This document shows, one piece after another, positions 1-64,000 of a stretch of 64,000 bases of DNA. The notes beneath the pieces were generated by a model. The model did no database searches, had not been told where the DNA came from, and worked only from the letters and a program-made list of their open reading frames with translations. The translations under genes were made by a program, and so were the position numbers. How positions within the stretch are numbered: position 1 is the stretch's first letter; every line of letters begins with the position of its first letter. The stretch is from Lactobacillus huangpiensis (GTDB lineage: Bacteria > Bacillota > Bacilli > Lactobacillales > Lactobacillaceae), in contig NZ_BPPA01000009.1 in the NCBI RefSeq assembly GCF_019972815.1, forward strand, positions 36,202-100,201, written 5' to 3'.

Positions 1-779
1 GAATAAAACTTAACATTACCAAGGTTTTCTTTTCTAATAGTTTTAGATAGTTTTGAAACTTTAGTTTTAGAAGTATTGTAGATTAATAAATCTTGATACA
101 TTCCAGTTAGTTGATCTACATTAATATGCTTCTTATCTTTATCAGTCAACGGTCTAAATATAGTTTTATTGAGCATATAACTTCCATCCAACATGTAAGC
201 CGATGGTAATCTTGTATTTTCTTTCAAGATGCCAATAACTTTATAAGTTTCTTTTTTCCCAACTGGCTGATTTAAATCCTTAAAAGTTGATCCGAGTTTT
301 ACTTTCCTTAATCCTGCACCAACTATCACTGGTATCTCTTTTTTATTACCAATATAATCTGATTTTGAAAACAATCTCCCCTTTTTAACTTTAAGAGGAT
401 AAAATTTAAAGAAATTACTATTAATTGTATATATTTCTATGTTTCTATATCCATTTGGCATATCAATTTGATCTGACCAACTAGATGAATAATCATAGTT
501 ATGATCAATATAATTAAACAATTTCTGTGCTTTTTTATTCGATCTTTTAGAATTTTTTTCGTCAAAAATATAATCAATTTGATCACTACTCGTTTGGTCA
601 TTTCCCATAAATACATCTTTTTTAATTAATTGTTGTAAATCGTTCTTGCTTTGTAAGACATGTAAGTTAGAACGGATAAGAGTATAGGAAATGAAACTAA
701 AGGACACCATAGTAACCAAAGTTAAGAGGACTAAAACCACACGTTTTAAAAATACATTTTTAATAAATTCACTATACAC
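1..779 (-). CDS. ABC transporter permease, MacB-like extracellular domain (partial, runs off left edge)
   Basis: This is the N-terminal 259 codons of an open frame that continues beyond base 1. The frame begins at a GTG preceded by GGGAGCTC nine bases upstream, which fixes the start. Residues 10-35 form one strong membrane helix. A long extracellular stretch follows, resembling the periplasmic core domain of MacB/FtsX-type permeases. It contains a typical segment with GRLFS, then VIVGAGLRK, then YKVIGIL. The gene starts 23 bp after the small membrane gene at 803-1246, and both follow the lactococcin-972-like peptide. From the known layout of such loci, an export or self-immunity ABC system is the likeliest role, with the ATPase probably outside the window. 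Family assignment is by pattern only. Confidence 0.7.
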   Translation of the reverse strand, partial: MYSEFIKNVFLKRVVLVLLTLVTMVSFSFISYTLIRSNLHVLQSKNDLQQLIKKDVFMGNDQTSSDQIDYIFDEKNSKRSNKKAQKLFNYIDHNYDYSSSWSDQIDMPNGYRNIEIYTINSNFFKFYPLKVKKGRLFSKSDYIGNKKEIPVIVGAGLRKVKLGSTFKDLNQPVGKKETYKVIGILKENTRLPSAYMLDGSYMLNKTIFRPLTDKDKKHINVDQLTGMYQDLLIYNTSKTKVSKLSKTIRKENLGNVKFY

Positions 780-802
780 TATTTTGAGCTCCCTTTTATA
801 AA

Positions 803-1246
803 TTAAGTTTTAATAAGAGTAATAATCACTAGTATGCTTAATCTAAGCATGCTTGTCACAATAAAAATTAAGTAAAGTTTTTCAAAAATTGAATATATAC
901 ACATAATAATTATGCAAATGAAAATTACAGTAACAAAATTAGTAATCATTAATAATGACGTGCTTTGATACTTCATGCGTCGTATTGTTGATCCAACTAT
1001 AATTCGCACTTGTTTCTCTTTTCTTGTATGTTCATCTAAGTGATACATGAAGAGAAGAGTAACAGTGTTAAGAAATATTGGGATAAATAGGACAAGAATA
1101 TTGCTATTAAAAATCAGTTGCAAAGTACCAGGAATATACTTGGGAGCAAGATTATTCAAAATATATAATGCAATTACAATGTTGTTTAATAATTCCGTCA
1201 AAAAGCTATAACAAAAATCAGTTGACTTTAAAACATTTTTATTCAC
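803..1246 (-). CDS. Small polytopic membrane protein of the bacteriocin locus (FtsX-like segment)
   Basis: The 147-residue protein has about four hydrophobic helices, near residues 14-33, 42-68, 97-120 and 124-145. A basic loop around residues 72-95, with RKEKQVRIIVGS, resembles the cytoplasmic loop of FtsX-type permeases. The start appears to be GTG, with a weak AAGG about 13 bases upstream. It lies 32 bp after the bacteriocin-like peptide and 23 bp before the MacB-like permease on the same strand, so the three probably form one transcript. It could be a separate permease subunit, an immunity protein, or the N-terminal part of a split bacteriocin-associated membrane protein. No specific function can be read from the sequence. 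Confidence 0.55.
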   Translation of the reverse strand: MNKNVLKSTDFCYSFLTELLNNIVIALYILNNLAPKYIPGTLQLIFNSNILVLFIPIFLNTVTLLFMYHLDEHTRKEKQVRIIVGSTIRRMKYQSTSLLMITNFVTVIFICIIIMCIYSIFEKLYLIFIVTSMLRLSILVIITLIKT

Positions 1247-1278
1247 TAATAAATCAAAACCTTACTTACAATAATAAA

Positions 1279-1668
1279 TTATTTAAACTTATAATAAAAT
1301 CTCGTTTTTGGTGCATGCGGATTAAAGCTGTCCCAGCAATGAATCTTAACTTGAATTTTTTCAGATTTTGGGTAGTGTTTACGATATTTACCAAGGTTAC
1401 CAACGGATGAAGTTTTATTTTTTGTGATGGTCTTACCCCCTCTAGTATATTTCGCAAATCCTCTCTTAGTATGAGTAGCATAGTGGGGATAGAAGTATAC
1501 GCCACCATGATAATATACATTCAAAGTTTCAGTACTCCATGCACCTCTATGTGCTGTTCCAAATTTAGTTGTACGTGCCATTACAGTAGTGACACAAAAT
1601 AAACTAAGGAAAACTAAAGTAATACTTCCGATAAAACTAATAATATTCTTACGACTAATATGTTTCAT
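1279..1668 (-). CDS. Lactococcin-972-like secreted peptide (putative bacteriocin)
   Basis: The 129-residue product has a clear Sec signal: basic start KHISRKN, a hydrophobic core at residues 9-28, and a likely cut after VMA. The mature part is about 97 residues, basic and rich in Tyr, His and Gly, and ends in RFYYKFK. Lactococcin 972, a known Sec-secreted unmodified bacteriocin that binds lipid II, also has a YYHG-type segment and a C-terminal FYYNF-type end. The two following genes encode a small membrane protein and a MacB-like permease, as in other lactococcin-972 loci. The similarity is by eye and the peptide is longer than lactococcin 972, so a non-bacteriocin role remains possible. Start ATG has an AGGAG-type site just upstream. 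Confidence 0.6.
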   Translation of the reverse strand: MKHISRKNIISFIGSITLVFLSLFCVTTVMARTTKFGTAHRGAWSTETLNVYYHGGVYFYPHYATHTKRGFAKYTRGGKTITKNKTSSVGNLGKYRKHYPKSEKIQVKIHCWDSFNPHAPKTRFYYKFK

Positions 1669-2284
1669 TTATTTCTCCTACAAGCTTAATAATAACAGCT
1701 GTTATATATCTATACTATTATATATTTGTGCAAAAGTAAATAATTTTTTAGTCAGTTTTTGAAATATATATATATATATATATCGAAAGCGCATGGATGT
1801 TTTGACGAATTGCGGTGTAATTAAACTATAAAACTAACAAAATTTTCAAAAAACGTGCTAGGCTTTATTAGAAATCTGCTCTATCAGTTAATGCAATAAC
1901 TAGCTATTGCAGGTATTAAAAGTGGTTATATTATTGACTTAACAAATAGGAGATACATTGTTAAAACGAAATTAATTTACACAAACTAAATTAAAAACAA
2001 GCATTGGGTTTTATTAATAAGGCCTCTAAATTTAGGAGATATTTTTTGCTAAACTATCTAAGCAAGTTAAAGTTGAAATCTATCACTTTTCATTTTTATC
2101 AAATTAATTTTGGTGAATTAAGTCGAAGTTATCCAGTTAGAAGGGCCAATATTGTTTACTTGCTAGCAATGATTGCACCTCATGCCCTAGCTATTTTAGA
2201 CCAGACTTATATAAATGACTTTAAGGAGCAAGCCCTCGGAAAACGAGCAAGTTGACAATACTTAAGCACCTAATTTCAAGAGTA
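1669..2284. other. Intergenic stretch with an AT-dinucleotide run and no supported gene
   Basis: The stretch holds the promoter area of the bacteriocin-like gene and an alternating AT run at about 1763-1783. An open frame at 2004-2255 on the plus strand has no recognisable domain, no good ribosome site and lies directly before a decayed transposase. I treat it as degenerate sequence, possibly more of the same insertion element. Confidence 0.4.
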
Positions 2285-2530
2285 GCTCAAAAATCATGTC
2301 TTTAGCCAATCAACGGCACGAAAAAGCAATTTTCATAATGAGGGAATAATGAGAAAGTTTCTTCGGCAAATTCAAATGAAATGTTTTACAGTTTTGAAAA
2401 GTAGTTTGAAAATTTCAATGAACTTAAAGAAGTAATCAGAGACTACATTGAGTATTACAATCAGAAAAGAAGTAAGATCAAACTAAAAGGACTAACTCCG
2501 ATTAAATATCGGCAGTTAGTCCTCAATTAA
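2285..2530 (+). pseudogene. IS3-family (IS150-like) transposase OrfB, C-terminal remnant
   Basis: Read in pieces, the translation matches the conserved end of IS3-family OrfB. A degraded QS..RK.N..N segment comes first, then ESFFGKFK, then NEMFYSFEK, then a final block reading DYIEYYNQKRSKIKLKGL and PIKYR. The pieces are in different frames: there is a frameshift after ESFFGKFK and an in-frame TAG after FEK, so the gene is dead. The catalytic E of the DDE triad would be the first residue of ESFFG. Only the last quarter of the protein is left. Just downstream, 2540-2566 has a TCCTAATTTTAGTGTTCA stretch that is probably the right end of the element. Confidence 0.8.
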
Positions 2531-2627
2531 CAACTAATAAAGTATCCTAATTTTAGTGTTCACATCAGTTTTTCAACCAGTGTCTGCTTACTTTTTTAAA
2601 TATTCTGTTTTTAAACTGACTAACTAA

Positions 2628-3317
2628 TTAGTACCAGCCATTAGCTTGCCAGAATTGTTTAGCTGCTGCCCATGAGCCGTAACGATTAGTAACGTAGTTG
2701 TTAGCAACACGTTCTTGGTTAGCAGCTGAATAGTCTCCGTTAAGGTATGCAGCAGAAAGCTGATATTTACCAATATATTGACCATTTTGTGCACTGTATG
2801 AGCCACCAGATTCACGACTGGCAATCCACGACTTTGCTCCAGCCTCTGAATCAGATGAAGCAGTTGTGTAATTAATATTTGTAGCTGCAGTATTGTTAGT
2901 ATAATTCGTAGTTTCTACATTATTAGCATTAGAAACTGTACTGTTTTCTGTTTGACTGCTAGTTGCAAAGTTTTGAGATTCATTTACTGGATGATAGCCT
3001 TTATTAACGTATTTAGCCTTAACCCATTGGTTCTTGCCTAAGTCATACCACTTGTGACCCTTTTTATCGTAAGCAGTTTTAATGACTTTCCAAGAAGAAT
3101 TACTTGGTAAAATTTGCCCAGTAGCTTCAGGATGTTTGTAACTGTTCCACACGCGAATTGAATTGCCATCAACGTAGTTAACTGTTACAACTGCTGCATC
3201 ATTTTCTACTGTAGCTGCTTGAACGTCATTTGCTTTAACGCTAGTCATAATTGCAACACCTGAAGCAGATAATGCTGCTACTGCTGCTGATTTAACTAAG
3301 ATAGATTTTACCTTCAA
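2628..3317 (-). CDS. apf: Aggregation-promoting factor-type cell-surface protein (lysozyme-like C-terminus)
   Basis: The start is TTG at 3317: an AAGGAGAG box sits seven bases upstream, while the longer frame to 3338 has none. The 229-residue protein opens with a signal peptide (KVKSILVKSAAVAALS, cut after VQA). A roughly 70-residue SLAP-like wall-binding segment follows, with SIRVWNSYKHP and KWYDLGKNQWVKAKYV. Next comes a Ser/Thr/Asn-rich linker at about residues 115-160. The conserved Apf C-terminus has WIASRESGGSYSAQNGQYIG, with E as the presumed lysozyme-type acid, and ends in FWQANGWY. Lactobacillus Apf proteins are abundant surface proteins tied to aggregation, cell shape and stress tolerance. 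It is monocistronic, on the opposite strand from the small gene at 3706. Confidence 0.9.
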   Translation of the reverse strand: MKVKSILVKSAAVAALSASGVAIMTSVKANDVQAATVENDAAVVTVNYVDGNSIRVWNSYKHPEATGQILPSNSSWKVIKTAYDKKGHKWYDLGKNQWVKAKYVNKGYHPVNESQNFATSSQTENSTVSNANNVETTNYTNNTAATNINYTTASSDSEAGAKSWIASRESGGSYSAQNGQYIGKYQLSAAYLNGDYSAANQERVANNYVTNRYGSWAAAKQFWQANGWY

Positions 3318-3705
3318 AAAAATTCTCTCCTTAAACAAAAATCTATAATATATTTCTCAAATTGAGTATAGTAAAATATTATTCAATTTGATACTATATA
3401 TGGTACTACCTCAAAATTGCAGAATCATAACAAGAATATCACTCAACCTTTAAGAATTAATTACCTAAATTGTTAAAAATGTCACAATTGTAATACAAAG
3501 TTAACTGCTATTTAATTCAAAAAATGTAATTAGAACAGGGTCACAAAGCTAATTATTGGTTTTAAGAACATTTGTTTGTAAACCACTCTTTAAAGAAAAA
3601 GAAATCACCTTTGCAACATAAATGAAAAACATTAGCTAGCTTTGCATATTTATGCTATAAAAGTGATATAGTTAATTTAAAATTTGGTAGAAAGGAAATT
3701 ACAGA
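3318..3705. other. Divergent promoter region between apf and a small ORF
   Basis: About 390 bp of AT-rich sequence with no gene. It must carry the apf promoter (TATTAT-like hexamers on the minus strand near 3340-3375) and the promoter of the small plus-strand gene, for which GCATATTTATGCTATAA near 3644-3660 is a plausible -10 area. I see no riboswitch fold. Confidence 0.4.
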
Positions 3706-3822
3706 ATGAGTAAGTTTGAAGTCACATTGGACGAAAAAGATTTGCAGATGCTTGAAGATTGCCATTCAAAAAATCCTTCAATTATGAAGGCATTAAATGA
3801 AGCAAAAAAGGTTGAAGACTAA
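3706..3822 (+). CDS. 38-residue acidic/basic small protein
   Basis: An ATG preceded by AAAGG at a good distance opens a 38-codon frame. The product starts SKFEVTLDEKD, has one Cys-His pair (DCHS), and ends in a charged helix with KALNEAKK. A rho-independent terminator follows within 15 bp. Promoter-like sequence, ribosome site, frame and own terminator together make a real gene likely despite the size. There is no signal peptide or membrane helix, so it should be cytosolic. I do not recognise a named family. Confidence 0.65.
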   Translation: MSKFEVTLDEKDLQMLEDCHSKNPSIMKALNEAKKVED

Positions 3823-3834
3823 TTGTTTAAACCA

Positions 3835-3862
3835 GGAAGCATTAATATGCTTTCTTTTTTTG
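3835..3862 (+). terminator. Rho-independent terminator of the small ORF
   Basis: The arms GGAAGCAT and ATGCTTTC surround a short TTAA-type loop and are followed by a run of seven T. Confidence 0.8.
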
Positions 3863-3936
3863 TGCTTTTAGTATAACAGCTACCTGTAAATTAATATGAA
3901 TAGGTCCGACTATAAAATTTAAAAGTGCAAACGAAA

Positions 3937-3970
3937 TGAGGTTCGTAAGTTAGAAAACTTGCGGACCTCA
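3937..3970 (-). terminator. Hairpin downstream of the fructose-type PTS operon
   Basis: The arms TGAGGTTCGTAAGTT and AACTTGCGGACCTCA form a 15-bp stem with one G-T pair around a four-base loop. It lies 30 bp after the PTS stop codon. The T-tract is poor on both strands, so termination efficiency is uncertain. Confidence 0.6.
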
Positions 3971-3999
3971 CTTTATTTAGCCTTGTGCTTTTTTATATA

Positions 4000-5919
4000 T
4001 TAATTATTTTCAAACAAATTTTGAATTTCTGCAGGCGTATTAGCTGCTTTTAACTTGGCAATAAAGTCTGCGTGAGTCAAAAGCTTGGCAGTATTTGATA
4101 AGTATTGCAAGTGAGCATTACTATCGACTTGTGGTATCAGAAAAGAAATAACCGTGTCAATCTTCTTACCATCTAATGATTGCCAATCAATCGGTTGTTT
4201 GAGTTTTAAAACGATCATTGAAGACTTGGCAATTGCTGCTGATTGGGCATGGGGAATGGCAAAACCGTCCGTCATCCCCGTAGAACCTTCTTTTTCACGT
4301 TTAATGTAACTATTGTAAACAGCTTCGCTGTCATTAGCCAAATTGTTTTTAACAGCAAAATCTGCTAAATACTTTAGCGCTTCCTCACGATTTCCAACAT
4401 CAACACCAACTTTAATATTTTGTAAGTCAAGAATATCACTTGGATCAAAAGTTTCTACTTTGCTTTCTGCTTGTTGGTCAGTTGGGCTATCAACACTAGG
4501 CGCAATTGCAGAGTCAGTTGCAGTTGCTAAAGCATCTTTTTTAGCAAACCTGCCAGCTATTAGAGCTAATAAGGCACCAGAAATAGCCGATCCAATCAGA
4601 ATCCACAATACCCATAAGAATGGTTTATTAACTAACGGCAAAACAATAAAGCCACCGTGAGGAGCAGGCACACTGATTTTTGTGAGGTAGGTTAAAACTG
4701 ACGCCACTGAAGAACCAATCATAAAAGCCGGGATATTCCATAACGGGTGTTTAGCAGCAAATGGAATTGCACCTTCAGTAATATGAGTTGATCCCAGTAA
4801 AAAGTTGACATAACCAGCTGCTCTTTCACTTTTAGAATATGCTTTGGGATTCATTAATACTGCAAAACCTGTTGCAAGTGGCGGAGCTATACAAGCAGCA
4901 GAAACTCCGGCCATAAAGTAGTAGTTTCCTTGAGCCAGTAATACCGTACCTGTAACATAGGCAGCCTTATTAATAGGACCACCAAAGTCTGCCGCACACA
5001 TTATGCCAACAATAATTCCTAGCAGGGCAGGATTAGTATTTTCAAAACCTCTAAGCCAGGACATTAGACCTACATTAAGTGCTTTAATTGGAGTATTTAA
5101 CAGGTACATAATTGATCCTGTAATTAGTACGCCAACAACAGGTAAAAGAAAGATTGATTTTAAGCCTCTAAATTTATCATCTGGTAGAGGCTGAAACAGT
5201 TTCTGCAGTCCTAAAACAACAATTGCTGCCAGATAACCGCCAACGATGGCTCCTAAAAAGCCACCGCCGCCATTAAAAGTAATAAAGCCGGCAGACAATC
5301 CGACTACGAAACCGGTCCGTTGAGCCAAAGCCTCAGCAATATAAGCTCCTAAAACTGGAGCCATCAAGTTCATAGTAGTACTACCAACGGTGTTTAACAT
5401 TGCTGCAAATTGATTGTATTCACTGCTTTTAGGATTAGCCGAATCAATTCCCCAGAAAAATGAGATAGCTATCAACACACCGCCGGCAACAACAAACGGC
5501 AGCATATGAGACACACCATTCATTAATGATGTATAAATCTTATTACCCAGTTTTTGATTCCCAACATTCTCAGTATTTGCACCTTTAGCTGTTTGCCCTT
5601 CTTTATAAATAGGAGCCGCTAATGCTTTCTTAATTAAATCATCTGGTTCTTTGACACCTCTTGCAACAGGAACTACAACTAAGCGTTTGCCCGCAAAACG
5701 ATCAAGTCCAACATCAATATCTGAGGCAACGATTACGGCTTGCGCATCTGCAATTTCTGCACTTGTTAAATTATTTTCAATACCCGTTTGACCGTGTGTT
5801 TCAATTTTTATGGTATAGCCAAGCTTTTCTGCAGCTTTTTCCAGCGCTTCTTCTGCCATAAATGTGTGGGCAACGCCAGTTGCACAACCAGTCGCACCAA
5901 CTAAATCATATTTAGCCAC
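4000..5919 (-). CDS. PTS fructose-family EIIBCA component
   Basis: This 639-residue PTS permease has the order IIB-IIC-IIA. IIB occupies residues 1-100, with the phosphoryl cysteine C12 in GATGCATGVAHTFMA. IIC has eight or more membrane helices at about residues 130-460, including the FNGGGGFLGAIVGGY and DFGGPINKAAY motifs of the fructose family. IIA covers about 490-639, with H557 in GFAIPHAQS. Start GTG at 5919 has AAAGGA upstream and lies one base after the stop of the kinase gene, so the two are co-translated. The kinase looks like LacC/FruK and LacD lies nearby. The sugar could therefore be fructose (as 1-phosphate) or tagatose; the sequence does not decide. C-terminal placement of IIA differs from FruA of Bacillus (A-B-C). 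Confidence 0.9.
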   Translation of the reverse strand: MAKYDLVGATGCATGVAHTFMAEEALEKAAEKLGYTIKIETHGQTGIENNLTSAEIADAQAVIVASDIDVGLDRFAGKRLVVVPVARGVKEPDDLIKKALAAPIYKEGQTAKGANTENVGNQKLGNKIYTSLMNGVSHMLPFVVAGGVLIAISFFWGIDSANPKSSEYNQFAAMLNTVGSTTMNLMAPVLGAYIAEALAQRTGFVVGLSAGFITFNGGGGFLGAIVGGYLAAIVVLGLQKLFQPLPDDKFRGLKSIFLLPVVGVLITGSIMYLLNTPIKALNVGLMSWLRGFENTNPALLGIIVGIMCAADFGGPINKAAYVTGTVLLAQGNYYFMAGVSAACIAPPLATGFAVLMNPKAYSKSERAAGYVNFLLGSTHITEGAIPFAAKHPLWNIPAFMIGSSVASVLTYLTKISVPAPHGGFIVLPLVNKPFLWVLWILIGSAISGALLALIAGRFAKKDALATATDSAIAPSVDSPTDQQAESKVETFDPSDILDLQNIKVGVDVGNREEALKYLADFAVKNNLANDSEAVYNSYIKREKEGSTGMTDGFAIPHAQSAAIAKSSMIVLKLKQPIDWQSLDGKKIDTVISFLIPQVDSNAHLQYLSNTAKLLTHADFIAKLKAANTPAEIQNLFENN

Positions 5920-5920
5920 T

Positions 5921-6850
5921 TTAATTCATCCTTTCTGTTACTGAAATTTGTGGTAATAAATTATTTAAAGAAAAATCTGTGAGACCAGTGCGACTAGCAG
6001 TATCGCTTCCTGCAGCTACAGCTATTTTGAGAGCCTCACTAATAGGTTTTTTCTTTTCCAAAAAGGCAATGAAGGTACCAAGCATTGTATCCCCTGCACA
6101 AGCTGAATTAACCACTTGTATTTTAGGAGCATTGGCAAACAGGATATGCCGTTCATTAATAAAAGCTGCTCCAGCAGCACCTAAAGAAACCAACACATTT
6201 TGGCAACCTAGTTTAACTAGCTTTTGAGCAAAAGCGACTGTTTTCTCGTCTGTCATTTTACCCTCATAATTAAAGAAAGCTGCCAGTTCTGCGTCATTGG
6301 GTTTAAGTAAAAACGGTCGATATTTTAAAGTATCGATTACTTCAAGGTAACTACTGTCAACTACGAATTTTGCCCCCTGTTTTTGAACTAGCTCAGCCAG
6401 TTGTACTAAATAGTGAGGTTTAATTCCCCGAGAAAAACTGCCGGAAACAACTACCATATCATCCTTAGTTAGCGTGCTTTCAAGATAATCCAAAAATTGG
6501 TTTTGTTTTTCCAAGCTAACTTCTGGACCCGGGTTAACTTGTTTGTACTCTGTTTTTTCATCTAAAACGTCTGTAAAAACATTAACTCTGGTTGGATCTT
6601 TTACCTTCAAGAAATTGGTTTGAATCCCCTTTTCCTTTAAACCTGAAATGACATAATCTAATGTAAAGCCTCCACCAATACCAGTAGCTACACTATCAAT
6701 GCCTAATTTCTTTAAAACGAACGAAACATTGACCCCTTTACCATTAGGTTGCAATTCAAATTTTTCAGTTCTATTAACTACCTTTGGTTCCAGCTTTTTG
6801 GTTACAATTACCAAATCAATCGCTGGATTCAACGTTATTGTGTAAATCAA
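5921..6850 (-). CDS. lacC: PfkB-family sugar-phosphate kinase (tagatose-6-phosphate kinase / 1-phosphofructokinase)
   Basis: I start it at TTG 6850, which has GGGGAG six bases upstream and gives the family-typical opening IYTITLNPAIDLVI and 309 residues. The longer frame adds an unlikely N-terminus. PfkB signatures are present: NGKGVNVS near the N-terminus and SACAGDTMLGTF near the C-terminus, with the catalytic base D254. The family phosphorylates fructose-1-P, tagatose-6-P or tagatose-1-P to the bisphosphate. It is the only such kinase in a window that also holds lacA, lacB and lacD, so it probably completes the tagatose-6-phosphate pathway. Its operon partner is a fructose-type PTS, so a 1-phosphate substrate is equally possible. 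The gene symbol is by context. Confidence 0.75.
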   Translation of the reverse strand: MIYTITLNPAIDLVIVTKKLEPKVVNRTEKFELQPNGKGVNVSFVLKKLGIDSVATGIGGGFTLDYVISGLKEKGIQTNFLKVKDPTRVNVFTDVLDEKTEYKQVNPGPEVSLEKQNQFLDYLESTLTKDDMVVVSGSFSRGIKPHYLVQLAELVQKQGAKFVVDSSYLEVIDTLKYRPFLLKPNDAELAAFFNYEGKMTDEKTVAFAQKLVKLGCQNVLVSLGAAGAAFINERHILFANAPKIQVVNSACAGDTMLGTFIAFLEKKKPISEALKIAVAAGSDTASRTGLTDFSLNNLLPQISVTERMN

Positions 6851-6920
6851 AGATTTCTCCCCTTTTTTTGCCTTTTGCATTATTATTATAGAAGTTAAAA
6901 AGTGTAACGTTTTTCCAAAT

Positions 6921-6934
6921 TGATAGCGTTTACT
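6921..6934. promoter_or_regulatory. Divergent promoter/operator region with candidate cre site
   Basis: TGATAGCGTTTACT matches the CcpA cre consensus TGWAANCGNTNWCA at 12 of 14 positions. It directly abuts a TATAAT at 6934-6939 for the RpiR gene. An imperfect dyad, GTAACG at 6904-6909 with CGTTTAC at 6927-6933, may be the RpiR operator. A second TATAAT for the kinase-PTS operon lies on the minus strand near 6885-6890. Confidence 0.45.
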
Positions 6935-6972
6935 ATAATTAATGGGAAAATATTTACAAAAGGAGCACATAT

Positions 6973-7734
6973 ATGCCAAATAAAGAACTTTCCTCAGCAG
7001 AATTACATCTCTGGAATATCGTAGAAAATAATCCCCAAAAGATTGCTAATATGTCGATAGTAAAACTAAGTCAATTTGCAAATGTCTCGACTGCAACAAT
7101 TGTGCGCACCATGCAAAAAATGGGTTACAGTGGTTACACCTCTTACCGCGAATCTTTGAAACTAAAAAGCAATTCAAATTCTACTTTTAGTGTGTTAAAT
7201 GATGCTGACGATAAAATTAAAAGCGTGATTACTAAAAACGAAATTGAAATGAATAATACGCTGCATAACCTAAGTTACAGCACAATTGAAGACAGCATAT
7301 CGCTGACTAAACAAGCTAAAATCGTTTTTATCTTTGCTCGTGGATTATCTGAATCAATTGCTCACGAAATGATGGTTAAATTACAATTAACTGGAAAATA
7401 TTGCGAATTTCATTCAGACCCAAATATTATTAAGACGATTGCCTGTAAGATCAAGAAAGATTCATTAGTAATTTTTATTACTCTTAACGGAGAAACTGAG
7501 GAATTGGTTACCGCAGCTAAAGAGCTAAATAAAAATGAAGTCCCAATTTTGACTTTTACTACTAATTCTTCAGGCAGCATTTTGCCTTTTTCAACTTTAT
7601 CCTTTTTAGGCTACAAATCTAAAACCAATTATTTTCCCGAGTATGAGGTTAGATCGCGACTACCACTACAAATAATAACCCGCATCTTTTGTGATGCTTA
7701 TTCAGTTAGAACCGATTTTTACAAGAGCAAATAA
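6973..7734 (+). CDS. RpiR-family transcriptional regulator
   Basis: The 253-residue protein has an N-terminal helix-turn-helix of the RpiR type (MSIVKLSQFANVSTATIVRT, about residues 27-46). A C-terminal SIS sugar-phosphate-binding domain at about residues 105-240 has IVFIFARGLSESIA and LVIFITLNGETEE. It is divergent from the kinase-PTS operon with 122 bp between starts, so that operon is its likely target. The effector is probably a sugar phosphate of that pathway. Start ATG has AAAGGAG nine bases upstream. The gene ends at a strong terminator shared with the converging lacD gene. Confidence 0.9.
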   Translation: MPNKELSSAELHLWNIVENNPQKIANMSIVKLSQFANVSTATIVRTMQKMGYSGYTSYRESLKLKSNSNSTFSVLNDADDKIKSVITKNEIEMNNTLHNLSYSTIEDSISLTKQAKIVFIFARGLSESIAHEMMVKLQLTGKYCEFHSDPNIIKTIACKIKKDSLVIFITLNGETEELVTAAKELNKNEVPILTFTTNSSGSILPFSTLSFLGYKSKTNYFPEYEVRSRLPLQIITRIFCDAYSVRTDFYKSK

Positions 7735-7735
7735 A

Positions 7736-7773
7736 AAGCCTTCTATACTAATCAAAGTATAGAAAGCTTTTTT
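7736..7773. terminator. Bidirectional terminator between rpiR and lacD
   Basis: The arms AAGCCTTCTATAC and GTATAGAAAGCTTT enclose a seven-base loop. The T-run is on the plus strand and an A-run precedes the stem, so it can end both converging genes. Confidence 0.85.
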
Positions 7774-7800
7774 AGCTTCTTATTATCAAAGTTAGTAAAA

Positions 7801-8796
7801 TTATTCAGCAACTTCTAGCTTATCACGCCAAGATTTAGCTCCCTTCAGAGCCTCATTCAAGTTTTCAATATTTTCTTTGCCGTGAGTAGCTAACCATTTT
7901 CTACCGGCTGTTTCACTTTCAGCAGCAAATGGCTTGATAGCCGGTTTCCAGGTAGCACGACCACAGAGAACACCGTTAAAGTCAGCCCCTGCTTCTTCAG
8001 CCATTTTAATTTCAGCAATAAATTCTTCACTGGTTACACCAGCAGATAAGAAAATATAAGGCAAATCAGTTATCTCAGACTGCTTTTTAAGCAGATCCTT
8101 AGCTTCTTCTTGAGTGTAAACAACGTTGTTGTCACCATTAAAACCTTCAACAAATTTAATGTTAAACGGAATTTCAACTTTAAGTACAGTTACATCATAT
8201 TCAGGCTTTGAAAATTCTTTCATTGTCTTCAAAACCTTATCAGCTTTAACTTTCGCAAATTCTTCACTCTTAGCGTCAGCGATATTTGCGTCATAAGTCA
8301 AAACTTCCAAAAAGAATGGTAATTCATTAGCTTTAGCTTCTGCACCAACTCTTTCAACGAAAGCTTGCTTTTTATCATTAATTTCTTGACCTTCATCAGG
8401 ATCATAGTAAACCAAAAACTTAATGGCATCTCCGCCTTCATTTTTAATTCTTAATCCAGACTGATTAGCAATTAAGTCAGGCATTCTGCCAGGTTCAGTT
8501 GTATCATACCCGGTTTTTTCATAAGAAAGTAATAATCCGCAATTTTTATCTCTCACTTTTGTTGCTGGCAAACCATATTCTGGGTCAGTCAAAATCGATG
8601 AAGCATAAGGAGTCAACTCACTGGAAACTGCTTTTTTAAAATCAACAATAGTTGTTTCATCAGCAGGTTTATTAGCGGCCTCTGCTAACATCTTTTTCAA
8701 AGAGCCACGTTGATCGATTGCCAAAGCACTGATTATACCATCAGTTGTTGACAAGTTTGCCATATGTTTGGCAACTGCTGCAGAAATTGTTTTCAT
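7801..8796 (-). CDS. lacD: Tagatose 1,6-bisphosphate aldolase, class I
   Basis: This 331-residue enzyme splits tagatose-1,6-bisphosphate into dihydroxyacetone phosphate and glyceraldehyde-3-phosphate. It has the LacD opening with GIISALAIDQRGSLKKML, the stretch RIKNEGGDAIKFLVYYDPDE with the lysine region of class I aldolases, VTVLKVEIPFN, and PYIFLSAGV near the C-terminus. Length fits the family (about 325-330). Start ATG has AAAGGAG eight bases upstream. It stands alone, between the RpiR terminator and the GH31 gene, with its own promoter. It is therefore separated from lacAB (22 kb away) and from the kinase gene. LacD of some streptococci also regulates; nothing here shows that. Confidence 0.95.
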   Translation of the reverse strand: MKTISAAVAKHMANLSTTDGIISALAIDQRGSLKKMLAEAANKPADETTIVDFKKAVSSELTPYASSILTDPEYGLPATKVRDKNCGLLLSYEKTGYDTTEPGRMPDLIANQSGLRIKNEGGDAIKFLVYYDPDEGQEINDKKQAFVERVGAEAKANELPFFLEVLTYDANIADAKSEEFAKVKADKVLKTMKEFSKPEYDVTVLKVEIPFNIKFVEGFNGDNNVVYTQEEAKDLLKKQSEITDLPYIFLSAGVTSEEFIAEIKMAEEAGADFNGVLCGRATWKPAIKPFAAESETAGRKWLATHGKENIENLNEALKGAKSWRDKLEVAE

Positions 8797-8837
8797 TATA
8801 TATCTCCTTTAACATTTTCTTTAATCGCACAACTATT

Positions 8838-8843
8838 ATTATA
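8838..8843 (-). promoter_or_regulatory. -10 box of lacD
   Basis: TATAAT on the minus strand lies 42 bases before the lacD start. A weak TTTAAA sits 17 bp further upstream. Confidence 0.5.
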
Positions 8844-8940
8844 TACTGATAAAGTTGCCTTTTAAAGAAAAGCAAGAATTTTAGTAAACTTTTTCACAAT
8901 TATAAATAATTCAGAAAACATTTACCTTGCTTTATGCAAA

Positions 8941-11793
8941 TTACTTCTGCTCAACTTTGTCAGTTTTTTTAGTTTTACAGTTAAATCTTGTTCCCCAAGG
9001 AGATGCCTTTAAGTCCTTAACTGCTCTTACCTCAAAAGTATGTTCAGATTCAGACTTCAGGCTGCTTAAAGTATAACTTGCTTTTTTAATATTAGTATAT
9101 AAGACATCGTCAATTTTGAGCTGATAACTATCGCAATCAGATACAGGTTGCCATGATACCGTGATGGAATCTGCAGTAGTTTTTTCATCATCTTGTGCTA
9201 AATTAGTCGGAGTTGTCAAAGAATCATCTTCTGCTAGCAAACTGTTAACCGGTTTTGTACTTATATCGATACCACCGATTTTAATAGTTATTTCGTTTTG
9301 ACTAGTATTAATTTGACTTATTTTTATTCTCAAAAATGTCTGATTTAAATCTGTACTAAATTCTTTTAGATAAGGGTTAACTAAGTAGTTTTGATCAAAG
9401 AAATAGCAATTTTCTTGATTTTGAAATTCAGCTATACTATTTACTTCAGTCAAATTAATTTCTTGATTTCCTACTAAAGCTTTGATCGCTTCCGGTGCCT
9501 TTTTAGTTCTGATATCAACTTCTGTTGCTTTTTCCGGATCAAAACCAGCATATGTACCTTTGGTTTTGTCAATTTTGATAGTCAGGTCTGAGTTCAGCAA
9601 ATGACTGCTTACTTTGGTTTGAGCATAATCGCCCTGCTGGTACTTAGCAGAAAAGCCATCATCTTCATAAACTGTAAAGCTACTGTTTTCACTTGGATAA
9701 ACTACAAATTGCCGCTGCTTTTTCAGATCAAGGTATTCCTTAGGTGTGTTAGTTGCTGGTGCTACAGGAACGATTGCTCCTGCTTTAACAAATACAGGCA
9801 ATTTCCATAATGGTGCATCAAAGTTATTAATTACTTGACCGCCACGATATTCTTGACCAGTAAAGTAATCAATCCAGATTTGCTTTTCATCAGGCAAGTA
9901 AATTTCGTTTCTGATATCATTTCCCACTTCATCACTGGCAGTATCTTGATAAATCGGAGCTACTAAGAAGTTCTCTCCCCACAAATATTGGTATCTGACC
10001 AAATTAGTATAAAATTGAGGTACATCAGGATATTCCAAGAACATTGCACGCACCATAGGTTTACTGGTAAAGGTTGCTTGCGCTGCGATGCTATAAATAT
10101 ATGGCATCATCATTGACTTTTGTTTGAGGTATGCACGGTTAAGTTTATTTGTAATACCACCAAATACAAATGGGTTTTTAGGATTCTTGCCCCAGCCATC
10201 CATATTTAATTGAATTGGGGTGAAAGCTTTCCACTGATAATCTCTAGTGTTAATAATTGGCTTTTGACCTCCAAAAATGCCGTCCATGTCTGACGCAACA
10301 TTAGGCTGCCCTGAAAGTCCTTCGCCGATATAAGTTGGTATTTGGAAGCGGATATATTCCCACTCACCACCTACTTCGTCTCCAGTCCAAACCGTACTGG
10401 TATTTTGAGTTCCTGCCCAGCCATCAACAGTAATAATAAATGGTCGCACTTGATCACCTTTGATTTTGGCAATCATCTTGGCAGTACTTTGAGTGGCATT
10501 TAAGCCGAACGAATAGCCGTGACCAACCCATGCCTCATCAGTCTTAAGTGCAGTGACACCAGCAACGAGTTCTTTTTCAAAATCACGATCATCTGGTTTA
10601 GGATTTTCAGGATCTACTGGGGCAAGATTTTGCTGGGTCCAAAGTCCTACTTGAACACCTTTGCTATTAGCATATTTAACAAACTCAGCTAAATTCTTAA
10701 GGTTGCCTGCTAATGTATCAGTTTGACCATATCCAGCTCCATAACCATCATTAGGCAGAAACCAGCCTAAAGGCATATCATTTTGCAAATATTGTTCTAG
10801 CATGGCTCTTGCACTAAATTGATAAGAAATACCACCGTGTTCGCCATTTAACGTTTCTCTGATTGACTTTGGTTTTAATTCTGCCGGTAAATCTTTTGGC
10901 TGATATTCACGATAATACTTGCCATCAGGATATTTGATAGCTCCTTTTTCATCAGATTTGACCTCAACCCAATAGTCACGGTTATATGCATTTAGATGAG
11001 CTTCATAAAAACCGAAAACTGGTGTTAGGGCAGGCCTGCCAGTCAGCTTATGATATGCATTAATCAATTCATATGCTGAGTCGGCAAAGAAATAAATAGC
11101 ATCAAAACGATTTTCTTCATGAACAGTCGTAATCTCGTCGTTCGAATTGCTATTAAAGTCATAATGTCCGGGCTTAAAAGTATTGCGAATTGCACCGTAA
11201 CCGGCAGTTGACCAGTAAAAAGGATTAGGTGAAGCTACACCTTGATCAACCCAGTTATTGGTATTAACAATTTCGATTTTTTCTCCTGCTAGTGTGAAAC
11301 GGCCGTTTTGGGTACCTCCACCAAAGTAATTACTATTATGATCAATTAAAGTTTGAACAGTTGCCGAATTTGTCAGTTCAATCGGCCGTGCCTCTTTTAA
11401 TATTAATCTACCTTTTTTTGTAACACTCATAGTAGCGGCATTTTTAACTAAATTGATTTCAACTGCACCTGTATCAATTTGCCAGCCTTTTTTGGTTACA
11501 TGGAGATTGGTAGCATTCATTCCTTTGGCGCTATATATATCTTTCAAGAAAATTTGAGCATGCAATCCTTTTTCTGATTGTTCTGGCTCTTGAAATTTCT
11601 GGCTTGGATCAATATATAACCTGAATGTTTTTGAATCAAGTATGTAGAGGCGACCAGTCAATCCATGTGCATAGTGGATCTCAAAATAACCAGATTGTCT
11701 AATTACTTCAGTGATGTGTTGCAATTTCAAATTTTCAGATTCTACATTTTTTTGTGTAACTCTTGCTTTATTAATTTTTCTCTCCTCCTTCAT
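8941..11793 (-). CDS. GH31 glycosidase without signal peptide, C-terminal Fn3 domain
   Basis: This 950-residue protein has a GH31 core at about residues 40-760 and an Fn3 domain at about 855-940. Nucleophile candidate D419 lies in ALKTDEAWVG and acid/base candidate D472 in WTGDEVGGEW. The core is closely paralogous to the secreted enzyme next door; both share NYFGGGTQNGRF and NTNNWVDQGVASPNPFYW. GH31 proteins with Fn3, CBM32 and dockerin parts in enterococci and bacteroides include alpha-N-acetylgalactosaminidases, so that activity is a reasonable guess, but alpha-glucosidase or another retaining alpha-glycosidase is not excluded. There is no signal peptide, so the enzyme should be cytosolic, which is odd for an Fn3-bearing protein. 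The AAGGAGGAGAG box lies inside the frame just after the ATG, leaving the true start in doubt. Confidence 0.85.
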   Translation of the reverse strand: MKEERKINKARVTQKNVESENLKLQHITEVIRQSGYFEIHYAHGLTGRLYILDSKTFRLYIDPSQKFQEPEQSEKGLHAQIFLKDIYSAKGMNATNLHVTKKGWQIDTGAVEINLVKNAATMSVTKKGRLILKEARPIELTNSATVQTLIDHNSNYFGGGTQNGRFTLAGEKIEIVNTNNWVDQGVASPNPFYWSTAGYGAIRNTFKPGHYDFNSNSNDEITTVHEENRFDAIYFFADSAYELINAYHKLTGRPALTPVFGFYEAHLNAYNRDYWVEVKSDEKGAIKYPDGKYYREYQPKDLPAELKPKSIRETLNGEHGGISYQFSARAMLEQYLQNDMPLGWFLPNDGYGAGYGQTDTLAGNLKNLAEFVKYANSKGVQVGLWTQQNLAPVDPENPKPDDRDFEKELVAGVTALKTDEAWVGHGYSFGLNATQSTAKMIAKIKGDQVRPFIITVDGWAGTQNTSTVWTGDEVGGEWEYIRFQIPTYIGEGLSGQPNVASDMDGIFGGQKPIINTRDYQWKAFTPIQLNMDGWGKNPKNPFVFGGITNKLNRAYLKQKSMMMPYIYSIAAQATFTSKPMVRAMFLEYPDVPQFYTNLVRYQYLWGENFLVAPIYQDTASDEVGNDIRNEIYLPDEKQIWIDYFTGQEYRGGQVINNFDAPLWKLPVFVKAGAIVPVAPATNTPKEYLDLKKQRQFVVYPSENSSFTVYEDDGFSAKYQQGDYAQTKVSSHLLNSDLTIKIDKTKGTYAGFDPEKATEVDIRTKKAPEAIKALVGNQEINLTEVNSIAEFQNQENCYFFDQNYLVNPYLKEFSTDLNQTFLRIKISQINTSQNEITIKIGGIDISTKPVNSLLAEDDSLTTPTNLAQDDEKTTADSITVSWQPVSDCDSYQLKIDDVLYTNIKKASYTLSSLKSESEHTFEVRAVKDLKASPWGTRFNCKTKKTDKVEQK

Positions 11794-11924
11794 ATTAGAA
11801 GAAAATTAATCTTTCTTAAAATGTTTGATAAAGCTGATTATAAGCTAAATTTGCGTAAGGATAAATAGATTTATGATAAGTTTTTGTCATAACATTTTTT
11901 CTCTTACTAGTTAGAAAAATAAAA

Positions 11925-11953
11925 CCCCATAATTAGTGATTCTAATTATGGGG
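11925..11953 (-). terminator. Terminator of the secreted GH31 gene
   Basis: Perfect 12-bp arms CCCCATAATTAG and CTAATTATGGGG surround a five-base loop. On the minus strand a TTTTATTTTT run follows. Confidence 0.85.
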
Positions 11954-12018
11954 AACATTTTAGTCGCTTAGGAACTTAAGTAATTTAAAAAATTGATAGA
12001 TTTAATTTAGTTTTTATA

Positions 12019-15000
12019 TTATATAGAGTAGAAATTAACTTTCTTTACATATTTGTTTTTACCTATTGTGTAGTACTTCTTAAATCCTATCTTTATTGCA
12101 CTACCATAAGTTTCTACTTTCTTACCCTTTTTCAAAACTTTATGTCCTACTCTCTTTCCCTTCCTATTGTATATGTATGAATTATGACGAAGTTTGCGAT
12201 CCAATCCATCAATATTGCCAGCTGCTATAAAGCGACTATTTCCTAAATCATAGTATTCTTTATTATTAATCACTTTTTTACCAAGGACCATTACCTTAGA
12301 GCCAGCTTTTAGAACACTATCATCTTTTCTTTGACTGTTTTCATCATAAATATATGCATTATGCATCAAGACTTTACTTGTCTTAAATTTATTATTGTCT
12401 GTGTTTTCTTTATCCTTGTCCTTATTTGGTTCTGTCTGATCCGATGTATTTGCTGTTGGAGAAGTGATATTGCTATTTGTGATATTACCTGTATTGCCAG
12501 AGTTACCTGTATCATTATGCTGATTCTCAGCTTTTTCTTTAACTTTAATGCTAATTGCTTCAGTATCTTCCGGCTCATATTCCAAAGACCCCTTGTTCAC
12601 CAGCATTTGATCTTTAAGACCAAAAGTAATAGTTTTCCCGTTCAATGGTTTTAACGCAGTAAACTTAATTGTGGCAACAGTTCCATAACCATTAAGCAGT
12701 GGTGCTTCTCCTCTATTACCATAAATTACAAATATATCCGTGCTATTATCTGAATGAGTCTTATTCTTAGAGAAACTTGTCATACTTCCTGTTAGGCTTC
12801 CATTTTGAATGCCTTCAAATTTTAATTCCTGCGAACTATATGGCAGTCTAGCAGACAGAGTATTGACATTTTTCAAATTACTTGCACTAATAGTTACAGT
12901 GACTGTATCACCTTCATTATAGCTGTTTTTATCTGTAGAAATAGTAAGCTTACCTGAAGGGGTAACTTTGGCACTTTCATCAATATTTGCTGGTGGATTT
13001 CCTAATTGAGTCAAAACATAATTGATATCAAACGCATCAATCATTCCGTTTTGATTAAGATCACCATTTTCAACATAGCCATCAAAATCATTATCTTTAC
13101 CACGCGTCTCTCCCGCATAATTGGACAAGGAAGTTACATCATTATCATCTATTACGCCATCATTATTAATATCTCCAGGAAGTACAGCTTTAGTACCATC
13201 TTTTTTGTAAAGCAAAAATTCTTGACCAGAGACAAATTTATTATATGTGCTGTTTTGTGGGATTATAAATTTTACCCAATAAGCCTTTGTACCAGGTGCA
13301 AATTTTATTTCCTTTTTATCTTTATCATAAGACCAGTTTGAACCACTTCCTGCTTCTTTCCAATGAATGCCATCAACGCTAGTTTGAATATTCATGGCCT
13401 TTATCATGCCGTTTTTACCACCATCATCTCTTGGTACATAAACAAAACGGTCAAGATCAGTAATTCCATCCAAATGAGTTGTAATAGTCATTGGTGTAGC
13501 ATCTTGTTCTGGACCCGATGTAAACCAATTGGTATGTGCTTGACTAGTTAGATCGCCGTCAAATAAATTTTCACCAGGTGTACCAGATTGCCAGATATTA
13601 GTACCTTTAATATTTGACTCTGTATTGACATAAGTAACTTTCACAGCATTTTTAAGTTCATCTTCATTTGACTTAAATGTTTGAATATCACTCCAAGGAG
13701 AAACAGCTGTTTCAGTTACAGTCTGTACTTGGAATGTATGCTGTGAATTTGGCTTTAGGTCAGTTAATATAAATTCCGGTTTCTTAATGTTAGTATACAA
13801 AACATTATCAACTTTTAAGTTATAACTTTGACTTCCGTCAACTGGAGTCCATGATATAGCAATAGTATTTTGTGTAGTCTTATCAGAATCTTGTTTAATA
13901 TCCGAAGGGACTTTTACTTCCGAGCTTTCATCAGGAATTTTATTTACAGGATTTGCATCTTCACTGATACCGTCAAGTGACACTACAATTCCATTTTGAG
14001 TAACATCAGTTTTATCAAGTTTAATACGTAAAAAGCTTTGTTTAAGACCTTCACCCATATCTTTCAAATATGAATTTGTTAAATAAGAATTATCTAGGAA
14101 ATAAACATTAGTAGATTTCTGATAATCCTCTAGGTCACTTGCTTGCCGTAGTTTGACATCCTTTGAACCTATCTTAACAGTAATAGTAGTAGGGTTAGAC
14201 TTAGTTCTGATATCAAATTCTGTAGTCTTATTAGGATTCATACCTTGATAAGTACCCTTTGTAGGATCGACTGTAATTGTCAGCTTAGAGCCATCTAGCG
14301 CAGAATGAATCTGAGTTCGTGTGTATTTTTCATTTTTGTATTGTGCAGAAATTCCGTCATCATCATAAACAGTAAAATTACTATTTCCAGAAGGATAAAT
14401 TTCAAATTCACGTCTATTCTCTTTCAGATTTAGATAATCTTTTGGCGTATTCGTTGCTGGTGCAACTGGAATAATAGCTCCTGCCTTAACAAAAACAGGC
14501 AATTTCCAAATTGGAGCAGCAAAATCATTAAGAACTTGACCACCTTGATATTCTTTCCCAGTATAATAGTCAATCCATATTTGGTTTTTATCAGGTAAAT
14601 ATATTCCATTACGAACATCATTTCCTTTTTCATCACTTGCCGTGTTTTGATAAATCGGCGCAACCAGGAAATTATCACCCCAAAGATATTGATATTTTAC
14701 CAAATTAGTGTAGGCCTCAGGATAATCTGGGTAATCAAGAAACATTGCTCTAACCATTGGCTTGCCAGCAAAAGTTGAATCTGCAGCTATACTATAAATA
14801 TATGGCATTAACATTGATTTTTGTTTCAAGTAAGCTCTATTAATATTAGTAGTATTTTCATCAAATGCAAATGGATTTTTAGGATTATAACCCCAGCCAT
14901 CCATATTTAATTGAATCGGAGTAAATGCTTTCCATTCATATTCCCTAGCGTTAACAATTGGATTTTCACCACCAAAAATGCCATCCATATCTGATGCAGA

Positions 15001-16848
15001 GTTAGGTTGACCTGAAAGTCCTGATCCAATATACGTAGGTATTTGGAAACGAATATATTCCCATTCTCCTCCTGTTTCATCACCTGTCCAAACAGCTGCC
15101 GTATTTTGCGTACCAGCCCAACCGTCCACAGTAATAATAAATGGTCGTAAAAGATCACCCTTAATCTTGTTAATCATGCTTGCAGCAGTTTGAGTTGCAT
15201 TAAGGCCAAAGGAATAACCATAACCTACCCAAGCCACATCAGTTTTTAATGCAGTAACACCATTTTGAATTTCTTTTTCAAAGTCGCGGTCACTAGGCTT
15301 AGGATTTGCAGGATCAACAGGTGATAGATTTTGCTGAGTCCACAAACCTACTTGCAGCCCTTTCGAATTAGCATAATCAATAAATTCTGCTAAATTTGCT
15401 AGATTGCCCTCTAACGAGTCAGTTTGACCATAACCTGCGCCATAGCCGTCATTAGGTAAGAACCAACCAATGGGCATATCATGAGATAAATATTGATCAA
15501 TCATTGCCCGTGCACTGAATTGATAACTAGTTCCTCCATTTTCACCATTTAAAGTTTCGCGAATTGCTTTATCCTTCAAATCAGCCGGAAGATCAGCAGG
15601 CTGATATTCCTTATAGTATTTTCCATCTGGATATTTTATGGCACCAGAAGTTCCTTCGGGAACTTCAACCCAGTAATCACGGTTATATGCGTTTAGGTGC
15701 GCTTCGTAGAAACCATAGATTGGTGTCAAAGCAGGTAATCCAGTTAGCTCTTGGTAATCATGAATCAGGTCGTAAGAGGAGTCATCAAAGAAATAAATTG
15801 CATCAAATCTATTTTCATTATGAGTTGTTGCTATATTTCCATCTGACATGCTATCAAAGTCATAACTACCTGGTGCAAAAGTATTACGCACGACACCATA
15901 TCCCTTAGATGACCAGTAAAATGGATTAGGAGACGCTACACCTTGATCAACCCAGTTATTGGTATTTACAATTTGAATTTTGTCACCGGTCAGATTGAAC
16001 CTACCATTCTGAGTTCCTCCACCAAAATAATTACTACCTTTATCGTCTTTTAGTGTTTGTGTACTTGAATCATCAGTAATAGAAATTGGCTTATCCTCTT
16101 GTAAAATCACCCTATTTCCTTTACTTACGCTCATAGTTCCCGCTGTCTTATCAAAGTTAATATCAATTGTACCAGTTGACAACTTCCAACCATTTTCAGT
16201 TTCCTCATATTTTGTAGCTTCTAATCCACCCGTTCCATAAGCATCTTCTTGTAGCATTTTTGCATTTAAATCTTTTTGAGATTGTTCAGGATCGCCATAT
16301 TCTTTCTTGGGATCTATATAATAACGAAACATCTTTGGACTTAATACATATAGTCGTGCTACTTGTCCATTAGTATAAGTAACTTCAAAATATTTATCTT
16401 TCTTTTCAATGCTAGTAATGACATTTTGACCAGTTTCATCAGTACTTACTTTACTTTGTGTCTCTTCAGTTTGTTTGTTAGCATTATTGTTTTGAGAATT
16501 TTCTATTGTTTCACTATTAGTATCATTGTTTTGATCGTTTTCTATTGTTTCATTATTGTTAGCAATGATCTTTTTAGTTACTTTTTTAGTTTTTATAACG
16601 GAAACTGATTTCTTATTTTTTCTAGCCTTTTTTAAAATCTTCTTATTCTTCTTTACATGCTTTTTATTTTTTGTAGACTGATGAGTAACCACCTTGGCAC
16701 TAACAACTTGAGAAGGACAATACATAATCCCAATAGAAATCGATGTTAGTGCTATTGAAGCAACACCCACTCCAATTCGCTTAAAAGAATTATGTCTGTC
16801 CTTATTTCTTATTTTTGCTGTATTATTAAAATTATTTTGTTTCGACAT
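12019..16848 (-). CDS. Secreted multidomain GH31 glycosidase with Fn3, CBM32-like, dockerin, cohesin-like and SLAP domains
   Basis: This is a 1609-residue surface enzyme. In order: a signal peptide (residues about 20-52, cut near VSA); a Lys- and Asn-rich linker to 150; the GH31 core at about 155-960 with candidate nucleophile D537 (LKTDVAWVG) and acid/base D590 (WTGDETGGEW); Fn3 at about 976-1055; a CBM32/F5-8C-type domain at about 1070-1212 (NLFDGDLTSQAHTNWF); two dockerin-type calcium repeats at about 1223-1283 (GDINNDGVIDDNDV and GDLNQNGMIDAFDI); a cohesin-like beta domain at about 1298-1435; and two SLAP repeats at 1489-1609 (HNAYIYDENSQR, HNSYIYNRKGKR). SLAP domains hold proteins on Lactobacillus cell walls. 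Activity is probably alpha-N-acetylgalactosaminidase by architecture and context, but the sequence does not prove the sugar. AAGGGG precedes the ATG. Confidence 0.88.
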   Translation of the reverse strand: MSKQNNFNNTAKIRNKDRHNSFKRIGVGVASIALTSISIGIMYCPSQVVSAKVVTHQSTKNKKHVKKNKKILKKARKNKKSVSVIKTKKVTKKIIANNNETIENDQNNDTNSETIENSQNNNANKQTEETQSKVSTDETGQNVITSIEKKDKYFEVTYTNGQVARLYVLSPKMFRYYIDPKKEYGDPEQSQKDLNAKMLQEDAYGTGGLEATKYEETENGWKLSTGTIDINFDKTAGTMSVSKGNRVILQEDKPISITDDSSTQTLKDDKGSNYFGGGTQNGRFNLTGDKIQIVNTNNWVDQGVASPNPFYWSSKGYGVVRNTFAPGSYDFDSMSDGNIATTHNENRFDAIYFFDDSSYDLIHDYQELTGLPALTPIYGFYEAHLNAYNRDYWVEVPEGTSGAIKYPDGKYYKEYQPADLPADLKDKAIRETLNGENGGTSYQFSARAMIDQYLSHDMPIGWFLPNDGYGAGYGQTDSLEGNLANLAEFIDYANSKGLQVGLWTQQNLSPVDPANPKPSDRDFEKEIQNGVTALKTDVAWVGYGYSFGLNATQTAASMINKIKGDLLRPFIITVDGWAGTQNTAAVWTGDETGGEWEYIRFQIPTYIGSGLSGQPNSASDMDGIFGGENPIVNAREYEWKAFTPIQLNMDGWGYNPKNPFAFDENTTNINRAYLKQKSMLMPYIYSIAADSTFAGKPMVRAMFLDYPDYPEAYTNLVKYQYLWGDNFLVAPIYQNTASDEKGNDVRNGIYLPDKNQIWIDYYTGKEYQGGQVLNDFAAPIWKLPVFVKAGAIIPVAPATNTPKDYLNLKENRREFEIYPSGNSNFTVYDDDGISAQYKNEKYTRTQIHSALDGSKLTITVDPTKGTYQGMNPNKTTEFDIRTKSNPTTITVKIGSKDVKLRQASDLEDYQKSTNVYFLDNSYLTNSYLKDMGEGLKQSFLRIKLDKTDVTQNGIVVSLDGISEDANPVNKIPDESSEVKVPSDIKQDSDKTTQNTIAISWTPVDGSQSYNLKVDNVLYTNIKKPEFILTDLKPNSQHTFQVQTVTETAVSPWSDIQTFKSNEDELKNAVKVTYVNTESNIKGTNIWQSGTPGENLFDGDLTSQAHTNWFTSGPEQDATPMTITTHLDGITDLDRFVYVPRDDGGKNGMIKAMNIQTSVDGIHWKEAGSGSNWSYDKDKKEIKFAPGTKAYWVKFIIPQNSTYNKFVSGQEFLLYKKDGTKAVLPGDINNDGVIDDNDVTSLSNYAGETRGKDNDFDGYVENGDLNQNGMIDAFDINYVLTQLGNPPANIDESAKVTPSGKLTISTDKNSYNEGDTVTVTISASNLKNVNTLSARLPYSSQELKFEGIQNGSLTGSMTSFSKNKTHSDNSTDIFVIYGNRGEAPLLNGYGTVATIKFTALKPLNGKTITFGLKDQMLVNKGSLEYEPEDTEAISIKVKEKAENQHNDTGNSGNTGNITNSNITSPTANTSDQTEPNKDKDKENTDNNKFKTSKVLMHNAYIYDENSQRKDDSVLKAGSKVMVLGKKVINNKEYYDLGNSRFIAAGNIDGLDRKLRHNSYIYNRKGKRVGHKVLKKGKKVETYGSAIKIGFKKYYTIGKNKYVKKVNFYSI

Positions 16849-16884
16849 TATTTTTCCCCTTTTGTTAATTATTATTTGTTATCT

Positions 16885-16898
16885 AGAAAGCGTTTTAC
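16885..16898. promoter_or_regulatory. Candidate cre site upstream of the secreted GH31 gene
   Basis: AGAAAGCGTTTTAC resembles a CcpA site and lies 37 bases before the GH31 start. The 270-bp gap also holds the promoter of the divergent gene at 17119, with a GATAAAATT-type -10 near 17073. It has no other visible structure. Confidence 0.4.
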
Positions 16899-17118
16899 AA
16901 ATATATTATATTATCTTTAGTTCTATAAATAAACAGCTATTTTTAATATCTTGTCCACCCATGCTTTAATTTTATTTATATATTATTTGTTATTTTTTAA
17001 GAAAAATTAACAATTTAAACTATTGAAGTATAGTTTTCTTATCTGAATTTTAAAGGAAATTTATTTATCTCTGTGATAAAATTATTCTTAGTTATTAGTT
17101 TTATATAGGTACACAAAT

Positions 17119-19137
17119 ATGACTTTTATTTATACTTTAAGATACATGCTCGATCCAAGAGCAAATACTCCAGCAAAAAACGAAAAACTAATTGAATTTG
17201 TAAAAAAAGCCAAAATCGATGATGTTGCCTTTTTTATAAACGGTGAAGAATTAAACCATAGTCACTTAACTAAAAATGAGACTCAAGTATGGTTGAATGC
17301 TATAAAGCCCTTACAAAAGGAACTTTCTAAAATTGGTGTAACAACTAGTTTAAATCCCTGGACAACCATTATGCACTCAGATCGAGGATACCGAGTTAAT
17401 CCTGAAATCGGCTTTAATACTTTTGTTGATATTGATGGTAATAAAGCCAAAGATATGGCTTGCCCAGCTGATCCAACATGGCGTAAATATTTAGCAAATA
17501 CCTACGCACAATATGCCAGCATCCATCCCCGCAGGTTATGGCTGGAAGATGATTTTCGTCATTACAACCATTCACCCCTCAAATTAATGTGCTTTTGTGA
17601 TTATCACATGCAACTATATAACGAAAAATTAGGCAAAAAGGAAACGCGTGCAGAATTTGTTAAAAAGATGTTGCAGCCTGGTGAACCAACTGAGGAAAGA
17701 CAGATTTACCTTGATCAGGCTCGTCAAGAGATGATTGAAACCGAGCGTATAATTGAACAAGCTGTTCACAAGGTTAGTCCTGAGACAGATCTGGCACAAA
17801 TGACTTCCTATCCTGATTGGCATGCTCTTGAAGGTCGTGATTGGGACAATTTATTTAAGGCACAGGCTGGAGAAGGTCATCCCAAGGTAGCTCGGCCGCA
17901 TTTACCTGCTTATAATGAAGTTGCACCATTACAATACGGCAGATATTTTGAAGAATATACTCGCATTACTGCTGCATTTTTAGGGGAAAATGCCGAACTA
18001 TACCCTGAATTGGAAAGCTATATGTATTCTCCATTAGTTAAGTCAAAAGCGTTTACCGCATTTCAGATTATTACTTCCGCCCTAATTGGAAGCCAGGGAA
18101 TTTTACTTAATTTATTTGACATGATGGGCAACGGTATCAATGATAGTTGGCACTATGCAGAAATGCTCGCTCAAATTAAACCGTTTGTTAACCAGCTATT
18201 AGCAAATCGCTTGCCGATAGACCACTTAAGAGGAATAAAAGTTTTGGTTGATCAAGACTCTAGTTACTTTTTGCAAACTAAAACTGGTAAAAATGTCGAG
18301 GAACTTTTACCTCACGAAAAGAATTGGGCCAGTCTTTTGGGGGCTTTTGGTTTTGCTACAACGATTCTGCCTATCAGCAAAAAAACTTCATTGAAAAATG
18401 AAGTAGTTGCTATTTCTGGTCAGCTTTTACGTAATTTGTCAAATTCACAAATTAATGAATTAGTTAAAAATAATTTTGTGTTGCTTGATGGTGAATGTGT
18501 CCAAGTTTTATTAGACAGAAATTTAGGCAATTTACTGCATATTGAAAAAGCCGAGTGGCATCCAGTTCGTTCAAACTATCAAGTTTTTGAACAGGCAGAT
18601 GGACAGATTGTTGACGGAGTTGAAAGTCCGCGAATTACAATGTTGCAGCAAACAGGAAACTATTTAAAAATTGAATATCAACCGCAAAGTTTTGTAAAAG
18701 TGTGGTCTTTTGCTTATAATGCAATTGATGAAAAATTAGGTAACGTCATGGCCGTTATTGACCAGCATATCGTTATCCTCCCAATGGATCAAGATCCACG
18801 CTATGGCTGGGAATCTCAATTTACTACATACAAACAGGGTCTGTTGCAACAAATACTTGATAGTGTTACGCCAGTAGACTATTTATTGGGAACGCCAAAT
18901 GTTAAGCTGTTTATTGAAAATGATGGTCAAAAAGCTTGGTTAGCCAACTTTACTTTAGATGGCTATCAACAAATAAAATGGCACTTATCTGCACCACTAA
19001 CAAGTAATGAAGCTACAATTATTAGGAAAGTCAATAACTCTGTCAGGAAAACAAAAGTCCACATTAATGTTGAAAATGGTATTGCTATTATTAATGAAAC
19101 TCTAGCACCATTAGAGACTATCCAAATACTGTTTTAA
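17119..19137 (+). CDS. Unassigned glycoside-hydrolase-like protein (GH42-like clan A layout)
   Basis: The 672-residue cytosolic protein has no signal or membrane helix. I could not place it in a family. The layout resembles a GH-A TIM barrel of the GH42 kind. WLEDDFRHYN (E143) is a candidate acid/base strand end. A Cys-rich piece MCFCDYHMQLY follows, as after the acid/base in GH42. PELESYMYSP (E299) is a candidate nucleophile, followed by a segment like the gain-of-barrel stretch FQIITSALIGSQGILLNLFD. The last 300 residues look like beta-rich C-terminal domains. It is divergent from the secreted GH31 gene and converges on the PTS operon with a shared terminator. Context suggests it acts on an imported glycan fragment, possibly a phosphorylated or beta-linked galactoside; this is inference. 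Confidence 0.6.
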   Translation: MTFIYTLRYMLDPRANTPAKNEKLIEFVKKAKIDDVAFFINGEELNHSHLTKNETQVWLNAIKPLQKELSKIGVTTSLNPWTTIMHSDRGYRVNPEIGFNTFVDIDGNKAKDMACPADPTWRKYLANTYAQYASIHPRRLWLEDDFRHYNHSPLKLMCFCDYHMQLYNEKLGKKETRAEFVKKMLQPGEPTEERQIYLDQARQEMIETERIIEQAVHKVSPETDLAQMTSYPDWHALEGRDWDNLFKAQAGEGHPKVARPHLPAYNEVAPLQYGRYFEEYTRITAAFLGENAELYPELESYMYSPLVKSKAFTAFQIITSALIGSQGILLNLFDMMGNGINDSWHYAEMLAQIKPFVNQLLANRLPIDHLRGIKVLVDQDSSYFLQTKTGKNVEELLPHEKNWASLLGAFGFATTILPISKKTSLKNEVVAISGQLLRNLSNSQINELVKNNFVLLDGECVQVLLDRNLGNLLHIEKAEWHPVRSNYQVFEQADGQIVDGVESPRITMLQQTGNYLKIEYQPQSFVKVWSFAYNAIDEKLGNVMAVIDQHIVILPMDQDPRYGWESQFTTYKQGLLQQILDSVTPVDYLLGTPNVKLFIENDGQKAWLANFTLDGYQQIKWHLSAPLTSNEATIIRKVNNSVRKTKVHINVENGIAIINETLAPLETIQILF

Positions 19138-19147
19138 ATTTAATATA

Positions 19148-19185
19148 AAAAATAGCGCCTAGTTTTAAAACTAGGCGCTATTTTT
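19148..19185. terminator. Bidirectional terminator
   Basis: A 19-bp perfect inverted repeat (AAAAATAGCGCCTAGTTTT and its complement) lies between the converging GH-like gene and the PTS IIA gene, with a T-run in both directions. Confidence 0.9.
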
Positions 19186-19195
19186 GTTTATAGGT

Positions 19196-19597
19196 TTACT
19201 TTTTCATATTAGCCAACATTTCAGTAACATCGACAATTCCAGCTTTACCAGCAGTTACAAAATCAGTTTCCGCACCACTCATTTGACTATTGAGCCATTC
19301 GATTACCAGTGGTAAATTCATTCCCGAGATTAAACGAATCTTTTGACCACCCATAATCATGCGACTAACTACATTAGCTGGGGTTCCACCCATTAAATCA
19401 GCAAAAACCGTAATATCTTCGATATTCATTCCTGAAATTTTTTCTTCAAGCTTCGACTTAAAATCATCTGGGCCTTCAGATGGGAGCAAACACACTGTAT
19501 GCACATGTTCTTGCTTGCCCATAATCAATTCGGCACTATCTTTTACGCCCTCTGCCATTTTCCCATGACTAATTAAAATTAATTCTTTTTCTGCCAT
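19196..19597 (-). CDS. agaF: PTS mannose-class EIIA (GalNAc/galactosamine-type operon)
   Basis: The 133-residue cytosolic IIA domain has the phosphorylated histidine H11 in ILISHGKMAEG. FADLMGGTPANVVSRM is the typical second motif. It is a stand-alone IIA, as in Aga and Gad systems, not fused to IIB as in ManX/ManL. It is the last gene of the operon GntR-AgaS-IIB-IIC-IID-IIA, 60 bp after the IID stop, and a strong terminator follows. It passes phosphate from HPr to IIB. The symbol is given by analogy with agaVWEF; the sugar is inferred from the neighbouring agaS. Confidence 0.85.
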   Translation of the reverse strand: MAEKELILISHGKMAEGVKDSAELIMGKQEHVHTVCLLPSEGPDDFKSKLEEKISGMNIEDITVFADLMGGTPANVVSRMIMGGQKIRLISGMNLPLVIEWLNSQMSGAETDFVTAGKAGIVDVTEMLANMKK

Positions 19598-19657
19598 TCT
19601 CTATCTTTCCATTTAATACTCAATACTATTTAGTTTAGAGCTATTACAATATCTGAA

Positions 19658-20476
19658 TTATATCTTAGCAATAACTCCAAGACCACCTAAAACAATACAA
19701 AGTACTAAAACAATAAAGATTGCTTTGGTTGAAGTCATGCCTTTCTTACCCAGTAGCCAGTATATAAAGCCAACAACAGCAGCAGGTAAAAGCTTAGGTA
19801 GGATCATATCCAAATTATTTTGAACATTCATAGTAACTTTGCCGATTTGTGGTGCCCAAGAGAACTTGATATTAACCATAGTGGCAACAAGTGCACCAAC
19901 CATAAATACACCCAAAACTGTAGCGGAATCAGTTAAAGCGTTTAAACGGTCTCTCATGTCAGTAACAAGAGAAACACCTTTATCATAGGCAAAGTGTAGT
20001 TGCTTCCAACGGAAGACACAAATCAAAAGGCAGGCAATTACCCAAATAAATACACCAACTGGGTTTCCTTGAGTAGCCATGGAAGCAGCCAACGCACCGA
20101 AAATAGTTGGAATTAAAGAGGCAAAGATTGAGTCACCGATTGCGGCGAAAGAACCCATCAGACCAACTTTAATACCCGTAACAGTATCTTTCCCTTCGAT
20201 ACCTTCATTTTCCTCAACAGCAAGATCTAGACCAGTAATAATAGTGTTAAAGAAATTAGAAGTGTTGAAGAACTGCATATGAGTCTTCATCATTTCCTTT
20301 AATTCGGGGGTGTCATCACCATAAATTTTTCTCAATTGCGGCAAAATAGTATACAAGTAACCACTATTCTGCATTCTTTCGTAGTTCCAACCTAACTGGT
20401 AGCCAAACAAAGATCTGCGGTTAATTTGATTAAAGTCTTGATCAGTTAATTTATATTTTGGTTTAGAGTTCGTCAT
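19658..20476 (-). CDS. agaE: PTS mannose-class EIID
   Basis: The 272-residue membrane component of a mannose-class PTS has the family opening SLFGYQLGWNYERMQNSGYLY and the later DSIFASLIPTIFGALAASMA stretch. A C-terminal hydrophobic tail of about three helices ends the protein. The start is ATG 20476, inside the 3' end of the IIC gene (14-bp overlap). The GGAGAG box seven bases upstream lies in IIC codons. This is tight translational coupling; the longer frame to 20521 would run further into IIC and lacks a site. It works with IIC to form the sugar channel. Confidence 0.9.
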   Translation of the reverse strand: MTNSKPKYKLTDQDFNQINRRSLFGYQLGWNYERMQNSGYLYTILPQLRKIYGDDTPELKEMMKTHMQFFNTSNFFNTIITGLDLAVEENEGIEGKDTVTGIKVGLMGSFAAIGDSIFASLIPTIFGALAASMATQGNPVGVFIWVIACLLICVFRWKQLHFAYDKGVSLVTDMRDRLNALTDSATVLGVFMVGALVATMVNIKFSWAPQIGKVTMNVQNNLDMILPKLLPAAVVGFIYWLLGKKGMTSTKAIFIVLVLCIVLGGLGVIAKI

Positions 20477-21386
20477 CAGTAATCTCTCCTTCATCATCAT
20501 CAGAGCTTGAACTTGTATCATTACTTTGACTTTCAGTACTCTGTACTTGAGCAGTACCTTTATTTATAGGAATATTCTTGTAATGTAAGATTGCAAGAGC
20601 TAATCCTAACATTGCAATAGCAAGCATTGGCAAGCCATTGAAAATAGTGGTGAAACCTTTGTTAACAGCCGACAGGCCTGTACCCAAAGCTTGCATTCCA
20701 CTAAACAAAACTGAGAACAAAGTCGTAATTGTAAAGCCAAGTATCAAATATGCTGCATGTCTCTTAACTGGTAAGTACCGAAGCAAAACAGCAAAACCAA
20801 CAGCTGGTAATGTAGCACCAGCAACAGTTAAACCATTACCCAGCCACAACAAGTCTCCATTTAAGGCATTTGCAATTTGTTGTACCAATCCTTGTCCAAA
20901 GGCTAATGCAATAAAGACAGGAACTGCACGTGAAAGTGACCATGGAATTGCACCATATAAAACATTTCTTTCAACTGCCTTATAGTTAATCTTATCTTGA
21001 TCAATCAAGTGATCAATTCTGTGTGAAAAGTAAGTGTTTGCAAATCTTGCCAAAACGTCCAATTCAATCATAATAGCAGCAACTGGAACAGCAATTGAAG
21101 AAATAGCTGTTTGAGGACTCATACCTTTAATACTAGTTGAAAATGCTGTTGCCAAAACTGTACCGGTAGTAGCGTCAATTCTTGAAGCACCACCAAAAGT
21201 ACCGATACCTAAAACTGTCAACTGCATTGACGCGCCGATAAACAAACCGGTAGGCAGATCTCCCATGATCAGACCGGCGATCAATCCAGCACCAACTGGT
21301 GTGTTTAATGATGAATAAATTTGCAATTCATCTAAAATTTCTAATCCTGCATACAAAGTAAGCAGTAATATTTGCCACCAAGCCAT
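20463..21386 (-). CDS. agaW: PTS mannose-class EIIC with acidic Ser-rich tail
   Basis: The 307-residue membrane protein has the IIC pattern: an N-terminal amphipathic start then LNTPVGAGLIAGLIMGDLPTG, ASMQLTVLGIGTFGGASRID and several further helices. The last 30 residues are a hydrophilic tail very rich in Ser, Asp and Glu (SSSSDDDEGE), longer than in most IIC proteins. The same kind of tail occurs on the ManM protein at 61953. The gene lies 10 bp after IIB and overlaps IID. The sugar is inferred to be GalNAc, galactosamine or a galacto-N-biose type disaccharide. Confidence 0.9.
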   Translation of the reverse strand: MAWWQILLLTLYAGLEILDELQIYSSLNTPVGAGLIAGLIMGDLPTGLFIGASMQLTVLGIGTFGGASRIDATTGTVLATAFSTSIKGMSPQTAISSIAVPVAAIMIELDVLARFANTYFSHRIDHLIDQDKINYKAVERNVLYGAIPWSLSRAVPVFIALAFGQGLVQQIANALNGDLLWLGNGLTVAGATLPAVGFAVLLRYLPVKRHAAYLILGFTITTLFSVLFSGMQALGTGLSAVNKGFTTIFNGLPMLAIAMLGLALAILHYKNIPINKGTAQVQSTESQSNDTSSSSDDDEGEITDDEL

Positions 21387-21396
21387 TTTTCTCCTC

Positions 21397-21885
21397 CTAC
21401 TTCATCTTTTCATTAATTAATTTCATCAAATCCCGTGACTCAACACTAGGATTTAATTGGGCAATTAAGTTAACGCCTTTGCCAGAAATCTCTCTAAAAA
21501 CATCGGCTTCATGCTCATTGATATTAACTTGCTTAGTCAATTCAGTAGTGTCATCTTGTTTGGACATATTACCAACATTGATGGTGTCAAGCTTGATACC
21601 CATATTAAGCAAATCGAGAAATTTATCAGGTTTTTTTGCTACCAGAAACAGTCTTTGCTTACCGTAACGGTTTTTCTTTAAATGATCTGCAGCAACTTCT
21701 GTTGGTAAAACGCTCAATCTGGTAGACATTGGGGTAGCCATTCTAAGACCACTCTTTTGAATATCATCTTTAGCTGCTTTTTCGTCCAGAACAATAATCC
21801 GTTCTACTTGCAACTGGGGTGTCCATAAATTAGCCACTTGCCCATGAACCAAGCGTTCATCAACTCTTGCTCCCACAATATTCAT
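21397..21885 (-). CDS. agaV: PTS mannose-class EIIB
   Basis: The 162-residue IIB has the phosphorylated histidine H14 in the signature VDERLVHGQVANLW. Later motifs IIVLDEKAAKDD and NVGNMSK fit the family. The start has AAGGAGG eight bases upstream. A separate promoter is likely, because the 163-bp gap to agaS carries a cre-like site and a GntR-type operator. The four PTS genes then follow with short gaps or overlaps. Confidence 0.9.
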   Translation of the reverse strand: MNIVGARVDERLVHGQVANLWTPQLQVERIIVLDEKAAKDDIQKSGLRMATPMSTRLSVLPTEVAADHLKKNRYGKQRLFLVAKKPDKFLDLLNMGIKLDTINVGNMSKQDDTTELTKQVNINEHEADVFREISGKGVNLIAQLNPSVESRDLMKLINEKMK

Positions 21886-21926
21886 GTTTTATTCCTCCTT
21901 ATCTTTCAAGGAAATCTAAATATTAC

Positions 21927-21940
21927 ATAAAACGCTTTCA
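21927..21940 (-). promoter_or_regulatory. Candidate cre site before the mannose-class PTS genes
   Basis: TGAAAGCGTTTTAT on the minus strand matches the CcpA consensus at 12 of 14 positions. It lies about 40 bases before the IIB start, so carbon catabolite control of the PTS genes is likely. Confidence 0.55.
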
Positions 21941-21953
21941 CACTTTATGATAA

Positions 21954-21964
21954 GGTACCAACCA
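21954..21964 (-). promoter_or_regulatory. Candidate GntR/HutC-type operator before the PTS genes
   Basis: TGGTTGGTACC on the minus strand matches TGGTTGATACC in front of the GntR gene at 10 of 11 positions. HutC-subfamily regulators bind TGGT-N4-ACCA-like sites. Confidence 0.45.
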
Positions 21965-22048
21965 ATTTTTGTCAACATGTATTTTTATATTTAAAACGGT
22001 TATTATTAAAAACATATTTTTACCTTTAGTACCCATAACAAAAGCACA

Positions 22049-23215
22049 TTAATTGAATTCGTGAATTGTAACACCCTTAACTACACGATTAACTGTACCA
22101 GTTGGTGATGGCGTGTCGGGCTTATTATTAACTTTAATAGAAGTTAATAGAGCAATTGTTTGACCAAACATTACGTCAGGTAATGCCAAGTAAGCATCAG
22201 GCAACAATTCTTTCTCAGCAAACATGAAAGATTTTCCTGAGAAATCCTGACCCTCCTTTTCCTGACCGACAGCCATCACCAACGGTACAATTTGATCATC
22301 TTTAATTTCATTCAAAATATCTAAATCGTATTGTCTGGTATAAGTATTATTAGAAACAAAATCAAAAACAATTGTCTTTTTATCTAAGAATGACTTAGGA
22401 CCATGGCGCAATCCCATTGATGTATCAAATAAAGCCGCTACTTCCCCTGCAGTTAATTCCAAAATTTTAAGTCGAGTTTCTTCAGCCAAACCGCCTAAGC
22501 TACCACTACCTATATAAGTAATTCGATTAAAGTCAATGTCAACTAAAGATTGAATTTCTTCCTCTCTGTCAATGACGCTTTTACCCATTTGGGCAATTTG
22601 ATTAACAATATGTTCTTTCTTTTCGTCAGTCAAAGTATCAAACACAAGTAGTGCCATCAGGCTCATGCAAGAAAACGAACCAGTCATTGCAAAGCCCTGA
22701 TCTAGAGACTTTTCAGGCATCAATAAGACAAGGCCGGTAGGATCACCTTCTAGATCCTGCGCCAAATGTCCTTCCGGAGCACAAGTAATTGCTATTTGAT
22801 ATAAATTCGTGACTAATTTTTTAGCTAATTCAACAGTAGCTACGGATTCAGGTGAATTGCCACTACGTGCAAATGAAACCAGAATTGTCGGAGTATCTTT
22901 TTCTAAATAATCTTCAGGAGTAGAGACAATTTTCGTGGTATCAATTGCTTCAAAATCGTATTTTTTTCTATCGCCATTTTTTTGTAAATAGGGCATGATT
23001 GTATTGCCGACATATGCACTAGTTCCGGCGCCTGTAAAAACAACTCTGACTTTACCCCATTTTTGATTTATTTGGTTCAAAAAATCAGTGATTTTAGTTT
23101 TGTTATTCTGATAAATAGACCAGGTTTGCTGCCATAATTCAGGTTGCTGCTCAATTTCACGGGTAGTAATTTTTGCACCCAATTTTTCTAATTCTGCATC
23201 TGTTTTTGAAAACAT
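22049..23215 (-). CDS. agaS: AgaS-type SIS-domain sugar isomerase/deaminase (galactosamine-6-phosphate)
   Basis: The 388-residue cytosolic protein has two SIS domains: VRVVFTGAGTSAYVGNTIMP at about residues 55-75 with SFARSGNSPESVATV at about 112-126, and ITYIGSGSLGGLAEETRLKI at about 230-250. AgaS enzymes convert galactosamine-6-phosphate to tagatose-6-phosphate and ammonia, feeding LacC and LacD. The SLGGLAEE and MGLRHGPKSF motifs fit AgaS better than GlmS or FrlB. It lies 25 bp after the GntR gene and before the mannose-class PTS. The same company (GntR, PTS, AgaS and a GH35 gene) is known from the pneumococcal bgaC locus. Confidence 0.85.
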   Translation of the reverse strand: MFSKTDAELEKLGAKITTREIEQQPELWQQTWSIYQNNKTKITDFLNQINQKWGKVRVVFTGAGTSAYVGNTIMPYLQKNGDRKKYDFEAIDTTKIVSTPEDYLEKDTPTILVSFARSGNSPESVATVELAKKLVTNLYQIAITCAPEGHLAQDLEGDPTGLVLLMPEKSLDQGFAMTGSFSCMSLMALLVFDTLTDEKKEHIVNQIAQMGKSVIDREEEIQSLVDIDFNRITYIGSGSLGGLAEETRLKILELTAGEVAALFDTSMGLRHGPKSFLDKKTIVFDFVSNNTYTRQYDLDILNEIKDDQIVPLVMAVGQEKEGQDFSGKSFMFAEKELLPDAYLALPDVMFGQTIALLTSIKVNNKPDTPSPTGTVNRVVKGVTIHEFN

Positions 23216-23240
23216 TTATTTTTACCTTCCTTTATAATAT

Positions 23241-23957
23241 CTAAAATAAATCATTATATTGACGTGAACGATAAACAAACTTATCGCCTCTAGCTAAAGA
23301 AATCGTAAACTCAATTGGTATATTTTTATCATTAATAGTCTTGCGAAAAATCTTTAAACTTGGTGAGCCGACCTTCTCCGCCAGATTTCTGCTTTCTTCT
23401 TGATTAAGACAAACAGCTTCAACATCCTCAAACGCCATTACACTAATTTGGTCATATTTTTCTTTCATGACATCATAAAGTGGCTTAGCATTTAAATCGT
23501 TTAAACTAAGTTCGGAAAATAATTTCTCCGGTAAATAAGAGGTGCTAAAAATGCGCGGCTCATTGTCAGCAAGACGCAAACGAATAAGCTTATATGCTTT
23601 TTCATTTGAAGTTAGATTTAATTGTGCTGCAATATTATTATTTGGAATTATCAGTTCTAGACTTTGATTTTTGGTTGACGCTTTTTGTCCTGTTCGCTTT
23701 AATTCTTCTGAGAAAGAATACATCCCACCAATATTAGGTTGATTAAGAAAAGTACTTGAAACAAAAGTACCTTTACCATGAAGGCGATATATTAATCCCC
23801 TTTCTTCAAGATCTTGCAACGCCAATCTAATAGTATTACGACTAACACCATATTTAACTAGTAATTGCCTCTCACTTGGTAATTTAGCATTTGGCTTCAT
23901 ATCTTTTATTTGTTTTTCCAAGTCTAAAATAACTTGCCGATAAAGTGGTTTTCCCAT
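23241..23957 (-). CDS. GntR-family regulator, HutC/UTRA subfamily
   Basis: The 238-residue protein has an N-terminal winged helix (KLPSERQLLVKYGVSRNTIR, about residues 23-42) and a C-terminal UTRA effector domain at about 90-235. The DNA-binding part reads as a typical HutC member. Start ATG has AGGAGGGGG upstream. It heads the AgaS-PTS operon and has a TGGTTGATACCA palindrome in its own leader, so it most likely represses itself and the PTS genes until a GalN-type sugar phosphate binds. Confidence 0.9.
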   Translation of the reverse strand: MGKPLYRQVILDLEKQIKDMKPNAKLPSERQLLVKYGVSRNTIRLALQDLEERGLIYRLHGKGTFVSSTFLNQPNIGGMYSFSEELKRTGQKASTKNQSLELIIPNNNIAAQLNLTSNEKAYKLIRLRLADNEPRIFSTSYLPEKLFSELSLNDLNAKPLYDVMKEKYDQISVMAFEDVEAVCLNQEESRNLAEKVGSPSLKIFRKTINDKNIPIEFTISLARGDKFVYRSRQYNDLF

Positions 23958-23979
23958 TAATTCCCCCTCCTTATTAAAC

Positions 23980-23991
23980 TGGTTGATACCA
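23980..23991. promoter_or_regulatory. HutC-type operator of the gntR-agaS operon
   Basis: TGGTTGATACCA is a palindrome of the TGGT-N4-ACCA type, 22 bases before the gntR start. A CcpA-like AGAAAGCGTTTCAT lies at 24007-24020. Confidence 0.55.
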
Positions 23992-24115
23992 CTTAAAGTT
24001 TATCAAAGAAAGCGTTTCATTGCAATTTGATTTTTTAGAAAATTCAACTTAATTTCTTTTGATTAAAATTGAATTTATATACACTAGTCAACAATATTAG
24101 CAATTAATGGAACAT

Positions 24116-24148
24116 AAAAAGCATTGGAAAATATTCCAATGCTTTTTT
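24116..24148 (-). terminator. Terminator of the GH35 gene
   Basis: A perfect hairpin with arms AAAAAGCATTGGAA and TTCCAATGCTTTTT around AATA lies 43 bp after the GH35 stop. It also separates GH35 from gntR. Confidence 0.85.
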
Positions 24149-24190
24149 CTTATTCAAAGGCTACTCCTTAAGAATCATTATTTAATGAAC

Positions 24191-27100
24191 TTATTTCCTT
24201 TTGACAAAATTGCTCATCTTAATATACTTGTTAATTCCAATAATATAATATTTTTTATTTCTTATCTGACGAGGAGAGCCAAAAGTCAAAATTTTACAAT
24301 TCTTTTTTAAAACTTTTTTATTTCTTCGTTTGCCCTGCTCATTATAAATATACGCATTATGAATAAGAACTTTTTTACTACCATCAATATTACCCGCGGC
24401 AATATACTTATTGTTATTTATAACATAAAATTTCCTACCTTTAATGGAAATTTTCCCATAAGTCAAAATTACTTTGCCAGAGCGAATCATCTTTACCTTG
24501 GTTTTTTTACCATTTTCATCATACACATATGCATTATGCATAACTTTCTTTTTTACTGCATGCTTCTTATTTTCTACCACAGTTTCGTCAGTTGCAGACT
24601 GATTACTGTTATCCTTACTGTTACTCGTCGGTAAACTAATAATATTTTCGTTACTTGTTTTATGATCAGAATTTTCGTAATTCTTGAAAAGCTCTTGATA
24701 TGTAGGTGACTTTTCAACATTTACAGTATGTGGTGTATTATACGCCCCCTTTGCCTCGAGACTTACTTTACCTAATTTTGCACTTTGAGCATCAAGACTC
24801 CAAACTGCAATTGAAATTTCATTATGCCCTTGTTCATTTAATAAACCTGAAGGCAAATAAAATTCTTGTTGTGGTCCAGCATTATTAATATATTGGCCGT
24901 AAAGCCAGCCGTTAATATATATATATGCTCGATATTTTGCCCCGTTAGGGCCAAAAGTATCATCACTTATTTTTAAAGAAATAGGTACGTCATAATTTTG
25001 GGGAATATTTAGATCAAAATCTGTATTATACCAAGCAACTCCAGGCGAAGATACCTGATCAGGTAAAGTTATTTTCTTCCAAGATGAAGAATCAAACCCG
25101 GGTAAATACCAGCCATGACGTTCACCATAAAGTCCGCCAAGGTTGTAAGATCCTCTAACTGTATCAGTTATATTTTCTCCATTTATATTGCCTTGAAGTT
25201 TCCATGTAACGTCAGCTCCATTTTCCCCTTCTCTTTCTACGCTGGCGTCTATAAGGCCTCTAGCAGTTTTTTGGGTATCCTTATTATTGCCGTCTTCATC
25301 GTGACCCATATTTGCAACTAAAACAGAAATTATATTGTCTTTGCCCTTTTCAAGCCATGAAGAGTCAATCGTAAAATCTTTTTGCTTACTTTCGTCTTTT
25401 TCCATTTCACAGCTACCCATAAAATGACCATTAAGCCAAACTGAGTATGCACCATAATTGCCCGTAATTGCATTTAATTTAATAGTTTTTTCTTTGCCAT
25501 CTGAATTAAAGTGACCCCGATACCAGACATTACCATGGTGAAAGCCATAATCATCTGAAAATAAAACATGTTTACCTGTAAAATTAGTTATACTATTAGA
25601 ACTGTCTTTGTTGGCAGTCTGCCAATTTGAGTCGTCAAATTTAGGATCAGCTTCGAAAGTCGCATCATGATATCGCCAATTATTCAGTTCTGGTAAAACA
25701 ACTTTATCTTGATCGATTCCAGGAATGGATCCAACTTCCCATTCAGAGCTACTTTTCGTATTAAGTGGTTGGCCATTCCAAGTTATTTCATTGATATCTT
25801 TAGGACAAAAAACTTTCATTTCAACCGCTTTTGAACTATCACCACTCAAATTCAGCGTTTTATTTTCCGATTTGGCAGTTCTAACTAAATAAGGTCCATC
25901 AATTAAAACAGTTCCTTGATCAGTTTTTTTCTCCCATAAGTTATTCATTTGATCATAAGATCCCATGATCAAACGTAATGATTTTTCATTGCTGGTTATT
26001 TGAACATTTGCGAGACCATCAAATTGATTAGATAAACTTAAAGTTTTATTATTATCATCCCATTTTACATCTACTTTTCCTGTCTTAACTTTCACATCTG
26101 GCTCTGAATCATATTTAAGTACTGTTTTATTTTGATCACCATTGCCACTATATACTACAGCCACATCATCACTACCATTAGAAAAGTTAGTAAAAATTTC
26201 ATTAGTAGAATATACTAAATGCTGTTTACCAAAGTTATAATTGGCAATTATAACTTTAGAATTTTGTCCATTTATTCTTATTGGCTCTGTAGTATCAATT
26301 TCTCCTGTTTTTATTGGCAAATTATAAGTATCATCATTGTTAGAATTGGTTTTATTATGCCGGACAAAATAAAATTTTGTTTTTGTATCTGGATTTTCTC
26401 TTTGGATCAAATAAAATGTATTGTCTGAAGATGTATTTTCAGAAACCAGATCAGTTTTTGCAATTGGTTTAACACTTTGTAGCATTAATCCAATTTTCTT
26501 TTGTTGAGCTGTTTTATCATCTAACTGCCGATATTCATTAATTGCCGCGCCATAATCATATGAAGTATAACCGCCAGGGAAGGGCAAGTAGCCCCAAGAT
26601 GTCCCCCCATAAGTCATATAGGAACTTATTATGGTACCACCTTCACCTATAATATGCTTATTAATAATATTTTCTGCAGCCGTGCCACGTTGTTCACGCC
26701 AATAACTGTAACCCTTTCCTGCCCAGGGATCAAACCAGCCATTTCCTAATTCAGCTAAAAAGATTGGTGATTTAATTCCCCAGCCTTTAGTATGTGGATC
26801 CTCAAAGGTATTTGGTAGTGCTCCAACATTACCTAAACCCGGATACCGATCAAAAGCATACATATCTGGTGCTCCTTTACCACTAGCCCATGTACCCTGC
26901 GGTCCACTTTTGTCATTATGAAATGTTGGAACGGTTATGCCATCTTTTTTGACTTTATTTTTCAAGTCTTCCATGTATTGTGAATCACGTTTCCAACCAG
27001 TATATTCATTTTCAATTTGATACAATATAACATTGCCACCATTAGTAATTTGATGTTTAGCAATAATGGGATCTATATGATCTAGCCATTCATTATAGCT

Positions 27101-27598
27101 TTGGGTATAGTCAGCATCTGAAGATCTGGCTCTTCCTTTTTGTGTTAGCAGCCACCCTGGAAAGCCTCCTGCGTCTGTTTCAGCATTAATATAAGGTCCT
27201 GGACGAGCTATAACATATAATCCAACATCTTGTGCCATTTTTAATAGCTTATCAACATTTCGAATCCCGGAAAAATCATATACACCCTGTTTTGGTGAAT
27301 GAAAACCCCAATTAAAGTAAATTGTTACTGCATTGAACCCTTCTGATTTCATTTTTTCCAGGACATCAAGCCATAGAGATTGACTTGGCAAACGCCAATA
27401 TTCAAATTCTCCTGAGTATATTGGAGTCCTTACTCCATTAATCATCAGTGAATACTTATCAAAAGTAACATTTGCCTTTTGACCCATTTCGGGCAAATCG
27501 TTTTCTGCAGCCAAAACAGTATTCTTTGTTGAAACACTCACAAGAAACAGTGTCACTGAGGCAGCTATTAGATTAATAAGCTTTTTTGCTTTTTTCAT
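24191..27598 (-). CDS. Secreted GH35 beta-galactosidase with C-terminal SLAP repeats
   Basis: This 1135-residue surface enzyme has a signal peptide at residues 1-30 (cut after VLA). The GH35 barrel at about 45-370 has proton donor E198 in YQIENEY and nucleophile E283 in FLAELGNGWFD. Long beta-domains follow at about 380-990, including two jelly-roll parts with VWYRGHF and VSSPGVAWYNTDFD. Two SLAP wall-binding repeats sit at about 1013-1135 (HNAYVYDENGKK, HNAYIYNEQGKR). The RPGPYINAETDAGGFPGW stretch and the length resemble the large fungal-type GH35 enzymes more than the 600-residue BgaC of pneumococcus. It should release terminal beta-galactose outside the cell. The galactitol-class PTS and LacAB next to it would take up the galactose. 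Confidence 0.92.
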   Translation of the reverse strand: MKKAKKLINLIAASVTLFLVSVSTKNTVLAAENDLPEMGQKANVTFDKYSLMINGVRTPIYSGEFEYWRLPSQSLWLDVLEKMKSEGFNAVTIYFNWGFHSPKQGVYDFSGIRNVDKLLKMAQDVGLYVIARPGPYINAETDAGGFPGWLLTQKGRARSSDADYTQSYNEWLDHIDPIIAKHQITNGGNVILYQIENEYTGWKRDSQYMEDLKNKVKKDGITVPTFHNDKSGPQGTWASGKGAPDMYAFDRYPGLGNVGALPNTFEDPHTKGWGIKSPIFLAELGNGWFDPWAGKGYSYWREQRGTAAENIINKHIIGEGGTIISSYMTYGGTSWGYLPFPGGYTSYDYGAAINEYRQLDDKTAQQKKIGLMLQSVKPIAKTDLVSENTSSDNTFYLIQRENPDTKTKFYFVRHNKTNSNNDDTYNLPIKTGEIDTTEPIRINGQNSKVIIANYNFGKQHLVYSTNEIFTNFSNGSDDVAVVYSGNGDQNKTVLKYDSEPDVKVKTGKVDVKWDDNNKTLSLSNQFDGLANVQITSNEKSLRLIMGSYDQMNNLWEKKTDQGTVLIDGPYLVRTAKSENKTLNLSGDSSKAVEMKVFCPKDINEITWNGQPLNTKSSSEWEVGSIPGIDQDKVVLPELNNWRYHDATFEADPKFDDSNWQTANKDSSNSITNFTGKHVLFSDDYGFHHGNVWYRGHFNSDGKEKTIKLNAITGNYGAYSVWLNGHFMGSCEMEKDESKQKDFTIDSSWLEKGKDNIISVLVANMGHDEDGNNKDTQKTARGLIDASVEREGENGADVTWKLQGNINGENITDTVRGSYNLGGLYGERHGWYLPGFDSSSWKKITLPDQVSSPGVAWYNTDFDLNIPQNYDVPISLKISDDTFGPNGAKYRAYIYINGWLYGQYINNAGPQQEFYLPSGLLNEQGHNEISIAVWSLDAQSAKLGKVSLEAKGAYNTPHTVNVEKSPTYQELFKNYENSDHKTSNENIISLPTSNSKDNSNQSATDETVVENKKHAVKKKVMHNAYVYDENGKKTKVKMIRSGKVILTYGKISIKGRKFYVINNNKYIAAGNIDGSKKVLIHNAYIYNEQGKRRNKKVLKKNCKILTFGSPRQIRNKKYYIIGINKYIKMSNFVKRK

Positions 27599-27647
27599 TT
27601 CTTAACTCCTTAATTTACTAAAAAACATAATCTTAAGGAATAACAAT

Positions 27648-27678
27648 GCCGTCAGGACAAAATTTCCTAATGGCATTT
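27648..27678 (-). terminator. Hairpin after the galactitol-class PTS operon
   Basis: AATGCC and GGCATT with inner AGG and CCT pairs form an imperfect stem 9 bp after the small membrane gene. The T-tract is weak. Confidence 0.5.
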
Positions 27679-27686
27679 AGCGTTAT

Positions 27687-27923
27687 TTATTTACTTAGCT
27701 TATTGCCTTTCCAATCATAGTATTTTTGACTAAGGCGATTTTTAGGATTATCAAAAACAACAATACGATATAAGGCATAGATTGTACCAACCATGGCAAT
27801 TAGACTTGTTATCCAATTCTTAAATAAAATCTGTAGCAAGTTAATCACAATTACAACAAATGCCCAAAAAAGAATACGATTTCTTCTCGCCTTTTCATTA
27901 GCCGATACTTTTGTTTTTTTCAA
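27687..27923 (-). CDS. Small two-helix membrane protein of the gat-type operon
   Basis: I choose TTG 27923, which has AAGGG eight bases upstream; an in-frame GTG lies nine bases further. The 78-residue product has a basic N-terminus, helix one at about residues 18-35 (FWAFVVIVINLLQIL) and helix two at about 38-58, then a basic tail with DNPKNRLSQKYYDW. It follows gatC by 33 bp and is the last gene of the operon. I do not recognise it. The position suggests an accessory part of the galactose PTS or a small regulator of the permease. Confidence 0.6.
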   Translation of the reverse strand: MKKTKVSANEKARRNRILFWAFVVIVINLLQILFKNWITSLIAMVGTIYALYRIVVFDNPKNRLSQKYYDWKGNKLSK

Positions 27924-27956
27924 TTTGATCACCCTTAAGCCAAAACATATTAATGA

Positions 27957-29375
27957 TTATTTAGCCTTTTTAGCTGCGGCATATTCTGCATTTCTCCTCT
28001 TCATTTGCTTTGCGTACCAAATGAATAAAAGAAGATATAAAGCTAAAGCAATTAAGGCATAAACAATAAACATTCCTTGTTGTTTCCAAGCATTTCCTAC
28101 TAAGTAAGCTAAGAATTTTTCAACTGGACCTTCCATAGTAGTGTCTGAAACCAATGTATGTGCAGGAATGGCGGCACCTACTGAGTGGGCCATGTTAGTA
28201 ACAAATGGACCAACCATAGTACCAGCCCAAAGGAAGATAGGTAATTCAATTGTTCCAATAATAATCATCCGAATAATTTTACCACGAGTAACAACTAGCA
28301 AAGCAGGAGTAACACCCATAGCGATGATACCACCTAAAGGCATTAATCTGTTACCTGGCAAAACCATTGCTTCAAGCATCATAATTGGAGCCAATACATT
28401 TGCGGCAGCCCAAATTTCAGAACGACCAGCTAAGAATGGCCAGTCAAGTCCAATATTAAAGGTACGACCGGAGAACTTCTTAGTGGCAAAATCAGCAATA
28501 CCCTGAGACAAAGGCTCAACGGAAGCGATGAACCACGAACCAATTACAGAGAATAATTCAATACATGAACCACCAATAAATGATAGTGTGAACATATCTT
28601 TCCACCCCTGCTCAGTTGCAAAGTTATTACCTGCTAGCAAGGAAACGAACACACCAAGGTAAACACCAATAGCAAATCTACTGCCCCAGAAACCGATTTT
28701 TTCGTTCAATTTAGTAGAGTCAAAGTCAAATTTGTCTAGCCAAGGCAGACATTTGTCAAAGAACTTATTGAATACCATTATGATAGGATTCATCATATAG
28801 TTCATGTGCGTAGTAGTCATTGGGTTGCCTTCAGGGGCATCTAATAAGTCATTAAATGTTGGCTTCATTAAGTCGGAGTTAATGATTTTCATTGTACCAA
28901 TGAAAAGTACCAATAATGTTGATAACCAAAGAGGGGCACCAACATAAACACAGAATAAGCCATCAAATGCCAGATGCCAAACATCAAAGATATCTACGTC
29001 AAGAGTGTTTGTCTTGTTTAATACCAACAGAACAACATTCAAAATAATTAAAACTAACAGATAAAACAAGGTATATGGTGAACCCCAAGTTATAGTAGCA
29101 AGTGGTGCCCAACCCATATCTTGCATATCCATGTGAATGCCAGTGTGCTTAACAAATTGCAGCATTGGTTTTTGAAATGCTGTAGTCAACATATTCATAA
29201 CATTACCTATCGCTGTGATAGCAATAGCTAATTTCAAGCCACCTTCTAAGGCCTTAGTAAACTTGACACGAAAGAGTACTGCAATTAATGTTAAAACAAT
29301 TAACATTATTGTGGCAGCACCCATATCAATTAAAGGTTTAAAAAGTGAGTTAGCGAAACTAATTATCCCATTCAT
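27957..29375 (-). CDS. gatC: PTS galactitol-class EIIC
   Basis: The 472-residue integral membrane permease has about ten helices and the GatC pattern, including the MNYMMNPIIMVFNKF stretch and GLDWPFLAGRSEIWAAANVL. The end is a basic cytosolic tail. It is preceded by the matching IIB (20-bp gap) and IIA genes. In streptococci and lactobacilli, such gat-class systems next to lacAB bring in galactose as galactose-6-phosphate. That is the likely substrate here, because lacA, lacB and lacR are directly upstream and a secreted beta-galactosidase is downstream. Galactitol itself is less likely, as no dehydrogenase is present. Confidence 0.9.
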   Translation of the reverse strand: MNGIISFANSLFKPLIDMGAATIMLIVLTLIAVLFRVKFTKALEGGLKLAIAITAIGNVMNMLTTAFQKPMLQFVKHTGIHMDMQDMGWAPLATITWGSPYTLFYLLVLIILNVVLLVLNKTNTLDVDIFDVWHLAFDGLFCVYVGAPLWLSTLLVLFIGTMKIINSDLMKPTFNDLLDAPEGNPMTTTHMNYMMNPIIMVFNKFFDKCLPWLDKFDFDSTKLNEKIGFWGSRFAIGVYLGVFVSLLAGNNFATEQGWKDMFTLSFIGGSCIELFSVIGSWFIASVEPLSQGIADFATKKFSGRTFNIGLDWPFLAGRSEIWAAANVLAPIMMLEAMVLPGNRLMPLGGIIAMGVTPALLVVTRGKIIRMIIIGTIELPIFLWAGTMVGPFVTNMAHSVGAAIPAHTLVSDTTMEGPVEKFLAYLVGNAWKQQGMFIVYALIALALYLLLFIWYAKQMKRRNAEYAAAKKAK

Positions 29376-29395
29376 TTTTATTTCCTCTTGAAATC

Positions 29396-29710
29396 TTATT
29401 CAGCATTAATTTCTTTAACAACTTTTTCTACATTGTCATAAACTGGTTTAGCCATAGCTGGTATACGATACAAAATTGCTCCTGCATCAATTAACGGAAT
29501 TTTTGGTTTAAAGGAAAGATCAGTTTTGGCAATTGTTAAATAGCCATCATAATGTGATAAAAGATCTTCATTGACATCTTTAATCATATAGGCATCAACT
29601 TTAACGTTATAACCACGCTTTCTCATTTCTTCTTCAACTGCATCCTTAATTTGGTGGGATGAGTTTACCCCAGCACCACATGCAGCTATAAATTTTACTT
29701 CTCTGCTCAT
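29396..29710 (-). CDS. gatB: PTS galactitol-class EIIB
   Basis: The 104-residue cytosolic IIB has phosphoryl cysteine C11 in FIAACGAGVNSSHQ, the P-loop-like motif of the lactose/galactitol IIB families. It lies between IIA (11-bp gap) and IIC (20-bp gap). It transfers phosphate from IIA to the incoming sugar at IIC. Confidence 0.88.
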   Translation of the reverse strand: MSREVKFIAACGAGVNSSHQIKDAVEEEMRKRGYNVKVDAYMIKDVNEDLLSHYDGYLTIAKTDLSFKPKIPLIDAGAILYRIPAMAKPVYDNVEKVVKEINAE

Positions 29711-29721
29711 AAAAAGCCCTC

Positions 29722-30210
29722 CTACTGTTGACTAAAATTCTTACTTAAGAACTGATAAATTTTATCAGTTTTGGTAAGATTGAATAATGTTTGTAACTTT
29801 GAAACTGGTGTGAGTCTAAGAAAGTCCATAATTTGTGCTAAAATGTTTGCTTGTCCTTCTGGATTATTATTCAAGATCATAAACAGAAATTTTACTGGCA
29901 AACTTTGATCAGGTACAATCATATTTTTAAAGGGTACTGGTGCTTTTAAAGCAACAGGTACTATCAAACATGTATTAACAAACTCACCTTCAGTATGCGG
30001 TACAGCAATATTTGGCAATTCCTTTGCAATTGGCGAAGTATCTATGCCAGTCGGATATTGTTGTTCACGCTGGCTAATTCCATTGAAAAAGCCGTCTTTG
30101 ACCAAATTAAGAGCAAGTAATTTATCTGAAACTTCTTTAAAAATTGTGGTTGGATCCGACGCATCACTTACAAATACTGCATTCGCAGAGAACAAGTTAT
30201 TTTCTTTCAC
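29722..30210 (-). CDS. gatA: PTS galactitol-class (fructose/mannitol-superfamily) EIIA
   Basis: The 162-residue IIA has active histidine H72 in LPNIAVPHTEGEF. Start is GTG at 30210 with AAGGAGG ten bases upstream. It is first in the gatA-gatB-gatC-small membrane gene operon. Upstream are TTTTGTTTG-like boxes and a cre-like site, so LacR and CcpA control is likely. Confidence 0.88.
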   Translation of the reverse strand: MKENNLFSANAVFVSDASDPTTIFKEVSDKLLALNLVKDGFFNGISQREQQYPTGIDTSPIAKELPNIAVPHTEGEFVNTCLIVPVALKAPVPFKNMIVPDQSLPVKFLFMILNNNPEGQANILAQIMDFLRLTPVSKLQTLFNLTKTDKIYQFLSKNFSQQ

Positions 30211-30470
30211 AAATTAGGCCTCCTTAACAATAGACAAGTTTTTCGCTTTTGTTTGAATATGTTAGTTTTTGTTCGCTTGTCTATTGCTATTATATTTAAT
30301 GGTAAAGAAAAATGCAAACGCTTTTTTAAAAAATATGATAAAAAACAAACAGATTATCTATTTTTAACCAGTTTAAATGGACTATTTGACTTCAGGTAGT
30401 TATTCGAGCGATGTTTTGTCATAATCATCAATTTATTTCTCATAATTTTTTCCCTTATTTTCAAGCAAGA
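30211..30470. promoter_or_regulatory. gatABC promoter region with LacR-like boxes and cre-like site
   Basis: On the plus strand, TTTTGTTTGA at 30247-30256 and TTTTTGTTCG at 30266-30275 are near-repeats. A similar TTTTTGTTTG lies before lacR at 32408-32417, which suggests a shared DeoR/LacR operator. TGCAAACGCTTTTT at 30313-30326 is a weak CcpA-type site. The rest of the gap shows no gene. Confidence 0.4.
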
Positions 30471-30500
30471 AAAAGCCATGACCTTCGAATCATGGCTTTA
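30471..30500 (-). terminator. Terminator of the lacR-lacA-lacB genes
   Basis: AAAAGCCATGA and TCATGGCTTTA form the stem around CCTTCGAA. On the minus strand a T-run follows. It lies 46 bp after lacB. Confidence 0.8.
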
Positions 30501-30545
30501 TGTGCGATTAAATTATAATTCTATATCTTTATACTATTTAACATA

Positions 30546-31121
30546 TTAGTCGTGGTATATGCCTTCAGCCCACTTCTTATTTTCTTCATCAAAGAAGTGT
30601 ACGTTATCCTTTTGGTCTGGATTTGGTTTGGCAATACCATCAATTTTGGCAATTAAATTTTGTCTTTCCGGAGTAGACTCATATTTTGCATTTAAGAATG
30701 AGTCGACAATGTCGAAAATAAAGTCACGTCCTAAAACTATACCACCAAAGCCTAAAACATTGGCATTCAATTCACGTCGAGCATATTCAGCTTGAGCAAC
30801 ATCACCAACCATAGCTGCACGAATTCCCTCATTTTTATCTGCAGCAGTTGAGATACCGATACCAGTACCACAAAGGACAATACCCAAATCGGCACGACCA
30901 TCGGCAACATCTTCAGCAACACGTTTACCGTAAATTGGATAATGGGTTCTGGTATTATCATGAGTACCTTCATCAATGACCTGATATCCCTCTTCTTTTA
31001 AATGATCAGAAATAGCCATTTTGACAGAAGTAACGATATGATCATTTCCTAAAGCAATGACCATATGCTTATCATTTTTAGGATCAACAAATTCTGGCTG
31101 TGGTCTATCATTATCTAACAT
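30546..31121 (-). CDS. lacB: Galactose-6-phosphate isomerase subunit B
   Basis: The 191-residue subunit works with LacA to turn galactose-6-phosphate into tagatose-6-phosphate. It has the RpiB/LacB signature: ALGNDHIV near residue 23, [20 protein letters not shown] at about 81-100, and [12 protein letters not shown]. Family members are about 170 residues; here about 19 extra residues precede the core. Start ATG has AAGGGGGGC upstream. The cysteine in LCGTG is the usual catalytic residue. It lies 13 bp after lacA. Confidence 0.93.
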
Positions 31122-31134
31122 TACTAAGCCCCCC

Positions 31135-31563
31135 TTAAATCATTTCTTCGAGCATATTCAAACGCACTTGATGGCGACCGCCAGCATATTCAGTATCCAA
31201 ATAATGTTGCACGATTGAATAAGCCAGTTTTTCACCTACAATACCGCTACCTAAAGCAATAGCTTTTGCACCATTGTGCATAGCAGTCATATGTGCAGTT
31301 CTTTCTTCATTAACATTTGCGGTAACCATGCCTTTAACCTTATTTGACGCCATGGCAGACCCTACGCCGTATTCGTCAAACATAATGGCTTTTTTAATGC
31401 CATTGTCTAATACTTCATGAGTTACCTTTAAACTAGATTCAACAAAATCCTCAGCGGGTTCCGGAGTAACATCCAAAACATCATAGTGATGTGCCTTCAG
31501 GTAATCTTTTACTTTTTCTTTTAAGGTAAAACCTGCCTCGTCACTACCAATGACAACCTTCAT
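31135..31563 (-). CDS. lacA: Galactose-6-phosphate isomerase subunit A
   Basis: I start at ATG 31563, which has AGGAG eight bases upstream and gives the usual 142 residues; the frame to 31581 would add six residues without a site. It has the RpiB/LacA fold pattern with [16 protein letters not shown] at the start, [20 protein letters not shown], and [15 protein letters not shown]. It forms a heteromer with LacB. The gene is between lacR (24-bp gap) and lacB (13-bp gap), one transcript. Confidence 0.92.
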
Positions 31564-31587
31564 AGTCAAATCTCCTCTCAAACAAAA

Positions 31588-32343
31588 CTATTTATAAATA
31601 GTCGTTAATTGACTGTAATGCTTTTCCAACTCGGGCTCAATTCCCCGATTAGTAATTAAACCATCCACGTTACGCAAATCATAAAATTGGTGAAAATCAC
31701 TATGATCCAATTTAGTATAATCAGCCGCCACAAATTTTATTTGTGAATGATCTAATCCAATACCTTCGGTTTGACCCTCCTCTAAGTTAGCAGTTGTCAA
31801 GGAAGTATCTTTAATGCCATTAACACCAACAAAACCCACAGAAAATGACATAGTTTTCAGTTCATTCTTGGCCAAAGCACCTACAAAAGCACCACTAATT
31901 CTTCGGTATGAGCCACCAACCATAATTAAATCGTAATCATTCATATTATTTTTGGCAGCTTCAAATACAGGCAATGAATTAGTAACAATCCTAAGATGCT
32001 TAACTTTTAAATTAGCAACCAACAGTTCTAAAGTTGTTCCAGGACCAACGTAAATTGAATCATTTTCATGAATCAAATTACAAGCCCTTTTTGCTACTTC
32101 ATATTTTTCTTTACTATGAATTTCACGTTTTTGCTGATAACTTTTTTCAGTCCTGATTTGATCAGACAATAACTGTGCACCACCGTGAATACGCAAAATT
32201 TTATTTGCTTTATGCAGTTCATTAAGATCTCGTCTAATTGTCATGTCAGACACTTTTAAAGCCTGTGCCAATTCATCAACTGTGACAAATTTCTGGGTTT
32301 TTACTACTTGTAAAATAGTTTTCAGTCTTTCACTTTTTAACAT
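31588..32343 (-). CDS. lacR: DeoR-family repressor (LacR-type)
   Basis: The 251-residue protein has an N-terminal DeoR helix-turn-helix (VTVDELAQALKVSDMTIRRD, residues 19-38). The C-terminal sugar-phosphate sensor has IVTNSLPVFEAA and IMVGGSYRR. LacR proteins respond to tagatose-6-phosphate or galactose-6-phosphate. It heads the lacR-lacA-lacB operon and has TTTTTGTTTG-type boxes in its leader that recur before gatA, so it probably controls both units. A separate lacC-like gene 25 kb away may be outside its control. Confidence 0.85.
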   Translation of the reverse strand: MLKSERLKTILQVVKTQKFVTVDELAQALKVSDMTIRRDLNELHKANKILRIHGGAQLLSDQIRTEKSYQQKREIHSKEKYEVAKRACNLIHENDSIYVGPGTTLELLVANLKVKHLRIVTNSLPVFEAAKNNMNDYDLIMVGGSYRRISGAFVGALAKNELKTMSFSVGFVGVNGIKDTSLTTANLEEGQTEGIGLDHSQIKFVAADYTKLDHSDFHQFYDLRNVDGLITNRGIEPELEKHYSQLTTIYK

Positions 32344-32573
32344 TAGTACCCTACTTCTTAAACTAGATTAAGCAACTAACTTAGTTCATTTTAATTATAG
32401 CTGTTCCTTTTTGTTTGTCAATGTTTGAAACTGTTCGATAACTTGATATAAACTTAAAAAGTTGCTTTTTAATTAAAATCATTAAAACAATCTTTTTTTA
32501 TTTGCTAAAGCAATAATTGCAAATTATTATAAAAACTTATTATTAACCATATTAATTCTATATTTTAAGTACA

Positions 32574-32618
32574 AAAAATGCATCTTTTCCTGTTCAAACA
32601 ACAAAAGATGCACTTTTT
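32574..32618 (-). terminator. Terminator of the PhnD-like gene
   Basis: AAAAATGCATCTTTT and AAAAGATGCACTTTTT are imperfect arms around a 14-base loop, 22 bp after the stop codon, with a T-run on the minus strand. Confidence 0.75.
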
Positions 32619-32639
32619 AGTAATTATTTATAAGCTTAA

Positions 32640-33569
32640 TTACTTTTTAATTGACTCAGCGATTTTTTCATACTTGCGAACAGTGTCATAGTCACTATCT
32701 TTGGCTTTGACATATCCTTCATGAGAATAAACCCGCTCTATAACTTTTTTACCTTCTTTAGATTTACCAATTGCAATAAACGCATTAGCTAACTTTTCCC
32801 GGAATGATTTAGACAAACTTGGAATGACAGAAATAGTATCATTAGGAATTTCAGTTGTGTAATAAATTGGTACTACTTGGGACTTAATCTTAGGGTTGTC
32901 CTTAATAACGTTATTACGGGCATCTTCAAAGACAAAAGCTGCATCTGTATCTTTATTTAAAACGTTTAAAACTGCTTGATCGTGTCCAGTTGTAGTAACT
33001 AGTTTACAGCTACGAGGGACATCTAGTCCTTTTTCCTTTAATTCAGCTACTGGAAAAATATAACCAGACGTTGAGGTTGGGCTTTGAATGGAAATTTTCT
33101 TACCTTTAAGATCCTTCCAGCTCTTAATACCAGAATCTTTTCTGACTAAGATTTCAGAATGGAAAGTATGAACTAATTTTTTAGTCCAGTTGCCATCTGG
33201 TCTAGTCAAACCAAACCGCTCTGACTGTAATAAAACATCAGCTGCATGCTGTTTATGTGCTTGCACGTAGTCATCACCCGGCAAAAAACCGACATCGACT
33301 TTTTTAGATTTCATTGCTTCTACCAATGCATTGCCACTTGTTGAAACTGAAACGTGAACTGGAATACCCAGCCGTTTTGACAGCATTTTTTCTAATGGCT
33401 TGGCCTTGGTTTCGAGCGTATTGGCAGAAACGCTAGGTACGAACTGCACATTGAGAGACTTTGGCGTTCCGCTATCAGCCTGCTTTTTAGTTGAGTTAGA
33501 GCACCCAGCAAGAAAAGCAGTACCCAAAACTGCAATAGCGCCTACTAAAAACTTTTTAAATTTTGGCAT
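32640..33569 (-). CDS. PhnD-like ABC transporter substrate-binding lipoprotein (orphan)
   Basis: The 309-residue lipoprotein has a signal peptide ending in the lipobox LAGC (Cys23). The mature part follows the phosphate/phosphite/phosphonate-binding PhnD pattern: VQFVPSVSANTLETKAKPLE, VDVGFLPGDDYVQA, WKDLKGKKISIQSPTSTSGY and AAFVFEDARNN. Such proteins feed a PhnC-PhnE ABC importer, but no ATPase or permease gene is next to it. It may work with a transporter elsewhere or act as a sensor. The ligand cannot be read; related proteins bind phosphonates, phosphite, nucleosides or other small anions. A structured leader with a terminator precedes it. Confidence 0.85.
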   Translation of the reverse strand: MPKFKKFLVGAIAVLGTAFLAGCSNSTKKQADSGTPKSLNVQFVPSVSANTLETKAKPLEKMLSKRLGIPVHVSVSTSGNALVEAMKSKKVDVGFLPGDDYVQAHKQHAADVLLQSERFGLTRPDGNWTKKLVHTFHSEILVRKDSGIKSWKDLKGKKISIQSPTSTSGYIFPVAELKEKGLDVPRSCKLVTTTGHDQAVLNVLNKDTDAAFVFEDARNNVIKDNPKIKSQVVPIYYTTEIPNDTISVIPSLSKSFREKLANAFIAIGKSKEGKKVIERVYSHEGYVKAKDSDYDTVRKYEKIAESIKK

Positions 33570-33604
33570 GATTTCCTCCTAAACTGGAAATATTGCAATC
33601 AAAA

Positions 33605-33719
33605 AGACCCGGCATTTCACATAAGGTGATAATGCCAGGTCTGTTCATGATCATATTAAAAAACAGCAACAACTTGTTGTTTAGATAAGAAAGCCGCACT
33701 TTCCCCATAACAAGTTGCT
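33605..33719 (-). promoter_or_regulatory. Structured 5' leader with terminator upstream of the PhnD-like gene (candidate riboswitch/attenuator)
   Basis: In the transcript, AGCAACTTGTT (33719-33709) can pair with AACAAGTTGTTGCT (33678-33665). The arms enclose a 30-base apical part with GGGGAAAGTGCGG. About 22 bases later a strong hairpin (33642-33605, AGACCTGGCATT with AATGCCGGGTCT) is followed by TTTTT. This is a complete rho-independent terminator about 36 bases before the start codon and in front of the AGGAGG box. An intrinsic terminator between promoter and gene points to conditional read-through. I do not recognise a known riboswitch class. No other gene lies in the 510-bp gap; AGAAAGCGCTTTTA at 33853-33866 is a palindromic CcpA-like site. 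Confidence 0.6.
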
Positions 33720-34079
33720 CATAATTTTGAGTTAATACATGCATATGGAGAAATCTGCCTCTCTTTCTTAGTCTAAGAAAATAATAGCACAATATTGAGA
33801 GTTATTACAGTAGTTTCATTATCAAAAATTGTTCTTTTATTCATTTTAATTTAGAAAGCGCTTTTATAATTGTTAATAATTTAATTCAACTTTACAGTTA
33901 AGATCCTAAATTCTTGAAATTGTTCCGCTATCATCGTGATATGCCATTCCAGCTATACTTTAATTCGCAGTGCTTATAAAAATGTCACCTTCCGTTTATA
34001 ATAAAGATTAATAAAATATTAATATATTTCTCTTATCCAATAAAAAAACAAGCTTAAAGTATTTACTTTTTATAAACCG

Positions 34080-35489
34080 TTAATTATCGTATTTTTTATC
34101 ACTAATTATTTTGCCGTTGCCAATTGATTTAATCTTTTGACTGCTGTCATCGCTGTCGCCAGTTTGTTTGAAAAGTCCGCCAGTGTATAGCATCACTTGC
34201 TTATGTTCAAAATCATCGTGTTCAAAAGTGTAAGTAATCTTGTAAGTTACGCTGCTACAATTATTTGGCGCTGGAGTAATCGAAACTACAGAGCATTCCA
34301 TATTATATTCATTGATATCGTCATCCTTATCAAAACCGGAATTTTGAGAATGTAGTTCCTGATAGCCTTTATTTTCAGCACCACCAACAAAGTCATCTTC
34401 ATCTGGGGAAGTAAAATCATTTTCTAAAAGCTCTTCAGCATCATCTTTACTAATTAAGCCAGGCCATTCGGGCTTAATGACATTACTGCTGCTATCATCG
34501 TCATCTTCAAAGCCCATTTCATCATAATCAACAGTTTCTGATTTGATAGATTTACCATCAACTTTAGTAACCACATAGATCTTCATATCATCAGTTACAG
34601 GGTAATCTTTAAACACTTTCGTGCCCTTTTTATCAAGATTGCCCACTTTTTTATCATTAATGTAAATCGTGGCAGAAGGGATACTTTTAATCATGAAATT
34701 AACAGTTTTAATATTCATGTTAATTTCTTTATTAGAAAAAATAGTGGTACTTTTATCGGCAGACAACTGGTGGCCAGACGCAACTGATTTTACTTCAATG
34801 TGGTATTTACCCGGAAATAAAGGAGCAATTTTTTTATAATAGTCCTCACCACTTCCGTCAACACCACCAAATTTTTTATTGTTGACATAAATAGTAGAAT
34901 TGGCGTGATTGGTTTTAATCTGCGGTGTATAAGTCTTTAATTGCAAACAATATTTGGGGAATAAAAGTAAGTAACGGCCGCTTTGAACCAAGCTGACATT
35001 TTCATATTCATTACCGTATTTAAAAGCATCAGCCATTTTATCTGCTTCAACGTAGTGTTCCGCATAATATTCCTGAGTTGGCTTTAGAGCTGCCGTTGTC
35101 ACACGAGCATTAGGATTTTCAGAAACTACGAATTGGGATAAATCAGAATGAGGATTTTTCAAACTGGCTGCAATCTGATTAATCTGATTATTTCTTTGAT
35201 AATGATTAGAACCCCAAGCATAAAATGCCGCAAATGCGACAATCAAAACTCCCAAGCAGATTAGCAAGACCTTATTTCTTTTTTTCATGGGATGATGGAC
35301 TGAGCTCGCCGTGGCTTGTGGCTGATTGACAACTGGCTGCGCGGCAGTATTTTTCCGCTGACTGCGATATTCTTTTCTACTATGCAGGGTCTGAGGTAAT
35401 TTTTGACCACAGTTAGGGCAAAATTCCGCATTCGGTTTTACCTCTTTACCACAATTAGGACAAAATTTTTTATCATTCATTTCCTTCAC
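34080..35489 (-). CDS. Zinc-ribbon membrane protein (TcaA/YvbJ-like)
   Basis: The 469-residue protein begins with a zinc ribbon (CPNCG at residues 9-13 and again at 23-27). A low-complexity cytosolic stretch and one membrane helix at about residues 74-91 follow. The extracellular part has repeated beta modules (TIYVNNKKFGGVDG and ATIYINDKKVGNLDK are two similar copies) and a C-terminal domain of about 150 residues. This is the layout of TcaA/YvbJ proteins, which are cell-envelope proteins tied to glycopeptide response in staphylococci. It starts with GTG, five bases after the gene at 35495, so the two are coupled. Function here is unknown. Confidence 0.75.
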   Translation of the reverse strand: MKEMNDKKFCPNCGKEVKPNAEFCPNCGQKLPQTLHSRKEYRSQRKNTAAQPVVNQPQATASSVHHPMKKRNKVLLICLGVLIVAFAAFYAWGSNHYQRNNQINQIAASLKNPHSDLSQFVVSENPNARVTTAALKPTQEYYAEHYVEADKMADAFKYGNEYENVSLVQSGRYLLLFPKYCLQLKTYTPQIKTNHANSTIYVNNKKFGGVDGSGEDYYKKIAPLFPGKYHIEVKSVASGHQLSADKSTTIFSNKEINMNIKTVNFMIKSIPSATIYINDKKVGNLDKKGTKVFKDYPVTDDMKIYVVTKVDGKSIKSETVDYDEMGFEDDDDSSSNVIKPEWPGLISKDDAEELLENDFTSPDEDDFVGGAENKGYQELHSQNSGFDKDDDINEYNMECSVVSITPAPNNCSSVTYKITYTFEHDDFEHKQVMLYTGGLFKQTGDSDDSSQKIKSIGNGKIISDKKYDN

Positions 35490-35494
35490 TCTAT

Positions 35495-36346
35495 CTACAT
35501 TGAACCATTTTGCATTGACATAATTTGATTGATGATTGAATGGACCATGGAACTATAAATAATTGAATCTAAAATCATCAGACATACAAAGATAATGGCA
35601 AAAGCAATTAAGAAGCCAAAAATCTTATCATGCACTGCTCCCTGATCGCCAAATAATATAATATGCTGGCTTGCAAAGAATAAAGCTAGCATTATGATAA
35701 ATACGGCAATTACGAATTTAATACTATTTAGTCCTAAAAGCATTAGTAAAAAGAATGCGGCAGAAATAAGCAGATTGAAGTTGAACGCATGAGCACCACG
35801 ATTAATAAACTCAAAAAAGCCCAGCTGTCTGTCATAGACATACCGATAACCAGCATAAAAGCCGCCAATGACTATTGCTTCAAATATCACCAGCACCACA
35901 AATATTTCCAGCATAATGTTAAAGGGAACATGAAAATTCTCCCAGCTATTAATGTTGGCTCCCATGCGGTTAGCCCAGTTAATCAAAGTACTAACAATAG
36001 TATTGGCACAATAATATAGACCCAACTCCACAAAGGCATCTTCAATCAAAATGGTCAACCAACCGTACCAACTTGCCACATTAGGACTACTAGTACCTGG
36101 ATTGCGCCAGGAATCAACACACCATTGCCAGTAATTTTGAAATTGATCTCCGTAATTAACTGGCTCACTGGCAGCTGGAGGCTGAGGTTCGGTCTGTTTT
36201 GGCTCTACTTGGGCAGTATTTTCAACTGGATTAGTAGGCGCCTCTTCTACTTTTTGTATACTAACATTACGCAAATCATAACCGCAAGACGTACAAAAAT
36301 TGACGTCTTTTCCCATTATGGCGCCACATTGAGGACATTTTTTCAT
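35495..36346 (-). CDS. Zinc-ribbon polytopic membrane protein (DUF6574-like)
   Basis: The 283-residue protein has an N-terminal zinc ribbon (CPQCG at residues 4-8 and CTSCG at 18-22), a Pro- and Glu-rich linker to about 65, and then five to six membrane helices to the C-terminus. The NYWQWCVDSWRNPG stretch at about 70-83 is typical of such lactobacillar proteins. It is followed by the TcaA-like gene. AAGGAG precedes the ATG. A joint envelope-stress role is a guess from pairing. Confidence 0.7.
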   Translation of the reverse strand: MKKCPQCGAIMGKDVNFCTSCGYDLRNVSIQKVEEAPTNPVENTAQVEPKQTEPQPPAASEPVNYGDQFQNYWQWCVDSWRNPGTSSPNVASWYGWLTILIEDAFVELGLYYCANTIVSTLINWANRMGANINSWENFHVPFNIMLEIFVVLVIFEAIVIGGFYAGYRYVYDRQLGFFEFINRGAHAFNFNLLISAAFFLLMLLGLNSIKFVIAVFIIMLALFFASQHIILFGDQGAVHDKIFGFLIAFAIIFVCLMILDSIIYSSMVHSIINQIMSMQNGSM

Positions 36347-36656
36347 TGATAACTCCTTCTTAATTCCACTATTTTTATATATTTATTTACTACTTTAATT
36401 TTATACCACTATTTATGGATTATTGCATAGCATAAAATCCATAAAGAAATAACATACTCCCACTATTAAATTTGTTCATTGATAGTAATAGTGAGATTTT
36501 ACTAAAACGCATAATACAGAGGAATTTTAGAATTATTTATAAACACTGTCAAATACTCTTTTAATCACCATCTTATTGCAATCTTATAATATATAGTTAC
36601 GCCAGTAATATGTAGTAAACTATAAGGTATAGATATATTGTATGTGAGGTTAAATT
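36347..36656. other. Divergent intergenic region with inverted repeat
   Basis: The 310-bp gap holds the promoters of two divergent units. CTCCCACTATTA (36457-36468) and TAATAGTGAG (36486-36495) form a hairpin of unknown role. TATAAT at 36585-36590 is the likely -10 of the dehydrogenase gene. No gene is seen. Confidence 0.45.
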
Positions 36657-37619
36657 ATGAAAATTGTTAATTTAGATAGTTATGCTCTAAATCCTGGTGA
36701 TTTAGATTGGTCAGCGCTTGAAAAATTAGGTGAATGCACGTTTTACGACCGTACCCCAGTGGACGATGATGATGAAATTTTAAAGCGGATTGGGGATGCT
36801 GAAATTGTTTTGACTAACAAAACGCCCCTTGACGAAAAAGTCCTTAAGACTGTGCCCAACATCAAATATATTGGCGTGACTGCTACCGGTTACAATATTG
36901 TCGATACGACTGCAGCTCGTGAAGCTGGCATCCCTGTCACTAATATTCCTACTTATGGTACTGATGCAGTTGCCCAATTTACTTTTGCATTGCTACTTGA
37001 AATTACCAGTCAAGTTGGCTTACATAACAAATTAGTCCATGAAGGTCGCTGGAACAGCAATCCTGATTTTACTTTTTGGGCAAAACCGTTAATGGAATTG
37101 AAGGGTAAAACATTAGGACTTATTGGTTTCGGTCATATAGCAAAAAAAATGGCAGAAATTGGTCATGCCTTTTCTATGAATGTGATTTTTTGGAACCATC
37201 GTCCTAAATCAGATTTACCTGATTACGTTAAACAGGTTGAACTTGATCAACTTTATCAGGAAGCAGATATTATTAGTCTACATGTACCACAAACACCGGC
37301 AACAACTGAAATGATAAACCAAGAAGCGATTAGTCAAATGAAAGATGGCGTCATTTTAATTAATACGGCTCGCGGTGGTTTAATTAATGAAAAAGATGTT
37401 GCCGATGCTTTAAATGAAGGAAAGATTGCTGCAGCCGGAATTGATGTTGCACAAAAAGAGCCAATTCCTGCTGACAGTCCACTTCTTTCTGCTAAGAACT
37501 GTTACATTACTCCTCATATTGCCTGGGCACCACGCGAAACCCGCAATCGTTTGCTAGGAATTGTTGTTGAAAATCTGCAGGCTTTTCTAAATGGTGAAAA
37601 ATTAAATGTCGTAAATTAA
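36657..37619 (+). CDS. D-isomer-specific 2-hydroxyacid dehydrogenase (NAD-dependent)
   Basis: The 320-residue enzyme has the classical layout: a substrate-binding part at about 1-100 and 290-320, and a Rossmann fold between, with GFGHIAKKMAEIG as the nucleotide loop. Catalytic residues are visible: the Arg in NTARGGLI (about residue 239), the Glu in AQKEPIPADSPLL and the His in TPHIAWAP. It probably reduces a 2-keto acid or works on glycerate/hydroxypyruvate; D-lactate dehydrogenases of lactobacilli are a separate branch. It is a single gene followed by a strong terminator. Confidence 0.9.
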   Translation: MKIVNLDSYALNPGDLDWSALEKLGECTFYDRTPVDDDDEILKRIGDAEIVLTNKTPLDEKVLKTVPNIKYIGVTATGYNIVDTTAAREAGIPVTNIPTYGTDAVAQFTFALLLEITSQVGLHNKLVHEGRWNSNPDFTFWAKPLMELKGKTLGLIGFGHIAKKMAEIGHAFSMNVIFWNHRPKSDLPDYVKQVELDQLYQEADIISLHVPQTPATTEMINQEAISQMKDGVILINTARGGLINEKDVADALNEGKIAAAGIDVAQKEPIPADSPLLSAKNCYITPHIAWAPRETRNRLLGIVVENLQAFLNGEKLNVVN

Positions 37620-37630
37620 ATATCATAGTC

Positions 37631-37667
37631 AAAAGCCAGTAATCTTGATTGAGTTACTGGCTTTTTT
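37631..37667 (+). terminator. Terminator of the dehydrogenase gene
   Basis: AAAAGCCAGTAA and TTACTGGCTTTTTT form the stem around an 11-base loop with a long T-run. Confidence 0.9.
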
Positions 37668-37691
37668 ATTCTCAAAAATCATTTTCCGTGC

Positions 37692-37722
37692 TTGACCTTA
37701 ACGCTGCGTCAACCAATATACT
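37692..37722 (+). promoter_or_regulatory. MerR-type promoter with 19-bp spacer and operator dyad
   Basis: TTGACC (37692-37697) and TATACT (37717-37722) are separated by 19 bp, the unusual spacing that MerR-family activators need. The dyad TTGAC-N11-GTCAA (37692-37712) fills the spacer. This resembles the operators of TipA/Mta-type regulators and implies that the protein encoded at 37751 activates its own gene. Confidence 0.8.
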
Positions 37723-37750
37723 TAATTTTGCAAGTGAGGAGATTTTAAAC

Positions 37751-38515
37751 ATGTCGTATTCTATCAATGAACTAGCAAAACTAGCTGGCATTTCATCACG
37801 AACTTTAAGATATTACGATAAACAGGGACTTTTAAAAGCGCGTAGGAATCCCGAAAACAATTATCGCTATTATGAGAAAAGCGAAGTTGACCAATTGCAA
37901 AAAATTCTATTTTTAAAGCTATTTGACTTGCCACTGGAACAAATAAAACAGGTGATGCAGACTTCACCGGAAACTCAATATCAAGTTTTACGAAACCAGC
38001 GGGACAAAATAGTCGCTCAGCAACAATATCTAGATAATTTGATTAGGAATTTAGACAAGACACTTGCAACAATGAAGGGAGAAGCACAAATGACTGATAC
38101 GGAAAAATTTGCCACATTAAAAACAGAAATAATTAGCAAAAATGAAAAACAATACGGTAGGGAAATTAGGAAAAAATATGGTGACGCTCAAATAGATCTT
38201 AGTAATGAAAAGTTCAATTCTTTATCTGCAGATGAATTATCACATTTCAAAAAACTAAGTGCTGAAATTTTAACTGAACTAAAGAACTTTGATAATACTG
38301 CTGGTGTCAAACAAGATGCTGCCAAGCACCTTTTCGACTTACATAAAGAATATTTACTGACAATTTGGCCTAAAGGCCAATATTCGGCAGTGGCGCACAA
38401 GAATCTCGCCCAAATGTATGTGTGTGACCTACGTTTTAGCAAATATTATGAAGAAGCCACAGACAACCCTGACGCTGCGAGAATATTGAAAGCAATCATT
38501 GACTACTATGCGTGA
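37751..38515 (+). CDS. MerR-family regulator with TipAS ligand-binding domain
   Basis: I start at ATG 37751, which has GAGGAG nine bases upstream; the frame open from 37649 would cross the terminator and promoter. The 254-residue protein has a MerR winged helix (YSINELAKLAGISSRTLRYY at residues 3-22), a coiled-coil dimer helix at about 80-110, and a C-terminal TipAS domain at about 130-254 (LFDLHKEYLLTIWP, MYVCDLRFSKYYE). TipAS domains bind peptide-like or aromatic antibiotics. The protein should induce itself; no separate resistance pump gene is next to it, so its target lies elsewhere or it sequesters the drug. Confidence 0.9.
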   Translation: MSYSINELAKLAGISSRTLRYYDKQGLLKARRNPENNYRYYEKSEVDQLQKILFLKLFDLPLEQIKQVMQTSPETQYQVLRNQRDKIVAQQQYLDNLIRNLDKTLATMKGEAQMTDTEKFATLKTEIISKNEKQYGREIRKKYGDAQIDLSNEKFNSLSADELSHFKKLSAEILTELKNFDNTAGVKQDAAKHLFDLHKEYLLTIWPKGQYSAVAHKNLAQMYVCDLRFSKYYEEATDNPDAARILKAIIDYYA

Positions 38516-38549
38516 AGGTCTTTAATTTATATAAAACTAGTTGCAAAAT

Positions 38550-38597
38550 AAAACCTTTCAAATACAGATTCGTTAAGAATTGTTTTGAAAGGTTTTT
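38550..38597. terminator. Terminator between merR and the surface-protein gene
   Basis: AAACCTTTCAAA and TTTGAAAGGTTTTT are the arms, with T-runs on both strands, between converging genes. Confidence 0.8.
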
Positions 38598-38640
38598 GTT
38601 TTAGTAATTTATTTATATGTAAAACAACTTTACCTGCGAT

Positions 38641-39393
38641 TTAATCGTCATCTTCATCTTCATCATCAAAACCAATAATTTTGACTTTTGTAGTGTCAAG
38701 GCCATTAAAGATATCATCAGATAGTTTTATTCCCCAGCCTGTCAGATTAATTTCTTTTAAAGATGTATCACCTGAAAACATATTTTCCATACTATAATAA
38801 GCAAAAGAACTTGCGTCCCACTGACTTAAGTCAAGTTGAATCAGTTTTTTATCCTTAAAAAACATATGATCCACATATTCAGTTTTACCCGTATCTACCT
38901 TATCAAGGCCAGTAATATCCTGTAAATTATACAACCTGGCAAATAAATAAGAGCTGTCATCAGATAAAGAAATGTTGCTATCAATACTTATGTGTTCAAT
39001 ATCAGAAGGTTTAAACATATTTTTCTTTGAAACATGTTTCTTAGCATTATAAACGGCATCATAAATCGGAGTACTACCTAATTTATTACTATTTACACCT
39101 TCTTTAATATGCAAAGTTTTAGTACTAGGATCAAACTTCAAAATACAATCATTACCATATGAATAATTACTAATATCAACTTTTTTGTTAACATTGGCAG
39201 TTTTATGGCTAGTTACCGCCTTCTTGACCTTCTTCTTTGCTTTTGCGCGTTTCTTCTTTTTGGCTTGAACATTTTGGACAAGATCTGTCTTTTCAGGAAT
39301 CACATTAATAGAAACTCCACCCAAAATGCCTGCAATTACAGAACTAACTAGCAACTTACTGGTGAATTTTTTGATATTATGATTAACTTTCAT
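38641..39393 (-). CDS. Secreted BspA/DUF285-like surface protein
   Basis: The 250-residue protein has a signal peptide (about residues 8-44, cut near VQA) followed by a very Lys-rich stretch (KKKKRAKAKKKVKKA). The C-terminal half carries about two DUF285-type repeats with the typical KLIQLDLSQWDASSF and SLKEINLTGWGI pattern and a MENMFSGDTSL turn. BspA-type repeats occur in surface proteins that bind host or other bacteria. No wall anchor (LPxTG, SLAP) is visible; the basic stretch may bind the envelope by charge. The protein ends in an acidic tail (DDEDEDDD). Confidence 0.75.
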   Translation of the reverse strand: MKVNHNIKKFTSKLLVSSVIAGILGGVSINVIPEKTDLVQNVQAKKKKRAKAKKKVKKAVTSHKTANVNKKVDISNYSYGNDCILKFDPSTKTLHIKEGVNSNKLGSTPIYDAVYNAKKHVSKKNMFKPSDIEHISIDSNISLSDDSSYLFARLYNLQDITGLDKVDTGKTEYVDHMFFKDKKLIQLDLSQWDASSFAYYSMENMFSGDTSLKEINLTGWGIKLSDDIFNGLDTTKVKIIGFDDEDEDDD

Positions 39394-39504
39394 TTTTTCT
39401 TTCCTTCATAAAAAACTATTTCTTTAACCATAACTAATTTTAGATCTTTTATGCATTTATTTTCAATAAGAAAAGACATAAAGCCAATTATTTCGTATCT
39501 AGTT

Positions 39505-40263
39505 TTACTCTAAATTGCAAGAATCCAAATCTTTAAAATCATTCCGGCTCCATAACCACAATGGATTTTGCAGGTCGGTTGGCACAAATTCAGTGCCCTG
39601 CAGTTCTTTTGCCCAAGCACTAATCACAAAGGTCTGCACTTTAGAACTTTCCATTTGTTCTTTAGTAATTAAGCCTAATTTGTAACTTGCTCTGATTACA
39701 TGCCTGTCTGCAGCAATATAAATATTATTAGTGTTTTTTAAGGGAATTGCAGTGTATTTACTGAGGACATACAGCCAATAGTTACAAAGCTTATTACCAG
39801 ACAAATACGGGAACTTTTTCTTGGCATCTTTTTGCATAAAATGCCTTATTTTATTCACATCATTATCCAAGCTGTTAGTGAATTTAATAACACTACCATC
39901 AGAAAGCTCTATAAACGTTTGACATAATTTAAGCCAAATATCTGTTTGCTTGTTCTTTTGCAAAGCAAGCCGATACTTAGTCAAAGCTTTTTGTACTGAT
40001 TCATACCCAGCAGTGATCGCTTTTGCCGGTATAAAAACAAAACTAGTTTCGGGATCTCCATATGTCTTCAAGGCACTTTCCCACAAAGTATAGGAATTTC
40101 TCTGATAATTTAAAGCCATTGGCAACGTGAAATAGAGCGCATTTTCATTGGTACTTGGATCTAGGTGCGGGTTGCTATCTTCAGGTAAAGTAGTATCACC
40201 TAAATCACCATTTTGGTACATTTGATAAATTTTTCTTGCTTTTTTAAGAATTACTTCGGACAT
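39505..40263 (-). CDS. Probable HhH-GPD/AGOG-like DNA glycosylase
   Basis: This is a 252-residue protein. The C-terminal half has FPYLSGNKLCNYWLYVL, then IAADRHVIRASYKLGL, then PLWLWSR near the end. These resemble the helix-hairpin-helix glycosylases of the AGOG/Ogg kind: the Lys/Asn helix, then an acidic residue before HV (here AADRHV, compare VDTHV of endonuclease III). The N-terminal 120 residues are helical and not recognised. It directly follows a SMUG2-type uracil-DNA glycosylase gene with a 38-bp gap, which supports a base-excision-repair role. The family assignment is by pattern and moderate. Confidence 0.5.
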   Translation of the reverse strand: MSEVILKKARKIYQMYQNGDLGDTTLPEDSNPHLDPSTNENALYFTLPMALNYQRNSYTLWESALKTYGDPETSFVFIPAKAITAGYESVQKALTKYRLALQKNKQTDIWLKLCQTFIELSDGSVIKFTNSLDNDVNKIRHFMQKDAKKKFPYLSGNKLCNYWLYVLSKYTAIPLKNTNNIYIAADRHVIRASYKLGLITKEQMESSKVQTFVISAWAKELQGTEFVPTDLQNPLWLWSRNDFKDLDSCNLE

Positions 40264-40301
40264 AAATTGATAACCTCACTTATTTTTCGGACTAACGCTT
40301 A

Positions 40302-41012
40302 TTATTTACCCATCAAAGCATTCAGATATTTATGCAAATATTTCTTTTCATCTTCTGGATGATATTGTGTAATAAAACGTGGATGTTCAAGCGGAACTAT
40401 TTTTTGAAAAAACCCCCATTTTTTATTAATTTTGCTTAGTTCTTGATAATTTTGACCACTGCCTATGCAGTAACAAACGGAAGTATCAATTCCAAAGCTA
40501 ATTTGCGTTTTAAGTGCAGAAATTATAAGAGGAGTTAACATTTCTTCAACTTGTTTGTTTTCATAATAATTGCAATTTACTTGGTTACCTTTGGAATTGG
40601 TCTTGCAAATACCCACGGGACAAACAAAATTGAGATAAAAATTATGATAAAACTTGACCCTTCCACCGTATTTATCTATGACTTCATTTAAAAAATTAGA
40701 AGCTGCATTATTAACATGAAAATTTGCTATTGAAATTCCTGTTTCTTTTAGGAGATTGGAAGCATCTTCAAAGGGAACTCCTGTTATTGCCGATCCTCTT
40801 CTCGCTGGAGAACTGCCCAGTATTAAGCATCGCTTGCTAGTGTCATTGAAATATTTGTGATAGAAAATTTGAATCATTGGTAAAACTTGTTTTTTATTTC
40901 TGCCACTATAAGGATTAATTATTTTATATGGTTCAGGTAAATTAAATTTTATATTACCTAATTCCTGATCAAATTGAAAAACTTTATCTGAAAAAGTTTG
41001 TTTTTGTTTCAT
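40302..41012 (-). CDS. SMUG2-type uracil-DNA glycosylase (DUF4918 family)
   Basis: The 236-residue protein shows the UDG-superfamily motifs: CLILGSSPARRGSAITGVPF at about residues 64-83 (motif A, water-activating region and the GVPF turn), FYHNFYLNFVCPVG near 118-131, CIGSGQNYQEL, and LEHPRFITQYHPE near the C-terminus (the His-containing intercalation loop). This pattern is that of SMUG2/DUF4918 proteins, which remove uracil or damaged uracil from DNA. The gene heads a two-gene unit with the probable HhH glycosylase. Ribosome site is weak. Confidence 0.8.
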   Translation of the reverse strand: MKQKQTFSDKVFQFDQELGNIKFNLPEPYKIINPYSGRNKKQVLPMIQIFYHKYFNDTSKRCLILGSSPARRGSAITGVPFEDASNLLKETGISIANFHVNNAASNFLNEVIDKYGGRVKFYHNFYLNFVCPVGICKTNSKGNQVNCNYYENKQVEEMLTPLIISALKTQISFGIDTSVCYCIGSGQNYQELSKINKKWGFFQKIVPLEHPRFITQYHPEDEKKYLHKYLNALMGK

Positions 41013-41573
41013 AAATGCCTGCTATCATATAAAGTTACATAATTATATAAGCAAATTATAGTACATACGTTCGTAGCAATGCTAATTTTTTTAAGATTTT
41101 GAATTAAAATAAAGGATTGGTCCTACGCTTTTGGACTAAGTTCTAAACCTGTAACCAACATTGGGATGTAATGAACTCTTGCCAATGGTTTTTGTTTTTT
41201 ATCAAAAGTTAAAAGTATGTTAGAGTCAGTGAAAATTAATGCAGCTCTATTGGTTACGTTCGCTATTAACAAAGTTTGGTAAGATACTAAAGTTGTTATA
41301 TTAGCAACAGTTGAGACAATTCCAGAAATAATTCTCATAAAAATCAAAAAAGTCAAAGCTAATAACTCCGACTTTCTTTCTTGCTCAATTAATTTTTTAA
41401 AGTAAGTGATCTAAACATTCTTTTGGCATAACAGGGAAATACTTTGCAATTTCATTTCAAAATCGTGTTCCGTATTGTGTGCATAATTATCTTTAATAAA
41501 CAAAAAATCACCTTAACTTACCAACAGAAAACGCTGATATATCAAGGATATTTAATCTAACATAAACTTCTGA
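41013..41573. other. Chromosomal gap left of the integrated element, one doubtful frame
   Basis: A 77-codon minus-strand frame at 41123-41356 starts with a hydrophobic stretch and ends in LELSPKA, but has no clear ribosome site or family. It may be a gene remnant. Before the element inserted, this sequence would have followed tRNA-Thr(CGT). Nothing else is evident. Confidence 0.35.
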
Positions 41574-41587
41574 ATGCTGATTGCCAG
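41574..41587. repeat. attL: 14-bp direct repeat of the tRNA-Thr 3' end
   Basis: ATGCTGATTGCCAG here is identical to 55599-55612, which covers the 3' end of tRNA-Thr. It lies 53 bp outside the integrase stop codon, where an attachment site is expected. Confidence 0.85.
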
Positions 41588-41639
41588 TGTAGCATTAACC
41601 TTTTAAGCCTTGCTAATCTAGCATTTACAACTATTGTAT

Positions 41640-42872
41640 CTAATTTTGTGTGACTAACTGTGAGCTAACGACATTTAACATATCTTCGTTCTTATCTTGG
41701 TCAACATGAACATAAACTTTCATAAACGTTTTTAGTGAATGTCCTAACCGATAAGCTGCCCAAGGGTAACTCATACTTGGAATATTAGCTAATTTAGTTG
41801 CTATAGTATGACGACAAGTATACATACTAACACGCAAGCCACGATTATTAACGCCTATCTTTTTACAGATTTTACGCATCATGTCATTTAAGCCACGTTG
41901 ATCTATTGGCATCCCTAACGAACATAAATTATAAGTAGTTAATGCTAATAAAATATAATCCTGTTCATTATCTAAACCATATTCTTGCAATACATCTGTT
42001 TGCTTTTCTTTAAAAATCATTAATATTTGATATAAGTTTTCAGATATTGGCAAAGTTAATCTTTTAGCCCCTTTAGGTCTAGTTTTCAAATGACCATTTA
42101 GCTTCTTTGCCTTGCTATTCCAAGAATCGTTAATTTCAAACACTACTTTACCATGATCTTTAGTCAAATTAGCCCATTTCAAAGCTTGAATTTCTTGCGG
42201 TCGCATTCCTGTCTCTAAAGCAATCCAGATTGCCAAGCGACTACACCAATAATTAGGTTTTATTGACTTCAACCGCTCCTTAATATCAGTGATAATGGCA
42301 ATAATTTCTTTATCAGAAAAAACATATTTTTCATCTGGTACAGTCATTTCATCATTACGAAAGAATTTATACAAGGCTTTTATAGGAACAGGATTTTTTA
42401 CTATCTTGTCCAGTGAACTAAAGTAACATCTAATATTTTGTAATTGGCGGTCAATTGTTGTATGTGGTGCTACACTGGCATGATGTTTTTGCACATAATT
42501 ACGGGCAAACTGTCGAATATCAGTTTCAGTAATATCTTTTACTTTTTTATCACCAAAATAGTCTTTTAATAGCCTAATTGTATAAGTCCATGCTTTATAA
42601 GTAGTTGCCGATTGCCATCTACCTAACTTATGCTCGCTTTCGATAAAACTTTTATATGATTGCACTAGCGGTTGACTCAGTTCTTGGTAATTGCCGTGCG
42701 GATTAGAACGGAAATCTACCCACATTTTTTCATATAAAGCCTTAGCTGCCCGATAATTGTCGGCAACTTGACTAGGAACAGGAATAACTTTCCCAGTATG
42801 CTCATCTCTTGGTTGTATTCTTACTCGATACTTACCAGCTTTCTTTCCTTTATTAATTTTACTAATTGGCAT
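41640..42872 (-). CDS. int: Tyrosine recombinase (integrase)
   Basis: The 410-residue phage-type integrase has an N-terminal arm-binding part, a SAM-like core-binding domain at about 75-170 and the catalytic domain at about 185-395. The catalytic Arg is in LETGMRPQEIQALKW (about residue 222), H-x-x-R type residues are in YTCRHTIATKLA and RLGHSLKTF, and the Tyr is in FMKVYVHVD (about 387). It lies next to attL and probably recombines the tRNA-Thr 3' end. Its promoter side faces the excisionase-like gene. Confidence 0.95.
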   Translation of the reverse strand: MPISKINKGKKAGKYRVRIQPRDEHTGKVIPVPSQVADNYRAAKALYEKMWVDFRSNPHGNYQELSQPLVQSYKSFIESEHKLGRWQSATTYKAWTYTIRLLKDYFGDKKVKDITETDIRQFARNYVQKHHASVAPHTTIDRQLQNIRCYFSSLDKIVKNPVPIKALYKFFRNDEMTVPDEKYVFSDKEIIAIITDIKERLKSIKPNYWCSRLAIWIALETGMRPQEIQALKWANLTKDHGKVVFEINDSWNSKAKKLNGHLKTRPKGAKRLTLPISENLYQILMIFKEKQTDVLQEYGLDNEQDYILLALTTYNLCSLGMPIDQRGLNDMMRKICKKIGVNNRGLRVSMYTCRHTIATKLANIPSMSYPWAAYRLGHSLKTFMKVYVHVDQDKNEDMLNVVSSQLVTQN

Positions 42873-42936
42873 GTTTATTCTCCTTTTACTTTTAGGAAGA
42901 ACATACCCTTGATTACTTTAAATTTTACCACAATAA

Positions 42937-43125
42937 TCACCGCTTTCTGATCCAATTTACTACTTCATCATAGTTATAAAATTTCCTACCCCCTGGCGTT
43001 ATGCGGTGAAACGGCATACCTAATTTAGTTAATTTGAAAAAATAAGTATTAGAAATTTCTAACTTTTTTGCTATTTGTCGGGCATTTAATAACTCATTGC
43101 CAAACATTTTTACATCTTCTTTCAT
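42937..43125 (-). CDS. Excisionase-like small DNA-binding protein
   Basis: I start at ATG 43125, five bases after the Rep stop, with GGTGG upstream; an in-frame ATG eighteen bases further is possible. The longer frame to 43263 overlaps Rep and is unlikely. The 62-residue product is a MerR/Xis-type helix-turn-helix: LLNARQIAKKLEISNTYFFK, then GGRKFYNYDEVVNWI. Such proteins direct excision by integrases. The place between rep and int fits. Confidence 0.75.
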   Translation of the reverse strand: MKEDVKMFGNELLNARQIAKKLEISNTYFFKLTKLGMPFHRITPGGRKFYNYDEVVNWIRKR

Positions 43126-43129
43126 TGTT

Positions 43130-44170
43130 TTATCTACCACCAAATAACTCTTCAAATTCAGATTCATTATCTTGAAAAACTTCCGCAATAAATTTTGGTG
43201 TAATATGAATTGCATGAACCCGCCTTTTAAGCTGTTCAAAGGTATCTGTTTTTTCATCAGCAATTTTCACATGTTGATAAAATTCAAACGGACTATAAGG
43301 AGTAGTAATAATCAACATTTCAACATTTAATTTCACATCATGGTAGCGTCTTGGTGCTACTTTATCATGCTCATAAGGATCTAGTAGCCTTAATAAGTCG
43401 GCATATCTAAAATCATTGGGACGCAAATCATTCAGAATTACATAATGTTCACCATGATAATCTTGAAAGTAATCCCGACTGCTGCCTAAGATAGCAACTT
43501 TTTCACCACGAACTAGCTTATTTGCATAACGTGTTTTACCAACTCCAGCTTCGCCCCATAACCAAATTGTTTCTGCTTTGCGATCATGATATTCATGTAA
43601 CCATTCCTCATGCTTTTTATCCGCAATTAATTTAGTAATATTGTCAATCACGCTTTTTCTTTTAGCAACTTCAGCTAAACCAATAATATCCGCTAATTCT
43701 TGATAATCAATTTCTTCATTAGCATATTGCGTTAAGAAATTAGCCACTACTTTAGAATTTAACCTGCTTTGGTTAACACTGCTTTGTATTTCAGTAATCC
43801 TTGCGGGAAAATCAAATGAAGCCACCACACTATTAGGATCGTATTGATACTTATCTTTAGCTTCCAATGTTGCATGAATTAGATAGCTATAAGCATTACT
43901 GATTCTTCCTTGCCAAACTTCTAAATATTGCGGTTTATCATTAAAAAGCCTTACAACATGAGAAAGTATTTGCGGATTAGCATATTTTAAGACCACATGT
44001 AGATGTTTCCTAATTAGCCTATTACCTTGATCCAAATCTTGGTCATGAATGATATAAGCCCACTCTTGAATATTAGCCTTAGTTAAAATATTGGTTAGTT
44101 CAGTAAAATCTATCTTTAAATGGGCAAAATCTTGCATATACATAAACTGTCTAGCTCTAATCTCTGCCAT
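43130..44170 (-). CDS. rep: HUH endonuclease-helicase Rep (replication initiator, CRESS-like layout)
   Basis: The 346-residue protein has an N-terminal HUH rolling-circle domain: YIIHDQDL (motif 1), HLHVVLKY (the H-x-H metal site, about residues 54-61) and the presumed nicking Tyr in AYSYLIH (about residue 95). A C-terminal superfamily-3-like helicase follows, with Walker A GEAGVGKT (about 208-215), Walker B VILNDLRP (about 243) and motif C MLIITTPYSP. This fused layout is that of CRESS-DNA virus and phytoplasma/lactic plasmid Reps. On an integrated element without a separate relaxase it may drive replication after excision and possibly transfer. Structured repeats lie just upstream. Confidence 0.85.
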   Translation of the reverse strand: MAEIRARQFMYMQDFAHLKIDFTELTNILTKANIQEWAYIIHDQDLDQGNRLIRKHLHVVLKYANPQILSHVVRLFNDKPQYLEVWQGRISNAYSYLIHATLEAKDKYQYDPNSVVASFDFPARITEIQSSVNQSRLNSKVVANFLTQYANEEIDYQELADIIGLAEVAKRKSVIDNITKLIADKKHEEWLHEYHDRKAETIWLWGEAGVGKTRYANKLVRGEKVAILGSSRDYFQDYHGEHYVILNDLRPNDFRYADLLRLLDPYEHDKVAPRRYHDVKLNVEMLIITTPYSPFEFYQHVKIADEKTDTFEQLKRRVHAIHITPKFIAEVFQDNESEFEELFGGR

Positions 44171-44202
44171 ATAATTCCCTTCTGCACAGTTTGCACACTT
44201 TT

Positions 44203-44328
44203 AACATTTGCCATAACAAGCCCAGCAAATGTTGTCACATCAGTGCTTAGCACACTTACACAGTAGAATATTTATAAATTATGCAAGGTGCCATTCTTTT
44301 TGTCTTGAGGACAAAGCTGGCACCTTGC
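44203..44328. repeat. Origin-like region: two inverted repeats and GCACA-type short repeats before rep
   Basis: AACATTTGC (44203-44211) pairs with GCAAATGTT (44225-44233). Further on, GCAAGGTGCCA (44283-44293) pairs with TGGCACCTTGC (44318-44328), with an inner stem TTTGTC/GACAAA and a five-base TTGAG loop. GCACA occurs several times at 44184-44255. No T-run follows the large hairpin, so it is not a typical terminator. Place and form fit a rolling-circle origin (dso) or oriT recognised by Rep; this is inference. Confidence 0.5.
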
Positions 44329-44333
44329 TTCTA

Positions 44334-44789
44334 TTAAATTCTTGTACCGGTTAAAACAAACTGATCATGATAATAGTCTGGTCTACTTACAAAACGATAA
44401 TTGTCTAAATTATCCATTAAAAATAATCTAAAATCTTCTGAACTAAGCATTTCCCTAATTCGCTTTTTAACTTCTAATTGTGATGATAATTGAAACCAGC
44501 GTTTAGTTGGAACTATTATCTGCACACGCCCCTTATTATCAAGGTATTTAACACTAGCCCAACAAACCACTTTGTTAACAGCAGAAATTATTTTATCTGG
44601 TTTTTCTGGTTCCATGAGCTTCAATGTTTGTTCTAAAGCAATGGTTTTAGAAATTGATTTACCATAAAATTTCAGAAAATAATGTACGATTAACAGAATT
44701 ACTAGAATAATCAGCAAAATTACGCTGATCTTGCCAAGCAAAGCAATTAATTTATCAAATAACTTATTAATTAAGTCTATTCCCTTCAT
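44334..44789 (-). CDS. Membrane protein of the mobile element
   Basis: The 151-residue protein has one long hydrophobic segment at about residues 15-42 (LLGKISVILLIILVILLI, in part) and a cytosolic C-terminal domain with RWFQLSSQLEVKKRI. It overlaps the ATPase gene by four bases, so the two are coupled. It is likely a partner that holds or feeds the FtsK/TcpA-like protein at the membrane. No family recognised. Confidence 0.65.
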   Translation of the reverse strand: MKGIDLINKLFDKLIALLGKISVILLIILVILLIVHYFLKFYGKSISKTIALEQTLKLMEPEKPDKIISAVNKVVCWASVKYLDNKGRVQIIVPTKRWFQLSSQLEVKKRIREMLSSEDFRLFLMDNLDNYRFVSRPDYYHDQFVLTGTRI

Positions 44790-45916
44790 GATTCTTCTCC
44801 TTTGGTTATTGTCGGCATGGCAAGTGGTTCAATCCCGTAATGTTTACCATCATTAATCTCAATTATTCCCGTTCCTAAGCCGCCAATAGGGATAGACAAG
44901 CCATCAATCATTGACGGGAACAAATACTGAACGGTTGCCTTATCTATTCGTCCTAGCAAAATTCTAACGTTCATCTGTGAGCGAATTGGAATAGGCACAA
45001 TATCATTTCTAGCAATTTGACTAGTAATAATTAAATTAATTAAGCTTTCTCTGCCAAGTAAGGCAATTAATTCTAATTCGCGGTATAAATCTTTAACTTG
45101 TCTTGAAGTTGACGCTAAACCCAAAGTTAAGCTGGCCATTTCTTCCAAAACAACAAAAATTGGTGGCACATTGATTTCGTTAGCGTCAGTGCTAATCTTA
45201 TTTGAAACTTCATAAAGCTTACTTTGCCTTAACTGCATTTCATTAACCACAGCAGCCAATTCCGCATTCACCCTAGTTAGAAAATCTTCTGGTCGATCGC
45301 TATCTTCTGGAATTAATAATTTAATTTCAGAGTGTTTTTTAGCATATCTCGCACCATCAGACTTTTTGGGATCAATCATAATAACTTGTGCTGGTTCATC
45401 ACCATTTTGATTAGTTAAACGACTAATTATTTCTTCTAAATAACGTAAGGCATAGCTTTTACCGCTACCTGTATTACCGCTAATAATCCAAGTGGTGGCA
45501 TTCCTGCCAACAGTTAATCCCCGCATCAACGGTATTTCCTTATTTAAATCATAGTCAGCCACAATTTTAGTAATTGTGCCGACGAAACGTTGTTTCTTAC
45601 CCTTGTAACCTGGAAAATAAAAACCCCTAGCTGTTGCTAATTGTTCACCGTCCACTTCTACTAATTGCATGGAAGTAGGTCTAACACAGGTATATTCAGG
45701 GAAAACAGCTGCCGAAATAATATCGTAAATACGATAATAAGTATCAGTATTTAATACCAAATTTGTTGGGTAGCGCGGAATAAACAAGAAACCATACGGC
45801 TCCTTAATTACTTCTAAGACCAGATAAGATTGCTTAATTGTACTTGCTTCATCAGATAAGACACTATCAAGCACATTTTCAATGTAATTACAGATAGTTG
45901 TATGCTTACCCTGCAA
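44786..45916 (-). CDS. FtsK/SpoIIIE-type DNA translocase (TcpA-like coupling protein)
   Basis: I choose TTG 45916, which has AAAGGAG nine bases upstream and overlaps the preceding gene by 11 bases; the frame is open to 46006 but lacks a site there. The 376-residue protein has Walker A IISGNTGSGKSYALRYL (about residue 148) and Walker B IFVVLEEMASLTLG, with QVIMIDPKKSDGARY between. These are the marks of FtsK-family DNA pumps. In mobile elements with Rep-type relaxases such proteins couple DNA to a conjugation channel. It lacks an N-terminal membrane domain; the adjacent membrane protein may supply one. Confidence 0.85.
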   Translation of the reverse strand: MQGKHTTICNYIENVLDSVLSDEASTIKQSYLVLEVIKEPYGFLFIPRYPTNLVLNTDTYYRIYDIISAAVFPEYTCVRPTSMQLVEVDGEQLATARGFYFPGYKGKKQRFVGTITKIVADYDLNKEIPLMRGLTVGRNATTWIISGNTGSGKSYALRYLEEIISRLTNQNGDEPAQVIMIDPKKSDGARYAKKHSEIKLLIPEDSDRPEDFLTRVNAELAAVVNEMQLRQSKLYEVSNKISTDANEINVPPIFVVLEEMASLTLGLASTSRQVKDLYRELELIALLGRESLINLIITSQIARNDIVPIPIRSQMNVRILLGRIDKATVQYLFPSMIDGLSIPIGGLGTGIIEINDGKHYGIEPLAMPTITKGEES

Positions 45917-46244
45917 TGATCTCATCTCCTTTAATGGAAACCTGAACATAGCCCCGTTGATTAGCCCACAGATTGACTTGATCATTCTTAATAGAACTCT
46001 TATCAAAATCGATCATTTTACCAGCTTTCAAATCACCAACTTTTTTAAGCTTAAAGTTTAGCATTTGGCCATTATTAACATTATTTTTATCAACCGTGAT
46101 TGCCATTCTTACTAGATAAGGATATTCAGCAACATCTTTGGCATTATCATACTTTTCACTGGCTTTACGTTCGCTTATACCTGTAATAATTGCGGTGATA
46201 CCAGTTAATACTTGTTTTGCTGTTAAATTTATTTTGATTGTCAT
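45906..46244 (-). CDS. Conserved-type small protein of the mobile element, function unknown
   Basis: I start at ATG 46244, which has GGAGAT nine bases upstream. The 112-residue protein begins TIKINLTAKQVLTGITAI, has a beta-rich middle (YLVRMAITVDKNNV) and no signal or membrane helix. Such small proteins often lead the FtsK-like gene in lactic acid bacterial elements. It is the first gene of the leftward unit that reads toward int. I do not recognise a function. Confidence 0.65.
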   Translation of the reverse strand: MTIKINLTAKQVLTGITAIITGISERKASEKYDNAKDVAEYPYLVRMAITVDKNNVNNGQMLNFKLKKVGDLKAGKMIDFDKSSIKNDQVNLWANQRGYVQVSIKGDEIIAG

Positions 46245-46290
46245 ACTTATCTCCAATCTAATCGCTTTTTTACATGCGCTTACATAATTA

Positions 46291-46312
46291 GGTGTAAAAT
46301 TTTATTTACACC
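46291..46312. promoter_or_regulatory. Perfect palindrome in the divergent control region of the element
   Basis: GGTGTAAA (46291-46298) and TTTACACC (46305-46312) flank ATTTTA. It lies between the leftward transfer/replication unit and the rightward 391-residue gene, in the place of an operator. No regulator gene for it is obvious nearby. Confidence 0.55.
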
Positions 46313-46430
46313 CATATCAAATACTGAAGATGTCTTTGATTGCAATCAGATTTAATCTTCACAATTGAGTATATGCCTTTTAATCAAGAAAAAGGTTCCC
46401 GAAAAAATTCAGAAAAAAACGGAGTAAAAA

Positions 46431-47606
46431 ATGCCTAAACTACCAAGAATTCCAAGTACATTAGCCGAATTAATCAATAGTTATAAAAAAGAAAAACATA
46501 TTAGTGATATTCAAGTTATTAAAAAAATCAACAGTCTAATTGAAAACGAAAATGATAAGATTCAATACAAAGTAGATAGATTTCAAAAATTGGGAAAAGC
46601 AAAGATATTGATTCCTTCAACTTTTTCAGATTGGACTAATTTAACCTCCAAAAATCCTAAACGTCCTATAAATGGTGTTCAGCGACAAGCTATCGCAAAT
46701 TTATTAAACAAAGATTATATTGAAACAATTTTCGCTAATGGAGCAGAAATTATTCCATTTATGGATAAAGTCTTTTCATATATCTGCGATGTTTTGACAA
46801 AAATTCGCGATACACCAAAAAAACGTAAATTTCCAGAGTTTAAATCTCTTAACCAAGAGACTTTAAAAGAAGATTTAATTAGACGCGGTTATGAACAGAT
46901 AGCTACGCTAATTGATCCAATATGTACTTATGAAATAGCAAGAAATTTTATAATGTTTGAAACAGACAGGATATTAAGTAACATTCAATTAACTTCAGTT
47001 GTGACGTGGCTAAAAATCAATTATGACACTTCTATAGGTAGAGCTGGATTACTAACACCTGAATTATTTAACACAATCAATAGTGGGGAAGCAATTTTTC
47101 CAAAATTCTATGCTTTTAACACAAAAGTACCAATAGAGTTACTAAACAAAAGTTACATAGACAATGAGTCAATATATAATTTCTTAATATTAGCAATCAA
47201 AAAAATTGAATCTCTTCTATTAAGAAATATCTTTGACGAAAACCAATCCAATTCACTGGACAAAAACTTTAAATTCTTAAGATACAAGAACTTATACAAA
47301 AGTTTAAGTAAAGAAATAAATCAGTTAAACACGATGCCTAGAAAAGAAACTAAAGCAATCATTAATTCTGTTATCGGACTAATTAAATCCTTAATAAGTA
47401 AAATAGCTAAAATTGGGGTTGAAAATATGGAAATAATAAACAATTCTGGCTACGCTATTCCACCAATTACTTCAATCACATCTGCACATATCATTGTAGG
47501 AAAAACACTCTTAAATTCCTCAATTAAAGAGACAGATGAAGAAATTATAATTCTGATAAATAAATTCCAAAATTCTTTTTTTAATACACAAACCCAACAC
47601 ACATAA
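46431..47606 (+). CDS. Unknown 391-residue cytosolic protein (element accessory gene)
   Basis: The protein starts PKLPRIPSTLAELINSYKK and is mostly helical, Lys- and Ile-rich, without a signal peptide. There is no clear catalytic motif. The start lies after a purine-rich AAAAAACGGAG box seven bases upstream. It is the only large plus-strand gene of the element and is divergent from the transfer genes, the usual place for cargo such as defence, immunity or a regulator. I do not recognise it; similarity to abortive-infection proteins is a guess only. Confidence 0.6.
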   Translation: MPKLPRIPSTLAELINSYKKEKHISDIQVIKKINSLIENENDKIQYKVDRFQKLGKAKILIPSTFSDWTNLTSKNPKRPINGVQRQAIANLLNKDYIETIFANGAEIIPFMDKVFSYICDVLTKIRDTPKKRKFPEFKSLNQETLKEDLIRRGYEQIATLIDPICTYEIARNFIMFETDRILSNIQLTSVVTWLKINYDTSIGRAGLLTPELFNTINSGEAIFPKFYAFNTKVPIELLNKSYIDNESIYNFLILAIKKIESLLLRNIFDENQSNSLDKNFKFLRYKNLYKSLSKEINQLNTMPRKETKAIINSVIGLIKSLISKIAKIGVENMEIINNSGYAIPPITSITSAHIIVGKTLLNSSIKETDEEIIILINKFQNSFFNTQTQHT

Positions 47607-47631
47607 AATAAAATGCACTACCCCAATAAAA

Positions 47632-47679
47632 AATGATCTGAACCCTGAAATTAATTTGTCCTAATTTTAGGGTTCAGAT
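47632..47679. repeat. Long inverted repeat, IS-end-like (or terminator)
   Basis: TGATCTGAACCCTGAAATTA and its near complement TAATTTTAGGGTTCAGATCA flank a short spacer. The inner TCCTAATTTTAGGGTTCA resembles the end seen after the transposase remnant at 2540-2566 (TCCTAATTTTAGTGTTCA). It could be two abutting IS ends, a MITE, or a terminator of the 391-residue gene. Confidence 0.5.
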
Positions 47680-47800
47680 CAAAATACTATAATAGTGTAT
47701 TAATAACAATGTAATTATAGAAATGTATACTTTTTTAGGCTGTACGCTAAACTGCCTAAAAGCTAAATAACTATTTGAATTTAACAAGCTTCAATTAAAA

Positions 47801-47830
47801 AGAGTTACAATTGATCAAAATTGTAACTCT
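47801..47830 (-). terminator. Terminator of the cargo operon
   Basis: Perfect arms AGAGTTACAATT and AATTGTAACTCT around a six-base loop, with TTTTTAATT following on the minus strand. It lies about 68 bp after the ATP-grasp gene. Confidence 0.8.
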
Positions 47831-47898
47831 ATAAGAAAAAGTATTTCTTAACTTAACGACATTACTAAAATTAAAACATCGCCTTTTTATTTAAATCG

Positions 47899-49119
47899 TT
47901 ATATCTTATTTGGCTTTAACAAATTCAACAATATTTTTTCTTTCTTTTCAAGATCTAATTGAGAAGAATAATTAAAAACAACAGTATAAGCCTGAATAGT
48001 CATCCAATTTTCTTCTGTTATGATTACTTTCCGATTATCGAGATAGGATTTTTTAAATAGTATCCAATTAGGAAAATCTAACATATTATTTATTAATTTT
48101 TTTTGATTTAGTGAAGAAAAACGTGGTGAAAACGAAATTGAAGTCAGTCTATTACGTAGTTTTAAATTACCCAATATTATAGCGTCTGTTGAACTAGTCA
48201 ACAATTTAGCATACATTTGTTTAACATCTACATTATATTCTGCCATAATCAGTTCAGGAATATATGCTCCTCCAAATCTTGCTGCTCCCTCACAAAATTT
48301 AATTGTTCGTTTTTTAGTATCAACAAACCATTCAAAGTGAAAAGGAATAACCTCTGCATTAGTTGAAACATTGATTAAAATGTTTTTTGCCATCTTTTCT
48401 ATTTTTTTTATTAATTTTGGATCTTTCTCATACAAATCAGCTGTTTTAACTTTTAAAGGAGCAGTATTTTTTTCAGAATCAGAGATTTTTTCACCATACT
48501 GATGAATAGTAACAAAAATATTGCCATTAGTATACAAGCCGTCGCTTGTATACATGCTGGTATAATTTACTTTTTCCTCCATCAAATAATTATTTAACGA
48601 GATTGGAATATGATTAAGATCTGACTCTTTATTGACATAGTATTGCCCACGGCTTGAATATAAGGCTCTCGGCTTTAACACTATACCATTCGGGTTTGTT
48701 TTTAAAAACTTCTTTGCATTTTCTTTTCCTGTATATTCTGAAAAATTAGGTTCTGGTACAATATTTCCAAGAAATGACCTCATTAATAGTTTGTCTGTCA
48801 ACAAATATGAAGTAACTGCAGACAAACATTTTTTATTTGATCTAGAATTTCTGTCATTTAGTATGCCACATAATTCTACTAAATTTTCGTCAAAGGTCAC
48901 ACATCCAACATTCTCATTACTTATATTTTTCGAAATATTTTCAACCGCTTCAACAATATTTTCTATAGAAAAATCATCAAGTTCAATTGTGTCGATATAA
49001 CTTGGAAAAGTTTTTTTCTTATATGTATGAATTATAACCTTAAGATTCTCATTTTTTCGTATAGTTTCTACAAACGTCTTAACACTTTGATAGCCAAATT
49101 CATGAATTAATATTATCAT
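47899..49119 (-). CDS. ATP-grasp carboxylate-amine ligase
   Basis: The 406-residue protein has the ATP-grasp layout: an N-terminal pre-fold at about 1-100, LLTDKLLMRSFL near 107-118, the ATP-binding segment KPRALYSSRGQYYV near 149-162, and the metal-binding CEGAARFGGAYIPELI near 275-290 preceded by FHFEWFVD. Such enzymes join a carboxylate to an amine through an acyl-phosphate, as in dipeptide and peptide-antibiotic synthesis. It is the last gene of the cargo operon and looks intact. Its substrates cannot be read. It has no close partner other than the unknown gene at 49129. Confidence 0.8.
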   Translation of the reverse strand: MIILIHEFGYQSVKTFVETIRKNENLKVIIHTYKKKTFPSYIDTIELDDFSIENIVEAVENISKNISNENVGCVTFDENLVELCGILNDRNSRSNKKCLSAVTSYLLTDKLLMRSFLGNIVPEPNFSEYTGKENAKKFLKTNPNGIVLKPRALYSSRGQYYVNKESDLNHIPISLNNYLMEEKVNYTSMYTSDGLYTNGNIFVTIHQYGEKISDSEKNTAPLKVKTADLYEKDPKLIKKIEKMAKNILINVSTNAEVIPFHFEWFVDTKKRTIKFCEGAARFGGAYIPELIMAEYNVDVKQMYAKLLTSSTDAIILGNLKLRNRLTSISFSPRFSSLNQKKLINNMLDFPNWILFKKSYLDNRKVIITEENWMTIQAYTVVFNYSSQLDLEKKEKILLNLLKPNKI

Positions 49120-49128
49120 TTTTTCTCC

Positions 49129-50025
49129 TTAAAAATTCGAAAGTACATAGTCTTGAAATCTTTTTCTTCGCTGTAAAGTCTCTTTATCAAATACACCTGA
49201 GCTTCTCTGAGGAATAGAAAAATCTACTTTTCCTTTCCATTGCATTGCTCCAGCTGCTCCAATAGAGGTCCCATACTTAGGTTGAATTAAAATAATTATC
49301 TTTTTTTGCTTATAAATGCTTACACCATAATTGCAGAAGCAATTGTAATACTTATTTGCTACATCAAGCATTGCAAAATGAATTTCTTGAAGAATAAAAA
49401 CTAATTTTTCTAAATCAATTTCACAAAACTGCTTCCATTCTGTAATTACATTAATACCAACCCCTAAGCCATATTTTTTGCTTTTTTTGATTCCTATAGA
49501 TCGTTTATTAAACAAATATTTGAAATAAACACACGCCTCCTCTAGTTTTTTATCAAATTCACTTAGATTAATCTCTTTAATTTTCAATTTATTCAGTTCA
49601 TAGCTAGAAAAAGTGTTAATATGTAGGTGAAAAGCTGGTAGCGACATTGCTGATTTATTAGAAATATTTGATGAAATATTATAAATTAGTTTTGTGGTTT
49701 CAGGATATATTTTAAATTTCTTTTCTAACTTAAAATTCTCTATTTTTTTTTGAATATCAATCCCTGTCTGCAAAATAGTTTTAAATTCTTTTTTATTATT
49801 AATAATTTCATCAATCCCATCTAAGCTTGAAAAGGCTAACATAATATCAAATAAAGTATGGGGATGCAGCTTGTCTATTGCAATAATTCCTCTGTGTTTT
49901 TGATTTCCTAACTTAATTATTCCTAGTCGTCCACCAAGGAACATTTCATCTTTAATTTCATTTTCTTTATTTAGATCACAAAATTTTATCTCAGGTATAT
50001 CATATTGACCGATTTTTATTTTCAT
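49129..50025 (-). CDS. Unknown enzyme-like protein with HLHIN motif
   Basis: The 298-residue cytosolic protein is not recognised. It has LPAFHLHINTFS (about residues 131-142), an H-x-H strand that recalls metal- or nucleotide-binding proteins of the HIT/GalT kind. The C-terminal part has a Gly-rich GTSIGAAGAMQWKGK and RSSGVFDKETLQRR. It lies between the ATPase gene (one-base gap) and the ATP-grasp gene (9-bp gap), so the three are co-transcribed. The pairing suggests a tailoring or activating enzyme of a small-molecule pathway. Confidence 0.6.
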   Translation of the reverse strand: MKIKIGQYDIPEIKFCDLNKENEIKDEMFLGGRLGIIKLGNQKHRGIIAIDKLHPHTLFDIMLAFSSLDGIDEIINNKKEFKTILQTGIDIQKKIENFKLEKKFKIYPETTKLIYNISSNISNKSAMSLPAFHLHINTFSSYELNKLKIKEINLSEFDKKLEEACVYFKYLFNKRSIGIKKSKKYGLGVGINVITEWKQFCEIDLEKLVFILQEIHFAMLDVANKYYNCFCNYGVSIYKQKKIIILIQPKYGTSIGAAGAMQWKGKVDFSIPQRSSGVFDKETLQRRKRFQDYVLSNF

Positions 50026-50026
50026 A

Positions 50027-50644
50027 TTAGAAAGTTATCCTCTTATTTTTAATTTTTATAACTTTATTTGTTAGCAATGCCAAATCGTTTTTATTATGAC
50101 TAACAAATATAAGTGTAATTTTATTATTTTCTATCCATTTATTAAGAAAAGTAAACAGTTCTCTTCTCTTATTGTCATCTATTCCATTAAAAGCTTCATC
50201 TAATATTAAAAGATCTGGTAAACTTAGTAATGCGACACCTACTAAAACTACTTTTCTTTGTCCTCCCGAAAGAGTGCCATATTTCTGCTGGAATAAACTG
50301 TTTAAACCTAATTGATCAATTATGAAATTTCCTTGTATATCACTGATTTTAGATAAATGTTTAGCTCTTCTAATTATATAATTAACCCCAAGCCAATTTG
50401 GGAATTCATCAAATTGTGGAACAAAAAACGTTCTATTAAAATTGTTTTCTATTATTCCATCGAATTTTTTATCTAAACCAGCTAGCATATTTAAGAACGT
50501 CGTTTTGCCAATTCCAGAGTTTCCTACAATACCCATTCTGTCCCTATACTTAATACGAAATTGCTCGCATTCAAATAAAACTTCATTACCCACATATTTT
50601 TTTAAGTCGTTTATTATTATCTCTTTTTTCTTATATTTATACAT
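50027..50644 (-). CDS. ABC transporter ATP-binding protein (SsuB/TauB-like)
   Basis: The 205-residue ATPase has Walker A GNSGIGKTT, the signature LSGGQRKVV, Walker B LLILDEAFNGI and a switch histidine in FVSHNKND. It is shorter than most SsuB proteins (about 240). It overlaps the permease pseudogene by eight bases and belongs with the SsuA-like binding protein. The ATPase is intact while the permease is not. Confidence 0.85.
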   Translation of the reverse strand: MYKYKKKEIIINDLKKYVGNEVLFECEQFRIKYRDRMGIVGNSGIGKTTFLNMLAGLDKKFDGIIENNFNRTFFVPQFDEFPNWLGVNYIIRRAKHLSKISDIQGNFIIDQLGLNSLFQQKYGTLSGGQRKVVLVGVALLSLPDLLILDEAFNGIDDNKRRELFTFLNKWIENNKITLIFVSHNKNDLALLTNKVIKIKNKRITF

Positions 50645-51400
50645 TTTTTAATTTCTTTACTAAATATCCAATACTGTCTATGAAAGCTCTTCCTATTTCA
50701 CCGCAACCTATTATTATTATCAAATAAACAATCATTTGGGGAAAGTCTAAAATTGAAAAGGATTGCCACAATCTGAATCCAACACCAGTTGTTCCTGACA
50801 GAACCTCAGCAGTTACAACAGTAGTCCAACTAGATGAAAAGCTATACGATATTGAAGTCGGGAGATAATGTAAAAAATAAGGTATCGAAACTACAAAATC
50901 GCTTATTATATTTCTTTTATAAAATAATGCAATATAATATTTATTCCAAGAAGATATTTTTCGGATAATTGATATATTATAATCAAACGTTCCAAGAAAG
51001 CTAGATATAGATATTATCAATAAAATACTCGATTCTGTATCAGGAGTAATTAAGATTACTAAAGGAATTAAAGCAATAATTGGAGCATGTGCAAAGATTC
51101 CTACGATTCCTTTTAATACCTTTCCAAAAGCCTTTAATTTAACTGCTAATAATGAAAAAAAATGCTAAATATTTCGCCAACGCTACCACCAATTAAAATT
51201 CTTGTAAACGTACTTAAAAGATCTTTATACAAAGAATTATGAAAACTAAGTTCTTTAAATGCTTCAATTATTCTCATAAAATTTGGAAAATTATTCAAAC
51301 AAAAAAAATTAAATAAATATTTCGCCATAAAATAAATAATTAAATAGCAAATTAAAACAGTAAGAATTAAATCAATAACTTTAAAATATAATTTTTTCAT
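50637..51400 (-). pseudogene. SsuC/TauC-type ABC permease, frameshifted at a poly-T tract
   Basis: Two frames make one permease. The N-terminal part (start ATG 51400, overlapping the binding-protein stop) ends STFTRILIGGSVGEIFSIFF and then stops. The other frame continues AVKLKAFGKVLKGIVGIFAH and APIIALIPLVILI, and runs on to FSSSWTTVVTAEVLSG, the conserved loop of this family. The join is at a run of eight T (sense strand, 51154-51161); one more T would restore one frame of about 255 residues. It may be a true mutation, phase variation or a sequencing error. Confidence 0.8.
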
Positions 51401-52382
51401 TTTTAAATTCTTCCCATGTATAATTTTGCTTAACAAGTTTTGTTCGATTTATAAACATAAAGTCTGACTTTATAGTATTGATATAGTCTTCGGGCTTTAT
51501 ACTTTTATATGATATTATCTTAAAAACCTTATTCACAATTTTTCTGTTAAATCCCGTTTCATATGCACTACATTTAATTGCATTGCTTTTTTTCTTATTA
51601 ATAATTTTATGAGACCTCATTAATGCCTTTTTAACGGCATTTAAGACTCGATAATTTTGTAACGTACTCTTATTAGCTACAACTAAACTTATATAGTTTC
51701 TTTTAGTTTTTTTGCCATCAAAAATATCTTTATATTCTCTTGACGCTGTTAAAACCGTATATGGAGCCCAAACAGAAATTGCATCAACATTACCTTTGTC
51801 CAAAGATAATTTTGCAACATTTAAGTCCATATATTCTATTGGCTTTTTATGCTTAATTTTCGAAAAAGTAAATGCTTCTCTCAACAATCTATCTGCACTT
51901 GAACCAAACGATGTTGCTACTCTTTTATTTCCAAGCTGTTTTACTGAGTTTATTTTATCTTTTTTTCTTACAACTATACATTGACCAACCCCGTTTTTGC
52001 CAAAGCCATCTATCCCAATTAGCTTTGGATCATACGACTTTGTCTTTTGGCTTTTACTCAAAGCTATTATTGCTGGCATATCTCCCAAAAAAGCAATATC
52101 CAATTTACCTGATTTCATTAGATTAACTAATGGGGAACCACTTTGTGTACTTTTCCACTCAACTTTATAATTCTTAAACCCCTCCTTCTCTAATTCTTTT
52201 TCTACCAAATATTTTCTTTTCATAATAGTTGCACCCCAAGTTACAGATGTTGGTATCTGATAACCTATAGTGATAACTTTTTGCTCTTTCTTTAAGTAAT
52301 CCCCTTGTTTCATACATACAAGACAAATAATTATTCCTATACAAATTATAGATTTAATGCATATTTTTTCTAAAACTTTCAT
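51381..52382 (-). CDS. SsuA/TauA-like ABC substrate-binding protein
   Basis: The 333-residue protein has an N-terminal hydrophobic segment at about 9-25 (IICIGIIICLVCM), which may be a signal or anchor; a cysteine is present but the lipobox is not canonical. The NMT1/SsuA pattern follows: VITIGYQIPTSVTWGA, DIAFLGDMPAIIAL, VKQLGNKRVATSFGSSADRL and VDAISVWAPYTVL. Such proteins bind sulfonates, taurine, nitrate, pyrimidine precursors or similar. I use ATG 52382; a TTG fifteen bases upstream is in frame. It overlaps the permease by 20 bases. Confidence 0.82.
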   Translation of the reverse strand: MKVLEKICIKSIICIGIIICLVCMKQGDYLKKEQKVITIGYQIPTSVTWGATIMKRKYLVEKELEKEGFKNYKVEWKSTQSGSPLVNLMKSGKLDIAFLGDMPAIIALSKSQKTKSYDPKLIGIDGFGKNGVGQCIVVRKKDKINSVKQLGNKRVATSFGSSADRLLREAFTFSKIKHKKPIEYMDLNVAKLSLDKGNVDAISVWAPYTVLTASREYKDIFDGKKTKRNYISLVVANKSTLQNYRVLNAVKKALMRSHKIINKKKSNAIKCSAYETGFNRKIVNKVFKIISYKSIKPEDYINTIKSDFMFINRTKLVKQNYTWEEFKNEKIIF

Positions 52383-52383
52383 A

Positions 52384-53204
52384 CTATTTCTTTTCAATAG
52401 TCGTTACTAACTCTTTAACTCTTTTTCGGGCATTGTCTAACGAATCTTCTCTATTAGTTCCGGTAGCTAGTACTACAGCTACTCTTTCAAAAGAACTATG
52501 CAATTTAGGTAAAAAGGTGCCCGAAGAGATTAATATATCTTCATCCAGTATATTAGCAGTTTTAGAACATTTAAACTCTGCTTTCTTAAGATAACCGACT
52601 TTTTTGGGTAGAGCAAACCAAATCGAAACTGGTATATTTTTTTGAGGACAGAAATTAGGCAATTGCTTATCAATACTTTCATCTATAATTAAATCATCAA
52701 CATTTACACCAGTTGCAAGACTAATTGCTTCAGAAATATTATCTCCTCCCATACGAATATGAGTTTCAATTAGAAATATTTTATCGTTTACCAATTTAAA
52801 TTCGGTATGTGTAATTCCACTTTCAATTCCAAGTCTATTGAAAACAACTCTCAAAAATCCTTCTATTTTGTGCATTGTTTCAATATCAAGACTTTCTCTA
52901 ACCGTATGCCCAATTTCCACAAAAGTTATCTTATCAATAAATTTTTTCGTATTAAAAAAGATCTATCTTTTTCAAGAAATTTATTACCTACATATTCCTG
53001 GAGAAAGTTCCACTCTTTTTCCGGTGCATAAGCTTGAAAAATTCCATCTCTGTAAATTGAAATAGTATTTCTAAACCGTACTGGATTAATTTCTAAATCA
53101 ACTTGACTGTACAGATCTTGTAAAAATTCCACATCTATCATTTTGTCCACATTTCTGTGATTAATAATTTTATAATTATCATTTACTGTATTTGAAAATA
53201 ACAT
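52384..53204 (-). pseudogene. Chimeric remnant: ATP-grasp C-terminus joined to another enzyme's N-terminus, frameshifted
   Basis: The C-terminal 178 residues (52920-52384) are the second half of an ATP-grasp amino-acid ligase: VEIGHTV, THTEFKL and LIETHIRMGGDNIS are the metal and nucleotide motifs, followed by a C-terminal lid. The first half of that fold is missing. Upstream, 53204-52926 encodes about 90 residues (DGIFQAYAPEKEWNFLQEYV) that look unlike ATP-grasp, perhaps the start of a PEP-utilising enzyme. The two frames meet at a six-A run; one more A would join them. I read it as an internal deletion plus frameshift. Confidence 0.65.
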
Positions 53205-53219
53205 TATTTATCCTTTCAC

Positions 53220-54426
53220 TTAATCTAAATGATGTGAGTTAAAAAATATAAGACCAAACTTCATCAGCACAAAAACAATAAACTCTCCAAAACCGATTAT
53301 AATAAAAGCCGACCAATCTAAAATATTTAAAATTGAAAAAGTATATGTACCTATTGGTGCAAAAAGTGTGGATATTGTAAAAACAGCACCAAAAACCCTA
53401 CCCATAAATTCATCAGGTATTTCAGATTGAATACCTGAAATCATTTGAATATTAAAAAATGTAAGGCAAAGCATAGCTAATGAAATCAGTAGTAAAATTA
53501 ATATATTACTAAATTTGAAAATAGATACAAGTAAAGTTGCTAACGACATACCTAATAGGAAATTACTATATCTTTCAGGTGTCAGACTTTTTTTAGATAT
53601 ACCATTCAATAAAGCACCCAAGATATTACCTACTGAAGAGGCAACCAATACATAAGCGTATAAATTTTTGCTGTTACTTATTTTATTAATAAAAGGCAAT
53701 GTAAAGTTATAACCTGCCAAGAAAAAATTTATTAAGCTACTGGAAATTATGATAATCAGTAACTTTTTATTGTTCCATATATATTGGCTTCCTTCTATAA
53801 AAGAACCTATTAAGTTATCTCGTTTTTTTAAATCAATAGCTCTATCATTTACTATAAGTGTTAATCTACATTCAATTAAAGCTGACACAAAAAAACTAAG
53901 CGAATTTATAAGCATTCCAATTTTAAAGCCAAATCCATTAATAATTATCATTCCTAGTATAGGAGACAAGACATTTATTACTTCAGAAACTGATTAAGAA
54001 TACGAATTATATTTATAAATGTTTTTTTTGGATAATAGATCTTTAATAATTGCTTTATATGCAGGACTGTTAAAAGAATAAAGAATTGCAAGAATTATGT
54101 TTACAACTATTAAATTCCAAGCTTTTTTAGATGAATAGTTTAAGTAGACTATCAATGTTACAATTCCTGAAAGGATATCTGTATAAATTAATAATTTCTT
54201 TCTGTTTTTTTTATCTGCAAAAACGCCACCCACTAAATTGAATAGCAGACCAGCTATTGCTTCCCCCCCCTTGATACAATCCCATATAAAGATTTGTGTT
54301 ATTACTTAATCCTGAAATTACAAGTTGATTAGCGTAATCAAAAATTTGTGTACCAAAACTATTTGTTTGTCCACTTATCAATAAGTTTATTATGTTTGCT
54401 TTTTCTATATTTGTTTTCTTTTTCAT
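53220..54426 (-). pseudogene. MFS transporter broken by a poly-G frameshift and an in-frame stop
   Basis: Three frames form one MFS protein of about 400 residues with some 12 helices. Frame one ends after NLYMGLYQGG. At the next bases there is a run of eight G (54263-54270, sense strand). Seven G would continue EAIAGLLFNLVGGVFADKKN, the classical loop 2-3 motif. A second break is an in-frame TAA at 53994-53996 between YNSYS and SVSEVINVLSPILG. The remaining part runs to the end with helices. The protein would have been an efflux MFS of the MDR/DHA kind. It follows no promoter other than that at about 54440-54480. Confidence 0.8.
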
Positions 54427-55539
54427 CTATTTCTCCTTAGTAAATACTTAACAGAGTATAAATTAAATTAATTAAAAAGTAAATGATAACTTTCATATTT
54501 TTATAAAATATAATTTACCATTTTTATAATTATTTGTAATGAAATTATTAACAACTGATAACACATACGAAGCTCAATTGCTAATATTTCAGAAAACAAA
54601 TTTTATAAAGCTTAATTTAAATACTGGTAACATCTAAAACTATTTTCAAAAAAATAAAGATATATCTTAGATTTGAATGAAACATTTTGGTGACATATAC
54701 CTATTCTATGAGTACGGAATACTTGCCTGCTTTTATAATCATAAAAAGTACAAATATGTTAGCAACTACTGTGCTATTGTTTAAAAAATTTCACAAATAA
54801 ATTGATAAAAATCAAGACAGTATAAAAACTATCACATTGAATAGTGATCTAGAATTCACTGATATGGTCAAAATACAAAATTTATTTTATACACTCATAT
54901 TACTCATAGGAACTAAGAGATAGCTAAAACTATAATTTTATTTTATATCAAACTAATTCATTTATTATGATGCTCTCTCTTTTTATTTTGTTTATACATT
55001 AAGAATCTTTAGAGAGATTCCGTAAATCTCTTCCAACTATTTATCTTAGAACTTAATTCAGCCTCATTAGCAACTTGTTGCATAACTAACTTAATATTGT
55101 TGAACACGATGCTCATCAAAATCTATTAAATAAACATAACATGGGTATAACTCTATAACTTAGTCAAAAAATAAGGCTAGTGGAATCCATAATAAATAAA
55201 AAATATTTGGAAAGCAGCGATCCTTATTCTTAGCGATTTAATAATTTTTTACTTAGTTATTACTACAACAACTTTAATTGCTGCTAATTTTGTGAGAAAC
55301 ATAAAATTGCGATCGAGCTAAAACAGATAAATTATTAAAGAAAAAGTAATATATCTCCTTAGTCACACTCAGTCACACAAAAAAGCAAGCAATTAAGCCT
55401 GCTACATCAAGAGTTATGTTCATTCCTGAAAAATTAATAACGACAAATTTTCAACTTATTTCACATTGTGTGACTAGCAGTGTGACTGACCACAACATTT
55501 CACATTAATTTACAACTATTTAAAACACTTCATAACAAG
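54427..55539. other. AT-rich right end of the mobile element, no intact gene
   Basis: About 1.1 kb, very AT-rich. The left part must hold the cargo promoter. No frame of useful length is seen. Near the right end, on the minus strand, 55462-55500 reads VVSHTASHTM then a stop, close to the last residues of the integrase next to attL (VVSSQLVTQN), and GTGTGACT is repeated at 55362-55384 and 55466-55491. This may be the tail of an older integrase. GCAGGCTTAATTGCTTGC followed by TTTTTT (55379-55402, minus) is a terminator-like hairpin. Confidence 0.4.
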
Positions 55540-55578
55540 CAAAAGCCCGTCATATCAAGATTGATACAACGGGCTTTA
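55540..55578 (-). terminator. Terminator after tRNA-Thr
   Basis: AAAGCCCGTTGTATCA and TGATATGACGGGCTTTT form the stem on the minus strand, 22 bp beyond the tRNA 3' end. It now belongs to the element side of attR. Confidence 0.75.
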
Positions 55579-55598
55579 ATGCTATATTTGCCTTTGTT

Positions 55599-55612
55599 AT
55601 GCTGATTGCCAG
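55599..55612. repeat. attR: 14-bp direct repeat within the tRNA-Thr 3' end
   Basis: ATGCTGATTGCCAG is identical to 41574-41587. It spans the 3' acceptor strand and the start of the T-stem of tRNA-Thr, a usual target for tyrosine integrases. The element keeps the tRNA gene whole. Confidence 0.85.
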
Positions 55613-55672
55613 AATCGAACTGGCGACCTTTTCTTTACGAGGGAAACGCTCTACCAACTGAGCTAAATCAGC
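55600..55672 (-). tRNA. tRNA-Thr (anticodon CGT)
   Basis: The 73-nt gene folds into the cloverleaf: acceptor GCTGATT with AATCAGC, D-arm GCTCAGTTGGTAGAGC, anticodon loop CTCGTAA with anticodon CGT, T-arm GCCAG-TTCGATT-CTGGC. The 31-39 pair of the anticodon stem is a C-A mismatch. CCA is not encoded; after the discriminator A comes TAAC. It is the integration site of the element to its left. Confidence 0.92.
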
Positions 55673-55708
55673 AACTTTCACAACGTTTAAATTATACCAA
55701 AACAAAAA

Positions 55709-55737
55709 AAGTCGTGCAATCGAATGCGCGACTTTTA
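55709..55737. terminator. Hairpin after the nitroreductase gene
   Basis: AAAAGTCGTGCA and TGCGCGACTTTT surround ATCGAA. On the minus strand a T-run follows. Confidence 0.75.
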
Positions 55738-55739
55738 TT

Positions 55740-56498
55740 TTATTTCCAATCTAGGCAAAGCTCTTGCTTGTGCAACAATTCTGGCAACTCGTCACGATCA
55801 ATTCTCTTATCGTTTAACTTGTCACCAGTTATTTGCTTGGTAAAAGAATCAATACGTCTATTAGCATCCCGCAAGTCATAGTAAGTGGTAACGACTTGGT
55901 CATAGTCTTTCAAGTTTACCACTTTAAAATCACGCGGATACTCATTTTCAAAAGTTGTAAATGCTAGTGGCAAGCGCGGTTTCAATTGCGGCTCTTGATC
56001 AGGAATACCCACTTGCATCCCTAACGCTGGAAATGTCAGCTTAGGCAAGTCTAATACGTCTAGCATTTTTAACGGGTGATCATTAATGGTGCCTAAAGGC
56101 ACATAGCCTAGATCCATGCTTTCAACAGCATTAGCCACATTTTGCCAAGCAAGTAATGTGTCATCCATCCCCTGAAAGAAAATGTCAGTGGTATGAACAC
56201 GTCCGTTATCTTTACCTAACTGGCGGCGAATTTGTTGGTTGCGGTATAAATCCACTACAAAGATAAACAAATCTCCTTCAGCACCAACATATTTTTGTCC
56301 GCACAATTCCCTGATTTTTGCCCTTTTACTTTCATCAGTAATATGAAGCATTGTCGCATTTTGCATAAACATGCTGGTCGCTGTATGTTGAAAAACGGTG
56401 TACAAAGTATTTAATTGTTCTGCACTTAGTGTTTGATCTTTAAATTTTCTGATAGAGCGATGATTAATTTGCTGGTTAATTGTGGAATTATGAATCAT
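55740..56498 (-). CDS. NfsA-type nitroreductase (NADPH/FMN)
   Basis: The 252-residue flavoprotein has the NfsA-like opening with NHRSIRKFKDQTLS (FMN phosphate site) and MLHITDESKRAKIRELCGQK. ESMDLGYVPLGTINDH is the family's Gly-rich stretch and PQLKPRLP sits near residue 176. Such enzymes reduce nitroaromatics and quinones with NADPH. It is a single gene with its own terminator next to the tRNA. Confidence 0.9.
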   Translation of the reverse strand: MIHNSTINQQINHRSIRKFKDQTLSAEQLNTLYTVFQHTATSMFMQNATMLHITDESKRAKIRELCGQKYVGAEGDLFIFVVDLYRNQQIRRQLGKDNGRVHTTDIFFQGMDDTLLAWQNVANAVESMDLGYVPLGTINDHPLKMLDVLDLPKLTFPALGMQVGIPDQEPQLKPRLPLAFTTFENEYPRDFKVVNLKDYDQVVTTYYDLRDANRRIDSFTKQITGDKLNDKRIDRDELPELLHKQELCLDWK

Positions 56499-56638
56499 TT
56501 TGATACTTCTTTCTAACTATCTTACTAAAAGTAACTGTATTGCAAAATGATTTTACTGTCAATAATTGTCTTTTAAATTAACAGACTGTGCTAAAATTTA
56601 GACAGAAGATCATTACCATATAATAATTGGAGGAATTT

Positions 56639-57631
56639 ATGCGCGTTTTAGTTATCGGCGGTGCTGGGTATATTGGCTCGGTAGCTGTTAAAAAATTAAT
56701 TGAACAAAATAATGATGTTGTTGTCCTTGACGCTTTGTACACTGGACACAGAAAAGCAGTCAACTCTAAAGCCAAGTTTTACCAAGGAGATATTGAGAAC
56801 AAGTTTTTAGTTAGCCAAATATTGCGTCAAGAAAAAATTGAGGCAGTTATGCACTTTGCTGCATATTCTTTAGTGCCTGAATCTGTGGAAAAACCACTGA
56901 AATACTATGATAATAACGTTTCGGGTATGATCGCACTCCTAGAGGCCATGAAAGATGCCGATGTAAAATACCTCGTCTTTTCTTCCAGCGCTGCCACATA
57001 CGGCATTCCTAAGAAATTGCCAATTACTGAAGATTCACCGCTTAATCCGATCAGCCCTTATGGCGAAACCAAAGTAATGATGGAAGAAATCATGCGTTGG
57101 GCAGATAAAGCTGATGGTATCAAATCAATTGCTCTGCGCTATTTCAACGTTGCTGGTGCTGCAAGTGATGGGTCAATCGGAGAAGATCATTCTCCGGAAA
57201 CGCATTTAATTCCTAATATTTTAAAAAGTGCTGTCAGTGGTGATGGTAGATTTACCATTTTTGGTAATGACTACGACACTAAAGATGGCACTAATGTCAG
57301 AGATTACGTTCAAATCGAAGATCTCATCGACTCGCACTTGCTGTCTTTAGAGTACTTAGTTAAAACCAATAAATCCGATGTGTTCAACCTCGGAACTGCT
57401 CACGGCTACTCCAACTTAGAGATCTTACAGGCGGCTCGTAAAGTTACCAATATTGAAATTCCATATACTATGGGACCACGCCGTGCAGGTGACCCTGACA
57501 GTTTAGTTGCCGATTCAACCAAAGCCAGAACTATTTTAGGCTGGCAGCCACAACACGAGAGCGCTGAAGATGTAATGGCAAGTGCATGGAAATGGCACCA
57601 AACTCATCCTCAAGGATACGAAGACAAATAA
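56639..57631 (+). CDS. galE: UDP-glucose 4-epimerase
   Basis: I start at ATG 56639, which has TTGGAGG five bases upstream; the frame to 56627 would start inside that site. The 330-residue enzyme has the NAD loop GGAGYIGS near residue 7, SSSAATYG at about 115-122, the catalytic YGETK (Tyr about 142, Lys about 146) and RRAGDPDSLVADSTKA at the end. It interconverts UDP-glucose and UDP-galactose. It is a single gene with a terminator; it could supply UDP-galactose for wall polymers or serve galactose use by the Leloir route. Confidence 0.95.
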   Translation: MRVLVIGGAGYIGSVAVKKLIEQNNDVVVLDALYTGHRKAVNSKAKFYQGDIENKFLVSQILRQEKIEAVMHFAAYSLVPESVEKPLKYYDNNVSGMIALLEAMKDADVKYLVFSSSAATYGIPKKLPITEDSPLNPISPYGETKVMMEEIMRWADKADGIKSIALRYFNVAGAASDGSIGEDHSPETHLIPNILKSAVSGDGRFTIFGNDYDTKDGTNVRDYVQIEDLIDSHLLSLEYLVKTNKSDVFNLGTAHGYSNLEILQAARKVTNIEIPYTMGPRRAGDPDSLVADSTKARTILGWQPQHESAEDVMASAWKWHQTHPQGYEDK

Positions 57632-57633
57632 CA

Positions 57634-57666
57634 AAATTGCTGGTAAATTTTACCAGCAATTTTTTT
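57634..57666. terminator. Terminator between galE and the acetyltransferase gene
   Basis: AAATTGCTGGTAAA and TTTACCAGCAATTTTTTT form a near-perfect hairpin between the converging genes. Confidence 0.88.
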
Positions 57667-57668
57667 GA

Positions 57669-58217
57669 TTAGTTTTTAGAATTAAATGTGATATATAACT
57701 CCATATCACAGAACTTACCGTGATACTTAACTTCATCTTTAAGCCTGGCCACATATTCAAAGTGTAGCCTCTCTGCAATGGCTCTACTAGGTTTATTATT
57801 ATGATCTGCCAGTAATTTAATACTGTGTAATCCAAACTGGTTGAATGATACGTCTACTAACTTTTTAACGGCCTGAGTCATAATTCCGTTACCCTGATAT
57901 TTTTGCCCCAGCCAATAGCCAATTTCGCCGCTTTCATTTTTTAACTTAATATTGTGCAGGTCAACCATTCCCGCTGGTTTGCCATTGACAAGAATAACTA
58001 GTACCAGTTTCTTATAATTAGCGGTGTCAACTCGCATTGCCTTAATAAAATCAACTTCATCTTTGACATTCGCAATCTTACCTGCCCAAGGTAAAAAATG
58101 TGCCAGCTGATCACGGTCATGGACAATAATTTTGTATAAAGCTTCCGCATGACTGACTTCCGGTAATACCAAACTAATATCCAAGTTATTAACAGTAAAT
58201 TGGCCAATGGTAAACAT
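57669..58217 (-). CDS. GNAT-family N-acetyltransferase (RimJ/RimL-like)
   Basis: The 182-residue protein follows the RimJ/RimL pattern: LVLPEVSHAEALYKIIVHDR near the start, GMVDLHNIK, the acetyl-CoA loop EIGYWLGQKYQGNGIMTQAV at about 112-131, and NKPSRAIAERLHFEYV near the end. Such enzymes acetylate ribosomal proteins or other amines. It is a single gene with no informative partner. The substrate cannot be told. Confidence 0.88.
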   Translation of the reverse strand: MFTIGQFTVNNLDISLVLPEVSHAEALYKIIVHDRDQLAHFLPWAGKIANVKDEVDFIKAMRVDTANYKKLVLVILVNGKPAGMVDLHNIKLKNESGEIGYWLGQKYQGNGIMTQAVKKLVDVSFNQFGLHSIKLLADHNNKPSRAIAERLHFEYVARLKDEVKYHGKFCDMELYITFNSKN

Positions 58218-58403
58218 TAAATCTTCCTCCTTAATTTATTTTTAATAAAATATATGATACTACAATTTGTCTTTAAATAAAGCCCTTTTTAACATAACAA
58301 AATTTACAATTTAGCGAAATTTTGGTTTTGTTAAAAACATACGCTTATGTATAATGCTATAATTTAATAATGTAACTAATTTTTAAGTATTTGGAGTGAT
58401 TTA

Positions 58404-59774
58404 ATGAGCGAAGAAGAGGAAAATAACGGTTCTGGTTACGAACGAACCTTGACTAACGCGCATATTCAATTGATTGCCCTGGGTGGGACAATTGGTACTG
58501 GTTTATTTCTAGGCGTAGGTAATAGTATTAGACGAGCCGGTCCCAGTGTCATTTTAATTTATGTCGTTGTCGGTATTTTCTTATTTCTACTAATGCGGGC
58601 TTTAGGTGAGCTCATAGTTTCTGACTTATCCAAGCATACCTATATTGATTTTATTGAAAAGTACTTGGGTAAAAACACTGGATTTATTTCAGGTTATCTC
58701 TACTGGATCAGCTGGGTAACTCTGGGTATGGCAGAAATGACAGCCTTGGGAATATATTTTCAATACTGGTTTCCCCATTTGCCTACATGGGTACCTGGCT
58801 TAGTCACCATAGCAATTCTATTATTTATCAATTTGCTTTCTGCACGGCTTTTTGGCAATCTGGAGTTTAGTTTTGCCATAATTAAAATTGTGACCGTTAT
58901 TGCATTCGTGATTTTAGTAGCCTATTTGTTAATAACTGGTGGAAAAACCTCTTTTGGACCCGTTACTCTTGCTAACTTATCCACACATGGCGGCTTTTTT
59001 GCTAAAGGCAGCACCGGGTTCTTTTCCGGTTTTCAGATGGTTATCTTTAGCTTTGTTGGAGTTGAACTAGTCGGATTAACTGCTGCAGAGGCGCAAAACC
59101 CCAAGGTAACAATTAGAAAGGCTATTAATGAGGTTCCACTACGAATAATTTTATTTTATGTGCTTGCTATCATCGCTATTTTAGTGGTGATTCCATGGAA
59201 TAAGGTAGCAACTAACTCTAGTCCTTTTGTACAGACATTAGCTGCAACTGGCATCCGCAATGCCGGCTCAATTATCAATTTTGTGGTTATTTCTGCTGCT
59301 GTTTCCTCGACTAACAGTATTTTATACAGTGCAGGCAGATTGCTATTTTCTGTTACTTTTAACGGTAAGGGAAAATTTAACCAGACATTTGGTCACCTGA
59401 GAAGACAGCTGCCACAGAATGCCTTGACTTTATCCGCTTGCCTAATGGCTTTGGCTCCCTTAGTTATTATAATTATTGGGAATGAGGCATTTAATTTTAT
59501 TTCATCTACATCTACCAGTATGTTTTTAATTATCTGGTGTCTGATGCTTTTAACCCACATTTCCTACCGCAAAAAAACGCCAGCACAAGAATTAACAGAT
59601 TTTAAAATGCCTGGTTTCCCTTTTTTGGACTACATAACACTGATCTTTTTTATTTTAATGATCATATTGTTGTTAATCTTACCTGAAAACAGGATTTCTA
59701 TGATTTCAGCACTGTTAATCTTTATAGTCTTGTCAACCTTGTCTAAAATTTGGCACAAGGAAAAAATGGCATAA
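58404..59774 (+). CDS. Amino-acid permease (APC superfamily, AAT family)
   Basis: The 456-residue protein has 12 predicted membrane helices. The AAT opening is present: RTLTNAHIQLIALGGTIGTG, then GLFLGVGNSIRRAGPSVILI in part. EAQNPKVTIRKAINEVPLRI is the conserved loop after helix six. It should import a neutral or basic amino acid with protons. It is a single gene. A strong hairpin follows after about 70 bp. Confidence 0.9.
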   Translation: MSEEEENNGSGYERTLTNAHIQLIALGGTIGTGLFLGVGNSIRRAGPSVILIYVVVGIFLFLLMRALGELIVSDLSKHTYIDFIEKYLGKNTGFISGYLYWISWVTLGMAEMTALGIYFQYWFPHLPTWVPGLVTIAILLFINLLSARLFGNLEFSFAIIKIVTVIAFVILVAYLLITGGKTSFGPVTLANLSTHGGFFAKGSTGFFSGFQMVIFSFVGVELVGLTAAEAQNPKVTIRKAINEVPLRIILFYVLAIIAILVVIPWNKVATNSSPFVQTLAATGIRNAGSIINFVVISAAVSSTNSILYSAGRLLFSVTFNGKGKFNQTFGHLRRQLPQNALTLSACLMALAPLVIIIIGNEAFNFISSTSTSMFLIIWCLMLLTHISYRKKTPAQELTDFKMPGFPFLDYITLIFFILMIILLLILPENRISMISALLIFIVLSTLSKIWHKEKMA

Positions 59775-59845
59775 TTGTATTTGCATTTGCTGGCTTTTTA
59801 TATTAAAATTTTAAAAAATTAAGAAATATCGCCACCGGGCGAGAG

Positions 59846-59895
59846 CACTTAGCGAACTCTTTAGGTCTTAGTAGAGTTTGCTAGGTGTTTTTATT
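59846..59895 (+). terminator. Strong hairpin between the permease and B3/4 genes
   Basis: CACTTAGCGAACTCT and AGAGTTTGCTAGGTG pair over 15 bp (two G-T pairs) around a 12-base loop, followed by TTTTTATTTTT. It lies only 14 bases before the next start codon, so it may end the permease transcript or act as an attenuator for the next gene. Confidence 0.75.
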
Positions 59896-59909
59896 TTTGG
59901 AGATAACTC

Positions 59910-60599
59910 ATGCAGGAACTAATTATTGATAACTATTTTTGGTCAATTTTTCCACAGGCAAAAATTTACACATTAGTTGTTAGTGGCATTAATAACCACA
60001 TCCCTGACAAATCGGAAAAGTATCAAATAATGCTCAATCAAGCTGAAGAAGAAGCTAAACAATATTTAACAGAAAAAGAATTTAAAGACAATACTGTTGT
60101 TGCCGAATGGCGAGATGTGCTCACCAAATTTAAGAAGAAAAAAGGTGCACGAGCATCAATTGAGGCTCTTTTGAAGCGAGTTTCTCAGGGCAAGACTTTT
60201 GATCCTATAAATCCTTTGGTTGATATTTATAATAGTGTCTCTTTAGAATATGCTGTTCCGTGTGGTGGTGAAGATCTTGATCAAATTGCAGGTCAAATGC
60301 ACCTGGGCGTAGCAACAGGAAATGAAGACTTTTACCCACTTGGTGCTGAAAAAAGCGATCCTCCTAGACCAGGCGAAGTGATTTATTATGATGATAGTGG
60401 TGCAGTGTGCCGTTCACTTAACTGGCGCGATGGCAAGAGAACCATGTTGACCGAAGATACTACTAATGCGATTTTAATCATGGAAGCAGTAACTGATGAT
60501 CAAAAAGAACGAGCTGATCAAGCAATTCAAGCTTTACAAAAGAAAGTTGCTGGTGAATTAGGTGTTGTCGGAGAAATAAGTATTAAAACCCAGAATTAA
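59910..60599 (+). CDS. B3/B4 tRNA-binding-domain protein
   Basis: The 229-residue protein has the stand-alone B3/4 fold of the phenylalanyl-tRNA synthetase beta chain: ARASIEALLKRV at about 91-102, DIYNSVSLEYAVPCGGEDLD at about 117-136, and VIYYDDSGAVCRSLNWRDG at about 160-178. Such proteins are thought to edit or bind tRNA-linked amino acids, or to have a related hydrolase role. TTTTGGAG precedes the ATG. It is a single gene with its own terminator. Confidence 0.88.
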   Translation: MQELIIDNYFWSIFPQAKIYTLVVSGINNHIPDKSEKYQIMLNQAEEEAKQYLTEKEFKDNTVVAEWRDVLTKFKKKKGARASIEALLKRVSQGKTFDPINPLVDIYNSVSLEYAVPCGGEDLDQIAGQMHLGVATGNEDFYPLGAEKSDPPRPGEVIYYDDSGAVCRSLNWRDGKRTMLTEDTTNAILIMEAVTDDQKERADQAIQALQKKVAGELGVVGEISIKTQN

Positions 60600-60607
60600 G
60601 TAAAAAA

Positions 60608-60643
60608 ATTCCTAGACAATTAATTTTGTCTAGGAACTTTTTT
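60608..60643. terminator. Terminator between the B3/4 gene and manO
   Basis: AAAAAATTCCTAGACAA and TTGTCTAGGAACTTTTTT form the stem around TTAATT, with T-runs in both directions. Confidence 0.88.
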
Positions 60644-61004
60644 ATTTATGCATTGTTCTTCTTTTAATTTTTTGCCATAATCCCAGCGCCTGCCGCATTC
60701 TATTAGCAGGAACATATTCACGAATAGCGCGCAAAGTTTTTTTATTATTTCGTGTTGTGAAAATAAATTTTCCATTTGCACGGGTGCGAATTTCAAAACG
60801 TGGTATATAACGTCCGTGAAAATAAACATCCGCAACTACATAGGTAACTTCTTGCCACGGGATTTGGACATAATCAGAGATATTGCGATCATTATAAAAT
60901 TCAAATGCTTTATCTCCGACCATTACTTTACCATATGTTGAAAACGAACGAAACCAAGTCGCATTTGCCGTTAAATCAACTTTAGTATTTCTTGATTCAA
61001 CCAT
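60642..61004 (-). CDS. manO: DUF956 protein of the mannose PTS operon
   Basis: The 120-residue cytosolic protein belongs to DUF956, always found at the end of man-type PTS operons. Recognisable stretches are GDKAFEFYNDRNISDYVQIP, RYIPRFEIRTRANGKFIF and LRAIREYVP. A regulatory or assembly role for the PTS is assumed. It lies six bases after the IID gene. Confidence 0.88.
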   Translation of the reverse strand: MVESRNTKVDLTANATWFRSFSTYGKVMVGDKAFEFYNDRNISDYVQIPWQEVTYVVADVYFHGRYIPRFEIRTRANGKFIFTTRNNKKTLRAIREYVPANRMRQALGLWQKIKRRTMHK

Positions 61005-61010
61005 TTTAGA

Positions 61011-61925
61011 TTAAAGCACATGCAGAACATGCAAAACTACACCAACAACGAAGATGGCAATAATAATTACAATTGGTGAAACTTTCTTCTTTAACAGCCA
61101 CATACATAGGAAAGTCAAAAGCAGTCCAGCTAAACCAGGGATTAAACTATCCAAGTTGTTTTGCAAAGTAGTAATTTTAAACTTGGTTAAAGATAAGCCA
61201 TTAGCTTGGTCAATTAGTGCCTGCTGAATCCCTTTAGCACCGGCTGGAAGTGAACCCCAATCAATATAGCCACCCTTTTGCACAGGTGTCTTTGAAACAA
61301 TCGGAGTGAACTTAATGTTAACCCAGCGCTCAATCAAGGAACCTAAAACAAACATACCCATCATGGAAGCTCCACGGGTTACCTTTTGCAACAGACCACC
61401 AGACATATCATTAGTAATTGCAGAACCGGCTTTGTAGCCAAATTCTTGTGTGTACCACATGAAAGCTAACCTAATTACGTTCCAAATAACGAAGAACAAA
61501 ATTGGTCCTAAAATGTTGCCTTGAATAGCCATTGAGGCACCTAAGGCACCAACAATTGGTCGTACAGTGTACCAGAATACAGGGTCACCGACACCTGCTA
61601 AAGGTCCCATCATTCCAACCTTAACACCTTGAATAGCTTCATCTTCAATTTTAGCTCCGTTAGCCTTATCCTCTTCTAAGGCTAAAGTAACACCTAGAAT
61701 TGGTGATACTAGATAAGGGTGAACGTTAAAGAAGACCAGGTGTCTCTGCAAAGCAGCTGCCATATCTTCTTTTTTAGGATAAAGTTTTCTCAAAGCAGGA
61801 ATAAGTGAATATGCGTACCCACCGTTCTGCATTCTTTCGTAGTTCCATGAAGCTTGCAAAAATTGTGAGTGCCACATAACTTTGAAGCGGTCGGCTTTAG
61901 TTAATTTTATTTTTTTATTAGCCAT
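61011..61925 (-). CDS. manN: PTS mannose/glucose EIID
   Basis: The 304-residue membrane component has the family opening FLQASWNYERMQNGGYAYSL and the later GVGDPVFWYTVRPIVGALGA. Several C-terminal helices follow, ending in a hydrophobic tail. It is longer than the Aga-type IID at 19658, with an insert at about 205-235. It forms the sugar channel with ManM. Its ATG has a GGAGG site upstream. Confidence 0.93.
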   Translation of the reverse strand: MANKKIKLTKADRFKVMWHSQFLQASWNYERMQNGGYAYSLIPALRKLYPKKEDMAAALQRHLVFFNVHPYLVSPILGVTLALEEDKANGAKIEDEAIQGVKVGMMGPLAGVGDPVFWYTVRPIVGALGASMAIQGNILGPILFFVIWNVIRLAFMWYTQEFGYKAGSAITNDMSGGLLQKVTRGASMMGMFVLGSLIERWVNIKFTPIVSKTPVQKGGYIDWGSLPAGAKGIQQALIDQANGLSLTKFKITTLQNNLDSLIPGLAGLLLTFLCMWLLKKKVSPIVIIIAIFVVGVVLHVLHVL

Positions 61926-61952
61926 TATAAAATCCTCCTCTTAAATATCACT

Positions 61953-62762
61953 CTAATAGTCATCTATGATATCGCCGAGTGGATCGCCGGTACCCTCATT
62001 ATCAGAACTTGAACTGCCGTTATTGCCACCTTTTGACTCTAAAGCTAAGTACATGAGAGCCATTGCTAAACCAATTGCACCCAAAGCAATCAAAGTTAGA
62101 TCTTTAATAGCTGCCAAAGCAAAACCGATAGCAAAGAACGGCCAAACTTCACGACTAGCCATCATGTTGATTACCATTGCGTAACCAACGGCAACAACCA
62201 TGGCACCACCTATTGACATACCATCACTAAGCCATGCCGGCATTAAGCCCAGCCAATATTTAACAGTCGATGCTGGAATAGCTAACAGCAAGGCAGCCGG
62301 AATAGCGATTCTCAATCCTTGCAGGCAAACATCAATCCATTGCCACATATTAATTTTACGCCAATTACCTTTTTTGGCATCTGCGTCCATAATGTGCACA
62401 ATACCAGTAGAAATAGTCCGCACAATCATGGTCAAAAAGAGTCCGGCAACAGCTAATGGCATCGCAATACCTGTAGCCATACCAATACCCTTTGTTCCTT
62501 GTCCACTTTGCACCAAAATAATAGCCGAAGCTACTGAAGCTAAAGCGGCATCAGGAGCAACAGCAGCACCAATGTTAGCCCAGCCTAAGGCAATCATTTG
62601 TAAATATCCACCTAAGATAACACCTAAAACCAGATTACCGGTTACCAGGCCGATTAGTGTACAAGCAACCAATGGTTGGTGGAATTCCCATTGGTCCAAG
62701 ATGCCCTCCATACCTGCAAGAAAGGCAACTATGACAACTAAAATCATTTGAATAGCGTTCAT
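61953..62762 (-). CDS. manM: PTS mannose/glucose EIIC with acidic Ser-rich tail
   Basis: The 269-residue membrane protein shows the IIC pattern (GILDQWEFHQPLVACTLIGL, then GYLQMIALGWANIGAAVAPD). The last 30 residues form a hydrophilic Gly/Ser/Asp-rich tail ending DPLGDIIDDY. The tail recalls that of the Aga-type IIC at 20463. It lies 17 bp after manL. Confidence 0.93.
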   Translation of the reverse strand: MNAIQMILVVIVAFLAGMEGILDQWEFHQPLVACTLIGLVTGNLVLGVILGGYLQMIALGWANIGAAVAPDAALASVASAIILVQSGQGTKGIGMATGIAMPLAVAGLFLTMIVRTISTGIVHIMDADAKKGNWRKINMWQWIDVCLQGLRIAIPAALLLAIPASTVKYWLGLMPAWLSDGMSIGGAMVVAVGYAMVINMMASREVWPFFAIGFALAAIKDLTLIALGAIGLAMALMYLALESKGGNNGSSSSDNEGTGDPLGDIIDDY

Positions 62763-62779
62763 TTTTTACTCCTATTCTC

Positions 62780-63790
62780 TTACTTGTTTTGTTCATCAAG
62801 CAAACTTTGAGCTTTATTTAAAATAGCTTCCATATTGCCCTCTTTATCAGTTGGAACTTTACGCACATCATACTTGATTCCCATTTTTGCAAGTTCGTGG
62901 AAAGTATCAACATCTTCTTGATTCATGGACAATACATTGTTAGCATTGACATCGCCTACTTTATAGGACATTGAGCCAACATTGACTGTCTTAATGTCAA
63001 CGCCTGCTTTTATGACTTTTAAAACATCTTCTGGATTTTCAAAAAGCAGTAAGGCATGGGTGTTACCAAAACGGGGATCCTTAGCGATCTCTACCATCTT
63101 TTTCAACGGAACAGTATGCGCTTTGACACCAGCAGGAGCAGCTTCACGAATCATGCTTTTACGCATTTCGTCTTTTGCTACACTGTCAGAAACAACGATA
63201 ACTCGGTCAGGGTGCATGGTTGGTATCCAGCCAGTTGCCACTTGTCCGTGTAGCAATCGGGAATCAATCCGAGCTAAAACAAACTTAATATGACCATCAC
63301 CAACAACAGTACCTTCAGGAATAGATTTCTTACTCTCTTTATTTTCGGAATTTGATTCCTTTTTTGTTTCTGTAGAATCTTTTGGCATTAATTCTGCAGG
63401 TTTAGTTTTAATTCCAGCCTTAGCTGGCTCAACAATCGCCGTGGCAATTTGATGAGCGGTAATGTCAGGATTTGTCATCCTCTGAGTTAGTGCTTCTACA
63501 ACCATTGGTAAATTCATACCAGTAACAACCGCCCAATTTGGATGTTTTTCAAGCAAAGCATTTGCTTGATTAAATGGCGTACCTCCCCATAAATCAACTA
63601 TTAACAGAACTTCATCTTGATTTCCAAATGAAGTAATTGCTGTTTCCATTTTGCTTCTTATATCATCAGGCCCTTCATCGGGCTTCAAAATGACATGAGC
63701 AAAATTGTCTTGTTCGCCAAACAGCATTTGCGCAGACTGCGCAATTCCATCGGCAAATCCACCATGGCTGGCTAAAACAATTCCTACCAT
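62780..63790 (-). CDS. manL: PTS mannose/glucose EIIAB
   Basis: I start at ATG 63790, which has AAAGGAGG six to nine bases upstream; the frame to 63868 has no site. The 336-residue protein has IIA at about 1-135 with H9 in IVLASHGGFADG, a Lys/Ser/Glu-rich hinge at about 140-170, and IIB at about 175-336 with the phosphorylated His in DSRLLHGQVATGW. ManL feeds the general glucose/mannose PTS and, in related bacteria, takes part in catabolite control. The operon is manL-manM-manN-manO. Confidence 0.95.
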   Translation of the reverse strand: MVGIVLASHGGFADGIAQSAQMLFGEQDNFAHVILKPDEGPDDIRSKMETAITSFGNQDEVLLIVDLWGGTPFNQANALLEKHPNWAVVTGMNLPMVVEALTQRMTNPDITAHQIATAIVEPAKAGIKTKPAELMPKDSTETKKESNSENKESKKSIPEGTVVGDGHIKFVLARIDSRLLHGQVATGWIPTMHPDRVIVVSDSVAKDEMRKSMIREAAPAGVKAHTVPLKKMVEIAKDPRFGNTHALLLFENPEDVLKVIKAGVDIKTVNVGSMSYKVGDVNANNVLSMNQEDVDTFHELAKMGIKYDVRKVPTDKEGNMEAILNKAQSLLDEQNK

Positions 63791-63921
63791 GAGATTTCCT
63801 CCTTTAGATAAAATGTATCCGTTAATATTGTACCGTGAAACAGGCTCTGTGTCACATTTTCTAACCATTGCCTAACATTTTTCTAATATACTAAGACTAA
63901 CACTTTATGCTTAATAAATAG

Positions 63922-63950
63922 AAAAAAAAAGAGAACCCGCAGGTTCTCTT
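63922..63950 (-). terminator. Terminator after the tRNA gene at the right edge
   Basis: On the minus strand AGAGAACC-TGC-GGGTTCTCT is followed by nine T. It lies 14 bp beyond the tRNA 3' end and upstream of the man promoter. Confidence 0.88.
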
Positions 63951-63963
63951 TCCTCTCTGCTCG

Positions 63964-64000
63964 CTCCGGCTGTCAGACTCGAACTGACGACATCTTGATT
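63964..64000 (-). tRNA. tRNA 3' half, probably tRNA-Asn (partial at right edge)
   Basis: The visible 37 nt hold a T-arm GTCAG-TTCGAGT-CTGAC and acceptor strand AGCCGGA with discriminator G, without CCA. The preceding AATCAAGATGTC fits the end of the anticodon arm of tRNA-Asn(GTT). The anticodon itself lies outside the window, so identity is tentative. Confidence 0.75.

Follow-up and report, generated by a model that had tools for sequence, protein, structure and literature searches.

A bee-gut Lactobacillus locus that may serve the use of core-1 O-glycans and galacto-N-biose, with X672 proposed as an intracellular glycosidase

Among the closest described systems is the gnb operon of Lacticaseibacillus casei, which excerpts of two papers present as dedicated to galacto-N-biose and GalNAc (PMC6109692, PMC7366668). 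In those excerpts L. gasseri lacks a GnbG homologue yet uses galacto-N-biose (PMC7366668), and the enzyme behind such GnbG-independent use of lacto-N-biose and galacto-N-biose in L. gasseri and L. johnsonii is left open (PMC6109692, PMC7366668). For GH31, partial source texts credit subfamily 18 with alpha-GalNAc activity only so far (PMC13096917, PMC11790493), and have the nearest characterised enzymes cleaving peptide-linked or mucin GalNAc (PMC11790493, PMC11992087).

The locus discussed here lies in a window of 64,000 nucleotides (the whole stretch of DNA that was analysed), from a genome of the bee-gut Lactobacillus type, close to honeybee gut species. An earlier sequence-only reading had described its genes largely as we find them, including a GntR-AgaS-mannose-class PTS operon, which is indeed present at 19196-23957, all on the minus strand: PTS IIA (19196..19597; PF03610), IID (19658..20521; PF03613, 299.6 bits), IIC (20463..21386; PF03609, 196 bits) and IIB (21397..21885; PF03830, 147.8 bits), an AgaS-like galactosamine-6-phosphate isomerase/deaminase (22049..23215; best family TIGR02815 at 424.6 bits, below its cut-off of 529.2) and a GntR/UTRA regulator (23241..23957; PF00392 and PF07702). 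GntR, AgaS and a Gnb-type PTS are together here, as in the gnb operon, and the likeness extends to NagA, with a single above-cut-off match (1 of 4) on another contig of the genome (C1:285161) and none in the locus. Unlike the L. casei operon, this one yielded no GnbG-type GH35, its place being taken by a 672-residue protein, X672, and there are additions in the form of a GH31 and a fungal-type GH35, both predicted to be exported.

At higher coordinates, and again on the minus strand, the galactitol-class PTS adjoining lacRAB was also correctly noted (27957-32343, in the order lacB-lacA-lacR), with gatC, gatB and gatA, encoding IIC, IIB and IIA, at 27957..30210 (PF03611, PF02302, PF00359), the galactose-6-phosphate isomerase subunit genes lacB and lacA at 30546..31581 and a DeoR-family lacR at 31588..32343 (best NCBIfam score 157.1 bits, below the cut-off of 300). 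LacAB passed NF006381 (276.9, cut-off 234) and NF006380 (213.8, cut-off 164), and fell below cut-off for TIGR01119, NF009258, TIGR01118 and NF009257. As for regulatory signals, a consensus scan gave 16 terminator-like hairpins in the region against 10.0 expected, one of them (11925..11953, minus strand; 12 pairs, then a T-rich tail) between the two GH31 genes; the 75 promoter-like sites, with 73.5 expected, are uninformative; four one-mismatch matches to catabolite (cre) sites occur in the whole window, one of which (6921) is near a promoter of the locus; and no convincing operator is shared among the intergenic regions.

We consider it somewhat probable that the locus serves the use of core-1 O-glycans (Gal-beta-1,3-GalNAc-alpha-Ser/Thr) and galacto-N-biose, with X672 as the intracellular ‘splitter’. 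Wall-bound GH35s (the exported GH35) would remove galactose, and wall-bound GH31s (the exported GH31) would then remove the remaining GalNAc; the Gnb-type PTS would likely import GalNAc along with the intact disaccharide, which X672 would split inside the cell. Going by the known families, NagA, encoded elsewhere in the genome, would convert GalNAc-6-P to GalN-6-P and AgaS this to tagatose-6-P, the galactitol-class PTS would yield galactose-6-P for conversion to tagatose-6-P by LacAB, and a kinase and LacD would take tagatose-6-P to triose phosphates. This retains the core-1 reading first proposed insofar as both GH31 proteins match a proven alpha-GalNAc enzyme and the PTS type occurs elsewhere with a BgaC/GnbG-type GH35 and agaS, but amends it in that one GH31 is exported rather than both, the GH35 is fungal-type, the kinase is not LacC by model and NagA lies elsewhere. 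Since host mucin-type, pollen and microbial glycans are all possible natural substrates, that the bacterium ‘strips core-1 O-glycans’ is something we infer.

The kinase had been called LacC-like, an assignment dropped on NCBIfam scores: the LacC model TIGR01231 gives 133.9, below 409.55, and the 1-phosphofructokinase model TIGR03828 gives 322.6, above 292. This PfkB-type gene (5921..6850, minus strand; a likely start near 6850 gives 309 residues, as in 4/6 named relatives) is separated by 1 bp from the gene for a fructose-type PTS IIBCA, a candidate tagatose/fructose importer (4000..5919, minus strand, just outside the span first described; TIGR01427 331 bits, cut-off 157.55), and is followed by an RpiR/MurR-family regulator with HTH_6 and SIS domains (6973..7734, plus strand) and by LacD, a tagatose-1,6-bisphosphate aldolase (7801..8796, minus strand), which passed two of four models (NF009065, 491.2, cut-off 458; NF009498, 474.2, cut-off 184) and fell below TIGR01232 (402.7, cut-off 432.2) and NF003180. 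It is possible, if not our preferred view, that these four genes make up a pathway through tagatose-1-phosphate, comparable to tagK-tagT of Bacillus licheniformis, beside but outside the GalNAc route. The model match and the 1-bp spacing favour this, as does a separate DeoR-kinase-PTS fructose operon on contig 1, the two kinases being 35.5% identical, and PMC10101011 describes a tagatose PTS that comes with TagK and an aldolase; compared with tagKTH as described there, the kinase, fructose-like PTS and nearby tagatose-bisphosphate aldolase are alike, whereas here LacD replaces GatY, IIA is fused to IIBC and a GalNAc operon adjoins. Against it, where the mapped bee loci extend far enough, most have this group after the GalNAc operon, and only 2/6 genome matches pass the hexose-kinase cut-off with no separate LacC found among them, so the kinase may also serve tagatose-6-phosphate.

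X672 (17119..19137, plus strand) went unmentioned in the earlier gene list. It has no Pfam or NCBIfam match, and no GH42 match even at E 5, but its structure model (pLDDT 93.8) has an overall fold that is GH42-like (Foldseek E 2.9e-22): the predicted barrel, middle and beta-sandwich domains align full length with GH42 beta-galactosidases, albeit at 13% identity and with other residues after strand 4. As for the Glu pair expected of GH42 at the ends of strands 4 and 7, the acidic residues D144, D145 and E297 of X672 are conserved in 78/78 sequences, E143 in 75/78 and E299 in 73/78; among 14 sequences, 12 of the invariant columns are Asp or Glu, such that sequence alone does not fix the catalytic pair. 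A GH112 galacto-N-biose phosphorylase match (E 1.7e-7) was given by a first, poor model (pLDDT 63.7) and is absent among the 50 matches listed for the good one; X672 may nonetheless be of this kind. In the open-licence literature, as far as its available text goes, we found no function assigned to this family, the protein having no name to search by.

In genomic context, the X672 gene is embedded in gntR-PTS-agaS-nagA operons in five genomes from two other genera, and, across 39 neighbourhoods of this PTS type (related and partly selected), a GnbG/BgaC-type GH35 is found in 13, X672 in 18 and both in none. Leaving aside Lactobacillus and the genomes that carry X672, Gnb-type IID is present at 14 of 40 AgaS loci, 13 of which have a BgaC/GnbG-type GH35, as against 0/26 of the others. 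Of the 38 genomes known to us to carry X672, 27 were tested, and a BgaC-type GH35 turned up in 1. X672 also accompanies GH31 subfamily 18 (GH31_18), being present in 17/18 Lactobacillus genomes with this class versus 15/57 of the rest (ancestry ignored). In 11 of the 17 other mapped GH31_18-bearing Lactobacillus genomes it directly adjoins a GH31_18 gene; a further one (G053) has it elsewhere in the mapped strip, and five (G048, G049, G051, G054, G055) have it beyond the strip. We propose, on the strength of the model and this context, that X672 is a cytoplasmic (phospho-)beta-1,3-galactosidase standing in for GnbG. A glycosidase of other specificity (e.g. like that of an alpha-L-fucosidase or a beta-N-acetylhexosaminidase), with GalNAc-containing saccharides imported by the same PTS as its substrates, seems somewhat unlikely: an alpha-L-fucosidase does reach an equal TM-score among the fold matches, which also cover several other enzyme activities, and the 12 acidic columns leave the catalytic pair unfixed, but X672 and the beta-1,3-galactosidase-type GH35 alternate beside one and the same PTS.

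L. gasseri, a common human gut species, bears on this proposal, in that strain ATCC 33323 carries X672 together with a gntR-agaS-nagA-PTS operon and gave no GH35 match in a genome search; we propose X672 as a candidate for its ‘missing’ galacto-N-biose/lacto-N-biose enzyme. The broader view, that X672 founds a new GH family with a GH42-like fold, replaces GnbG beside Gnb-type PTS in lactobacilli of the bee gut and in several more, and solves disaccharide use in L. gasseri, and that Firm-5 bacteria live partly on insect-host core-1 O-glycans, we hold tentatively as a whole.

Turning to the GH31 proteins, both GH31s (12019..16848, minus strand; residues 126-1064, 1016.5 bits) and GH31i (8941..11793, minus strand; 950 aa, residues 26-942, 989.4 bits) align end to end with EfNag31A, an alpha-N-acetylgalactosaminidase of Enterococcus faecalis (PDB 6m76, 7f7q, 7f7r), the next solved kinds scoring 124 and 132 bits respectively, which favours alpha-GalNAc over a glucoside or xyloside; glucosidase and xylosidase assignments were dropped on these scores. 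The Asp residues of the KTD and WTGD motifs, which we take to be catalytic, are present in both, and are kept in 24/24 rows of the GH31_18 class (22 distinct proteins), a label applied here by similarity to EfNag31A as a characterised member; in chain 7f7r the first of them is Asn, as it would be in a mutant. Both are thus predicted alpha-N-acetylgalactosaminidase homologues, in support of the core-1 proposal, and a GH31_18-like gene adjoins lacD-nagA-agaS in another family (locus L146). The two had been described as secreted with SLAP repeats, which holds for GH31s, with its signal-peptide-like N-terminus (judged, like all signal peptides here, by hydropathy only), FN3, F5/8C (CBM32-like), dockerin and cohesin domains and two SLAP stretches; by the title of its PDB entry, EfNag31A is instead an LPXTG protein, whereas GH31s is anchored by SLAP and also carries cohesin. 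It fails for GH31i, in which hydropathy, domain and frame checks found no hydrophobic N-terminus, SLAP or open upstream frame; similar N-termini recur in six named relatives, and GH31i, lacking the export signal, looks cytoplasmic, its substrate being, at a guess, short imported GalNAc-peptides.

The secreted, SLAP-bearing GH35 was likewise borne out (GH35s; 24191..27598, minus strand): its N-terminus resembles a signal peptide, and it has two SLAP stretches. The pneumococcal bgaC locus, where GntR, PTS, AgaS and GH35 sit together, had been offered as a parallel; the same four are together here, but this GH35 is predicted to be exported and is of the Aspergillus/Trichoderma five-domain type by Pfam, with 506.6 bits to 5ifp versus 157.2 to the family-35 chain 4e8c. 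Against a 590-aa BgaC-type protein it scores 138.3 bits over 317 residues (true members, 560-1388), which, with the fungal domains, rules out a BgaC/GnbG type. One might instead suppose that the exported enzymes serve pollen or plant glycans, GH35s taking galactose from arabinogalactan or pectic galactan and lacAB and gat burning it, with the GalNAc operon a separate, older module. The fungal beta-galactosidases as best match and the separate upstream gap of 358 bp would fit, the response of Firm-5 species to pollen is reported to involve chiefly PTS genes and others for carbohydrates (PMC8456714), and GH31 in these bacteria has been read as hemicellulose-related (PMC10128065). We regard this as rather unlikely, given that GH31s and GH31i resemble the alpha-GalNAc enzyme rather than any glucosidase or xylosidase, and that GH35s lies between gatC and gntR; the long GH31 form also occurs in 3/4 genomes that carry GH35s (p 0.002, ancestry ignored, the best 9 candidates per genome being scored in many genomes), a weak association because the GH31 open frame of one (G062) shows no signal peptide. 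GalNAc also occurs in wall teichoic acids and exopolysaccharides. Such polymers of gut neighbours are a very improbable source, given the peptide-linked or mucin GalNAc on which the closest characterised GH31 enzymes act (PMC11790493, PMC11992087).

As to an insect source, PMC6272458 gives core 1 as the main O-glycan of Drosophila and records Tn and T antigens from Vespula nests; the available text of the open-licence literature yielded no report of O-glycan use by Firm-5 lactobacilli, and a GH101 search, with no match in any control genome, is uninformative.

Taken together, the analysis names one L. gasseri gene as a candidate for use of the milk/mucin disaccharides lacto-N-biose and galacto-N-biose. 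The alpha-GalNAc reading, if true, would mean that a bee-gut survey (PMC10128065) was mistaken in labelling GH31 as hemicellulose-related, and bee-gut lactobacilli may harvest mucin-type glycans.

In this genome (1.90 Mb, 20 contigs), a minus-strand run carries lacR-lacA-lacB, gatA-gatB-gatC, the exported fungal-type GH35 (GH35s; 24191-27598) and gntR-agaS-manB-manC-manD-manA; after manA comes X672, a 672-residue protein with a predicted GH42-like fold (17119-19137, plus strand), then, on the minus strand, the exported GH31 (GH31s; 12019-16848), a second GH31 of 950 residues (GH31i; 8941-11793) and lacD, and beyond lacD a plus-strand rpiR followed by a kinase with a fructose-type PTS. Several transcription units are suggested by intergenic gaps of 358 bp (gatC/GH35s), 233 bp (GH35s/gntR) and 270 bp (GH31s/X672), along with a terminator-like hairpin separating GH31s from GH31i. 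Among the named database entries matching X672 are Lactobacillus sp. wkB10, L. kullabergensis and L. kimbladii, while GH31i, searched against named genomes, returned six loci (L. kimbladii, L. kullabergensis, L. melliventris, L. laiwuensis, sp. W8174 and an uncultured Lactobacillus); we therefore group the window with the bee-gut (Firm-5) lactobacilli. The L. kullabergensis strip (L022:3407-7647) has three extra genes between the PTS IIA gene and X672, without counterpart in the window; by eye, they look like a PTS of the beta-glucoside type, an enzyme resembling GH1 and an RpiR-like regulator. Elsewhere, the window encodes an aggregation-promoting factor homologue (2628-3338) and a protein whose PARCEL-repeat match is barely above cut-off (38641-39393; 31.2 vs 30 bits).

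Both GH31 proteins match the characterised alpha-N-acetylgalactosaminidase EfNag31A end to end (989 bits for GH31i, 1016 for GH31s), with the next solved kinds reaching just 132 and 124 bits, respectively. All 24 rows aligned for this ‘GH31_18’ class, which stand for 22 distinct proteins, one L. kimbladii region having been entered twice, conserve the KTD and WTGD aspartates. According to PMC11790493 and PMC13096917, alpha-GalNAc activity is the only one shown for GH31 subfamily 18; an easy reading of GH31s and GH31i in these terms is tempered, however, by one subfamily enzyme that cleaved an artificial substrate only (PMC13096917), and by a B. thetaiotaomicron GH31 that is described as active on mucin yet unable to cleave free Tn or blood-group A (PMC11992087). 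The sequence-only reading had taken the GH31 enzymes to be secreted, which holds for GH31s, with its signal-peptide-like N-terminus, FN3, F5/8C, dockerin and cohesin parts and two SLAP stretches, but not for GH31i, which has neither a signal-peptide-like N-terminus nor SLAP, and no open frame upstream; its counterparts at the six named loci start alike, one of them from a later start. The dockerin (residues 1224-1278, E 1.7e-5) and cohesin (residues 1302-1408, E 4.3e-8) of GH31s lie in one wall-bound Lactobacillus enzyme, and a surface cohesin-dockerin assembly is conceivable.

A third GH31 paralogue, with ~31% identity to GH31s, lies at C1:281942-284929 on contig 1 (L014:3943-6930), has further mapped copies (strips L067-L069 and L103-L107) and finds matches across most of the genus. 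It adjoins nagA or a gntR-agaS-nagA-PTS operon in eight of nine mapped rows, L068 having neither nagA nor agaS. In all nine aligned rows, one or both of the aspartates at the catalytic positions are absent or substituted, the alignment being uncertain there, and the protein may thus be a pseudoenzyme or a sensor linked to the use of amino sugars.

Two other genera include five genomes whose X672 lies inside a gntR, manB-C-D-A, agaS, nagA operon (G207, G257, G264, G363 and G379; that of G264 at a contig end), and G162 holds two copies, one adjoining manB-C-D-A and the other a BgaC-type GH35. AgaS was found in 192 of 395 genomes of the order, from which we drew 40 strips (the 39 best-scoring outside Lactobacillus and the X672 carriers, plus G426; five shorter than 10 kb). 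A Gnb-type IID, called at >250 bits against that of the window, occurred in 14 of these, 13 with a BgaC/GnbG-type GH35, which was found in none of the 26 strips without such a IID. The fourteenth (L146, from G289, another family of the order) has instead a 1606-residue GH31_18-class protein (901 bits) adjoining lacD, nagA, agaS and the Gnb-type PTS; by gene content, this is an independent link of the class to GalNAc genes. Across all 79 mapped strips, 39 neighbourhoods have a Gnb-type IID, with GH35 in 13, X672 in 18, both in none and neither in eight, an alternation that we regard as suggestive and give no statistic, since the rows are related, partly picked for X672 or GH31, and include one genome twice. 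X672 is also present in four strips without a Gnb-type IID (L057, L095, L096 and L098). Direct search, covering 27 of 38 X672 carriers, found a BgaC-type GH35 in G162 alone; of the other 26, four had only the fungal-type GH35 and 22 no GH35.

Within Lactobacillus, a GH31_18-class protein (at least 56% identity) is present in 18 of 75 genomes searched, in G006 as two abutting pieces with a stop; carriers are taken to include L. xylocopicola and sp. ESL0677, ESL0701, ESL0785 and ESL0791. X672 occurs in 32 of the 75, among them 17 of the 18 GH31_18 carriers (the exception being G049) and 15 of the other 57 (Fisher p = 2.6e-7, counting genomes as independent despite shared ancestry), and GH35s in four (G000, G027, G037 and G062). 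Two of the 32 X672 copies (G023 and G071) are interrupted by several stop codons, which suggests that the gene is being lost in some lineages.

Nucleotide comparison of 12019-27598 and its flanks with three L. kimbladii strips (L053, L018 and L100) gave 97.5-100% identity for both exported-enzyme genes (GH31s and GH35s), gntR and all four mannose-class PTS genes, with agaS (94.8%) and X672 (95.8%) lower within the same block; GH31i, lacD, rpiR, the kinase and the fructose PTS gave 87.5-94.2%, and gatC, aligned over 80% of its length, 94.7%. This excess over the flanks would be explained if bee Lactobacillus species had recently exchanged the block with both exported enzymes.

Among the remaining pathway enzymes, LacA and LacB each pass one curated model and LacD two of four; AgaS scores below its family cut-off (424.6 vs 529.2), and the one NagA copy above cut-off is on contig 1, adjoining the third GH31-like protein. 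Two of six PfkB-type matches in the genome reach the hexose-kinase cut-off, the window kinase and one in a DeoR-kinase-PTS operon. The former, previously called LacC-like, instead fits 1-phosphofructokinase, making a tagatose-1-phosphate route, as known from PMC10101011, possible beside or in place of tagatose-6-phosphate use; the genome also has galK, which could feed free galactose into the Leloir pathway.

Taken as a whole, core-1 O-glycan use remains the best-supported reading of the locus, with activities and gut substrate predicted; to it we would add a pair of GH31 enzymes (GH31s exported, GH31i cytoplasmic), a GH35 of the fungal type whose substrate is uncertain, and X672 as a new predicted galactosidase family. 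This last may extend to L. gasseri, which, with L. johnsonii, is reported to use lacto-N-biose and galacto-N-biose without GnbG homologues (PMC7366668), and for which PMC6109692, where GnbG is described as preferring 6-phosphates, invokes undiscovered pathways. The genome taken to be that of L. gasseri ATCC 33323 (G014) encodes X672 (L098) and, away from it, gntR-agaS-nagA-manB-C-D-A (L103), and gave no GH35 match at E 1e-20. As X672 does not adjoin the PTS operon there, and L. johnsonii was not recognised among the genomes compared, it is from gene content that we propose X672 as a candidate for the lacto-N-biose/galacto-N-biose step in L. gasseri.
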